Below, in pieces: positions 1 to 64,000 of a stretch of DNA of 64,000 nt (positions are counted from its first letter, which is position 1; each line of letters begins with the position of its first letter). The DNA lies in NCBI GenBank assembly GCA_038049695.1, contig CP142454.1, positions 88,806,501 to 88,870,500 of the forward strand, in the 5' to 3' direction. The position numbers were made by a program, and so were the translations under genes. Source of the DNA: Cinnamomum chago. Lineage: Eukaryota; Streptophyta; Magnoliopsida; Laurales; Lauraceae. The notes beneath the pieces are model-generated. The model had not been told where the DNA came from and made no database searches. It was given only the letters and a program-made list of their open reading frames with translations.

Positions 1-240
1 CTCCTGTTTTAAGAAGGACCAGCATTAGATCTCGTGTAATGTGCATGTTAACTCATGAAAATTGAATAATCATTTCAAGTTAAGTTAATTATCGATTCAT
101 AAAAGGTTACTCAATTTATTCAAACCCCCCAAAATTGCTGGAACAAGAGTTTCACGTATAAAGCCAAGCAAGCTAGTGCCTATGTGTGGATGATGAACCA
201 CTGTCAATGAAGACAACCTACATGGTTTTTAACCTAGTTT

Positions 241-249
241 AAAAAAAAA
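241..249 (+). repeat. A9 homopolymer with T variant in units 8 and 9
   Basis: A run of nine A followed by GAGAAG. In units 8 and 9 the first A is T (19727, 22510), one of the markers that track unit exchange. Confidence 0.85.
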
Positions 250-348
250 GAGAAGCCATCAGACTTTGGCTTTATACCACTATTCTGCCAAAAATGGCTT
301 TTAATATCATAGAAATTGAAAACATCTAATTAAGGATCTCGGTTTTTG

Positions 349-362
349 TGATTACGTCATCA
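349..362. promoter_or_regulatory. bZIP-type site, TGATTACGTCATCA
   Basis: The 14-base word is almost palindromic around ACGT and includes TTACGTCA at 352-359, close to the TGACGTCA core bound by TGA/CREB-type bZIP proteins. It is present once per unit. The core is unchanged in all copies I checked; unit 22 has one flanking change at 58815. Binding is inferred from the motif only. Confidence 0.35.
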
Positions 363-465
363 TAAGTCTTATCCTAACACCAACCCTTGGCTAATGTAAA
401 AGCTAGGTTTGAAGCGTTTGGCTCCTGTGACTCAGATTTCAAAGATAAGTTTGAAATATCAATGG

Positions 466-473
466 TGGCGCCC
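466..473 (+). other. Short primer-binding-site-like word TGGCGCCC
   Basis: TGGCGCCC matches the first eight bases complementary to the 3' end of lysine tRNA, used as primer by several LTR retroelements. It follows a CA dinucleotide (460-461) by four bases, as a primer site would follow an LTR end. The match stops after eight or nine bases, and I found no matching LTR start, polypurine tract or gag/pol frame, so chance is quite possible. Confidence 0.2.
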
Positions 474-732
474 GCTCAAAACTAAAACCCGATGACTCGT
501 GTGCTTTTGTTCCAAAATAAGTTTATCGTGTTTGATGATCTTTCAATTCCAATTCCACAAGGGGTCTCTAAACTCATAAAAGGACCACACGTATATCCAG
601 TGAACCTAAGAAACTTTGGGGAAACGATGTACTCCACGGGATCAAACCATCAAAACAGAGAAAAACACCTTGGACATGAGCTTCGCTGGATTTCTAGAGT
701 AACATGCTTGCACCAAGGGTATGTTGATTGAT

Positions 733-961
733 GGCCCGTTGGTTAGTATGGAATTCGGAATGCATAGGAACTCATTGATGGGATCGGCCAAAACGGGTGT
801 GTTTGTTTGCATGGAACTAAAACACATAGTAGATATAATTTAGACGCGCCTATTTGTTGGCAGGTGAGGTCCCCTATTTGAGGACTTTGCTCTACCATTT
901 TGAACCCAATTTATCATTTTCAAATCACTTTCAAATGGCATGTTTGTTAGCGGAAGAGGAA
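733..961 (+). repeat. Four degenerate direct repeats, TGTTTGTT-type
   Basis: Related words begin near 733, 795, 846 and 937, each of the general form GGC-x-TGTTTGTTxGCATGGAA. The best copies are GTGTGTTTGTTTGCATGGAA (797-816) and GGCATGTTTGTTAGCGGAAG. Spacing is irregular (about 62, 51 and 91). Words of this kind are common at the ends of plant DNA transposons, so this stretch may be nested terminal fragments. No inverted partner was found. Confidence 0.4.
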
Positions 962-987
962 TCTCCCATCCAAATTAGAGGATTTTG

Positions 988-998
988 TTTTTTTTTTT
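988..998 (+). repeat. T11/T10 homopolymer that defines the two unit classes
   Basis: Eleven T in units 1-5 and 14-19, ten in units 6-13 and 21-23, and A plus nine T in unit 20. The length change is the whole difference between 2,784- and 2,783-bp units. It shifts the frame of the longest forward open frame in this region. Confidence 0.93.
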
Positions 999-1600
999 CC
1001 TTTTGTTCCCCTGGCATCATGGCTATTCTCAATGAGGATTCTCAGGGAAGAAAGATCGCATTCCATGTTTGGCTAACAGAGTGGAACAACACACTTTACA
1101 CTGTACTACATCGAGCAGTTCATTATTTCCCACCTGCTTTACAATATCCAAGAGAAACCAAGGCATGGAATTTCAATGCTAGTTATTTTCAACCTTCGAA
1201 AGAAGGTCAACGGTTTCGATTGTGAATTAAAGGGCCCATAGAAGTCCACAAAAGTAGCAGATGGGCTTGTTTGAAATTTCCCACCAATTTCTTAAAATCC
1301 GTGATGAATCAACGACTAAAATTCGACCTCTAGTCGGTTTTGGCCTTCTGAAGATTATAAACGGTAAATCACCAAGTAAGTGGATAAATTAAAATACTAT
1401 TATGCATGATTTTCTCTATTTTTCTCTTTTAATTCGATGATTAGGAATATATTAGGTATTGTTGATCCCGTCAAATTCATATCTCTATTCTACCACACTA
1501 GTCAATTTCAATCATAAACCATGTGATGAATCTTGATTCTAGATTGGCATGTTAGGGATCTTTTTTGAAGTCCATGACTAGCCTCAATTGCTACTGTGAA

Positions 1601-1619
1601 TTTATAAAGTACATGCATG
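1601..1619 (+). promoter_or_regulatory. TATA-like word next to CATGCATG
   Basis: TTTATAAAG at 1601-1609 resembles a plant TATA box. CATGCATG at 1612-1619 resembles the RY element. No conserved gene follows downstream, and such AT-rich words are expected by chance in this composition. Confidence 0.15.
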
Positions 1620-1936
1620 TTGCATGGACCGTGTGAATTACCTTAAAATCAATGATCGATGGCATCCATGGGTCCAAAAAAGATTTATCATTCACGTTGT
1701 GGGAAATTCACCATGACCGTACAGTCCACGGTGGGGCTCCACAGAAGCCATGTTGGCCAAATCGATGGGCCACCCAATGGTTGTGTAGACCGCCATGTCT
1801 CGTTGTAGTTGGGTTAAGTATTTCAAGTCCATGTTTGCTGGTAGAATCTCTTATGCACGCTTGTATACATGCTGCAGAAAATCTGCTAAAATTTATATTT
1901 TTCAAACCTCTATAGGAATTTATTTTATGAGAAATT

Positions 1937-1947
1937 AAAAAAAAAAA
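1937..1947 (+). repeat. A11 homopolymer
   Basis: Eleven A in every copy I checked except unit 23, which has ten. It marks the left side of the block that leads into the GGGCCC-bounded foldback region. Confidence 0.85.
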
Positions 1948-2076
1948 CCTCGCACTTTCCTGGAAGAAAAAGTGTCCGCAACAGACATGGATCTTGTTAG
2001 TAGATAGAAAACCATTTCCGCAGTCCTCACTTTTTTTCATGAATGGGCCCTACAGTGGAGTTGAAAAGAAATCATG

Positions 2077-2132
2077 CATTTTTCATATGGGACCGACGGA
2101 AGATTCCACACGGGCCCATATGTGAAAAAATG
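2077..2132. repeat. Upstream hairpin around CATATG words
   Basis: CATTTTTCATATGGG (2077-2091) pairs with 2115-2132 apart from three unpaired bases, with a 23-base loop. It lies directly left of the foldback and is separate from it. The loop contains a TTCCACACGG word that recurs as TTCCCACACGG near 2364 in direct orientation. Confidence 0.75.
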
Positions 2133-2173
2133 GAAAGATGCAGGATTTCCGCCGTTGAAATCAGCGGTAATTA

Positions 2174-2224
2174 TGCATTTTCCACATTTCCTCCGCTCAC
2201 AGAGGAGGAAAAGTGGAAAATGCA
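2174..2224. repeat. Inner hairpin A, 21-bp stem
   Basis: Arms 2174-2194 and 2204-2224 pair at 20 of 21 positions across a 9-base loop. The stem core reads TGCATTTTCCAC on the left and GTGGAAAATGCA on the right. This is the left half of the foldback. Confidence 0.9.
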
Positions 2225-2271
2225 GCTTCACTGCATATGCAACTTTTCGGCCTCTGAAAGCAGCGGTAAAG

Positions 2272-2324
2272 CTGTATTTTTCACTTTTCCTCCTCTCCGA
2301 GCAGGGGAAAAGTGGAAAATGCAG
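2272..2324. repeat. Inner hairpin B, 21-bp stem with wobble pairs
   Basis: Arms 2272-2292 and 2304-2324 pair at 18 of 21 positions. The other three would be G-U pairs in RNA of the + strand, so the transcript stem would be continuous; the loop has 11 bases. Offset 2307 G-to-A in units 4, 5 and 19 breaks one pair, while offset 2305 G-to-A in unit 23 turns a wobble into an A-T pair. Confidence 0.87.
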
Positions 2325-2412
2325 TTTTACCGATGCTTTCAACGGCGGAAAACCTGCGGTTAGTTCCCACACGGCTCCGATGCTATTTTCCATCTTTTTT
2401 TTACTTAGGGGG

Positions 2413-2461
2413 ACGTGGGGCACTTGTGCCTTGCATTTTCTTTGCGCACACCATCCACGTG
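2413..2461. promoter_or_regulatory. Paired ACGT elements: ACGTGG and a G-box
   Basis: ACGTGG at 2413-2418 and CACGTG at 2456-2461 (within CCACGTGTC) resemble ABRE/G-box sites for plant bZIP and bHLH factors. Between them lies GGCACTTGTGCC (2419-2430), a short inverted repeat. They sit at the right side of the foldback block, once per unit. The GC change of units 5 and 19 at 2444-2445 falls between the two sites. No start site is known, so any promoter role is inference. Confidence 0.35.
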
Positions 2462-2685
2462 TCATCATAGTGGGGCCCGGCTAATGAGTAATCTGAATGG
2501 ACTACACATGGAGGACGCCCCTGAATTAGGCCGTTTGCACGATTTGCTCTACGAGTTCAATTTTGAAAAAGGCCGAAACTCGTTGGCTACTGATAAAAGG
2601 GATTTGGATGATTACATAGGATCCATTTTTCGTAAGATGTAGGTCACAACCAGATTAAGATCTCTCCACCCGGCCGCATCCCCAG

Positions 2686-2696
2686 GTGGGCCCCAC
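2686..2696. repeat. GTGGGCCCCAC near-palindrome
   Basis: One of five GGGCCC words in the unit (1232, 2045, 2112, 2473, 2688), four of them between 2045 and 2693. Such words are frequent in plant repeats and also match TCP-type site II elements. They give the right third of the unit a more GC-rich character. Confidence 0.5.
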
Positions 2697-2731
2697 ATCA
2701 AGGCGTGTATTTCGCTTCGTGTGCACCGGAT

Positions 2732-2775
2732 AACCACCAAACAAGGATTTCTTCTTTTAACAAAGACTGGTGGTT
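2732..2775. repeat. Short hairpin AACCACCA/TGGTGGTT
   Basis: Perfect 8-base arms at 2732-2739 and 2768-2775 with a 28-base loop, next to the arbitrary unit boundary used here. The offset-2762 marker of units 7 and 8 lies in the loop. It may be chance. Confidence 0.35.
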
Positions 2776-2784
2776 GGGCTTAGT

Positions 2785-5568
2785 CTCCTGTTTTAAGAAG
2801 GACCAGCATTAGATCTCGTGTAATGTGCATGTTAACTCATGAAAATTGAATAATCATTTCAAGTTAAGTTAATTATCGATTCATAAAAGGTTACTCAATT
2901 TATTCAAACCCCCCAAAATTGCTGGAACAAGAGTTTCACGTATAAAGCCAAGCAAGCTAGTGCCTATGTGTGGATGATGAACCACTGTCAATGAAGACAA
3001 CCTACATGGTTTTTAACCTAGTTTAAAAAAAAAGAGAAGCCATCAGACTTTGGCTTTATACCACTATTCTGCCAAAAATGGCTTTTAATATCATAGAAAT
3101 TGAAAACATCTAATTAAGGATCTCGGTTTTTGTGATTACGTCATCATAAGTCTTATCCTAACACCAACCCTTGGCTAATGTAAAAGCTAGGTTTGAAGCG
3201 TTTGGCTCCTGTGACTCAGATTTCAAAGATAAGTTTGAAATATCAATGGTGGCGCCCGCTCAAAACTAAAACCCGATGACTCGTGTGCTTTTGTTCCAAA
3301 ATAAGTTTATCGTGTTTGATGATCTTTCAATTCCAATTCCACAAGGGGTCTCTAAACTCATAAAAGGACCACACGTATATCCAGTGAACCTAAGAAACTT
3401 TGGGGAAACGATGTACTCCACGGGATCAAACCATCAAAACAGAGAAAAACACCTTGGACATGAGCTTCGCTGGATTTCTAGAGTAACATGCTTGCACCAA
3501 GGGTATGTTGATTGATGGCCCGTTGGTTAGTATGGAATTCGGAATGCATAGGAACTCATTGATGGGATCGGCCAAAACGGGTGTGTTTGTTTGCATGGAA
3601 CTAAAACACATAGTAGATATAATTTAGACGCGCCTATTTGTTGGCAGGTGAGGTCCCCTATTTGAGGACTTTGCTCTACCATTTTGAACCCAATTTATCA
3701 TTTTCAAATCACTTTCAAATGGCATGTTTGTTAGCGGAAGAGGAATCTCCCATCCAAATTAGAGGATTTTGTTTTTTTTTTTCCTTTTGTTCCCCTGGCA
3801 TCATGGCTATTCTCAATGAGGATTCTCAGGGAAGAAAGATCGCATTCCATGTTTGGCTAACAGAGTGGAACAACACACTTTACACTGTACTACATCGAGC
3901 AGTTCATTATTTCCCACCTGCTTTACAATATCCAAGAGAAACCAAGGCATGGAATTTCAATGCTAGTTATTTTCAACCTTCGAAAGAAGGTCAACGGTTT
4001 CGATTGTGAATTAAAGGGCCCATAGAAGTCCACAAAAGTAGCAGATGGGCTTGTTTGAAATTTCCCACCAATTTCTTAAAATCCGTGATGAATCAACGAC
4101 TAAAATTCGACCTCTAGTCGGTTTTGGCCTTCTGAAGATTATAAACGGTAAATCACCAAGTAAGTGGATAAATTAAAATACTATTATGCATGATTTTCTC
4201 TATTTTTCTCTTTTAATTCGATGATTAGGAATATATTAGGTATTGTTGATCCCGTCAAATTCATATCTCTATTCTACCACACTAGTCAATTTCAATCATA
4301 AACCATGTGATGAATCTTGATTCTAGATTGGCATGTTAGGGATCTTTTTTGAAGTCCATGACTAGCCTCAATTGCTACTGTGAATTTATAAAGTACATGC
4401 ATGTTGCATGGACCGTGTGAATTACCTTAAAATCAATGATCGATGGCATCCATGGGTCCAAAAAAGATTTATCATTCACGTTGTGGGAAATTCACCATGA
4501 CCGTACAGTCCACGGTGGGGCTCCACAGAAGCCATGTTGGCCAAATCGATGGGCCACCCAATGGTTGTGTAGACCGCCATGTCTCGTTGTAGTTGGGTTA
4601 AGTATTTCAAGTCCATGTTTGCTGGTAGAATCTCTTATGCACGCTTGTATACATGCTGCAGAAAATCTGCTAAAATTTATATTTTTCAAACCTCTATAGG
4701 AATTTATTTTATGAGAAATTAAAAAAAAAAACCTCGCACTTTCCTGGAAGAAAAAGTGTCCGCAACAGACATGGATCTTGTTAGTAGATAGAAAACCATT
4801 TCCGCAGTCCTCACTTTTTTTCATGAATGGGCCCTACAGTGGAGTTGAAAAGAAATCATGCATTTTTCATATGGGACCGACGGAAGATTCCACACGGGCC
4901 CATATGTGAAAAAATGGAAAGATGCAGGATTTCCGCCGTTGAAATCAGCGGTAATTATGCATTTTCCACATTTCCTCCGCTCACAGAGGAGGAAAAGTGG
5001 AAAATGCAGCTTCACTGCATATGCAACTTTTCGGCCTCTGAAAGCAGCGGTAAAGCTGTATTTTTCACTTTTCCTCCTCTCCGAGCAGGGGAAAAGTGGA
5101 AAATGCAGTTTTACCGATGCTTTCAACGGCGGAAAACCTGCGGTTAGTTCCCACACGGCTCCGATGCTATTTTCCATCTTTTTTTTACTTAGGGGGACGT
5201 GGGGCACTTGTGCCTTGCATTTTCTTTGCGCACACCATCCACGTGTCATCATAGTGGGGCCCGGCTAATGAGTAATCTGAATGGACTACACATGGAGGAC
5301 GCCCCTGAATTAGGCCGTTTGCACGATTTGCTCTACGAGTTCAATTTTGAAAAAGGCCGAAACTCGTTGGCTACTGATAAAAGGGATTTGGATGATTACA
5401 TAGGATCCATTTTTCGTAAGATGTAGGTCACAACCAGATTAAGATCTCTCCACCCGGCCGCATCCCCAGGTGGGCCCCACATCAAGGGGTGTATTTCGCT
5501 TCGTGTGCACCGGATAACCACCAAACAAGGATTTCTTCTTTTAACAAAGACTGGTGGTTGGGCTTAGT
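2785..5568 (+). repeat. Satellite unit 2 (T11 class)
   Basis: Full-length 2,784-bp copy. I see no difference from the T11 consensus. It appears identical to units 3, 14, 17 and 18. Confidence 0.95.
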
Positions 5569-8352
5569 CTCCTGTTTTAAGAAGGACCAGCATTAGATCT
5601 CGTGTAATGTGCATGTTAACTCATGAAAATTGAATAATCATTTCAAGTTAAGTTAATTATCGATTCATAAAAGGTTACTCAATTTATTCAAACCCCCCAA
5701 AATTGCTGGAACAAGAGTTTCACGTATAAAGCCAAGCAAGCTAGTGCCTATGTGTGGATGATGAACCACTGTCAATGAAGACAACCTACATGGTTTTTAA
5801 CCTAGTTTAAAAAAAAAGAGAAGCCATCAGACTTTGGCTTTATACCACTATTCTGCCAAAAATGGCTTTTAATATCATAGAAATTGAAAACATCTAATTA
5901 AGGATCTCGGTTTTTGTGATTACGTCATCATAAGTCTTATCCTAACACCAACCCTTGGCTAATGTAAAAGCTAGGTTTGAAGCGTTTGGCTCCTGTGACT
6001 CAGATTTCAAAGATAAGTTTGAAATATCAATGGTGGCGCCCGCTCAAAACTAAAACCCGATGACTCGTGTGCTTTTGTTCCAAAATAAGTTTATCGTGTT
6101 TGATGATCTTTCAATTCCAATTCCACAAGGGGTCTCTAAACTCATAAAAGGACCACACGTATATCCAGTGAACCTAAGAAACTTTGGGGAAACGATGTAC
6201 TCCACGGGATCAAACCATCAAAACAGAGAAAAACACCTTGGACATGAGCTTCGCTGGATTTCTAGAGTAACATGCTTGCACCAAGGGTATGTTGATTGAT
6301 GGCCCGTTGGTTAGTATGGAATTCGGAATGCATAGGAACTCATTGATGGGATCGGCCAAAACGGGTGTGTTTGTTTGCATGGAACTAAAACACATAGTAG
6401 ATATAATTTAGACGCGCCTATTTGTTGGCAGGTGAGGTCCCCTATTTGAGGACTTTGCTCTACCATTTTGAACCCAATTTATCATTTTCAAATCACTTTC
6501 AAATGGCATGTTTGTTAGCGGAAGAGGAATCTCCCATCCAAATTAGAGGATTTTGTTTTTTTTTTTCCTTTTGTTCCCCTGGCATCATGGCTATTCTCAA
6601 TGAGGATTCTCAGGGAAGAAAGATCGCATTCCATGTTTGGCTAACAGAGTGGAACAACACACTTTACACTGTACTACATCGAGCAGTTCATTATTTCCCA
6701 CCTGCTTTACAATATCCAAGAGAAACCAAGGCATGGAATTTCAATGCTAGTTATTTTCAACCTTCGAAAGAAGGTCAACGGTTTCGATTGTGAATTAAAG
6801 GGCCCATAGAAGTCCACAAAAGTAGCAGATGGGCTTGTTTGAAATTTCCCACCAATTTCTTAAAATCCGTGATGAATCAACGACTAAAATTCGACCTCTA
6901 GTCGGTTTTGGCCTTCTGAAGATTATAAACGGTAAATCACCAAGTAAGTGGATAAATTAAAATACTATTATGCATGATTTTCTCTATTTTTCTCTTTTAA
7001 TTCGATGATTAGGAATATATTAGGTATTGTTGATCCCGTCAAATTCATATCTCTATTCTACCACACTAGTCAATTTCAATCATAAACCATGTGATGAATC
7101 TTGATTCTAGATTGGCATGTTAGGGATCTTTTTTGAAGTCCATGACTAGCCTCAATTGCTACTGTGAATTTATAAAGTACATGCATGTTGCATGGACCGT
7201 GTGAATTACCTTAAAATCAATGATCGATGGCATCCATGGGTCCAAAAAAGATTTATCATTCACGTTGTGGGAAATTCACCATGACCGTACAGTCCACGGT
7301 GGGGCTCCACAGAAGCCATGTTGGCCAAATCGATGGGCCACCCAATGGTTGTGTAGACCGCCATGTCTCGTTGTAGTTGGGTTAAGTATTTCAAGTCCAT
7401 GTTTGCTGGTAGAATCTCTTATGCACGCTTGTATACATGCTGCAGAAAATCTGCTAAAATTTATATTTTTCAAACCTCTATAGGAATTTATTTTATGAGA
7501 AATTAAAAAAAAAAACCTCGCACTTTCCTGGAAGAAAAAGTGTCCGCAACAGACATGGATCTTGTTAGTAGATAGAAAACCATTTCCGCAGTCCTCACTT
7601 TTTTTCATGAATGGGCCCTACAGTGGAGTTGAAAAGAAATCATGCATTTTTCATATGGGACCGACGGAAGATTCCACACGGGCCCATATGTGAAAAAATG
7701 GAAAGATGCAGGATTTCCGCCGTTGAAATCAGCGGTAATTATGCATTTTCCACATTTCCTCCGCTCACAGAGGAGGAAAAGTGGAAAATGCAGCTTCACT
7801 GCATATGCAACTTTTCGGCCTCTGAAAGCAGCGGTAAAGCTGTATTTTTCACTTTTCCTCCTCTCCGAGCAGGGGAAAAGTGGAAAATGCAGTTTTACCG
7901 ATGCTTTCAACGGCGGAAAACCTGCGGTTAGTTCCCACACGGCTCCGATGCTATTTTCCATCTTTTTTTTACTTAGGGGGACGTGGGGCACTTGTGCCTT
8001 GCATTTTCTTTGCGCACACCATCCACGTGTCATCATAGTGGGGCCCGGCTAATGAGTAATCTGAATGGACTACACATGGAGGACGCCCCTGAATTAGGCC
8101 GTTTGCACGATTTGCTCTACGAGTTCAATTTTGAAAAAGGCCGAAACTCGTTGGCTACTGATAAAAGGGATTTGGATGATTACATAGGATCCATTTTTCG
8201 TAAGATGTAGGTCACAACCAGATTAAGATCTCTCCACCCGGCCGCATCCCCAGGTGGGCCCCACATCAAGGGGTGTATTTCGCTTCGTGTGCACCGGATA
8301 ACCACCAAACAAGGATTTCTTCTTTTAACAAAGACTGGTGGTTGGGCTTAGT
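5569..8352 (+). repeat. Satellite unit 3 (T11 class)
   Basis: Full-length copy matching the T11 consensus at every site I checked; no private variant seen. Confidence 0.95.
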
Positions 8353-11136
8353 CTCCTGTTTTAAGAAGGACCAGCATTAGATCTCGTGTAATGTGCATGT
8401 TAACTCATGAAAATTGAATAATCATTTCAAGTTAAGTTAATTATCGATTCATAAAAGGTTACTCAATTTATTCAAACCCCCCAAAATTGCTGGAACAAGA
8501 GTTTCACGTATAAAGCCAAGCAAGCTAGTGCCTATGTGTGGATGATGAACCACTGTCAATGAAGACAACCTACATGGTTTTTAACCTAGTTTAAAAAAAA
8601 AGAGAAGCCATCAGACTTTGGCTTTATACCACTATTCTGCCAAAAATGGCTTTTAATATCATAGAAATTGAAAACATCTAATTAAGGATCTCGGTTTTTG
8701 TGATTACGTCATCATAAGTCTTATCCTAACACCAACCCTTGGCTAATGTAAAAGCTAGGTTTGAAGCGTTTGGCTCCTGTGACTCAGATTTCAAAGATAA
8801 GTTTGAAATATCAATGGTGGCGCCCGCTCAAAACTAAAACCCGATGACTCGTGTGCTTTTGTTCCAAAATAAGTTTATCGTGTTTGATGATCTTTCAATT
8901 CCAATTCCACAAGGGGTCTCTAAACTCATAAAAGGACCACACGTATATCCAGTGAACCTAAGAAACTTTGGGGAAACGATGTACTCCACGGGATCAAACC
9001 ATCAAAACAGAGAAAAACACCTTGGACATGAGCTTCACTGGATTTCTAGAGTAACATGCTTGCACCAAGGGTATGTTGATTGATGGCCCGTTGGTTAGTA
9101 TGGAATTCGGAATGCATAGGAACTCATTGATGGGATCGGCCAAAACGGGTGTGTTTGTTTGCATGGAACTAAAACACATAGTAGATATAATTTAGACGCG
9201 CCTATTTGTTGGCAGGTGAGGTCCCCTATTTGAGGACTTTGCTCTACCATTTTGAACCCAATTTATCATTTTCAAATCACTTTCAAATGGCATGTTTGTT
9301 AGCGGAAGAGGAATCTCCCATCCAAATTAGAGGATTTTGTTTTTTTTTTTCCTTTTGTTCCCCTGGCATCATGGCTATTCTCAATGAGGATTCTCAGGGA
9401 AGAAAGATCGCATTCCATGTTTGGCTAACAGAGTGGAACAACACACTTTACACTGTACTACATCGAGCAGTTCATTATTTCCCACCTGCTTTACAATATC
9501 CAAGAGAAACCAAGGCATGGAATTTCAATGCTAGTTATTTTCAACCTTCGAAAGAAGGTCAACGGTTTCGATTGTGAATTAAAGGGCCCATAGAAGTCCA
9601 CAAAAGTAGCAGATGGGCTTGTTTGAAATTTCCCACCAATTTCTTAAAATCCGTGATGAATCAACGACTAAAATTCGACCTCTAGTCGGTTTTGGCCTTC
9701 TGAAGATTATAAACGGTAAATCACCAAGTAAGTGGATAAATTAAAATACTATTATGCATGATTTTCTCTATTTTTCTCTTTTAATTCGATGATTAGGAAT
9801 ATATTAGGTATTGTTGATCCCGTCAAATTCATATCTCTATTCTACCACACTAGTCAATTTCAATCATAAACCATGTGATGAATCTTGATTCTAGATTGGC
9901 ATGTTAGGGATCTTTTTTGAAGTCCATGACTAGCCTCAATTGCTACTGTGAATTTATAAAGTACATGCATGTTGCATGGACCGTGTGAATTACCTTAAAA
10001 TCAATGATCGATGGCATCCATGGGTCCAAAAAAGATTTATCATTCACGTTGTGGGAAATTCACCATGACCGTACAGTCCACGGTGGGGCTCCACAGAAGC
10101 CATGTTGGCCAAATCGATGGGCCACCCAATGGTTGTGTAGACCGCCATGTCTCGTTGTAGTTGGGTTAAGTATTTCAAGTCCATGTTTGCTGGTAGAATC
10201 TCTTATGCACGCTTGTATACATGCTGCAGAAAATCTGCTAAAATTTATATTTTTCAAACCTCTATAGGAATTTATTTTATGAGAAATTAAAAAAAAAAAC
10301 CTCGCACTTTCCTGGAAGAAAAAGTGTCCGCAACAGACATGGATCTTGTTAGTAGATAGAAAACCATTTCCGCAGTCCTCACTTTTTTTCATGAATGGGC
10401 CCTACAGTGGAGTTGAAAAGAAATCATGCATTTTTCATATGGGACCGACGGAAGATTCCACACGGGCCCATATGTGAAAAAATGGAAAGATGCAGGATTT
10501 CCGCCGTTGAAATCAGCGGTAATTATGCATTTTCCACATTTCCTCCGCTCACAGAGGAGGAAAAGTGGAAAATGCAGCTTCACTGCATATGCAACTTTTC
10601 GGCCTCTGAAAGCAGCGGTAAAGCTGTATTTTTCACTTTTCCTCCTCTCCGAGCAGGGAAAAAGTGGAAAATGCAGTTTTACCGATGCTTTCAACGGCGG
10701 AAAACCTGCGGTTAGTTCCCACACGGCTCCGATGCTATTTTCCATCTTTTTTTTACTTAGGGGGACGTGGGGCACTTGTGCCTTGCATTTTCTTTGCGCA
10801 CACCATCCACGTGTCATCATAGTGGGGCCCGGCTAATGAGTAATCTGAATGGACTACACATGGAGGACGCCCCTGAATTAGGCCGTTTGCACGATTTGCT
10901 CTACGAGTTCAATTTTGAAAAAGGCCGAAACTCGTTGGCTACTGATAAAAGGGATTTGGATGATTACATAGGATCCATTTTTCGTAAGATGTAGGTCACA
11001 ACCAGATTAAGATCTCTCCACCCGGCCGCATCCCCAGGTGGGCCCCACATCAAGGGGTGTATTTCGCTTCGTGTGCACCGGATAACCACCAAACAAGGAT
11101 TTCTTCTTTTAACAAAGACTGGTGGTTGGGCTTAGT
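8353..11136 (+). repeat. Satellite unit 4 (T11 class)
   Basis: Full-length copy with a private G-to-A at 9037 (unit offset 685). It also has G-to-A at 10659 (offset 2307), inside the right arm of the foldback. The second variant is shared with units 5 and 19 and removes a G-C pair from the hairpin stem. Confidence 0.95.
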
Positions 11137-13920
11137 CTCCTGTTTTAAGAAGGACCAGCATTAGATCTCGTGTAATGTGCATGTTAACTCATGAAAATTG
11201 AATAATCATTTCAAGTTAAGTTAATTATCGATTCATAAAAGGTTACTCAATTTATTCAAACCCCCCAAAATTGCTGGAACAAGAGTTTCACGTATAAAGC
11301 CAAGCAAGCTAGTGCCTATGTGTGGATGATGAACCACTGTCAATGAAGACAACCTACATGGTTTTTAACCTAGTTTAAAAAAAAAGAGAAGCCATCAGAC
11401 TTTGGCTTTATACCACTATTCTGCCAAAAATGGCTTTTAATATCATAGAAATTGAAAACATCTAATTAAGGATCTCGGTTTTTGTGATTACGTCATCATA
11501 AGTCTTATCCTAACACCAACCCTTGGCTAATGTAAAAGCTAGGTTTGAAGCGTTTGGCTCCTGTGACTCAGATTTCAAAGATAAGTTTGAAATATCAATG
11601 GTGGCGCCCGCTCAAAACTAAAACCCGATGACTCGTGTGCTTTTGTTCCAAAATAAGTTTATCGTGTTTGATGATCTTTCAATTCCAATTCCACAAGGGG
11701 TCTCTAAACTCATAAAAGGACCACACGTATATCCAGTGAACCTAAGAAACTTTGGGGAAACGATGTACTCCACGGGATCAAACCATCAAAACAGAGAAAA
11801 ACACCTTGGACATGAGCTTCGCTGGATTTCTAGAGTAACATGCTTGCACCAAGGGTATGTTGATTGATGGCCCGTTGGTTAGTATGGAATTCGGAATGCA
11901 TAGGAACTCATTGATGGGATCGGCCAAAACGGGTGTGTTTGTTTGCATGGAACTAAAACACATAGTAGATATAATTTAGACGCGCCTATTTGTTGGCAGG
12001 TGAGGTCCCCTATTTGAGGACTTTGCTCTACCATTTTGAACCCAATTTATCATTTTCAAATCACTTTCAAATGGCATGTTTGTTAGCGGAAGAGGAATCT
12101 CCCATCCAAATTAGAGGATTTTGTTTTTTTTTTTCCTTTTGTTCCCCTGGCATCATGGCTATTCTCAATGAGGATTCTCAGGGAAGAAAGATCGCATTCC
12201 ATGTTTGGCTAACAGAGTGGAACAACACACTTTACACTGTACTACATCGAGCAGTTCATTATTTCCCACCTGCTTTACAATATCCAAGAGAAACCAAGGC
12301 ATGGAATTTCAATGCTAGTTATTTTCAACCTTCGAAAGAAGGTCAACGGTTTCGATTGTGAATTAAAGGGCCCATAGAAGTCCACAAAAGTAGCAGATGG
12401 GCTTGTTTGAAATTTCCCACCAATTTCTTAAAATCCGTGATGAATCAACGACTAAAATTCGACCTCTAGTCGGTTTTGGCCTTCTGAAGATTATAAACGG
12501 TAAATCACCAAGTAAGTGGATAAATTAAAATACTATTATGCATGATTTTCTCTATTTTTCTCTTTTAATTCGATGATTAGGAATATATTAGGTATTGTTG
12601 ATCCCGTCAAATTCATATCTCTATTCTACCACACTAGTCAATTTCAATCATAAACCATGTGATGAATCTTGATTCTAGATTGGCATGTTAGGGATCTTTT
12701 TTGAAGTCCATGACTAGCCTCAATTGCTACTGTGAATTTATAAAGTACATGCATGTTGCATGGACCGTGTGAATTACCTTAAAATCAATGATCGATGGCA
12801 TCCATGGGTCCAAAAAAGATTTATCATTCACGTTGTGGGAAATTCACCATGACCGTACAGTCCACGGTGGGGCTCCACAGAAGCCATGTTGGCCAAATCG
12901 ATGGGCCACCCAATGGTTGTGTAGACCGCCATGTCTCGTTGTAGTTGGGTTAAGTATTTCAAGTCCATGTTTGCTGGTAGAATCTCTTATGCACGCTTGT
13001 ATACATGCTGCAGAAAATCTGCTAAAATTTATATTTTTCAAACCTCTATAGGAATTTATTTTATGAGAAATTAAAAAAAAAAACCTCGCACTTTCCTGGA
13101 AGAAAAAGTGTCCGCAACAGACATGGATCTTGTTAGTAGATAGAAAACCATTTCCGCAGTCCTCACTTTTTTTCATGAATGGGCCCTACAGTGGAGTTGA
13201 AAAGAAATCATGCATTTTTCATATGGGACCGACGGAAGATTCCACACGGGCCCATATGTGAAAAAATGGAAAGATGCAGGATTTCCGCCGTTGAAATCAG
13301 CGGTAATTATGCATTTTCCACATTTCCTCCGCTCACAGAGGAGGAAAAGTGGAAAATGCAGCTTCACTGCATATGCAACTTTTCGGCCTCTGAAAGCAGC
13401 GGTAAAGCTGTATTTTTCACTTTTCCTCCTCTCCGAGCAGGGAAAAAGTGGAAAATGCAGTTTTACCGATGCTTTCAACGGCGGAAAACCTGCGGTTAGT
13501 TCCCACACGGCTCCGATGCTATTTTCCATCTTTTTTTTACTTAGGGGGACGTGGGGCACTTGTGCCTTGCATTTTCTTTAAGCACACCATCCACGTGTCA
13601 TCATAGTGGGGCCCGGCTAATGAGTAATCTGAATGGACTACACATGGAGGACGCCCCTGAATTAGGCCGTTTGCACGATTTGCTCTACGAGTTCAATTTT
13701 GAAAAAGGCCGAAACTCGTTGGCTACTGATAAAAGGGATTTGGATGATTACATAGGATCCATTTTTCGTAAGATGTAGGTCACGACCAGATTAAGATCTC
13801 TCCACCCGGCCGCATCCCCAGGTGGGCCCCACATCAAGGGGTGTATTTCGCTTCGTGTGCACCGGATAACCACCAAACAAGGATTTCTTCTTTTAACAAA
13901 GACTGGTGGTTGGGCTTAGT
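11137..13920 (+). repeat. Satellite unit 5 (T11 class, rare haplotype)
   Basis: Carries four linked substitutions: A at 13443 (offset 2307), AA at 13580-13581 (offsets 2444-2445) and G at 13784 (offset 2648). The same four occur together only in unit 19, fourteen copies away. This is the last T11 unit before the first T10 block. Confidence 0.95.
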
Positions 13921-16703
13921 CTCCTGTTTTAAGAAGGACCAGCATTAGATCTCGTGTAATGTGCATGTTAACTCATGAAAATTGAATAATCATTTCAAGT
14001 TAAGTTAATTATCGATTCATAAAAGGTTACTCAATTTATTCAAACCCCCCAAAATTGCTGGAACAAGAGTTTCACGTATAAAGCCAAGCAAGCTAGTGCC
14101 TATGTGTGGATGATGAACCACTGTCAATGAAGACAACCTACATGGTTTTTAACCTAGTTTAAAAAAAAAGAGAAGCCATCAGACTTTGGCTTTATACCAC
14201 TATTCTGCCAAAAATGGCTTTTAATATCATAGAAATTGAAAACATCTAATTAAGGATCTCGGTTTTTGTGATTACGTCATCATAAGTCTTATCCTAACAC
14301 CAACCCTTGGCTAATGTAAAAGCTAGGTTTGAAGCGTTTGGCTCCTGTGACTCAGATTTCAAAGATAAGTTTGAAATATCAATGGTGGCGCCCGCTCAAA
14401 ACTAAAACCCGATGACTCGTGTGCTTTTGTTCCAAAATAAGTTTATCGTGTTTGATGATCTTTCAATTCCAATTCCACAAGGGGTCTCTAAACTCATAAA
14501 AGGACCACACGTATATCCAGTGAACCTAAGAAACTTTGGGGAAACGATGTACTCCACGGGATCAAACCATCAAAACAGAGAAAAACACCTTGGACATGAG
14601 CTTCGCTGGATTTCTAGAGTAACATGCTTGCACCAAGGGTATGTTGATTGATGGCCCGTTGGTTAGTATGGAATTCGGAATGCATAGGAACTCATTGATG
14701 GGATCGGCCAAAACGGGTGTGTTTGTTTGCATGGAACTAAAACACATAGTAGATATAATTTAGACGCGCCTATTTGTTGGCAGGTGAGGTCCCCTATTTG
14801 AGGACTTTGCTCTACCATTTTGAACCCAATTTATCATTTTCAAATCACTTTCAAATGGCATGTTTGTTAGCGGAAGAGGAATCTCCCATCCAAATTAGAG
14901 GATTTTGTTTTTTTTTTCCTTTTGTTCCCCTGGCATCATGGCTATTCTCAATGAGGATTCTCAGGGAAGAAAGATCGCATTCCATGTTTGGCTAACAGAG
15001 TGGAACAACACACTTTACACTGTACTACATCGAGCAGTTCATTATTTCCCACCTGCTTTACAATATCCAAGAGAAACCAAGGCATGGAATTTCAATGCTA
15101 GTTATTTTCAACCTTCGAAAGAAGGTCAACGGTTTCGATTGTGAATTAAAGGGCCCATAGAAGTCCACAAAAGTAGCAGATGGGCTTGTTTGAAATTTCC
15201 CACCAATTTCTTAAAATCCGTGATGAATCAACGACTAAAATTCGACCTCTAGTCGGTTTTGGCCTTCTGAAGATTATAAACGGTAAATCACCAAGTAAGT
15301 GGATAAATTAAAATACTATTATGCATGATTTTCTCTATTTTTCTCTTTTAATTCGATGATTAGGAATATATTAGGTATTGTTGATCCCGTCAAATTCATA
15401 TCTCTATTCTACCACACTAGTCAATTTCAATCATAAACCATGTGATGAATCTTGATTCTAGATTGGCATGTTAGGGATCTTTTTTGAAGTCCATGACTAG
15501 CCTCAATTGCTACTGTGAATTTATAAAGTACATGCATGTTGCATGGACCGTGTGAATTACCTTAAAATCAATGATCGATGGCATCCATGGGTCCAAAAAA
15601 GATTTATCATTCACGTTGTGGGAAATTCACCATGACCGTACAGTCCACGGTGGGGCTCCACAGAAGCCATGTTGGCCAAATCGATGGGCCACCCAATGGT
15701 TGTGTAGACCGCCATGTCTCGTTGTAGTTGGGTTAAGTATTTCAAGTCCATGTTTGCTGGTAGAATCTCTTATGCACGCTTGTATACATGCTGCAGAAAA
15801 TCTGCTAAAATTTATATTTTTCAAACCTCTATAGGAATTTATTTTATGAGAAATTAAAAAAAAAAACCTCGCACTTTCCTGGAAGAAAAAGTGTCCGCAA
15901 CAGACATGGATCTTGTTAGTAGATAGAAAACCATTTCCGCAGTCCTCACTTTTTTTCATGAATGGGCCCTACAGTGGAGTTGAAAAGAAATCATGCATTT
16001 TTCATATGGGACCGACGGAAGATTCCACACGGGCCCATATGTGAAAAAATGGAAAGATGCAGGATTTCCGCCGTTGAAATCAGCGGTAATTATGCATTTT
16101 CCACATTTCCTCCGCTCACAGAGGAGGAAAAGTGGAAAATGCAGCTTCACTGCATATGCAACTTTTCGGCCTCTGAAAGCAGCGGTAAAGCTGTATTTTT
16201 CACTTTTCCTCCTCTCCGAGCAGGGGAAAAGTGGAAAATGCAGTTTTACCGATGCTTTCAACGGCGGAAAACCTGCGGTTAGTTCCCACACGGCTCCGAT
16301 GCTATTTTCCATCTTTTTTTTACTTAGGGGGACGTGGGGCACTTGTGCCTTGCATTTTCTTTGCGCACACCATCCACGTGTCATCATAGTGGGGCCCGGC
16401 TAATGAGTAATCTGAATGGACTACACATGGAGGACGCCCCTGAATTAGGCCGTTTGCACGATTTGCTCTACGAGTTCAATTTTGAAAAAGGCCGAAACTC
16501 GTTGGCTACTGATAAAAGGGATTTGGATGATTACATAGGATCCATTTTTCGTAAGATGTAGGTCACAACCAGATTAAGATCTCTCCACCCGGCCGCATCC
16601 CCAGGTGGGCCCCACATCAAGGGGTGTATTTCGCTTCGTGTGCACCGGATAACCACCAAACAAGGATTTCTTCTTTTAACAAAGACTGGTGGTTGGGCTT
16701 AGT
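13921..16703 (+). repeat. Satellite unit 6 (T10 class)
   Basis: First 2,783-bp copy, one T shorter in the offset-988 T run. Otherwise it matches consensus at the sites I checked and looks identical to units 10, 11 and 12. Confidence 0.95.
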
Positions 16704-19486
16704 CTCCTGTTTTAAGAAGGACCAGCATTAGATCTCGTGTAATGTGCATGTTAACTCATGAAAATTGAATAATCATTTCAAGTTAAGTTAATTATCGATT
16801 CATAAAAGGTTACTCAATTTATTCAAACCCCCCAAAATTGCTGGAACAAGAGTTTCACGTATAAAGCCAAGCAAGCTAGTGCCTATGTGTGGATGATGAA
16901 CCACTGTCAATGAAGACAACCTACATGGTTTTTAACCTAGTTTAAAAAAAAAGAGAAGCCATCAGACTTTGGCTTTATACCACTATTCTGCCAAAAATGG
17001 CTTTTAATATCATAGAAATTGAAAACATCTAATTAAGGATCTCGGTTTTTGTGATTACGTCATCATAAGTCTTATCCTAACACCAACCCTTGGCTAATGT
17101 AAAAGCTAGGTTTGAAGCGTTTGGCTCCTGTGACTCAGATTTCAAAGATAAGTTTGAAATATCAATGGTGGCGCCCGCTCAAAACTAAAACCCGATGACT
17201 CGTGTGCTTTTGTTCCAAAATAAGTTTATCGTGTTTGATGATCTTTCAATTCCAATTCCACAAGGGGTCTCTAAACTCATAAAAGGACCACACGTATATC
17301 CAGTGAACCTAAGAAACTTTGGGGAAACGATGTACTCCACGGGATCAAACCATCAAAACAGAGAAAAACACCTTGGACATGAGCTTCGCTGGATTTCTAG
17401 AGTAACATGCTTGCACCAAGGGTATGTTGATTGATGGCCCGTTGGTTAGTATGGAATTCGGAATGCATAGGAACTCATTGATGGGATCGGCCAAAACGGG
17501 TGTGTTTGTTTGCATGGAACTAAAACACATAGTAGATATAATTTAGACGCGCCTATTTGTTGGCAGGTGAGGTCCCCTATTTGAGGACTTTGCTCTACCA
17601 TTTTGAACCCAATTTATCATTTTCAAATCACTTTCAAATGGCATGTTTGTTAGCGGAAGAGGAATCTCCCATCCAAATTAGAGGATTTTGTTTTTTTTTT
17701 CCTTTTGTTCCCCTGGCATCATGGCTATTCTCAATGAGGATTCTCAGGGAAGAAAGATCGCATTCCATGTTTGGCTAACAGAGTGGAACAACACACTTTA
17801 CACTGTACTACATCGAGCAGTTCATTATTTCCCACCTGCTTTACAATATCCAAGAGAAACCAAGGCATGGAATTTCAATGCTAGTTATTTTCAACCTTCG
17901 AAAGAAGGTCAACGGTTTCGATTGTGAATTAAAGGGCCCATAGAAGTCCACAAAAGTAGCAGATGGGCTTGTTTGAAATTTCCCACCAATTTCTTAAAAT
18001 CCGTGATGAATCAACGACTAAAATTCGACCTCTAGTCGGTTTTGGCCTTCTGAAGATTATAAACGGTAAATCACCAAGTAAGTGGATAAATTAAAATACT
18101 ATTATGCATGATTTTCTCTATTTTTCTCTTTTAATTCGATGATTAGGAATATATTAGGTATTGTTGATCCCGTCAAATTCATATCTCTATTCTACCACAC
18201 TAGTCAATTTCAATCATAAACCATGTGATGAATCTTGATTCTAGATTGGCATGTTAGGGATCTTTTTTGAAGTCCATGACTAGCCTCAATTGCTACTGTG
18301 AATTTATAAAGTACATGCATGTTGCATGGACCGTGTGAATTACCTTAAAATCAATGATCGATGGCATCCATGGGTCCAAAAAAGATTTATCATTCACGTT
18401 GTGGGAAATTCACCATGACCGTACAGTCCACGGTGGGGCTCCACAGAAGCCATGTTGGCCAAATCGATGGGCCACCCAATGGTTGTGTAGACCGCCATGT
18501 CTCGTTGTAGTTGGGTTAAGTATTTCAAGTCCGTGTTTGCTGGTAGAATCTCTTATGCACGCTTGTATACATGCTGCAGAAAATCTGCTAAAATTTATAT
18601 TTTTCAAACCTCTATAGGAATTTATTTTATGAGAAATTAAAAAAAAAAACCTCGCACTTTCCTGGAAGAAAAAGTGTCCGCAACAGACATGGATCTTGTT
18701 AGTAGATAGAAAACCATTTCCGCAGTCCTCACTTTTTTTCATGAATGGGCCCTACAGTGGAGTTGAAAAGAAATCATGCATTTTTCATATGGGACCGACG
18801 GAAGATTCCACACGGGCCCATATGTGAAAAAATGGAAAGATGCAGGATTTCCGCCGTTGAAATCAGCGGTAATTATGCATTTTCCACATTTCCTCCGCTC
18901 ACAGAGGAGGAAAAGTGGAAAATGCAGCTTCACTGCATATGCAACTTTTCGGCCTCTGAAAGCAGCGGTAAAGCTGTATTTTTCACTTTTCCTCCTCTCC
19001 GAGCAGGGGAAAAGTGGAAAATGCAGTTTTACCGATGCTTTCAACGGCGGAAAACCTGCGGTTAGTTCCCACACGGCTCCGATGCTATTTTCCATCTTTT
19101 TTTTACTTAGGGGGACGTGGGGCACTTGTGCCTTGCATTTTCTTTGCGCACACCATCCACGTGTCATCATAGTGGGGCCCGGCTAATGAGTAATCTGAAT
19201 GGACTACACATGGAGGACGCCCCTGAATTAGGCCGTTTGCACGATTTGCTCTACGAGTTCAATTTTGAAAAAGGCCGAAACTCGTTGGCTACTGATAAAA
19301 GGGATTTGGATGATTACATAGGATCCATTTTTCGTAAGATGTAGGTCACAACCAGATTAAGATCTCTCCACCCGGCCGCATCCCCAGGTGGGCCCCACAT
19401 CAAGGGGTGTATTTCGCTTCGTGTGCACCGGATAACCACCAAACAAGGATTTCTTCTTTTAACGAAGACTGGTGGTTGGGCTTAGT
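16704..19486 (+). repeat. Satellite unit 7 (T10 class)
   Basis: Carries G at 18533 (offset 1831, consensus A) and G at 19464 (offset 2762, consensus A). It starts a three-unit run of shared markers. The offset-241 marker found in units 8 and 9 is absent. Confidence 0.95.
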
Positions 19487-22269
19487 CTCCTGTTTTAAGA
19501 AGGACCAGCATTAGATCTCGTGTAATGTGCATGTTAACTCATGAAAATTGAATAATCATTTCAAGTTAAGTTAATTATCGATTCATAAAAGGTTACTCAA
19601 TTTATTCAAACCCCCCAAAATTGCTGGAACAAGAGTTTCACGTATAAAGCCAAGCAAGCTAGTGCCTATGTGTGGATGATGAACCACTGTCAATGAAGAC
19701 AACCTACATGGTTTTTAACCTAGTTTTAAAAAAAAGAGAAGCCATCAGACTTTGGCTTTATACCACTATTCTGCCAAAAATGGCTTTTAATATCATAGAA
19801 ATTGAAAACATCTAATTAAGGATCTCGGTTTTTGTGATTACGTCATCATAAGTCTTATCCTAACACCAACCCTTGGCTAATGTAAAAGCTAGGTTTGAAG
19901 CGTTTGGCTCCTGTGACTCAGATTTCAAAGATAAGTTTGAAATATCAATGGTGGCGCCCGCTCAAAACTAAAACCCGATGACTCGTGTGCTTTTGTTCCA
20001 AAATAAGTTTATCGTGTTTGATGATCTTTCAATTCCAATTCCACAAGGGGTCTCTAAACTCATAAAAGGACCACACGTATATCCAGTGAACCTAAGAAAC
20101 TTTGGGGAAACGATGTACTCCACGGGATCAAACCATCAAAACAGAGAAAAACACCTTGGACATGAGCTTCGCTGGATTTCTAGAGTAACATGCTTGCACC
20201 AAGGGTATGTTGATTGATGGCCCGTTGGTTAGTATGGAATTCGGAATGCATAGGAACTCATTGATGGGATCGGCCAAAACGGGTGTGTTTGTTTGCATGG
20301 AACTAAAACACATAGTAGATATAATTTAGACGCGCCTATTTGTTGGCAGGTGAGGTCCCCTATTTGAGGACTTTGCTCTACCATTTTGAACCCAATTTAT
20401 CATTTTCAAATCACTTTCAAATGGCATGTTTGTTAGCGGAAGAGGAATCTCCCATCCAAATTAGAGGATTTTGTTTTTTTTTTCCTTTTGTTCCCCTGGC
20501 ATCATGGCTATTCTCAATGAGGATTCTCAGGGAAGAAAGATCGCATTCCATGTTTGGCTAACAGAGTGGAACAACACACTTTACACTGTACTACATCGAG
20601 CAGTTCATTATTTCCCACCTGCTTTACAATATCCAAGAGAAACCAAGGCATGGAATTTCAATGCTAGTTATTTTCAACCTTCGAAAGAAGGTCAACGGTT
20701 TCGATTGTGAATTAAAGGGCCCATAGAAGTCCACAAAAGTAGCAGATGGGCTTGTTTGAAATTTCCCACCAATTTCTTAAAATCCGTGATGAATCAACGA
20801 CTAAAATTCGACCTCTAGTCGGTTTTGGCCTTCTGAAGATTATAAACGGTAAATCACCAAGTAAGTGGATAAATTAAAATACTATTATGCATGATTTTCT
20901 CTATTTTTCTCTTTTAATTCGATGATTAGGAATATATTAGGTATTGTTGATCCCGTCAAATTCATATCTCTATTCTACCACACTAGTCAATTTCAATCAT
21001 AAACCATGTGATGAATCTTGATTCTAGATTGGCATGTTAGGGATCTTTTTTGAAGTCCATGACTAGCCTCAATTGCTACTGTGAATTTATAAAGTACATG
21101 CATGTTGCATGGACCGTGTGAATTACCTTAAAATCAATGATCGATGGCATCCATGGGTCCAAAAAAGATTTATCATTCACGTTGTGGGAAATTCACCATG
21201 ACCGTACAGTCCACGGTGGGGCTCCACAGAAGCCATGTTGGCCAAATCGATGGGCCACCCAATGGTTGTGTAGACCGCCATGTCTCGTTGTAGTTGGGTT
21301 AAGTATTTCAAGTCCGTGTTTGCTGGTAGAATCTCTTATGCACGCTTGTATACATGCTGCAGAAAATCTGCTAAAATTTATATTTTTCAAACCTCTATAG
21401 GAATTTATTTTATGAGAAATTAAAAAAAAAAACCTCGCACTTTCCTGGAAGAAAAAGTGTCCGCAACAGACATGGATCTTGTTAGTAGATAGAAAACCAT
21501 TTCCGCAGTCCTCACTTTTTTTCATGAATGGGCCCTACAGTGGAGTTGAAAAGAAATCATGCATTTTTCATATGGGACCGACGGAAGATTCCACACGGGC
21601 CCATATGTGAAAAAATGGAAAGATGCAGGATTTCCGCCGTTGAAATCAGCGGTAATTATGCATTTTCCACATTTCCTCCGCTCACAGAGGAGGAAAAGTG
21701 GAAAATGCAGCTTCACTGCATATGCAACTTTTCGGCCTCTGAAAGCAGCGGTAAAGCTGTATTTTTCACTTTTCCTCCTCTCCGAGCAGGGGAAAAGTGG
21801 AAAATGCAGTTTTACCGATGCTTTCAACGGCGGAAAACCTGCGGTTAGTTCCCACACGGCTCCGATGCTATTTTCCATCTTTTTTTTACTTAGGGGGACG
21901 TGGGGCACTTGTGCCTTGCATTTTCTTTGCGCACACCATCCACGTGTCATCATAGTGGGGCCCGGCTAATGAGTAATCTGAATGGACTACACATGGAGGA
22001 CGCCCCTGAATTAGGCCGTTTGCACGATTTGCTCTACGAGTTCAATTTTGAAAAAGGCCGAAACTCGTTGGCTACTGATAAAAGGGATTTGGATGATTAC
22101 ATAGGATCCATTTTTCGTAAGATGTAGGTCACAACCAGATTAAGATCTCTCCACCCGGCCGCATCCCCAGGTGGGCCCCACATCAAGGGGTGTATTTCGC
22201 TTCGTGTGCACCGGATAACCACCAAACAAGGATTTCTTCTTTTAACGAAGACTGGTGGTTGGGCTTAGT
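19487..22269 (+). repeat. Satellite unit 8 (T10 class)
   Basis: Carries all three markers of the 7-9 run: T at 19727 (offset 241), G at 21316 (offset 1831) and G at 22247 (offset 2762). Confidence 0.95.
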
Positions 22270-25052
22270 CTCCTGTTTTAAGAAGGACCAGCATTAGATC
22301 TCGTGTAATGTGCATGTTAACTCATGAAAATTGAATAATCATTTCAAGTTAAGTTAATTATCGATTCATAAAAGGTTACTCAATTTATTCAAACCCCCCA
22401 AAATTGCTGGAACAAGAGTTTCACGTATAAAGCCAAGCAAGCTAGTGCCTATGTGTGGATGATGAACCACTGTCAATGAAGACAACCTACATGGTTTTTA
22501 ACCTAGTTTTAAAAAAAAGAGAAGCCATCAGACTTTGGCTTTATACCACTATTCTGCCAAAAATGGCTTTTAATATCATAGAAATTGAAAACATCTAATT
22601 AAGGATCTCGGTTTTTGTGATTACGTCATCATAAGTCTTATCCTAACACCAACCCTTGGCTAATGTAAAAGCTAGGTTTGAAGCGTTTGGCTCCTGTGAC
22701 TCAGATTTCAAAGATAAGTTTGAAATATCAATGGTGGCGCCCGCTCAAAACTAAAACCCGATGACTCGTGTGCTTTTGTTCCAAAATAAGTTTATCGTGT
22801 TTGATGATCTTTCAATTCCAATTCCACAAGGGGTCTCTAAACTCATAAAAGGACCACACGTATATCCAGTGAACCTAAGAAACTTTGGGGAAACGATGTA
22901 CTCCACGGGATCAAACCATCAAAACAGAGAAAAACACCTTGGACATGAGCTTCGCTGGATTTCTAGAGTAACATGCTTGCACCAAGGGTATGTTGATTGA
23001 TGGCCCGTTGGTTAGTATGGAATTCGGAATGCATAGGAACTCATTGATGGGATCGGCCAAAACGGGTGTGTTTGTTTGCATGGAACTAAAACACATAGTA
23101 GATATAATTTAGACGCGCCTATTTGTTGGCAGGTGAGGTCCCCTATTTGAGGACTTTGCTCTACCATTTTGAACCCAATTTATCATTTTCAAATCACTTT
23201 CAAATGGCATGTTTGTTAGCGGAAGAGGAATCTCCCATCCAAATTAGAGGATTTTGTTTTTTTTTTCCTTTTGTTCCCCTGGCATCATGGCTATTCTCAA
23301 TGAGGATTCTCAGGGAAGAAAGATCGCATTCCATGTTTGGCTAACAGAGTGGAACAACACACTTTACACTGTACTACATCGAGCAGTTCATTATTTCCCA
23401 CCTGCTTTACAATATCCAAGAGAAACCAAGGCATGGAATTTCAATGCTAGTTATTTTCAACCTTCGAAAGAAGGTCAACGGTTTCGATTGTGAATTAAAG
23501 GGCCCATAGAAGTCCACAAAAGTAGCAGATGGGCTTGTTTGAAATTTCCCACCAATTTCTTAAAATCCGTGATGAATCAACGACTAAAATTCGACCTCTA
23601 GTCGGTTTTGGCCTTCTGAAGATTATAAACGGTAAATCACCAAGTAAGTGGATAAATTAAAATACTATTATGCATGATTTTCTCTATTTTTCTCTTTTAA
23701 TTCGATGATTAGGAATATATTAGGTATTGTTGATCCCGTCAAATTCATATCTCTATTCTACCACACTAGTCAATTTCAATCATAAACCATGTGATGAATC
23801 TTGATTCTAGATTGGCATGTTAGGGATCTTTTTTGAAGTCCATGACTAGCCTCAATTGCTACTGTGAATTTATAAAGTACATGCATGTTGCATGGACCGT
23901 GTGAATTACCTTAAAATCAATGATCGATGGCATCCATGGGTCCAAAAAAGATTTATCATTCACGTTGTGGGAAATTCACCATGACCGTACAGTCCACGGT
24001 GGGGCTCCACAGAAGCCATGTTGGCCAAATCGATGGGCCACCCAATGGTTGTGTAGACCGCCATGTCTCGTTGTAGTTGGGTTAAGTATTTCAAGTCCGT
24101 GTTTGCTGGTAGAATCTCTTATGCACGCTTGTATACATGCTGCAGAAAATCTGCTAAAATTTATATTTTTCAAACCTCTATAGGAATTTATTTTATGAGA
24201 AATTAAAAAAAAAAACCTCGCACTTTCCTGGAAGAAAAAGTGTCCGCAACAGACATGGATCTTGTTAGTAGATAGAAAACCATTTCCGCAGTCCTCACTT
24301 TTTTTCATGAATGGGCCCTACAGTGGAGTTGAAAAGAAATCATGCATTTTTCATATGGGACCGACGGAAGATTCCACACGGGCCCATATGTGAAAAAATG
24401 GAAAGATGCAGGATTTCCGCCGTTGAAATCAGCGGTAATTATGCATTTTCCACATTTCCTCCGCTCACAGAGGAGGAAAAGTGGAAAATGCAGCTTCACT
24501 GCATATGCAACTTTTCGGCCTCTGAAAGCAGCGGTAAAGCTGTATTTTTCACTTTTCCTCCTCTCCGAGCAGGGGAAAAGTGGAAAATGCAGTTTTACCG
24601 ATGCTTTCAACGGCGGAAAACCTGCGGTTAGTTCCCACACGGCTCCGATGCTATTTTCCATCTTTTTTTTACTTAGGGGGACGTGGGGCACTTGTGCCTT
24701 GCATTTTCTTTGCGCACACCATCCACGTGTCATCATAGTGGGGCCCGGCTAATGAGTAATCTGAATGGACTACACATGGAGGACGCCCCTGAATTAGGCC
24801 GTTTGCACGATTTGCTCTACGAGTTCAATTTTGAAAAAGGCCGAAACTCGTTGGCTACTGATAAAAGGGATTTGGATGATTACATAGGATCCATTTTTCG
24901 TAAGATGTAGGTCACAACCAGATTAAGATCTCTCCACCCGGCCGCATCCCCAGGTGGGCCCCACATCAAGGGGTGTATTTCGCTTCGTGTGCACCGGATA
25001 ACCACCAAACAAGGATTTCTTCTTTTAACAAAGACTGGTGGTTGGGCTTAGT
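22270..25052 (+). repeat. Satellite unit 9 (T10 class)
   Basis: Carries T at 22510 (offset 241) and G at 24099 (offset 1831) but returns to consensus A at offset 2762. The switch places a recombination or conversion boundary between offsets 1831 and 2762 of this copy. Confidence 0.95.
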
Positions 25053-27835
25053 CTCCTGTTTTAAGAAGGACCAGCATTAGATCTCGTGTAATGTGCATGT
25101 TAACTCATGAAAATTGAATAATCATTTCAAGTTAAGTTAATTATCGATTCATAAAAGGTTACTCAATTTATTCAAACCCCCCAAAATTGCTGGAACAAGA
25201 GTTTCACGTATAAAGCCAAGCAAGCTAGTGCCTATGTGTGGATGATGAACCACTGTCAATGAAGACAACCTACATGGTTTTTAACCTAGTTTAAAAAAAA
25301 AGAGAAGCCATCAGACTTTGGCTTTATACCACTATTCTGCCAAAAATGGCTTTTAATATCATAGAAATTGAAAACATCTAATTAAGGATCTCGGTTTTTG
25401 TGATTACGTCATCATAAGTCTTATCCTAACACCAACCCTTGGCTAATGTAAAAGCTAGGTTTGAAGCGTTTGGCTCCTGTGACTCAGATTTCAAAGATAA
25501 GTTTGAAATATCAATGGTGGCGCCCGCTCAAAACTAAAACCCGATGACTCGTGTGCTTTTGTTCCAAAATAAGTTTATCGTGTTTGATGATCTTTCAATT
25601 CCAATTCCACAAGGGGTCTCTAAACTCATAAAAGGACCACACGTATATCCAGTGAACCTAAGAAACTTTGGGGAAACGATGTACTCCACGGGATCAAACC
25701 ATCAAAACAGAGAAAAACACCTTGGACATGAGCTTCGCTGGATTTCTAGAGTAACATGCTTGCACCAAGGGTATGTTGATTGATGGCCCGTTGGTTAGTA
25801 TGGAATTCGGAATGCATAGGAACTCATTGATGGGATCGGCCAAAACGGGTGTGTTTGTTTGCATGGAACTAAAACACATAGTAGATATAATTTAGACGCG
25901 CCTATTTGTTGGCAGGTGAGGTCCCCTATTTGAGGACTTTGCTCTACCATTTTGAACCCAATTTATCATTTTCAAATCACTTTCAAATGGCATGTTTGTT
26001 AGCGGAAGAGGAATCTCCCATCCAAATTAGAGGATTTTGTTTTTTTTTTCCTTTTGTTCCCCTGGCATCATGGCTATTCTCAATGAGGATTCTCAGGGAA
26101 GAAAGATCGCATTCCATGTTTGGCTAACAGAGTGGAACAACACACTTTACACTGTACTACATCGAGCAGTTCATTATTTCCCACCTGCTTTACAATATCC
26201 AAGAGAAACCAAGGCATGGAATTTCAATGCTAGTTATTTTCAACCTTCGAAAGAAGGTCAACGGTTTCGATTGTGAATTAAAGGGCCCATAGAAGTCCAC
26301 AAAAGTAGCAGATGGGCTTGTTTGAAATTTCCCACCAATTTCTTAAAATCCGTGATGAATCAACGACTAAAATTCGACCTCTAGTCGGTTTTGGCCTTCT
26401 GAAGATTATAAACGGTAAATCACCAAGTAAGTGGATAAATTAAAATACTATTATGCATGATTTTCTCTATTTTTCTCTTTTAATTCGATGATTAGGAATA
26501 TATTAGGTATTGTTGATCCCGTCAAATTCATATCTCTATTCTACCACACTAGTCAATTTCAATCATAAACCATGTGATGAATCTTGATTCTAGATTGGCA
26601 TGTTAGGGATCTTTTTTGAAGTCCATGACTAGCCTCAATTGCTACTGTGAATTTATAAAGTACATGCATGTTGCATGGACCGTGTGAATTACCTTAAAAT
26701 CAATGATCGATGGCATCCATGGGTCCAAAAAAGATTTATCATTCACGTTGTGGGAAATTCACCATGACCGTACAGTCCACGGTGGGGCTCCACAGAAGCC
26801 ATGTTGGCCAAATCGATGGGCCACCCAATGGTTGTGTAGACCGCCATGTCTCGTTGTAGTTGGGTTAAGTATTTCAAGTCCATGTTTGCTGGTAGAATCT
26901 CTTATGCACGCTTGTATACATGCTGCAGAAAATCTGCTAAAATTTATATTTTTCAAACCTCTATAGGAATTTATTTTATGAGAAATTAAAAAAAAAAACC
27001 TCGCACTTTCCTGGAAGAAAAAGTGTCCGCAACAGACATGGATCTTGTTAGTAGATAGAAAACCATTTCCGCAGTCCTCACTTTTTTTCATGAATGGGCC
27101 CTACAGTGGAGTTGAAAAGAAATCATGCATTTTTCATATGGGACCGACGGAAGATTCCACACGGGCCCATATGTGAAAAAATGGAAAGATGCAGGATTTC
27201 CGCCGTTGAAATCAGCGGTAATTATGCATTTTCCACATTTCCTCCGCTCACAGAGGAGGAAAAGTGGAAAATGCAGCTTCACTGCATATGCAACTTTTCG
27301 GCCTCTGAAAGCAGCGGTAAAGCTGTATTTTTCACTTTTCCTCCTCTCCGAGCAGGGGAAAAGTGGAAAATGCAGTTTTACCGATGCTTTCAACGGCGGA
27401 AAACCTGCGGTTAGTTCCCACACGGCTCCGATGCTATTTTCCATCTTTTTTTTACTTAGGGGGACGTGGGGCACTTGTGCCTTGCATTTTCTTTGCGCAC
27501 ACCATCCACGTGTCATCATAGTGGGGCCCGGCTAATGAGTAATCTGAATGGACTACACATGGAGGACGCCCCTGAATTAGGCCGTTTGCACGATTTGCTC
27601 TACGAGTTCAATTTTGAAAAAGGCCGAAACTCGTTGGCTACTGATAAAAGGGATTTGGATGATTACATAGGATCCATTTTTCGTAAGATGTAGGTCACAA
27701 CCAGATTAAGATCTCTCCACCCGGCCGCATCCCCAGGTGGGCCCCACATCAAGGGGTGTATTTCGCTTCGTGTGCACCGGATAACCACCAAACAAGGATT
27801 TCTTCTTTTAACAAAGACTGGTGGTTGGGCTTAGT
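25053..27835 (+). repeat. Satellite unit 10 (T10 class)
   Basis: Full-length T10 copy without private variants that I could find. Confidence 0.95.
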
Positions 27836-30618
27836 CTCCTGTTTTAAGAAGGACCAGCATTAGATCTCGTGTAATGTGCATGTTAACTCATGAAAATTGA
27901 ATAATCATTTCAAGTTAAGTTAATTATCGATTCATAAAAGGTTACTCAATTTATTCAAACCCCCCAAAATTGCTGGAACAAGAGTTTCACGTATAAAGCC
28001 AAGCAAGCTAGTGCCTATGTGTGGATGATGAACCACTGTCAATGAAGACAACCTACATGGTTTTTAACCTAGTTTAAAAAAAAAGAGAAGCCATCAGACT
28101 TTGGCTTTATACCACTATTCTGCCAAAAATGGCTTTTAATATCATAGAAATTGAAAACATCTAATTAAGGATCTCGGTTTTTGTGATTACGTCATCATAA
28201 GTCTTATCCTAACACCAACCCTTGGCTAATGTAAAAGCTAGGTTTGAAGCGTTTGGCTCCTGTGACTCAGATTTCAAAGATAAGTTTGAAATATCAATGG
28301 TGGCGCCCGCTCAAAACTAAAACCCGATGACTCGTGTGCTTTTGTTCCAAAATAAGTTTATCGTGTTTGATGATCTTTCAATTCCAATTCCACAAGGGGT
28401 CTCTAAACTCATAAAAGGACCACACGTATATCCAGTGAACCTAAGAAACTTTGGGGAAACGATGTACTCCACGGGATCAAACCATCAAAACAGAGAAAAA
28501 CACCTTGGACATGAGCTTCGCTGGATTTCTAGAGTAACATGCTTGCACCAAGGGTATGTTGATTGATGGCCCGTTGGTTAGTATGGAATTCGGAATGCAT
28601 AGGAACTCATTGATGGGATCGGCCAAAACGGGTGTGTTTGTTTGCATGGAACTAAAACACATAGTAGATATAATTTAGACGCGCCTATTTGTTGGCAGGT
28701 GAGGTCCCCTATTTGAGGACTTTGCTCTACCATTTTGAACCCAATTTATCATTTTCAAATCACTTTCAAATGGCATGTTTGTTAGCGGAAGAGGAATCTC
28801 CCATCCAAATTAGAGGATTTTGTTTTTTTTTTCCTTTTGTTCCCCTGGCATCATGGCTATTCTCAATGAGGATTCTCAGGGAAGAAAGATCGCATTCCAT
28901 GTTTGGCTAACAGAGTGGAACAACACACTTTACACTGTACTACATCGAGCAGTTCATTATTTCCCACCTGCTTTACAATATCCAAGAGAAACCAAGGCAT
29001 GGAATTTCAATGCTAGTTATTTTCAACCTTCGAAAGAAGGTCAACGGTTTCGATTGTGAATTAAAGGGCCCATAGAAGTCCACAAAAGTAGCAGATGGGC
29101 TTGTTTGAAATTTCCCACCAATTTCTTAAAATCCGTGATGAATCAACGACTAAAATTCGACCTCTAGTCGGTTTTGGCCTTCTGAAGATTATAAACGGTA
29201 AATCACCAAGTAAGTGGATAAATTAAAATACTATTATGCATGATTTTCTCTATTTTTCTCTTTTAATTCGATGATTAGGAATATATTAGGTATTGTTGAT
29301 CCCGTCAAATTCATATCTCTATTCTACCACACTAGTCAATTTCAATCATAAACCATGTGATGAATCTTGATTCTAGATTGGCATGTTAGGGATCTTTTTT
29401 GAAGTCCATGACTAGCCTCAATTGCTACTGTGAATTTATAAAGTACATGCATGTTGCATGGACCGTGTGAATTACCTTAAAATCAATGATCGATGGCATC
29501 CATGGGTCCAAAAAAGATTTATCATTCACGTTGTGGGAAATTCACCATGACCGTACAGTCCACGGTGGGGCTCCACAGAAGCCATGTTGGCCAAATCGAT
29601 GGGCCACCCAATGGTTGTGTAGACCGCCATGTCTCGTTGTAGTTGGGTTAAGTATTTCAAGTCCATGTTTGCTGGTAGAATCTCTTATGCACGCTTGTAT
29701 ACATGCTGCAGAAAATCTGCTAAAATTTATATTTTTCAAACCTCTATAGGAATTTATTTTATGAGAAATTAAAAAAAAAAACCTCGCACTTTCCTGGAAG
29801 AAAAAGTGTCCGCAACAGACATGGATCTTGTTAGTAGATAGAAAACCATTTCCGCAGTCCTCACTTTTTTTCATGAATGGGCCCTACAGTGGAGTTGAAA
29901 AGAAATCATGCATTTTTCATATGGGACCGACGGAAGATTCCACACGGGCCCATATGTGAAAAAATGGAAAGATGCAGGATTTCCGCCGTTGAAATCAGCG
30001 GTAATTATGCATTTTCCACATTTCCTCCGCTCACAGAGGAGGAAAAGTGGAAAATGCAGCTTCACTGCATATGCAACTTTTCGGCCTCTGAAAGCAGCGG
30101 TAAAGCTGTATTTTTCACTTTTCCTCCTCTCCGAGCAGGGGAAAAGTGGAAAATGCAGTTTTACCGATGCTTTCAACGGCGGAAAACCTGCGGTTAGTTC
30201 CCACACGGCTCCGATGCTATTTTCCATCTTTTTTTTACTTAGGGGGACGTGGGGCACTTGTGCCTTGCATTTTCTTTGCGCACACCATCCACGTGTCATC
30301 ATAGTGGGGCCCGGCTAATGAGTAATCTGAATGGACTACACATGGAGGACGCCCCTGAATTAGGCCGTTTGCACGATTTGCTCTACGAGTTCAATTTTGA
30401 AAAAGGCCGAAACTCGTTGGCTACTGATAAAAGGGATTTGGATGATTACATAGGATCCATTTTTCGTAAGATGTAGGTCACAACCAGATTAAGATCTCTC
30501 CACCCGGCCGCATCCCCAGGTGGGCCCCACATCAAGGGGTGTATTTCGCTTCGTGTGCACCGGATAACCACCAAACAAGGATTTCTTCTTTTAACAAAGA
30601 CTGGTGGTTGGGCTTAGT
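27836..30618 (+). repeat. Satellite unit 11 (T10 class)
   Basis: Full-length T10 copy; appears identical to units 6, 10 and 12. Confidence 0.95.
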
Positions 30619-33401
30619 CTCCTGTTTTAAGAAGGACCAGCATTAGATCTCGTGTAATGTGCATGTTAACTCATGAAAATTGAATAATCATTTCAAGTTA
30701 AGTTAATTATCGATTCATAAAAGGTTACTCAATTTATTCAAACCCCCCAAAATTGCTGGAACAAGAGTTTCACGTATAAAGCCAAGCAAGCTAGTGCCTA
30801 TGTGTGGATGATGAACCACTGTCAATGAAGACAACCTACATGGTTTTTAACCTAGTTTAAAAAAAAAGAGAAGCCATCAGACTTTGGCTTTATACCACTA
30901 TTCTGCCAAAAATGGCTTTTAATATCATAGAAATTGAAAACATCTAATTAAGGATCTCGGTTTTTGTGATTACGTCATCATAAGTCTTATCCTAACACCA
31001 ACCCTTGGCTAATGTAAAAGCTAGGTTTGAAGCGTTTGGCTCCTGTGACTCAGATTTCAAAGATAAGTTTGAAATATCAATGGTGGCGCCCGCTCAAAAC
31101 TAAAACCCGATGACTCGTGTGCTTTTGTTCCAAAATAAGTTTATCGTGTTTGATGATCTTTCAATTCCAATTCCACAAGGGGTCTCTAAACTCATAAAAG
31201 GACCACACGTATATCCAGTGAACCTAAGAAACTTTGGGGAAACGATGTACTCCACGGGATCAAACCATCAAAACAGAGAAAAACACCTTGGACATGAGCT
31301 TCGCTGGATTTCTAGAGTAACATGCTTGCACCAAGGGTATGTTGATTGATGGCCCGTTGGTTAGTATGGAATTCGGAATGCATAGGAACTCATTGATGGG
31401 ATCGGCCAAAACGGGTGTGTTTGTTTGCATGGAACTAAAACACATAGTAGATATAATTTAGACGCGCCTATTTGTTGGCAGGTGAGGTCCCCTATTTGAG
31501 GACTTTGCTCTACCATTTTGAACCCAATTTATCATTTTCAAATCACTTTCAAATGGCATGTTTGTTAGCGGAAGAGGAATCTCCCATCCAAATTAGAGGA
31601 TTTTGTTTTTTTTTTCCTTTTGTTCCCCTGGCATCATGGCTATTCTCAATGAGGATTCTCAGGGAAGAAAGATCGCATTCCATGTTTGGCTAACAGAGTG
31701 GAACAACACACTTTACACTGTACTACATCGAGCAGTTCATTATTTCCCACCTGCTTTACAATATCCAAGAGAAACCAAGGCATGGAATTTCAATGCTAGT
31801 TATTTTCAACCTTCGAAAGAAGGTCAACGGTTTCGATTGTGAATTAAAGGGCCCATAGAAGTCCACAAAAGTAGCAGATGGGCTTGTTTGAAATTTCCCA
31901 CCAATTTCTTAAAATCCGTGATGAATCAACGACTAAAATTCGACCTCTAGTCGGTTTTGGCCTTCTGAAGATTATAAACGGTAAATCACCAAGTAAGTGG
32001 ATAAATTAAAATACTATTATGCATGATTTTCTCTATTTTTCTCTTTTAATTCGATGATTAGGAATATATTAGGTATTGTTGATCCCGTCAAATTCATATC
32101 TCTATTCTACCACACTAGTCAATTTCAATCATAAACCATGTGATGAATCTTGATTCTAGATTGGCATGTTAGGGATCTTTTTTGAAGTCCATGACTAGCC
32201 TCAATTGCTACTGTGAATTTATAAAGTACATGCATGTTGCATGGACCGTGTGAATTACCTTAAAATCAATGATCGATGGCATCCATGGGTCCAAAAAAGA
32301 TTTATCATTCACGTTGTGGGAAATTCACCATGACCGTACAGTCCACGGTGGGGCTCCACAGAAGCCATGTTGGCCAAATCGATGGGCCACCCAATGGTTG
32401 TGTAGACCGCCATGTCTCGTTGTAGTTGGGTTAAGTATTTCAAGTCCATGTTTGCTGGTAGAATCTCTTATGCACGCTTGTATACATGCTGCAGAAAATC
32501 TGCTAAAATTTATATTTTTCAAACCTCTATAGGAATTTATTTTATGAGAAATTAAAAAAAAAAACCTCGCACTTTCCTGGAAGAAAAAGTGTCCGCAACA
32601 GACATGGATCTTGTTAGTAGATAGAAAACCATTTCCGCAGTCCTCACTTTTTTTCATGAATGGGCCCTACAGTGGAGTTGAAAAGAAATCATGCATTTTT
32701 CATATGGGACCGACGGAAGATTCCACACGGGCCCATATGTGAAAAAATGGAAAGATGCAGGATTTCCGCCGTTGAAATCAGCGGTAATTATGCATTTTCC
32801 ACATTTCCTCCGCTCACAGAGGAGGAAAAGTGGAAAATGCAGCTTCACTGCATATGCAACTTTTCGGCCTCTGAAAGCAGCGGTAAAGCTGTATTTTTCA
32901 CTTTTCCTCCTCTCCGAGCAGGGGAAAAGTGGAAAATGCAGTTTTACCGATGCTTTCAACGGCGGAAAACCTGCGGTTAGTTCCCACACGGCTCCGATGC
33001 TATTTTCCATCTTTTTTTTACTTAGGGGGACGTGGGGCACTTGTGCCTTGCATTTTCTTTGCGCACACCATCCACGTGTCATCATAGTGGGGCCCGGCTA
33101 ATGAGTAATCTGAATGGACTACACATGGAGGACGCCCCTGAATTAGGCCGTTTGCACGATTTGCTCTACGAGTTCAATTTTGAAAAAGGCCGAAACTCGT
33201 TGGCTACTGATAAAAGGGATTTGGATGATTACATAGGATCCATTTTTCGTAAGATGTAGGTCACAACCAGATTAAGATCTCTCCACCCGGCCGCATCCCC
33301 AGGTGGGCCCCACATCAAGGGGTGTATTTCGCTTCGTGTGCACCGGATAACCACCAAACAAGGATTTCTTCTTTTAACAAAGACTGGTGGTTGGGCTTAG
33401 T
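30619..33401 (+). repeat. Satellite unit 12 (T10 class)
   Basis: Full-length T10 copy; no private variant seen. Confidence 0.95.
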
Positions 33402-36184
33402 CTCCTGTTTTAAGAAGGACCAGCATTAGATCTCGTGTAATGTGCATGTTAACTCATGAAAATTGAATAATCATTTCAAGTTAAGTTAATTATCGATTCA
33501 TAAAAGGTTACTCAATTTATTCAAACCCCCCAAAATTGCTGGAACAAGAGTTTCACGTATAAAGCCAAGCAAGCTAGTGCCTATGTGTGGATGATGAACC
33601 ACTGTCAATGAAGACAACCTACATGGTTTTTAACCTAGTTTAAAAAAAAAGAGAAGCCATCAGACTTTGGCTTTATACCACTATTCTGCCAAAAATGGCT
33701 TTTAATATCATAGAAATTGAAAACATCTAATTAAGGATCTCGGTTTTTGTGATTACGTCATCATAAGTCTTATCCTAACACCAACCCTTGGCTAATGTAA
33801 AAGCTAGGTTTGAAGCGTTTGGCTCCTGTGACTCAGATTTCAAAGATAAGTTTGAAATATCAATGGTGGCGCCCGCTCAAAACTAAAACCCGATGACTCG
33901 TGTGCTTTTGTTCCAAAATAAGTTTATCGTGTTTGATGATCTTTCAATTCCAATTCCACAAGGGGTCTCTAAACTCATAAAAGGACCACACGTATATCCA
34001 GTGAACCTAAGAAACTTTGGGGAAACGATGTACTCCACGGGATCAAACCATCAAAACAGAGAAAAACACCTTGGACATGAGCTTCGCTGGATTTCTAGAG
34101 TAACATGCTTGCACCAAGGGTATGTTGATTGATGGCCCGTTGGTTAGTATGGAATTCGGAATGCATAGGAACTCATTGATGGGATCGGCCAAAACGGGTG
34201 TGTTTGTTTGCATGGAACTAAAACACATAGTAGATATAATTTAGACGCGCCTATTTGTTGGCAGGTGAGGTCCCCTATTTGAGGACTTTGCTCTACCATT
34301 TTGAACCCAATTTATCATTTTCAAATCACTTTCAAATGGCATGTTTGTTAGCGGAAGAGGAATCTCCCATCCAAATTAGAGGATTTTGTTTTTTTTTTCC
34401 TTTTGTTCCCCTGGCATCATGGCTATTCTCAATGAGGATTCTCAGGGAAGAAAGATCGCATTCCATGTTTGGCTAACAGAGTGGAACAACACACTTTACA
34501 CTGTACTACATCGAGCAGTTCATTATTTCCCACCTGCTTTACAATATCCAAGAGAAACCAAGGCATGGAATTTCAATGCTAGTTATTTTCAACCTTCGAA
34601 AGAAGGTCAACGGTTTCGATTGTGAATTAAAGGGCCCATAGAAGTCCACAAAAGTAGCAGATGGGCTTGTTTGAAATTTCCCACCAATTTCTTAAAATCC
34701 GTGATGAATCAACGACTAAAATTCGACCTCTAGTCGGTTTTGGCCTTCTGAAGATTATAAACGGTAAATCACCAAGTAAGTGGATAAATTAAAATACTAT
34801 TATGCATGATTTTCTCTATTTTTCTCTTTTAATTCGATGATTAGGAATATATTAGGTATTGTTGATCCCGTCAAATTCATATCTCTATTCTACCACACTA
34901 GTCAATTTCAATCATAAACCATGTGATGAATCTTGATTCTAGATTGGCATGTTAGGGATCTTTTTTGAAGTCCATGACTAGCCTCAATTGCTACTGTGAA
35001 TTTATAAAGTACATGCATGTTGCATGGACCGTGTGAATTACCTTAAAATCAATGATCGATGGCATCCATGGGTCCAAAAAAGATTTATCATTCACGTTGT
35101 GGGAAATTCACCATGACCGTACAGTCCACGGTGGGGCTCCACAGAAGCCATGTTGGCCAAATCGATGGGCCACCCAATGGTTGTGTAGACCGCCATGTCT
35201 CGTTGTAGTTGGGTTAAGTATTTCAAGTCCATGTTTGCTGGTAGAATCTCTTATGCACGCTTGTATACATGCTGCAGAAAATCTGCTAAAATTTATATTT
35301 TTCAAACCTCTATAGGAATTTATTTTATGAGAAATTAAAAAAAAAAACCTCGCACTTTCCTGGAAGAAAAAGTGTCCGCAACAGACATGGATCTTGTTAG
35401 TAGATAGAAAACCATTTCCGCAGTCCTCACTTTTTTTCATGAATGGGCCCTACAGTGGAGTTGAAAAGAAATCATGCATTTTTCATATGGGACCGACGGA
35501 AGATTCCACACGGGCCCATATGTGAAAAAATGGAAAGATGCAGGATTTCCGCCGTTGAAATCAGCGGTAATTATGCATTTTCCACATTTCCTCCGCTCAC
35601 AGAGGAGGAAAAGTGGAAAATGCAGCTTCACTGCATATGCAACTTTTCGGCCTCTGAAAGCAGCGGTAAAGCTGTATTTTTCACTTTTCCTCCTCTCCGA
35701 GCAGGGGAAAAGTGGAAAATGCAGTTTTACCGATGCTTTCAACGGCGGAAAACCTGCGGTTAGTTCCCACACGGCTCCGATGCTATTTTCCATCTTTTTT
35801 TTACTTAGGGGGACGTGGGGCACTTGTGCCTTGCATTTTCTTTGCGCACACCATCCACGTGTCATCATAGTGGGGCCCGGCTAATGAGTAATCTGAATGG
35901 ACTACACATGGAGGACGCCCCTGAATTAGGCCGTTTGCACGATTTGCTCTACGAGTTCAATTTTGAAAAAGGCCGAAACTCGTTGGCTACTGATAAAAGG
36001 GATTTGGATGATTACATAGGATCCATTTTTCGTAAGATGTAGGTCACAACCAGATTAAGATCTCTCCACCCGGCCGCATCCCCAGGTGGGCCCCACATCA
36101 AGGCGTGTATTTCGCTTCGTGTGCACCGGATAACCACCAAACAAGGATTTCTTCTTTTAACAAAGACTGGTGGTTGGGCTTAGT
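33402..36184 (+). repeat. Satellite unit 13 (T10 class)
   Basis: Last copy of the first T10 block. It carries C at 36104 (offset 2704), the marker also present in T11 units 1 and 16. The marker therefore occurs on both length classes. Confidence 0.95.
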
Positions 36185-38968
36185 CTCCTGTTTTAAGAAG
36201 GACCAGCATTAGATCTCGTGTAATGTGCATGTTAACTCATGAAAATTGAATAATCATTTCAAGTTAAGTTAATTATCGATTCATAAAAGGTTACTCAATT
36301 TATTCAAACCCCCCAAAATTGCTGGAACAAGAGTTTCACGTATAAAGCCAAGCAAGCTAGTGCCTATGTGTGGATGATGAACCACTGTCAATGAAGACAA
36401 CCTACATGGTTTTTAACCTAGTTTAAAAAAAAAGAGAAGCCATCAGACTTTGGCTTTATACCACTATTCTGCCAAAAATGGCTTTTAATATCATAGAAAT
36501 TGAAAACATCTAATTAAGGATCTCGGTTTTTGTGATTACGTCATCATAAGTCTTATCCTAACACCAACCCTTGGCTAATGTAAAAGCTAGGTTTGAAGCG
36601 TTTGGCTCCTGTGACTCAGATTTCAAAGATAAGTTTGAAATATCAATGGTGGCGCCCGCTCAAAACTAAAACCCGATGACTCGTGTGCTTTTGTTCCAAA
36701 ATAAGTTTATCGTGTTTGATGATCTTTCAATTCCAATTCCACAAGGGGTCTCTAAACTCATAAAAGGACCACACGTATATCCAGTGAACCTAAGAAACTT
36801 TGGGGAAACGATGTACTCCACGGGATCAAACCATCAAAACAGAGAAAAACACCTTGGACATGAGCTTCGCTGGATTTCTAGAGTAACATGCTTGCACCAA
36901 GGGTATGTTGATTGATGGCCCGTTGGTTAGTATGGAATTCGGAATGCATAGGAACTCATTGATGGGATCGGCCAAAACGGGTGTGTTTGTTTGCATGGAA
37001 CTAAAACACATAGTAGATATAATTTAGACGCGCCTATTTGTTGGCAGGTGAGGTCCCCTATTTGAGGACTTTGCTCTACCATTTTGAACCCAATTTATCA
37101 TTTTCAAATCACTTTCAAATGGCATGTTTGTTAGCGGAAGAGGAATCTCCCATCCAAATTAGAGGATTTTGTTTTTTTTTTTCCTTTTGTTCCCCTGGCA
37201 TCATGGCTATTCTCAATGAGGATTCTCAGGGAAGAAAGATCGCATTCCATGTTTGGCTAACAGAGTGGAACAACACACTTTACACTGTACTACATCGAGC
37301 AGTTCATTATTTCCCACCTGCTTTACAATATCCAAGAGAAACCAAGGCATGGAATTTCAATGCTAGTTATTTTCAACCTTCGAAAGAAGGTCAACGGTTT
37401 CGATTGTGAATTAAAGGGCCCATAGAAGTCCACAAAAGTAGCAGATGGGCTTGTTTGAAATTTCCCACCAATTTCTTAAAATCCGTGATGAATCAACGAC
37501 TAAAATTCGACCTCTAGTCGGTTTTGGCCTTCTGAAGATTATAAACGGTAAATCACCAAGTAAGTGGATAAATTAAAATACTATTATGCATGATTTTCTC
37601 TATTTTTCTCTTTTAATTCGATGATTAGGAATATATTAGGTATTGTTGATCCCGTCAAATTCATATCTCTATTCTACCACACTAGTCAATTTCAATCATA
37701 AACCATGTGATGAATCTTGATTCTAGATTGGCATGTTAGGGATCTTTTTTGAAGTCCATGACTAGCCTCAATTGCTACTGTGAATTTATAAAGTACATGC
37801 ATGTTGCATGGACCGTGTGAATTACCTTAAAATCAATGATCGATGGCATCCATGGGTCCAAAAAAGATTTATCATTCACGTTGTGGGAAATTCACCATGA
37901 CCGTACAGTCCACGGTGGGGCTCCACAGAAGCCATGTTGGCCAAATCGATGGGCCACCCAATGGTTGTGTAGACCGCCATGTCTCGTTGTAGTTGGGTTA
38001 AGTATTTCAAGTCCATGTTTGCTGGTAGAATCTCTTATGCACGCTTGTATACATGCTGCAGAAAATCTGCTAAAATTTATATTTTTCAAACCTCTATAGG
38101 AATTTATTTTATGAGAAATTAAAAAAAAAAACCTCGCACTTTCCTGGAAGAAAAAGTGTCCGCAACAGACATGGATCTTGTTAGTAGATAGAAAACCATT
38201 TCCGCAGTCCTCACTTTTTTTCATGAATGGGCCCTACAGTGGAGTTGAAAAGAAATCATGCATTTTTCATATGGGACCGACGGAAGATTCCACACGGGCC
38301 CATATGTGAAAAAATGGAAAGATGCAGGATTTCCGCCGTTGAAATCAGCGGTAATTATGCATTTTCCACATTTCCTCCGCTCACAGAGGAGGAAAAGTGG
38401 AAAATGCAGCTTCACTGCATATGCAACTTTTCGGCCTCTGAAAGCAGCGGTAAAGCTGTATTTTTCACTTTTCCTCCTCTCCGAGCAGGGGAAAAGTGGA
38501 AAATGCAGTTTTACCGATGCTTTCAACGGCGGAAAACCTGCGGTTAGTTCCCACACGGCTCCGATGCTATTTTCCATCTTTTTTTTACTTAGGGGGACGT
38601 GGGGCACTTGTGCCTTGCATTTTCTTTGCGCACACCATCCACGTGTCATCATAGTGGGGCCCGGCTAATGAGTAATCTGAATGGACTACACATGGAGGAC
38701 GCCCCTGAATTAGGCCGTTTGCACGATTTGCTCTACGAGTTCAATTTTGAAAAAGGCCGAAACTCGTTGGCTACTGATAAAAGGGATTTGGATGATTACA
38801 TAGGATCCATTTTTCGTAAGATGTAGGTCACAACCAGATTAAGATCTCTCCACCCGGCCGCATCCCCAGGTGGGCCCCACATCAAGGGGTGTATTTCGCT
38901 TCGTGTGCACCGGATAACCACCAAACAAGGATTTCTTCTTTTAACAAAGACTGGTGGTTGGGCTTAGT
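36185..38968 (+). repeat. Satellite unit 14 (T11 class)
   Basis: First copy of the second T11 block; consensus at all sites I checked. Confidence 0.95.
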
Positions 38969-41752
38969 CTCCTGTTTTAAGAAGGACCAGCATTAGATCT
39001 CGTGTAATGTGCATGTTAACTCATGAAAATTGAATAATCATTTCAAGTTAAGTTAATTATCGATTCATAAAAGGTTACTCAATTTATTCAAACCCCCCAA
39101 AATTGCTGGAACAAGAGTTTCACGTATAAAGCCAAGCAAGCTAGTGCCTATGTGTGGATGATGAACCACTGTCAATGAAGACAACCTACATGGTTTTTAA
39201 CCTAGTTTAAAAAAAAAGAGAAGCCATCAGACTTTGGCTTTATACCACTATTCTGCCAAAAATGGCTTTTAATATCATAGAAATTGAAAACATCTAATTA
39301 AGGATCTCGGTTTTTGTGATTACGTCATCATAAGTCTTATCCTAACACCAACCCTTGGCTAATGTAAAAGCTAGGTTTGAAGCGTTTGGCTCCTGTGACT
39401 CAGATTTCAAAGATAAGTTTGAAATATCAATGGTGGCGCCCGCTCAAAACTAAAACCCGATGACTCGTGTGCTTTTGTTCCAAAATAAGTTTATCGTGTT
39501 TGATGATCTTTCAATTCCAATTCCACAAGGGGTCTCTAAACTCATAAAAGGACCACACGTATATCCAGTGAACCTAAGAAACTTTGGGGAAACGATGTAC
39601 TCCACGGGATCAAACCATCAAAACAGAGAAAAACACCTTGGACATGAGCTTCGCTGGATTTCTAGAGTAACATGCTTGCACCAAGGGTATGTTGATTGAT
39701 GGCCCGTTGGTTAGTATGGAATTCGGAATGCATAGGAACTCATTGATGGGATCGGCCAAAACGGGTGTGTTTGTTTGCATGGAACTAAAACACATAGTAG
39801 ATATAATTTAGACGCGCCTATTTGTTGGCAGGTGAGGTCCCCTATTTGAGGACTTTGCTCTACCATTTTGAACCCAATTTATCATTTTCAAATCACTTTC
39901 AAATGGCATGTTTGTTAGCGGTAGAGGAATCTCCCATCCAAATTAGAGGATTTTGTTTTTTTTTTTCCTTTTGTTCCCCTGGCATCATGGCTATTCTCAA
40001 TGAGGATTCTCAGGGAAGAAAGATCGCATTCCATGTTTGGCTAACAGAGTGGAACAACACACTTTACACTGTACTACATCGAGCAGTTCATTATTTCCCA
40101 CCTGCTTTACAATATCCAAGAGAAACCAAGGCATGGAATTTCAATGCTAGTTATTTTCAACCTTCGAAAGAAGGTCAACGGTTTCGATTGTGAATTAAAG
40201 GGCCCATAGAAGTCCACAAAAGTAGCAGATGGGCTTGTTTGAAATTTCCCACCAATTTCTTAAAATCCGTGATGAATCAACGACTAAAATTCGACCTCTA
40301 GTCGGTTTTGGCCTTCTGAAGATTATAAACGGTAAATCACCAAGTAAGTGGATAAATTAAAATACTATTATGCATGATTTTCTCTATTTTTCTCTTTTAA
40401 TTCGATGATTAGGAATATATTAGGTATTGTTGATCCCGTCAAATTCATATCTCTATTCTACCACACTAGTCAATTTCAATCATAAACCATGTGATGAATC
40501 TTGATTCTAGATTGGCATGTTAGGGATCTTTTTTGAAGTCCATGACTAGCCTCAATTGCTACTGTGAATTTATAAAGTACATGCATGTTGCATGGACCGT
40601 GTGAATTACCTTAAAATCAATGATCGATGGCATCCATGGGTCCAAAAAAGATTTATCATTCACGTTGTGGGAAATTCACCATGACCGTACAGTCCACGGT
40701 GGGGCTCCACAGAAGCCATGTTGGCCAAATCGATGGGCCACCCAATGGTTGTGTAGACCGCCATGTCTCGTTGTAGTTGGGTTAAGTATTTCAAGTCCAT
40801 GTTTGCTGGTAGAATCTCTTATGCACGCTTGTATACATGCTGCAGAAAATCTGCTAAAATTTATATTTTTCAAACCTCTATAGGAATTTATTTTATGAGA
40901 AATTAAAAAAAAAAACCTCGCACTTTCCTGGAAGAAAAAGTGTCCGCAACAGACATGGATCTTGTTAGTAGATAGAAAACCATTTCCGCAGTCCTCACTT
41001 TTTTTCATGAATGGGCCCTACAGTGGAGTTGAAAAGAAATCATGCATTTTTCATATGGGACCGACGGAAGATTCCACACGGGCCCATATGTGAAAAAATG
41101 GAAAGATGCAGGATTTCCGCCGTTGAAATCAGCGGTAATTATGCATTTTCCACATTTCCTCCGCTCACAGAGGAGGAAAAGTGGAAAATGCAGCTTCACT
41201 GCATATGCAACTTTTCGGCCTCTGAAAGCAGCGGTAAAGCTGTATTTTTCACTTTTCCTCCTCTCCGAGCAGGGGAAAAGTGGAAAATGCAGTTTTACCG
41301 ATGCTTTCAACGGCGGAAAACCTGCGGTTAGTTCCCACACGGCTCCGATGCTATTTTCCATCTTTTTTTTACTTAGGGGGACGTGGGGCACTTGTGCCTT
41401 GCATTTTCTTTGCGCACACCATCCACGTGTCATCATAGTGGGGCCCGGCTAATGAGTAATCTGAATGGACTACACATGGAGGACGCCCCTGAATTAGGCC
41501 GTTTGCACGATTTGCTCTACGAGTTCAATTTTGAAAAAGGCCGAAACTCGTTGGCTACTGATAAAAGGGATTTGGATGATTACATAGGATCCATTTTTCG
41601 TAAGATGTAGGTCACAACCAGATTAAGATCTCTCCACCCGGCCGCATCCCCAGGTGGGCCCCACATCAAGGGGTGTATTTCGCTTCGTGTGCACCGGATA
41701 ACCACCAAACAAGGATTTCTTCTTTTAACAAAGACTGGTGGTTGGGCTTAGT
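38969..41752 (+). repeat. Satellite unit 15 (T11 class)
   Basis: One private variant, A-to-T at 39922 (offset 954), in the fourth of the degenerate transposon-end-like repeats. Confidence 0.95.
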
Positions 41753-44536
41753 CTCCTGTTTTAAGAAGGACCAGCATTAGATCTCGTGTAATGTGCATGT
41801 TAACTCATGAAAATTGAATAATCATTTCAAGTTAAGTTAATTATCGATTCATAAAAGGTTACTCAATTTATTCAAACCCCCCAAAATTGCTGGAACAAGA
41901 GTTTCACGTATAAAGCCAAGCAAGCTAGTGCCTATGTGTGGATGATGAACCACTGTCAATGAAGACAACCTACATGGTTTTTAACCTAGTTTAAAAAAAA
42001 AGAGAAGCCATCAGACTTTGGCTTTATACCACTATTCTGCCAAAAATGGCTTTTAATATCATAGAAATTGAAAACATCTAATTAAGGATCTCGGTTTTTG
42101 TGATTACGTCATCATAAGTCTTATCCTAACACCAACCCTTGGCTAATGTAAAAGCTAGGTTTGAAGCGTTTGGCTCCTGTGACTCAGATTTCAAAGATAA
42201 GTTTGAAATATCAATGGTGGCGCCCGCTCAAAACTAAAACCCGATGACTCGTGTGCTTTTGTTCCAAAATAAGTTTATCGTGTTTGATGATCTTTCAATT
42301 CCAATTCCACAAGGGGTCTCTAAACTCATAAAAGGACCACACGTATATCCAGTGAACCTAAGAAACTTTGGGGAAACGATGTACTCCACGGGATCAAACC
42401 ATCAAAACAGAGAAAAACACCTTGGACATGAGCTTCGCTGGATTTCTAGAGTAACATGCTTGCACCAAGGGTATGTTGATTGATGGCCCGTTGGTTAGTA
42501 TGGAATTCGGAATGCATAGGAACTCATTGATGGGATCGGCCAAAACGGGTGTGTTTGTTTGCATGGAACTAAAACACATAGTAGATATAATTTAGACGCG
42601 CCTATTTGTTGGCAGGTGAGGTCCCCTATTTGAGGACTTTGCTCTACCATTTTGAACCCAATTTATCATTTTCAAATCACTTTCAAATGGCATGTTTGTT
42701 AGCGGAAGAGGAATCTCCCATCCAAATTAGAGGATTTTGTTTTTTTTTTTCCTTTTGTTCCCCTGGCATCATGGCTATTCTCAATGAGGATTCTCAGGGA
42801 AGAAAGATCGCATTCCATGTTTGGCTAACAGAGTGGAACAACACACTTTACACTGTACTACATCGAGCAGTTCATTATTTCCCACCTGCTTTACAATATC
42901 CAAGAGAAACCAAGGCATGGAATTTCAATGCTAGTTATTTTCAACCTTCGAAAGAAGGTCAACGGTTTCGATTGTGAATTAAAGGGCCCATAGAAGTCCA
43001 CAAAAGTAGCAGATGGGCTTGTTTGAAATTTCCCACCAATTTCTTAAAATCCGTGATGAATCAACGACTAAAATTCGACCTCTAGTCGGTTTTGGCCTTC
43101 TGAAGATTATAAACGGTAAATCACCAAGTAAGTGGATAAATTAAAATACTATTATGCATGATTTTCTCTATTTTTCTCTTTTAATTCGATGATTAGGAAT
43201 ATATTAGGTATTGTTGATCCCGTCAAATTCATATCTCTATTCTACCACACTAGTCAATTTCAATCATAAACCATGTGATGAATCTTGATTCTAGATTGGC
43301 ATGTTAGGGATCTTTTTTGAAGTCCATGACTAGCCTCAATTGCTACTGTGAATTTATAAAGTACATGCATGTTGCATGGACCGTGTGAATTACCTTAAAA
43401 TCAATGATCGATGGCATCCATGGGTCCAAAAAAGATTTATCATTCACGTTGTGGGAAATTCACCATGACCGTACAGTCCACGGTGGGGCTCCACAGAAGC
43501 CATGTTGGCCAAATCGATGGGCCACCCAATGGTTGTGTAGACCGCCATGTCTCGTTGTAGTTGGGTTAAGTATTTCAAGTCCATGTTTGCTGGTAGAATC
43601 TCTTATGCACGCTTGTATACATGCTGCAGAAAATCTGCTAAAATTTATATTTTTCAAACCTCTATAGGAATTTATTTTATGAGAAATTAAAAAAAAAAAC
43701 CTCGCACTTTCCTGGAAGAAAAAGTGTCCGCAACAGACATGGATCTTGTTAGTAGATAGAAAACCATTTCCGCAGTCCTCACTTTTTTTCATGAATGGGC
43801 CCTACAGTGGAGTTGAAAAGAAATCATGCATTTTTCATATGGGACCGACGGAAGATTCCACACGGGCCCATATGTGAAAAAATGGAAAGATGCAGGATTT
43901 CCGCCGTTGAAATCAGCGGTAATTATGCATTTTCCACATTTCCTCCGCTCACAGAGGAGGAAAAGTGGAAAATGCAGCTTCACTGCATATGCAACTTTTC
44001 GGCCTCTGAAAGCAGCGGTAAAGCTGTATTTTTCACTTTTCCTCCTCTCCGAGCAGGGGAAAAGTGGAAAATGCAGTTTTACCGATGCTTTCAACGGCGG
44101 AAAACCTGCGGTTAGTTCCCACACGGCTCCGATGCTATTTTCCATCTTTTTTTTACTTAGGGGGACGTGGGGCACTTGTGCCTTGCATTTTCTTTGCGCA
44201 CACCATCCACGTGTCATCATAGTGGGGCCCGGCTAATGAGTAATCTGAATGGACTACACATGGAGGACGCCCCTGAATTAGGCCGTTTGCACGATTTGCT
44301 CTACGAGTTCAATTTTGAAAAAGGCCGAAACTCGTTGGCTACTGATAAAAGGGATTTGGATGATTACATAGGATCCATTTTTCGTAAGATGTAGGTCACA
44401 ACCAGATTAAGATCTCTCCACCCGGCCGCATCCCCAGGTGGGCCCCACATCAAGGCGTGTATTTCGCTTCGTGTGCACCGGATAACCACCAAACAAGGAT
44501 TTCTTCTTTTAACAAAGACTGGTGGTTGGGCTTAGT
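41753..44536 (+). repeat. Satellite unit 16 (T11 class)
   Basis: Carries C at 44456 (offset 2704), shared with units 1 and 13; otherwise consensus. Confidence 0.95.
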
Positions 44537-47320
44537 CTCCTGTTTTAAGAAGGACCAGCATTAGATCTCGTGTAATGTGCATGTTAACTCATGAAAATTG
44601 AATAATCATTTCAAGTTAAGTTAATTATCGATTCATAAAAGGTTACTCAATTTATTCAAACCCCCCAAAATTGCTGGAACAAGAGTTTCACGTATAAAGC
44701 CAAGCAAGCTAGTGCCTATGTGTGGATGATGAACCACTGTCAATGAAGACAACCTACATGGTTTTTAACCTAGTTTAAAAAAAAAGAGAAGCCATCAGAC
44801 TTTGGCTTTATACCACTATTCTGCCAAAAATGGCTTTTAATATCATAGAAATTGAAAACATCTAATTAAGGATCTCGGTTTTTGTGATTACGTCATCATA
44901 AGTCTTATCCTAACACCAACCCTTGGCTAATGTAAAAGCTAGGTTTGAAGCGTTTGGCTCCTGTGACTCAGATTTCAAAGATAAGTTTGAAATATCAATG
45001 GTGGCGCCCGCTCAAAACTAAAACCCGATGACTCGTGTGCTTTTGTTCCAAAATAAGTTTATCGTGTTTGATGATCTTTCAATTCCAATTCCACAAGGGG
45101 TCTCTAAACTCATAAAAGGACCACACGTATATCCAGTGAACCTAAGAAACTTTGGGGAAACGATGTACTCCACGGGATCAAACCATCAAAACAGAGAAAA
45201 ACACCTTGGACATGAGCTTCGCTGGATTTCTAGAGTAACATGCTTGCACCAAGGGTATGTTGATTGATGGCCCGTTGGTTAGTATGGAATTCGGAATGCA
45301 TAGGAACTCATTGATGGGATCGGCCAAAACGGGTGTGTTTGTTTGCATGGAACTAAAACACATAGTAGATATAATTTAGACGCGCCTATTTGTTGGCAGG
45401 TGAGGTCCCCTATTTGAGGACTTTGCTCTACCATTTTGAACCCAATTTATCATTTTCAAATCACTTTCAAATGGCATGTTTGTTAGCGGAAGAGGAATCT
45501 CCCATCCAAATTAGAGGATTTTGTTTTTTTTTTTCCTTTTGTTCCCCTGGCATCATGGCTATTCTCAATGAGGATTCTCAGGGAAGAAAGATCGCATTCC
45601 ATGTTTGGCTAACAGAGTGGAACAACACACTTTACACTGTACTACATCGAGCAGTTCATTATTTCCCACCTGCTTTACAATATCCAAGAGAAACCAAGGC
45701 ATGGAATTTCAATGCTAGTTATTTTCAACCTTCGAAAGAAGGTCAACGGTTTCGATTGTGAATTAAAGGGCCCATAGAAGTCCACAAAAGTAGCAGATGG
45801 GCTTGTTTGAAATTTCCCACCAATTTCTTAAAATCCGTGATGAATCAACGACTAAAATTCGACCTCTAGTCGGTTTTGGCCTTCTGAAGATTATAAACGG
45901 TAAATCACCAAGTAAGTGGATAAATTAAAATACTATTATGCATGATTTTCTCTATTTTTCTCTTTTAATTCGATGATTAGGAATATATTAGGTATTGTTG
46001 ATCCCGTCAAATTCATATCTCTATTCTACCACACTAGTCAATTTCAATCATAAACCATGTGATGAATCTTGATTCTAGATTGGCATGTTAGGGATCTTTT
46101 TTGAAGTCCATGACTAGCCTCAATTGCTACTGTGAATTTATAAAGTACATGCATGTTGCATGGACCGTGTGAATTACCTTAAAATCAATGATCGATGGCA
46201 TCCATGGGTCCAAAAAAGATTTATCATTCACGTTGTGGGAAATTCACCATGACCGTACAGTCCACGGTGGGGCTCCACAGAAGCCATGTTGGCCAAATCG
46301 ATGGGCCACCCAATGGTTGTGTAGACCGCCATGTCTCGTTGTAGTTGGGTTAAGTATTTCAAGTCCATGTTTGCTGGTAGAATCTCTTATGCACGCTTGT
46401 ATACATGCTGCAGAAAATCTGCTAAAATTTATATTTTTCAAACCTCTATAGGAATTTATTTTATGAGAAATTAAAAAAAAAAACCTCGCACTTTCCTGGA
46501 AGAAAAAGTGTCCGCAACAGACATGGATCTTGTTAGTAGATAGAAAACCATTTCCGCAGTCCTCACTTTTTTTCATGAATGGGCCCTACAGTGGAGTTGA
46601 AAAGAAATCATGCATTTTTCATATGGGACCGACGGAAGATTCCACACGGGCCCATATGTGAAAAAATGGAAAGATGCAGGATTTCCGCCGTTGAAATCAG
46701 CGGTAATTATGCATTTTCCACATTTCCTCCGCTCACAGAGGAGGAAAAGTGGAAAATGCAGCTTCACTGCATATGCAACTTTTCGGCCTCTGAAAGCAGC
46801 GGTAAAGCTGTATTTTTCACTTTTCCTCCTCTCCGAGCAGGGGAAAAGTGGAAAATGCAGTTTTACCGATGCTTTCAACGGCGGAAAACCTGCGGTTAGT
46901 TCCCACACGGCTCCGATGCTATTTTCCATCTTTTTTTTACTTAGGGGGACGTGGGGCACTTGTGCCTTGCATTTTCTTTGCGCACACCATCCACGTGTCA
47001 TCATAGTGGGGCCCGGCTAATGAGTAATCTGAATGGACTACACATGGAGGACGCCCCTGAATTAGGCCGTTTGCACGATTTGCTCTACGAGTTCAATTTT
47101 GAAAAAGGCCGAAACTCGTTGGCTACTGATAAAAGGGATTTGGATGATTACATAGGATCCATTTTTCGTAAGATGTAGGTCACAACCAGATTAAGATCTC
47201 TCCACCCGGCCGCATCCCCAGGTGGGCCCCACATCAAGGGGTGTATTTCGCTTCGTGTGCACCGGATAACCACCAAACAAGGATTTCTTCTTTTAACAAA
47301 GACTGGTGGTTGGGCTTAGT
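44537..47320 (+). repeat. Satellite unit 17 (T11 class)
   Basis: Full-length T11 copy with no variant that I could find. Confidence 0.95.
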
Positions 47321-50104
47321 CTCCTGTTTTAAGAAGGACCAGCATTAGATCTCGTGTAATGTGCATGTTAACTCATGAAAATTGAATAATCATTTCAAGT
47401 TAAGTTAATTATCGATTCATAAAAGGTTACTCAATTTATTCAAACCCCCCAAAATTGCTGGAACAAGAGTTTCACGTATAAAGCCAAGCAAGCTAGTGCC
47501 TATGTGTGGATGATGAACCACTGTCAATGAAGACAACCTACATGGTTTTTAACCTAGTTTAAAAAAAAAGAGAAGCCATCAGACTTTGGCTTTATACCAC
47601 TATTCTGCCAAAAATGGCTTTTAATATCATAGAAATTGAAAACATCTAATTAAGGATCTCGGTTTTTGTGATTACGTCATCATAAGTCTTATCCTAACAC
47701 CAACCCTTGGCTAATGTAAAAGCTAGGTTTGAAGCGTTTGGCTCCTGTGACTCAGATTTCAAAGATAAGTTTGAAATATCAATGGTGGCGCCCGCTCAAA
47801 ACTAAAACCCGATGACTCGTGTGCTTTTGTTCCAAAATAAGTTTATCGTGTTTGATGATCTTTCAATTCCAATTCCACAAGGGGTCTCTAAACTCATAAA
47901 AGGACCACACGTATATCCAGTGAACCTAAGAAACTTTGGGGAAACGATGTACTCCACGGGATCAAACCATCAAAACAGAGAAAAACACCTTGGACATGAG
48001 CTTCGCTGGATTTCTAGAGTAACATGCTTGCACCAAGGGTATGTTGATTGATGGCCCGTTGGTTAGTATGGAATTCGGAATGCATAGGAACTCATTGATG
48101 GGATCGGCCAAAACGGGTGTGTTTGTTTGCATGGAACTAAAACACATAGTAGATATAATTTAGACGCGCCTATTTGTTGGCAGGTGAGGTCCCCTATTTG
48201 AGGACTTTGCTCTACCATTTTGAACCCAATTTATCATTTTCAAATCACTTTCAAATGGCATGTTTGTTAGCGGAAGAGGAATCTCCCATCCAAATTAGAG
48301 GATTTTGTTTTTTTTTTTCCTTTTGTTCCCCTGGCATCATGGCTATTCTCAATGAGGATTCTCAGGGAAGAAAGATCGCATTCCATGTTTGGCTAACAGA
48401 GTGGAACAACACACTTTACACTGTACTACATCGAGCAGTTCATTATTTCCCACCTGCTTTACAATATCCAAGAGAAACCAAGGCATGGAATTTCAATGCT
48501 AGTTATTTTCAACCTTCGAAAGAAGGTCAACGGTTTCGATTGTGAATTAAAGGGCCCATAGAAGTCCACAAAAGTAGCAGATGGGCTTGTTTGAAATTTC
48601 CCACCAATTTCTTAAAATCCGTGATGAATCAACGACTAAAATTCGACCTCTAGTCGGTTTTGGCCTTCTGAAGATTATAAACGGTAAATCACCAAGTAAG
48701 TGGATAAATTAAAATACTATTATGCATGATTTTCTCTATTTTTCTCTTTTAATTCGATGATTAGGAATATATTAGGTATTGTTGATCCCGTCAAATTCAT
48801 ATCTCTATTCTACCACACTAGTCAATTTCAATCATAAACCATGTGATGAATCTTGATTCTAGATTGGCATGTTAGGGATCTTTTTTGAAGTCCATGACTA
48901 GCCTCAATTGCTACTGTGAATTTATAAAGTACATGCATGTTGCATGGACCGTGTGAATTACCTTAAAATCAATGATCGATGGCATCCATGGGTCCAAAAA
49001 AGATTTATCATTCACGTTGTGGGAAATTCACCATGACCGTACAGTCCACGGTGGGGCTCCACAGAAGCCATGTTGGCCAAATCGATGGGCCACCCAATGG
49101 TTGTGTAGACCGCCATGTCTCGTTGTAGTTGGGTTAAGTATTTCAAGTCCATGTTTGCTGGTAGAATCTCTTATGCACGCTTGTATACATGCTGCAGAAA
49201 ATCTGCTAAAATTTATATTTTTCAAACCTCTATAGGAATTTATTTTATGAGAAATTAAAAAAAAAAACCTCGCACTTTCCTGGAAGAAAAAGTGTCCGCA
49301 ACAGACATGGATCTTGTTAGTAGATAGAAAACCATTTCCGCAGTCCTCACTTTTTTTCATGAATGGGCCCTACAGTGGAGTTGAAAAGAAATCATGCATT
49401 TTTCATATGGGACCGACGGAAGATTCCACACGGGCCCATATGTGAAAAAATGGAAAGATGCAGGATTTCCGCCGTTGAAATCAGCGGTAATTATGCATTT
49501 TCCACATTTCCTCCGCTCACAGAGGAGGAAAAGTGGAAAATGCAGCTTCACTGCATATGCAACTTTTCGGCCTCTGAAAGCAGCGGTAAAGCTGTATTTT
49601 TCACTTTTCCTCCTCTCCGAGCAGGGGAAAAGTGGAAAATGCAGTTTTACCGATGCTTTCAACGGCGGAAAACCTGCGGTTAGTTCCCACACGGCTCCGA
49701 TGCTATTTTCCATCTTTTTTTTACTTAGGGGGACGTGGGGCACTTGTGCCTTGCATTTTCTTTGCGCACACCATCCACGTGTCATCATAGTGGGGCCCGG
49801 CTAATGAGTAATCTGAATGGACTACACATGGAGGACGCCCCTGAATTAGGCCGTTTGCACGATTTGCTCTACGAGTTCAATTTTGAAAAAGGCCGAAACT
49901 CGTTGGCTACTGATAAAAGGGATTTGGATGATTACATAGGATCCATTTTTCGTAAGATGTAGGTCACAACCAGATTAAGATCTCTCCACCCGGCCGCATC
50001 CCCAGGTGGGCCCCACATCAAGGGGTGTATTTCGCTTCGTGTGCACCGGATAACCACCAAACAAGGATTTCTTCTTTTAACAAAGACTGGTGGTTGGGCT
50101 TAGT
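47321..50104 (+). repeat. Satellite unit 18 (T11 class)
   Basis: Full-length T11 copy with no variant that I could find; lacks the offset-2307 A that precedes the rare haplotype in unit 4. Confidence 0.95.
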
Positions 50105-52888
50105 CTCCTGTTTTAAGAAGGACCAGCATTAGATCTCGTGTAATGTGCATGTTAACTCATGAAAATTGAATAATCATTTCAAGTTAAGTTAATTATCGAT
50201 TCATAAAAGGTTACTCAATTTATTCAAACCCCCCAAAATTGCTGGAACAAGAGTTTCACGTATAAAGCCAAGCAAGCTAGTGCCTATGTGTGGATGATGA
50301 ACCACTGTCAATGAAGACAACCTACATGGTTTTTAACCTAGTTTAAAAAAAAAGAGAAGCCATCAGACTTTGGCTTTATACCACTATTCTGCCAAAAATG
50401 GCTTTTAATATCATAGAAATTGAAAACATCTAATTAAGGATCTCGGTTTTTGTGATTACGTCATCATAAGTCTTATCCTAACACCAACCCTTGGCTAATG
50501 TAAAAGCTAGGTTTGAAGCGTTTGGCTCCTGTGACTCAGATTTCAAAGATAAGTTTGAAATATCAATGGTGGCGCCCGCTCAAAACTAAAACCCGATGAC
50601 TCGTGTGCTTTTGTTCCAAAATAAGTTTATCGTGTTTGATGATCTTTCAATTCCAATTCCACAAGGGGTCTCTAAACTCATAAAAGGACCACACGTATAT
50701 CCAGTGAACCTAAGAAACTTTGGGGAAACGATGTACTCCACGGGATCAAACCATCAAAACAGAGAAAAACACCTTGGACATGAGCTTCGCTGGATTTCTA
50801 GAGTAACATGCTTGCACCAAGGGTATGTTGATTGATGGCCCGTTGGTTAGTATGGAATTCGGAATGCATAGGAACTCATTGATGGGATCGGCCAAAACGG
50901 GTGTGTTTGTTTGCATGGAACTAAAACACATAGTAGATATAATTTAGACGCGCCTATTTGTTGGCAGGTGAGGTCCCCTATTTGAGGACTTTGCTCTACC
51001 ATTTTGAACCCAATTTATCATTTTCAAATCACTTTCAAATGGCATGTTTGTTAGCGGAAGAGGAATCTCCCATCCAAATTAGAGGATTTTGTTTTTTTTT
51101 TTCCTTTTGTTCCCCTGGCATCATGGCTATTCTCAATGAGGATTCTCAGGGAAGAAAGATCGCATTCCATGTTTGGCTAACAGAGTGGAACAACACACTT
51201 TACACTGTACTACATCGAGCAGTTCATTATTTCCCACCTGCTTTACAATATCCAAGAGAAACCAAGGCATGGAATTTCAATGCTAGTTATTTTCAACCTT
51301 CGAAAGAAGGTCAACGGTTTCGATTGTGAATTAAAGGGCCCATAGAAGTCCACAAAAGTAGCAGATGGGCTTGTTTGAAATTTCCCACCAATTTCTTAAA
51401 ATCCGTGATGAATCAACGACTAAAATTCGACCTCTAGTCGGTTTTGGCCTTCTGAAGATTATAAACGGTAAATCACCAAGTAAGTGGATAAATTAAAATA
51501 CTATTATGCATGATTTTCTCTATTTTTCTCTTTTAATTCGATGATTAGGAATATATTAGGTATTGTTGATCCCGTCAAATTCATATCTCTATTCTACCAC
51601 ACTAGTCAATTTCAATCATAAACCATGTGATGAATCTTGATTCTAGATTGGCATGTTAGGGATCTTTTTTGAAGTCCATGACTAGCCTCAATTGCTACTG
51701 TGAATTTATAAAGTACATGCATGTTGCATGGACCGTGTGAATTACCTTAAAATCAATGATCGATGGCATCCATGGGTCCAAAAAAGATTTATCATTCACG
51801 TTGTGGGAAATTCACCATGACCGTACAGTCCACGGTGGGGCTCCACAGAAGCCATGTTGGCCAAATCGATGGGCCACCCAATGGTTGTGTAGACCGCCAT
51901 GTCTCGTTGTAGTTGGGTTAAGTATTTCAAGTCCATGTTTGCTGGTAGAATCTCTTATGCACGCTTGTATACATGCTGCAGAAAATCTGCTAAAATTTAT
52001 ATTTTTCAAACCTCTATAGGAATTTATTTTATGAGAAATTAAAAAAAAAAACCTCGCACTTTCCTGGAAGAAAAAGTGTCCGCAACAGACATGGATCTTG
52101 TTAGTAGATAGAAAACCATTTCCGCAGTCCTCACTTTTTTTCATGAATGGGCCCTACAGTGGAGTTGAAAAGAAATCATGCATTTTTCATATGGGACCGA
52201 CGGAAGATTCCACACGGGCCCATATGTGAAAAAATGGAAAGATGCAGGATTTCCGCCGTTGAAATCAGCGGTAATTATGCATTTTCCACATTTCCTCCGC
52301 TCACAGAGGAGGAAAAGTGGAAAATGCAGCTTCACTGCATATGCAACTTTTCGGCCTCTGAAAGCAGCGGTAAAGCTGTATTTTTCACTTTTCCTCCTCT
52401 CCGAGCAGGGAAAAAGTGGAAAATGCAGTTTTACCGATGCTTTCAACGGCGGAAAACCTGCGGTTAGTTCCCACACGGCTCCGATGCTATTTTCCATCTT
52501 TTTTTTACTTAGGGGGACGTGGGGCACTTGTGCCTTGCATTTTCTTTAAGCACACCATCCACGTGTCATCATAGTGGGGCCCGGCTAATGAGTAATCTGA
52601 ATGGACTACACATGGAGGACGCCCCTGAATTAGGCCGTTTGCACGATTTGCTCTACGAGTTCAATTTTGAAAAAGGCCGAAACTCGTTGGCTACTGATAA
52701 AAGGGATTTGGATGATTACATAGGATCCATTTTTCGTAAGATGTAGGTCACGACCAGATTAAGATCTCTCCACCCGGCCGCATCCCCAGGTGGGCCCCAC
52801 ATCAAGGGGTGTATTTCGCTTCGTGTGCACCGGATAACCACCAAACAAGGATTTCTTCTTTTAACAAAGACTGGTGGTTGGGCTTAGT
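50105..52888 (+). repeat. Satellite unit 19 (T11 class, rare haplotype)
   Basis: Carries A at 52411, AA at 52548-52549 and G at 52752, the same four linked substitutions as unit 5. Like unit 5 it is followed directly by a T10 block. Confidence 0.95.
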
Positions 52889-55671
52889 CTCCTGTTTTAA
52901 GAAGGACCAGCATTAGATCTCGTGTAATGTGCATGTTAACTCATGAAAATTGAATAATCATTTCAAGTTAAGTTAATTATCGATTCATAAAAGGTTACTC
53001 AATTTATTCAAACCCCCCAAAATTGCTGGAACAAGAGTTTCACGTATAAAGCCAAGCAAGCTAGTGCCTATGTGTGGATGATGAACCACTGTCAATGAAG
53101 ACAACCTACATGGTTTTTAACCTAGTTTAAAAAAAAAGAGAAGCCATCAGACTTTGGCTTTATACCACTATTCTGCCAAAAATGGCTTTTAATATCATAG
53201 AAATTGAAAACATCTAATTAAGGATCTCGGTTTTTGTGATTACGTCATCATAAGTCTTATCCTAACACCAACCCTTGGCTAATGTAAAAGCTAGGTTTGA
53301 AGCGTTTGGCTCCTGTGACTCAGATTTCAAAGATAAGTTTGAAATATCAATGGTGGCGCCCGCTCAAAACTAAAACCCGATGACTCGTGTGGTTTTGTTC
53401 CAAAATAAGTTTATCGTGTTTGATGATCTTTCAATTCCAATTCCACAAGGGGTCTCTAAACTCATAAAAGGACCACACGTATATCCAGTGAACCTAAGAA
53501 ACTTTGGGGAAACGATGTACTCCACGGGATCAAACCATCAAAACAGAGAAAAACACCTTGGACATGAGCTTCGCTGGATTTCTAGAGTAACATGCTTGCA
53601 CCAAGGGTATGTTGATTGATGGCCCGTTGGTTAGTATGGAATTCGGAATGCATACGAACTCATTGATGGGATCGGCCAAAACGGGTGTGTTTGTTTGCAT
53701 GGAACTAAAACACATAGTAGATATAATTTAGACGCGCCTATTTGTTGGCAGGTGAGGTCCCCTATTTGAGGACTTTGCTCTACCATTTTGAACCCAATTT
53801 ATCATTTTCAAATCACTTTCAAATGGCATGTTTGTTAGCGGAAGAGGAATCTCCCATCCAAATTAGAGGATTTTGATTTTTTTTTCCTTTTGTTCCCCTG
53901 GCATCATGGCTATTCTCAATGAGGATTCTCAGGGAAGAAAGATCGCATTCCATGTTTGGCTAACAGAGTGGAACAACACACTTTACACTGTACTACATCG
54001 AGCAGTTCATTATTTCCCACCTGCTTTACAATATCCAAGAGAAACCAAGGCATGGAATTTCAATGCTAGTTATTTTCAACCTTCGAAAGAAGGTCAACGG
54101 TTTCGATTGTGAATTAAAGGGCCCATAGAAGTCCACAAAAGTAGCAGATGGGCTTGTTTGAAATTTCCCACCAATTTCTTAAAATCCGTGATGAATCAAC
54201 GACTAAAATTCGACCTCTAGTCGGTTTTGGCCTTCTGAAGATTATAAACGGTAAATCACCAAGTAAGTGGATAAATTAAAATACTATTATGCATGATTTT
54301 CTCTATTTTTCTCTTTTAATTCGATGATTAGGAATATATTAGGTATTGTTGATCCCGTCAAATTCATATCTCTATTCTACCACACTAGTCAATTTCAATC
54401 ATAAACCATGTGATGAATCTTGATTCTAGATTGGCATGTTAGGGATCTTTTTTGAAGTCCATGACTAGCCTCAATTGCTACTGTGAATTTATAAAGTACA
54501 TGCATGTTGCATGGACCGTGTGAATTACCTTAAAATCAATGATCGATGGCATCCATGGGTCCAAAAAAGATTTATCATTCACGTTGTGGGAAATTCACCA
54601 TGACCGTACAGTCCACGGTGGGGCTCCACAGAAGCCATGTTGGCCAAATCGATGGGCCACCCAATGGTTGTGTAGACCGCCATGTCTCGTTGTAGTTGGG
54701 TTAAGTATTTCAAGTCCATGTTTGCTGGTAGAATCTCTTATGCACGCTTGTATACATGCTGCAGAAAATCTGCTAAAATTTATATTTTTCAAACCTCTAT
54801 AGGAATTTATTTTATGAGAAATTAAAAAAAAAAACCTCGCACTTTCCTGGAAGAAAAAGTGTCCGCAACAGACATGGATCTTGTTAGTAGATAGAAAACC
54901 ATTTCCGCAGTCCTCACTTTTTTTCATGAATGGGCCCTACAGTGGAGTTGAAAAGAAATCATGCATTTTTCATATGGGACCGACGGAAGATTCCACACGG
55001 GCCCATATGTGAAAAAATGGAAAGATGCAGGATTTCCGCCGTTGAAATCAGCGGTAATTATGCATTTTCCACATTTCCTCCGCTCACAGAGGAGGAAAAG
55101 TGGAAAATGCAGCTTCACTGCATATGCAACTTTTCGGCCTCTGAAAGCAGCGGTAAAGCTGTATTTTTCACTTTTCCTCCTCTCCGAGCAGGGGAAAAGT
55201 GGAAAATGCAGTTTTACCGATGCTTTCAACGGCGGAAAACCTGCGGTTAGTTCCCACACGGCTCCGATGCTATTTTCCATCTTTTTTTTACTTAGGGGGA
55301 CGTGGGGCACTTGTGCCTTGCATTTTCTTTGCGCACACCATCCACGTGTCATCATAGTGGGGCCCGGCTAATGAGTAATCTGAATGGACTACACATGGAG
55401 GACGCCCCTGAATTAGGCCGTTTGCACGATTTGCTCTACGAGTTCAATTTTGAAAAAGGCCGAAACTCGTTGGCTACTGATAAAAGGGATTTGGATGATT
55501 ACATAGGATCCATTTTTCGTAAGATGTAGGTCACGACCAGATTAAGATCTCTCCACCCGGCCGCATCCCCAGGTGGGCCCCACATCAAGGGGTGTATTTC
55601 GCTTCGTGTGCACCGGATAACCACCAAACAAGGATTTCTTCTTTTAACAAAGACTGGTGGTTGGGCTTAGT
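52889..55671 (+). repeat. Satellite unit 20 (T10 length, interrupted T run)
   Basis: Carries G at 53392 (offset 504, shared with unit 22), private C at 53655 (offset 767), private A at 53876 as the first base of the T run, and G at 55535 (offset 2648, shared with 5, 19 and 21). At offset 988 it therefore reads A plus nine T instead of ten T. Confidence 0.95.
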
Positions 55672-58454
55672 CTCCTGTTTTAAGAAGGACCAGCATTAGA
55701 TCTCGTGTAATGTGCATGTTAACTCATGAAAATTGAATAATCATTTCAAGTTAAGTTAATTATCGATTCATAAAAGGTTACTCAATTTATTCAAACCCCC
55801 CAAAATTGCTGGAACAAGAGTTTCACGTATAAAGCCAAGCAAGCTAGTGCCTATGTGTGGATGATGAACCACTGTCAATGAAGACAACCTACATGGTTTT
55901 TAACCTAGTTTAAAAAAAAAGAGAAGCCATCAGACTTTGGCTTTATACCACTATTCTGCCAAAAATGGCTTTTAATATCATAGAAATTGAAAACATCTAA
56001 TTAAGGATCTCGGTTTTTGTGATTACGTCATCATAAGTCTTATCCTAACACCAACCCTTGGCTAATGTAAAAGCTAGGTTTGAAGCGTTTGGCTCCTGTG
56101 ACTCAGATTTCAAAGATAAGTTTGAAATATCAATGGTGGCGCCCGCTCAAAACTAAAACCCGATGACTCGTGTGCTTTTGTTCCAAAATAAGTTTATCGT
56201 GTTTGATGATCTTTCAATTCCAATTCCACAAGGGGTCTCTAAACTCATAAAAGGACCACACGTATATCCAGTGAACCTAAGAAACTTTGGGGAAACGATG
56301 TACTCCACGGGATCAAACCATCAAAACAGAGAAAAACACCTTGGACATGAGCTTCGCTGGATTTCTAGAGTAACATGCTTGCACCAAGGGTATGTTGATT
56401 GATGGCCCGTTGGTTAGTATGGAATTCGGAATGCATAGGAACTCATTGATGGGATCGGCCAAAACGGGTGTGTTTGTTTGCATGGAACTAAAACACATAG
56501 TAGATATAATTTAGACGCGCCTATTTGTTGGCAGGTGAGGTCCCCTATTTGAGGACTTTGCTCTACCATTTTGAACCCAATTTATCATTTTCAAATCACT
56601 TTCAAATGGCATGTTTGTTAGCGGAAGAGGAATCCCCCATCCAAATTAGAGGATTTTGTTTTTTTTTTCCTTTTGTTCCCCTGGCATCATGGCTATTCTC
56701 AATGAGGATTCTCAGGGAAGAAAGATCGCATTCCATGTTTGGCTAACAGAGTGGAACAACACACTTTACACTGTACTACATCGAGCAGTTCATTATTTCC
56801 CACCTGCTTTACAATATCCAAGAGAAACCAAGGCATGGAATTTCAATGCTAGTTATTTTCAACCTTCGAAAGAAGGTCAACGGTTTCGATTGTGAATTAA
56901 AGGGCCCATAGAAGTCCACAAAAGTAGCAGATGGGCTTGTTTGAAATTTCCCACCAATTTCTTAAAATCCGTGATGAATCAACGACTAAAATTCGACCTC
57001 TAGTCGGTTTTGGCCTTCTGAAGATTATAAACGGTAAATCACCAAGTAAGTGGATAAATTAAAATACTATTATGCATGATTTTCTCTATTTTTCTCTTTT
57101 AATTCGATGATTAGGAATATATTAGGTATTGTTGATCCCGTCAAATTCATATCTCTATTCTACCACACTAGTCAATTTCAATCATAAACCATGTGATGAA
57201 TCTTGATTCTAGATTGGCATGTTAGGGATCTTTTTTGAAGTCCATGACTAGCCTCAATTGCTACTGTGAATTTATAAAGTACATGCATGTTGCATGGACC
57301 GTGTGAATTACCTTAAAATCAATGATCGATGGCATCCATGGGTCCAAAAAAGATTTATCATTCACGTTGTGGGAAATTCACCATGACCGTACAGTCCACG
57401 GTGGGGCTCCACAGAAGCCATGTTGGCCAAATCGATGGGCCACCCAATGGTTGTGTAGACCGCCATGTCTCGTTGTAGTTGGGTTAAGTATTTCAAGTCC
57501 ATGTTTGCTGGTAGAATCTCTTATGCACGCTTGTATACATGCTGCAGAAAATCTGCTAAAATTTATATTTTTCAAACCTCTATAGGAATTTATTTTATGA
57601 GAAATTAAAAAAAAAAACCTCGCACTTTCCTGGAAGAAAAAGTGTCCGCAACAGACATGGATCTTGTTAGTAGATAGAAAACCATTTCCGCAGTCCTCAC
57701 TTTTTTTCATGAATGGGCCCTACAGTGGAGTTGAAAAGAAATCATGCATTTTTCATATGGGACCGACGGAAGATTCCACACGGGCCCATATGTGAAAAAA
57801 TGGAAAGATGCAGGATTTCCGCCGTTGAAATCAGCGGTAATTATGCATTTTCCACATTTCCTCCGCTCACAGAGGAGGAAAAGTGGAAAATGCAGCTTCA
57901 CTGCATATGCAACTTTTCGGCCTCTGAAAGCAGCGGTAAAGCTGTATTTTTCACTTTTCCTCCTCTCCGAGCAGGGGAAAAGTGGAAAATGCAGTTTTAC
58001 CGATGCTTTCAACGGCGGAAAACCTGCGGTTAGTTCCCACACGGCTCCGATGCTATTTTCCATCTTTTTTTTACTTAGGGGGACGTGGGGCACTTGTGCC
58101 TTGCATTTTCTTTGCGCACACCATCCACGTGTCATCATAGTGGGGCCCGGCTAATGAGTAATCTGAATGGACTACACATGGAGGACGCCCCTGAATTAGG
58201 CCGTTTGCACGATTTGCTCTACGAGTTCAATTTTGAAAAAGGCCGAAACTCGTTGGCTACTGATAAAAGGGATTTGGATGATTACATAGGATCCATTTTT
58301 CGTAAGATGTAGGTCACGACCAGATTAAGATCTCTCCACCCGGCCGCATCCCCAGGTGGGCCCCACATCAAGGGGTGTATTTCGCTTCGTGTGCACCGGA
58401 TAACCACCAAACAAGGATTTCTTCTTTTAACAAAGACTGGTGGTTGGGCTTAGT
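55672..58454 (+). repeat. Satellite unit 21 (T10 class)
   Basis: Private T-to-C at 56635 (offset 964) and the shared G at 58318 (offset 2648). It lacks the offset-504 G of its neighbours on both sides. Confidence 0.95.
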
Positions 58455-61237
58455 CTCCTGTTTTAAGAAGGACCAGCATTAGATCTCGTGTAATGTGCAT
58501 GTTAACTCATGAAAATTGAATAATCATTTCAAGTTAAGTTAATTATCGATTCATAAAAGGTTACTCAATTTATTCAAACCCCCCAAAATTGCTGGAACAA
58601 GAGTTTCACGTATAAAGCCAAGCAAGCTAGTGCCTATGTGTGGATGATGAACCACTGTCAATGAAGACAACCTACATGGTTTTTAACCTAGTTTAAAAAA
58701 AAAGAGAAGCCATCAGACTTTGGCTTTATACCACTATTCTGCCAAAAATGGCTTTTAATATCATAGAAATTGAAAACATCTAATTAAGGATCTCGGTTTT
58801 TGTGATTACGTCATTATAAGTCTTATCCTAACACCAACCCTTGGCTAATGTAAAAGCTAGGTTTGAAGCGTTTGGCTCCTGTGACTCAGATTTCAAAGAT
58901 AAGTTTGAAATATCAATGGTGGCGCCCGCTCAAAACTAAAACCCGATGACTCGTGTGGTTTTGTTCCAAAATAAGTTTATCGTGTTTGATGATCTTTCAA
59001 TTCCAATTCCACAAGGGGTCTCTAAACTCATAAAAGGACCACACGTATATCCAGTGAACCTAAGAAACTTTGGGGAAACGATGTACTCCACGGGATCAAA
59101 CCATCAAAACAGAGAAAAACACCTTGGACATGAGCTTCGCTGGATTTCTAGAGTAACATGCTTGCACCAAGGGTATGTTGATTGATGGCCCGTTGGTTAG
59201 TATGGAATTCGGAATGCATAGGAACTCATTGATGGGATCGGCCAAAACGGGTGTGTTTGTTTGCATGGAACTAAAACACATAGTAGATATAATTTAGACG
59301 CGCCTATTTGTTGGCAGGTGAGGTCCCCTATTTGAGGACTTTGCTCTACCATTTTGAACCCAATTTATCATTTTCAAATCACTTTCAAATGGCATGTTTG
59401 TTAGCGGAAGAGGAATCTCCCATCCAAATTAGAGGATTTTGTTTTTTTTTTCCTTTTGTTCCCCTGGCATCATGGCTATTCTCAATGAGGATTCTCAGGG
59501 AAGAAAGATCGCATTCCATGTTTGGCTAACAGAGTGGAACAACACACTTTACACTGTACTACATCGAGCAGTTCATTATTTCCCACCTGCTTTACAATAT
59601 CCAAGAGAAACCAAGGCATGGAATTTCAATGCTAGTTATTTTCAACCTTCGAAAGAAGGTCAACGGTTTCGATTGTGAATTAAAGGGCCCATAGAAGTCC
59701 ACAAAAGTAGCAGATGGGCTTGTTTGAAATTTCCCACCAATTTCTTAAAATCCGTGATGAATCAACGACTAAAATTCGACCTCTAGTCGGTTTTGGCCTT
59801 CTGAAGATTATAAACGGTAAATCACCAAGTAAGTGGATAAATTAAAATACTATTATGCATGATTTTCTCTATTTTTCTCTTTTAATTCGATGATTAGGAA
59901 TATATTAGGTATTGTTGATCCCGTCAAATTCATATCTCTATTCTACCACACTAGTCAATTTCAATCATAAACCATGTGATGAATCTTGATTCTAGATTGG
60001 CATGTTAGGGATCTTTTTTGAAGTCCATGACTAGCCTCAATTGCTACTGTGAATTTATAAAGTACATGCATGTTGCATGGACCGTGTGAATTACCTTAAA
60101 ATCAATGATCGATGGCATCCATGGGTCCAAAAAAGATTTATCATTCACGTTGTGGGAAATTCACCATGACCGTACAGTCCACGGTGGGGCTCCACAGAAG
60201 CCATGTTGGCCAAATCGATGGGCCACCCAATGGTTGTGTAGACCGCCATGTCTCGTTGTAGTTGGGTTAAGTATTTCAAGTCCATGTTTGCTGGTAGAAT
60301 CTCTTATGCACGCTTGTATACATGCTGCAGAAAATCTGCTAAAATTTATATTTTTCAAACCTCTATAGGAATTTATTTTATGAGAAATTAAAAAAAAAAA
60401 CCTCGCACTTTCCTGGAAGAAAAAGTGTCCGCAACAGACATGGATCTTGTTAGTAGATAGAAAACCATTTCCGCAGTCCTCACTTTTTTTCATGAATGGG
60501 CCCTACAGTGGAGTTGAAAAGAAATCATGCATTTTTCATATGGGACCGACGGAAGATTCCACACGGGCCCATATGTGAAAAAATGGAAAGATGCAGGATT
60601 TCCGCCGTTGAAATCAGCGGTAATTATGCATTTTCCACATTTCCTCCGCTCACAGAGGAGGAAAAGTGGAAAATGCAGCTTCACTGCATATGCAACTTTT
60701 CGGCCTCTGAAAGCAGCGGTAAAGCTGTATTTTTCACTTTTCCTCCTCTCCGAGCAGGGGAAAAGTGGAAAATGCAGTTTTACCGATGCTTTCAACGGCG
60801 GAAAACCTGCGGTTAGTTCCCACACGGCTCCGATGCTATTTTCCATCTTTTTTTTACTTAGGGGGACGTGGGGCACTTGTGCCTTGCATTTTCTTTGCGC
60901 ACACCATCCACGTGTCATCATAGTGGGGCCCGGCTAATGAGTAATCTGAATGGACTACACATGGAGGACGCCCCTGAATTAGGCCGTTTGCACGATTTGC
61001 TCTACGAGTTCAATTTTGAAAAAGGCCGAAACTCGTTGGCTACTGATAAAAGGGATTTGGATGATTACATAGGATCCATTTTTCGTAAGATGTAGGTCAC
61101 AACCAGATTAAGATCTCTCCACCCGGCCGCATCCCCAGGTGGGCCCCACATCAAGGGGTGTATTTCGCTTCGTGTGCACCGGATAACCACCAAACAAGGA
61201 TTTCTTCTTTTAACAAAGACTGGTGGTTGGGCTTAGT
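58455..61237 (+). repeat. Satellite unit 22 (T10 class)
   Basis: Private C-to-T at 58815 (offset 361), in the right flank of the bZIP-type site, and G at 58958 (offset 504), shared with unit 20. Offset 2648 is back to consensus A. Confidence 0.95.
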
Positions 61238-64000
61238 CTCCTGTTTTAAGAAGGACCAGCATTAGATCTCGTGTAATGTGCATGTTAACTCATGAAAATT
61301 GAATAATCAATTCAAGTTAAGTTAATTATCGATTCATAAAAGGTTACTCAATTTATTCAAACCCCCCAAAATTGCTGGAACAAGAGTTTCACGTATAAAG
61401 CCAAGCAAGCTTGTGCCTATGTGTGGATGATGAACCACTGTCAATGAAGACAACCTACATGGTTTTTAACCTAGTTTAAAAAAAAAGAGAAGCCATCAGA
61501 CTTTGGCTTTATATCACTATTCTGCCAAAAATGGCTTTTAATATCATAGAAATTGAAAACATCTAATTAAGGATCTCGGTTTTTGTGATTACGTCATCAT
61601 AAGTCTTATCCTAACACCAACCCTTGGCTAATGTAAAAGCTAGGTTTGAAGCGTTTGGCTCCTGTGACTCAGATTTCAAAGATAAGTTTGAAATATCAAT
61701 GGTGGCGCCCGCTCAAAACTAAAACCCGATGACTCGTGTGCTTTTGTTCCAAAATAAGTTTATCGTGTTTGATGATCTTTCAATTCCAATTCCACAAGGG
61801 GTCTCTAAACTCATAAAAGGACCACACGTATATCCAGTGAACCTAAGAAACTTTGGGGAAACGATGTACTCCACGGGATCAAACCATCAAAACAGAGAAA
61901 AACACCTTGGACATGAGCTTCGCTGGATTTCTAGAGTAACATGCTTGCACCAAGGGTATGTTGATTGATGGCCCGTTGGTTAGTATGGAATTCGGAATGC
62001 ATAGGAACTCATTGATGGGATCGGCCAAAACGGTTGTGTTTGTTTGCATGGAACTAAAACACATAGTAGATATAATTTAGACGCGCCTATTTGTTGGCAG
62101 GTGAGGTCCCCTATTTGAGGACTTTGCTCTACCATTTTGAACCCAATTTATCATTTTCAAATCACTTTCAAATGGCATGTTTGTTAGCGGAAGAGGAATC
62201 TCCCATCCAAATTAGAGGATTTTGTTTTTTTTTTCCTTTTGTTCCCCTGGCATGATGGCTATTCTCAATGAGGATTCTCAGGGAAGAAAGATCGCATTCC
62301 ATGTTTGGCTAACAGAGTGGAACAACACACTTTACACTGTACTACATCGAGCAGTTCATTATTTCCCACCTGCTTTACAATATCCAAGAGAAACCAAGGC
62401 ATGGAATTTCAATGCTAGTTATTTTCAACCTTCGAAAGAAGGTCAACGGTTTCGATTGTGAATTAAAGGGCCCATAGAAGTCCACAAAAGTAGCAGATGG
62501 GCTTGTTTGAAATTTCCCACCAATTTCTTAAAATCCGTGATGAATCAACGACTAAAATTCGACCTCTAGTCGGTTTTGGCCTTCTGAAGATTATAAACGG
62601 TAAATCACCAAGTAAGTGGATAAATTAAAATACTATTATGCATGATTTTCTCTATTTTTCTCTTTTAATTCGATGATTAGGAATATATTAGGTATTGTTG
62701 ATCCCGTCAAATTCATATCTCTATTCTACCACACTAGTCAATTTCAATCATAAACCATGTGATGAATCTTGATTCTAGATTGGCATGTTAGGGATCTTTT
62801 TTGAAGTCCATGACTAGCCTCAATTGCTACTGTGAATTTATAAAGTACATGCATGTTGCATGGACCGTGTGAATTACCTTAAAATCAATGATCGATGGCA
62901 TCCATGGGTCCAAAAAAGATTTATCATTCACGTTGTGGGAAATTCACCATGACCGTACAGTCCACGGTGGGGCTCCACAGAAGCCATGTTGGCCAAATCG
63001 ATGGGCCACCCAATGGTTGTGTAGACCGCCATGTCTCGTTGTAGTTGGGTTAAGTATTTCAAGTCCATGTTTGCTGGTAGAATCTCTTATGCACGCTTGT
63101 ATACATGCTGCAGAAAATCTGCTAAAATTTATATTTTTCAAACCTCTATAGGAATTTATTTTATGAGAAATTAAAAAAAAAACCTCGCACTTTCCTGGAA
63201 GAAAAAGTGTCCGCAACAGACATGGATCTTGTTAGTAGATAGAAAACCATTTCCGCAGTCCTCACTTTTTTTCATGAATGGGCCCTACAGTGGAGTTGAA
63301 AAGAAATCATGCATTTTTCATATGGGACCGACGGAAGATTCCACACGGGCCCATATGTGAAAAAATGGAAAGATGCAGGATTTCCGCCGTTGAAATCAGC
63401 GGTAATTATGCATTTTCCACATTTCCTCCGCTCACAGAGGAGGAAAAGTGGAAAATGCAGCTTCACTGCATATGCAACTTTTCGGCCTCTGAAAGCAGCG
63501 GTAAAGCTGTATTTTTCACTTTTCCTCCTCTCCGAGCAGAGGAAAAGTGGAAAATGCAGTTTTACCGATGCTTTCAACGGCGGAAAACCTGCGATTAGTT
63601 CCCACACGGCTCCGATGCTATTTTCCATCTTTTTTTTACTTAGGGGGACGTGGGGCACTTGTGCCTTGCATTTTCTTTACGCACACCATCCACGTGTCAT
63701 CATAGTGGGGCCCGGCTAATGAGTAATCTGAATGGACTACACATGGAGGACGCCCCTGAATTAGGCCGTTTGCACGATTTGCTCTACGAGTTCAATTTTG
63801 AAAAAGGCCGAAACTCGTTCGCTACTGATAAAAGGGATTTGGATGATTACATAGGATCCATTTTTCGTAAGATGTAGGTCACAACCAGATTAAGATCTCT
63901 CCACCCGGCCGCATCCCCAGGTGGGCCCCACATCAAGGGGTGTATTTCGCTTCGTGTGCACCGGATAACCACCAAACAAGGATTTCTTCTTTTAACAAAG
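61238..64000 (+). repeat. Satellite unit 23, divergent and cut by window end
   Basis: Lacks its last 19 bases because the window ends. It has ten substitutions against consensus: 61310, 61412, 61514, 62034, 62254, 63540, 63594, 63679 and 63820 are private in the set, except that 63679 (offset 2444 A) is shared with units 5 and 19; the tenth expected difference may be miscounted, so treat the total as nine or ten. It also has an A run of 10 instead of 11 near 63173. The change at 61412 creates an AAGCTT word absent from other copies. No other unit has more than four changes. Confidence 0.93.

What the first reader, a model, noticed from the sequence alone, without database searches (positions are those of the whole stretch)
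1..64000. Very homogeneous multi-kilobase satellite filling the whole window
Twenty-three head-to-tail copies of a 2.78-kb unit without interruption, inversion or transposon insertion. Typical plant satellites have units of 150-400 bp; multi-kilobase units are less common and are often young, as in some potato centromeres. The near identity points to very recent amplification or strong ongoing homogenisation. I do not recognise the sequence as a described family.
Basis: partly seen in the sequence, partly recalled or inferred. Interest (0 to 1): 0.75.

Follow-up and report, generated by a model that had tools for sequence, protein, structure and literature searches.

The report
Single-locus macrosatellite with shared palindrome
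The window is the middle of one 58-copy array of a 2.78-kb non-coding repeat wedged between two genes; the repeat is almost unique to this place, yet each copy carries a palindrome also found in other, apparently unrelated kilobase-long repeats of the same genome.

Summary
In detail: 22 full copies plus one of 2,763 bp, unit 2,783/2,784 bp, head to tail, 0-8 differences between full copies. In the whole genome (1.06 Gb, 14 contigs, unnamed) a unit probe hits 58 times in one array on contig 4 and twice elsewhere: a single-locus macrosatellite, not a genome-wide satellite. The array (about 165 kb) fills the gap between two convergent genes and ends about 0.8 kb from each stop codon, so a centromeric reading is not supported. 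A homogeneous centre, diverged edges, haplotype blocks and a degenerate edge copy fit long turnover by unequal exchange. A 1.37-unit fragment sits on contig 2, about 6% diverged. Unexpected: a 245-bp palindromic module in each unit is homologous (E about 1e-41) to one in two other families of 1.8-3.2-kb tandem repeats, while the rest of the unit matches none of the 11 stretches of these families that I read. A 17-position module probe has 2,625 exact hits against 14 for its control. Whether the module drives amplification is open. No function is shown.

The parts
2785..5568 (+). unit 2
5569..8352 (+). unit 3
8353..11136 (+). unit 4
11137..13920 (+). unit 5
13921..16703 (+). unit 6 (first of the 2,783-bp units; one T fewer at unit position 988)
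16704..36184 (+). units 7-13, 2,783 bp each
36185..52888 (+). units 14-19, 2,784 bp each
52889..61237 (+). units 20-22, 2,783 bp each
61238..64000 (+). unit 23, 2,763 bp, cut by the window end; the most diverged copy in the window (10-14 differences)
2118..2362 (.). palindromic module of unit 1 (recurs in each unit): two tandem palindromes folding as one long hairpin; homologous to the module of families F2 and F3
897..909 (.). inferred original duplication breakpoint, in unit 1: left-edge homology starts at unit 897, right-edge homology ends at unit 909, 12 bp shared by both array edges

Best explanation
The window lies inside a single-locus macrosatellite. Shown: a 2.78-kb stretch without recognisable gene, between an AAA-ATPase gene (p97/CDC48-NVL type) and a GDSL-lipase gene that converge on it, is present as 58 head-to-tail copies. 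The copies are most alike in the centre, fall into neighbouring haplotype blocks, and are most diverged at the edges. Inferred: it began as a tandem duplication at a 12-bp direct repeat (unit position about 897-909). It has since been expanded, contracted and homogenised by unequal (mostly sister-chromatid) exchange and gene conversion. Once, long ago, a 1.37-unit piece moved to contig 2, perhaps through an extrachromosomal circle. Each unit carries a 245-bp palindromic module shared with two other families of kilobase tandem repeats in this genome. The least committed reading is that the module is an old foldback sequence acquired by the locus before amplification. It plausibly, but not demonstrably, promotes breakage and exchange and so helps tandem growth. 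No coding or RNA product is evident, and I think the array has no selected function.
For: Single locus: 58 + 2 hits of a 40-mer with up to 2 mismatches, reversed control 0 + 0; unit 1438-1790 gave 61 first-look candidates, of which 40 were scored, all 40 in the array. Extent, flanking genes and LTR-like insertion. Exchange: mean substitutions rise from 6.2 between neighbours to 17.8 at 30 units apart; Mantel r 0.49, 0 of 5000 permutations as high; blocks m01-17, m18-25 (mosaic), m26-51, m52-57. Old array: left-edge stretches 86.6% and 88.0% identical to the C4 consensus and 87.0% and 89.1% to C2; in the 866-bp stretch both hold, the C2 copies are 4.3% from each other and 6.5-6.9% from the C4 consensus. 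Breakpoint. Module: E 9e-42 (F2 profile) and 4e-43 (F2/F3 profile); the module-masked unit gave no hit.
Against: The 12-bp breakpoint argument is weakened by an extra 88-bp piece (84% to unit 1119-1207) just left of the left edge, which a single duplication does not explain. The module diverges fast between C2 and C4 (8.7% and 12.0% in its two 150-bp windows against 5.8-6.3% per unit overall; two other windows also reach 8.7%) and shows no covariation beyond shuffles, so there is no sign that it is maintained. F3 pieces fold less strongly than the F1 and F2 modules. A role of the module in amplification rests on association only. Copy number is that of one assembly; no reads were seen.
Confidence: 0.72

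Rival explanations
1. The window unit is a very diverged cousin of families F2 and F3: all descend from one ancestral ~3-kb satellite and only the palindrome is still recognisable.
For: Similar unit sizes: 2.78 kb here, about 2.64 and 2.78 kb for two F3 loci, 1.8-3.2 kb for F2. F2 and F3 are themselves only 65-77% alike over several hundred bases outside the best module match. With the F3 profile the alignment ran beyond the module, to unit 2542 in one copy and 2450 in the other, identical copy, and a non-significant F3 match lies at unit 957-1078 (E 0.62).
Against: With the F2 and F2/F3 profiles (99 and 137 aligned stretches) homology stops at the module edges, and the module-masked unit has no hit with any of the three profiles (one search agrees), whereas F2 and F3 align well beyond the module.
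Confidence: 0.25
2. The module is an ordinary foldback or MITE-like transposon that landed in several loci; tandem amplification is unrelated to it.
For: Palindromic, non-coding, shared between units that otherwise do not match, 1,079 first-look candidates (40 scored) for the hairpin piece.
Against: Of the first 100 listed exact hits (of 2,625) of a 17-position probe, 88 lie in 13 clusters of two or more, mostly about 1.6-3.1 kb apart (45 of the 88 in one array; 2 are the C2 fragment of the window's own family), and 12 are single. I saw no target-site duplication by eye. The other 2,525 places were not listed.
Confidence: 0.25
3. The array works as a regulatory, small-RNA-producing tandem repeat, like the maize b1 and Pl1-Rhoades repeats that mediate paramutation.
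For: Nearly locus-unique non-coding repeats between convergent genes as at Pl1-Rhoades (PMC11166354, section 6 and passages); each unit holds a long hairpin (-146.3 kcal/mol, z -13.9).
Against: No expression, methylation or small-RNA data. CpG observed/expected 0.69, higher than in the two flanks at 0.47 and 0.56. No covariation in the hairpin.
Confidence: 0.06
4. A centromeric or neocentromeric satellite.
For: Kilobase, chromosome-specific units are known from potato and Vicia centromeres (passages of PMC4107277, PMC5895790).
Against: Only about 165 kb, with genes about 0.8 kb away on both sides, at 88.8 of 98.6 Mb.
Confidence: 0.03
5. Assembly artefact: a few copies inflated to 58.
For: Units are nearly identical; raw reads are not available.
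Against: Copies carry ordered haplotype blocks and private variants. Only two exact internal repeats reach 7 kb, 10.8 and 9.2 kb, within reach of long accurate reads.
Confidence: 0.05

Closest known systems
Human macrosatellites (D4Z4, DXZ4, MSR5p and others)
   Same: Units of several kilobases, tens of copies, one or two loci, spans often of hundreds of kilobases (definition and unit sizes seen in passages of PMC3599962)
   Different: Several human examples encode a protein or a transcript; nothing is seen here. Copy-number polymorphism was not tested here.
Maize Pl1-Rhoades penta-repeat and b1 hepta-repeat
   Same: Non-coding direct repeats at a gene. Pl1: 2,092 bp x5, reaching about 100 bp from the next, convergent gene (PMC11166354, section 6). 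b1: 853 bp x7, unique to its place in the genome (PMC3798267, passages).
   Different: 58 copies rather than 5 or 7; no known epigenetic effect; copies differ slightly; both neighbouring genes lie within about 0.8 kb.
Long-monomer plant satellites: potato centromeric arrays (979 bp-5.4 kb), Vicia faba (687-2033 bp), rye B chromosomes (0.9-4.0 kb)
   Same: Kilobase monomers, some chromosome-specific (passages of PMC4107277 and PMC5895790)
   Different: Potato arrays are megabase-sized and centromeric, the Vicia ones mostly pericentric and seen by FISH; this one is about 165 kb between genes.
Families F2 and F3 of the same genome (named here)
   Same: Tandem repeats of 1.8-3.2 kb (F2) and about 2.64-2.78 kb (F3, two loci) that carry the homologous palindromic module; F2 also has one large regular array (C8, 3.19 kb)
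   Different: Unit bodies do not match the window unit; present at several loci, for F2 among them three within about 8-40 kb of contig ends

Membership tests
macrosatellite | tandem units of several kilobases, array of 100 kb or more | tested here: met
   58 units of 2.78 kb, about 165 kb
macrosatellite | confined to one or two loci | tested here: met
   58 + 2 hits at up to 2 mismatches in 40; more diverged copies could be missed, although 40 of 40 scored hits of a 353-bp piece (61 candidates) lay in the array
macrosatellite | copy-number polymorphism between individuals | not testable with these tools
   one assembly only
genome-wide satellite DNA family | long arrays at several loci or in heterochromatin | tested here: not met
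   one array and one short fragment; genes about 0.8 kb away; chromatin itself not tested
centromeric satellite | CENH3 association | not testable with these tools
   position between genes at 88.8 of 98.6 Mb argues against
satellite families F2/F3 of this genome | homologous unit body | tested here: not met
   module-masked unit: no profile hit; best blastn E 0.20 against 0.53 for the reversed control; but F3 alignments of the unmasked unit ran past the module edge
satellite families F2/F3 of this genome | palindromic module | tested here: met
   E 9e-42 (F2 profile), 4e-43 (F2/F3 profile), about unit 2118-2362
paramutation-type regulatory repeat | small RNAs and heritable silencing dependent on repeat number | not testable with these tools
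   no expression or epigenetic data
tandem LTR-retrotransposon array | LTRs and retrotransposon domains within the unit | tested here: inconclusive
   no Pfam family above its cut-off in 8 unit ORFs and no direct repeat longer than 94 nt in the unit; a domain-less element would escape both
microRNA gene | Rfam match above gathering score | tested here: not met
   window 1-5800: best 34.2 bits against a gathering score of 67; the hits lie on the hairpin

The most novel reading that the evidence does not exclude
The 245-bp palindromic module is a portable amplification element: by stalling forks or breaking, it turns whatever intergenic DNA it lands in into a kilobase macrosatellite. This would explain why arrays with unrelated unit bodies in one genome share it and nothing else.
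Probability: 0.14. Interest if true: 0.78.

Novelty: new variant of a known kind. Interest (0 to 1): 0.45.

Why it matters
Here a macrosatellite can be read from gene to gene, with its probable birth breakpoint, edge fossil, haplotype blocks and one exported fragment in one assembly, which makes models of unequal exchange testable. If the shared palindrome proves to promote tandem growth, it would bear on how satellites start, which is poorly understood. As it stands the array is probably neutral.

Tried and rejected
Coding or RNA gene in the unit: 8 longer ORFs gave no Pfam family above its cut-off (only row: Expansin_C, E 0.24, 12 bits against 24.6). No tRNA in the window. Rfam on window 1-5800: 20 sub-threshold microRNA rows on the hairpin. 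A virus of similar unit length (recalled) was considered and dropped, as the largest stop-to-stop ORF in window 1-5600 is 147 aa. No match in 72,556 plasmid records or 50,697 phage records. A 14-unit higher-order repeat was suspected from the autocorrelation. I take it for the phase of a one-base length variant plus partly repeated haplotypes; the longest exact repeats are 10.8 kb at 15 units and 9.2 kb at 1 unit. Conserved hairpin RNA: 96.7% of cells paired over 5 sequences, but 208 of 500 shuffles do as well. Telomeric repeats: none in the 43 loci then held; contig ends were not read. An F3 body probe to classify the remaining clusters did not complete. Papers: searches listed nothing that I recognised as this array or module; the library is partial and the species is unknown. 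PMC6567227 and PMC7004042 were opened (passages) and not used.
Full report
Observation. The window holds 23 head-to-tail copies of a 2,783/2,784-bp unit, 22 of them full. Full copies differ by 0-8 positions; the last, cut copy is the most diverged (10-14). Inside the window there is no gap, and the constant spacing leaves no inversion or insertion.

Where it lies. The window is G000:C4:88806501-88870500 of a 1.06-Gb assembly in 14 contigs. I do not know the species; that it is a plant is my inference. A 40-mer of the unit, up to 2 mismatches, hits 58 times on the + strand at C4:88,728,358-88,887,069 and twice on the - strand at C2:11.608-11.611 Mb, with 0 hits of the reversed control. A 353-bp piece gave 61 first-look candidates, of which 40 were scored, all in this array. 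So the unit is a single-locus macrosatellite, not a genome-wide satellite, with the reserve that copies much more diverged could be missed.

Anatomy of the array. I read 220 kb of contig 4 from 88.69 to 88.91 Mb, with the window in the middle. To the left there is a degenerate copy: pieces 86.6% and 88.0% alike, with internal gaps, then 98.7% over its last 670 bp. To the right the last unit is split by a 3,654-bp LTR-like insertion (TG...CA, 5-bp duplication TGTAG), and the array ends at unit position 909 (88,891,781). Left-edge homology starts at unit 897, so both ends meet at one point of the unit and share 12 bp (ATTTTGATCCCA). For random ends I reckon a chance of about 1% for such a coincidence (my estimate, made after the fact). 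I read this as the original duplication breakpoint. An extra 88-bp piece (84% to unit 1119-1207) just outside the left edge is not explained by it.

Neighbours. On the left a gene on the + strand ends at 88,726,308. One exon matches p97/CDC48 chains (best E 4.9e-24) and nuclear VCP-like protein (E 4.3e-19) in the PDB, and AAA_lid_3 below its cut-off in Pfam. On the right a gene on the - strand ends at about 88,892,561. One exon gives GDSL lipase at E 6.9e-05 and 23.5 bits, just under the Pfam cut-off of 23.6. The genes converge on the array, each stop codon about 0.8 kb away.

How it evolves. Over the 57 units mean pairwise difference is 13.3 substitutions (0.48%), maximum 41. It rises with distance along the array: 6.2 for neighbours, 17.8 at 30 units; Mantel r 0.49, 0 of 5000 permutations as high. 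Variants fall into blocks m01-m17, m18-m25 (mosaic), m26-m51 and m52-m57. The window is m29-m51, whose full units m29-m50 differ by 2.5 substitutions on average (0.09%). A homogeneous centre with diverged edges is what I expect from unequal exchange (recalled; Smith's model is mentioned in passages of PMC8122249). The only exact internal repeats of 7 kb or more are 10,832 and 9,221 bp, so long accurate reads could have resolved the order; I saw no reads.

The fragment on contig 2. C2:11,607,800-11,611,605 (- strand) holds 1.37 units with ends at unit 1919 and 168, not at the inferred breakpoint. A full C2 unit is 5.8-6.3% from the C4 units. In the stretch that both C2 copies hold they differ by 37 of 866 positions, and by 56 of 865 and 60 of 866 from the C4 consensus. 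The left-edge copy on C4 is about equally far from C4 (86.6%, 88.0%) and C2 (87.0%, 89.1%). I infer that a tandem state existed before the piece moved. Circles of tandem repeats are a known route (abstract of PMC3225859) but are not shown here.

The palindromic module. Unit 2140-2357 is two tandem palindromes that fold as one hairpin, -146.3 kcal/mol, z -13.9 for a 261-nt piece; 23 other 245-nt windows of the unit average -54.9 and reach -75.1 at best, against -141.0 for the module. A 23-mer of it, up to 2 mismatches, has 485 + 354 hits in the genome (control 0 + 1), of which 143 lie in the contig-4 region I hold. A 27-mer of the F2 form, up to 1 mismatch, has 205 + 385 (control 0 + 0). An exact 17-position form has 1,286 + 1,339 (control 4 + 10). 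Lists stop at 100 places. Of the 100 listed, 88 fall in 13 clusters of two or more (my limit 7.5 kb), mostly about 1.6-3.1 kb apart, and 12 are single. Of the 88, 45 are one array and 2 the C2 fragment of the window's own family. The unlisted 2,525 are unknown.

Other arrays with the module. Family F2: a regular 3,186-bp array on C8 from 70.11 to at least 70.42 Mb (the first 100 of 14 + 188 hits of a body probe, control 0 + 0), and relatives at C7 end, C6 end, C5 end, C4:81.4, C2:11.83, C11:1.85 and C7:49.4, whose best pairwise alignments are 86-93% alike. Family F3: C6:80.98 (period about 2.64 kb) and C4:25.58, 88% alike, 65-77% to F2 in parts; and C2:1.97-2.10 Mb, about 2.78 kb spacing, 77-80% to F3 in the 1 kb I read. 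Clusters at about 3.0 kb on C1, C3 and C4:19.35 were not classified. Profiles of F2 (99 aligned stretches) and F2/F3 (137) find the window unit at about 2118-2362 with E 9e-42 and 4e-43. The F3 profile does so with E about 3e-41 and runs on to 2542 in one copy and 2450 in the other. With the module masked none of the three finds anything (one search agrees: best blastn E 0.20, reversed control 0.53). F3 pieces fold less strongly per base (-0.32 and -0.37 kcal/mol) than F1 (-0.58) and F2 (-0.67), in windows that I chose.

What that means. Three readings remain: the bodies are unrelated and the module was acquired; the whole unit is a cousin worn beyond recognition; or the module is a transposon and tandem growth is a coincidence. 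The edges of homology favour the first or the third, the F3 overrun leaves room for the second. The clustering hints at a link with tandem growth, but F2 and F3 count as one case, so the association rests on two independent bodies. The module also shows no constraint: its two windows differ by 8.7% and 12.0% between C2 and C4 (two other windows also reach 8.7%), and pairing shows no more covariation than shuffles (208 of 500 as high).

Comparison with the known. In size, copy number and confinement it fits the macrosatellite definition seen in passages of PMC3599962. The closest plant parallel that I saw is the maize Pl1-Rhoades penta-repeat, 2,092 bp x5, next to a convergent gene (PMC11166354, section 6 and passages), then b1 (853 bp x7; passages of PMC3798267). 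Long plant monomers are known from potato, Vicia and rye B chromosomes (passages of PMC4107277, PMC5895790). None of these was tested for shared sequence; no plant repeat library was at hand.

Verdict. The array itself is a new member of a known kind, an unusually complete one. The shared palindrome makes it a new variant worth a specialist's look. Function: most likely none.

Noticed in passing
L036 (G000:C8:70112001-70122000) and C8 up to at least 70.42 Mb: A second, larger regular macrosatellite with a 3,186-bp unit (99.2-99.7% between copies in the 10 kb read), with three exact module hits per unit.
   Followed up: partly
L046 and G000:C2:1965979-2095576: A ~130-kb array at about 2,780-bp spacing of family F3; its spacing nearly equals that of the window unit although the bodies do not match.
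   Followed up: partly
L042 (C5 end), L040 (C6 start), L037 (C7 end): F2 repeats lie within about 8-40 kb of three contig ends, suggesting a subterminal habit; no telomere repeat was found in the stretches held and the very ends were not read.
   Followed up: no
G000:C4:88887073-88890726 (L029/L030): A 3,654-bp solo-LTR-like insertion with a 5-bp target duplication inside the last unit, the only large insertion seen in the array.
   Followed up: yes
G000:C4:88727114-88727201 (L019): An 88-bp piece resembling unit 1119-1207 (84%) directly before the inferred left breakpoint; unexplained by a single founding duplication.
   Followed up: no
G000:C2:11607800-11611605 and C2:11826000-11841000: The only other copy of the window unit lies about 215 kb from an F2 array that carries the same module.
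   Followed up: no
L037, about 3780-4360: An insertion with an end reading CACTACGCCAAAA (by eye; CACTA-like end recalled) interrupts an F2 unit at the C7 end.
   Followed up: no
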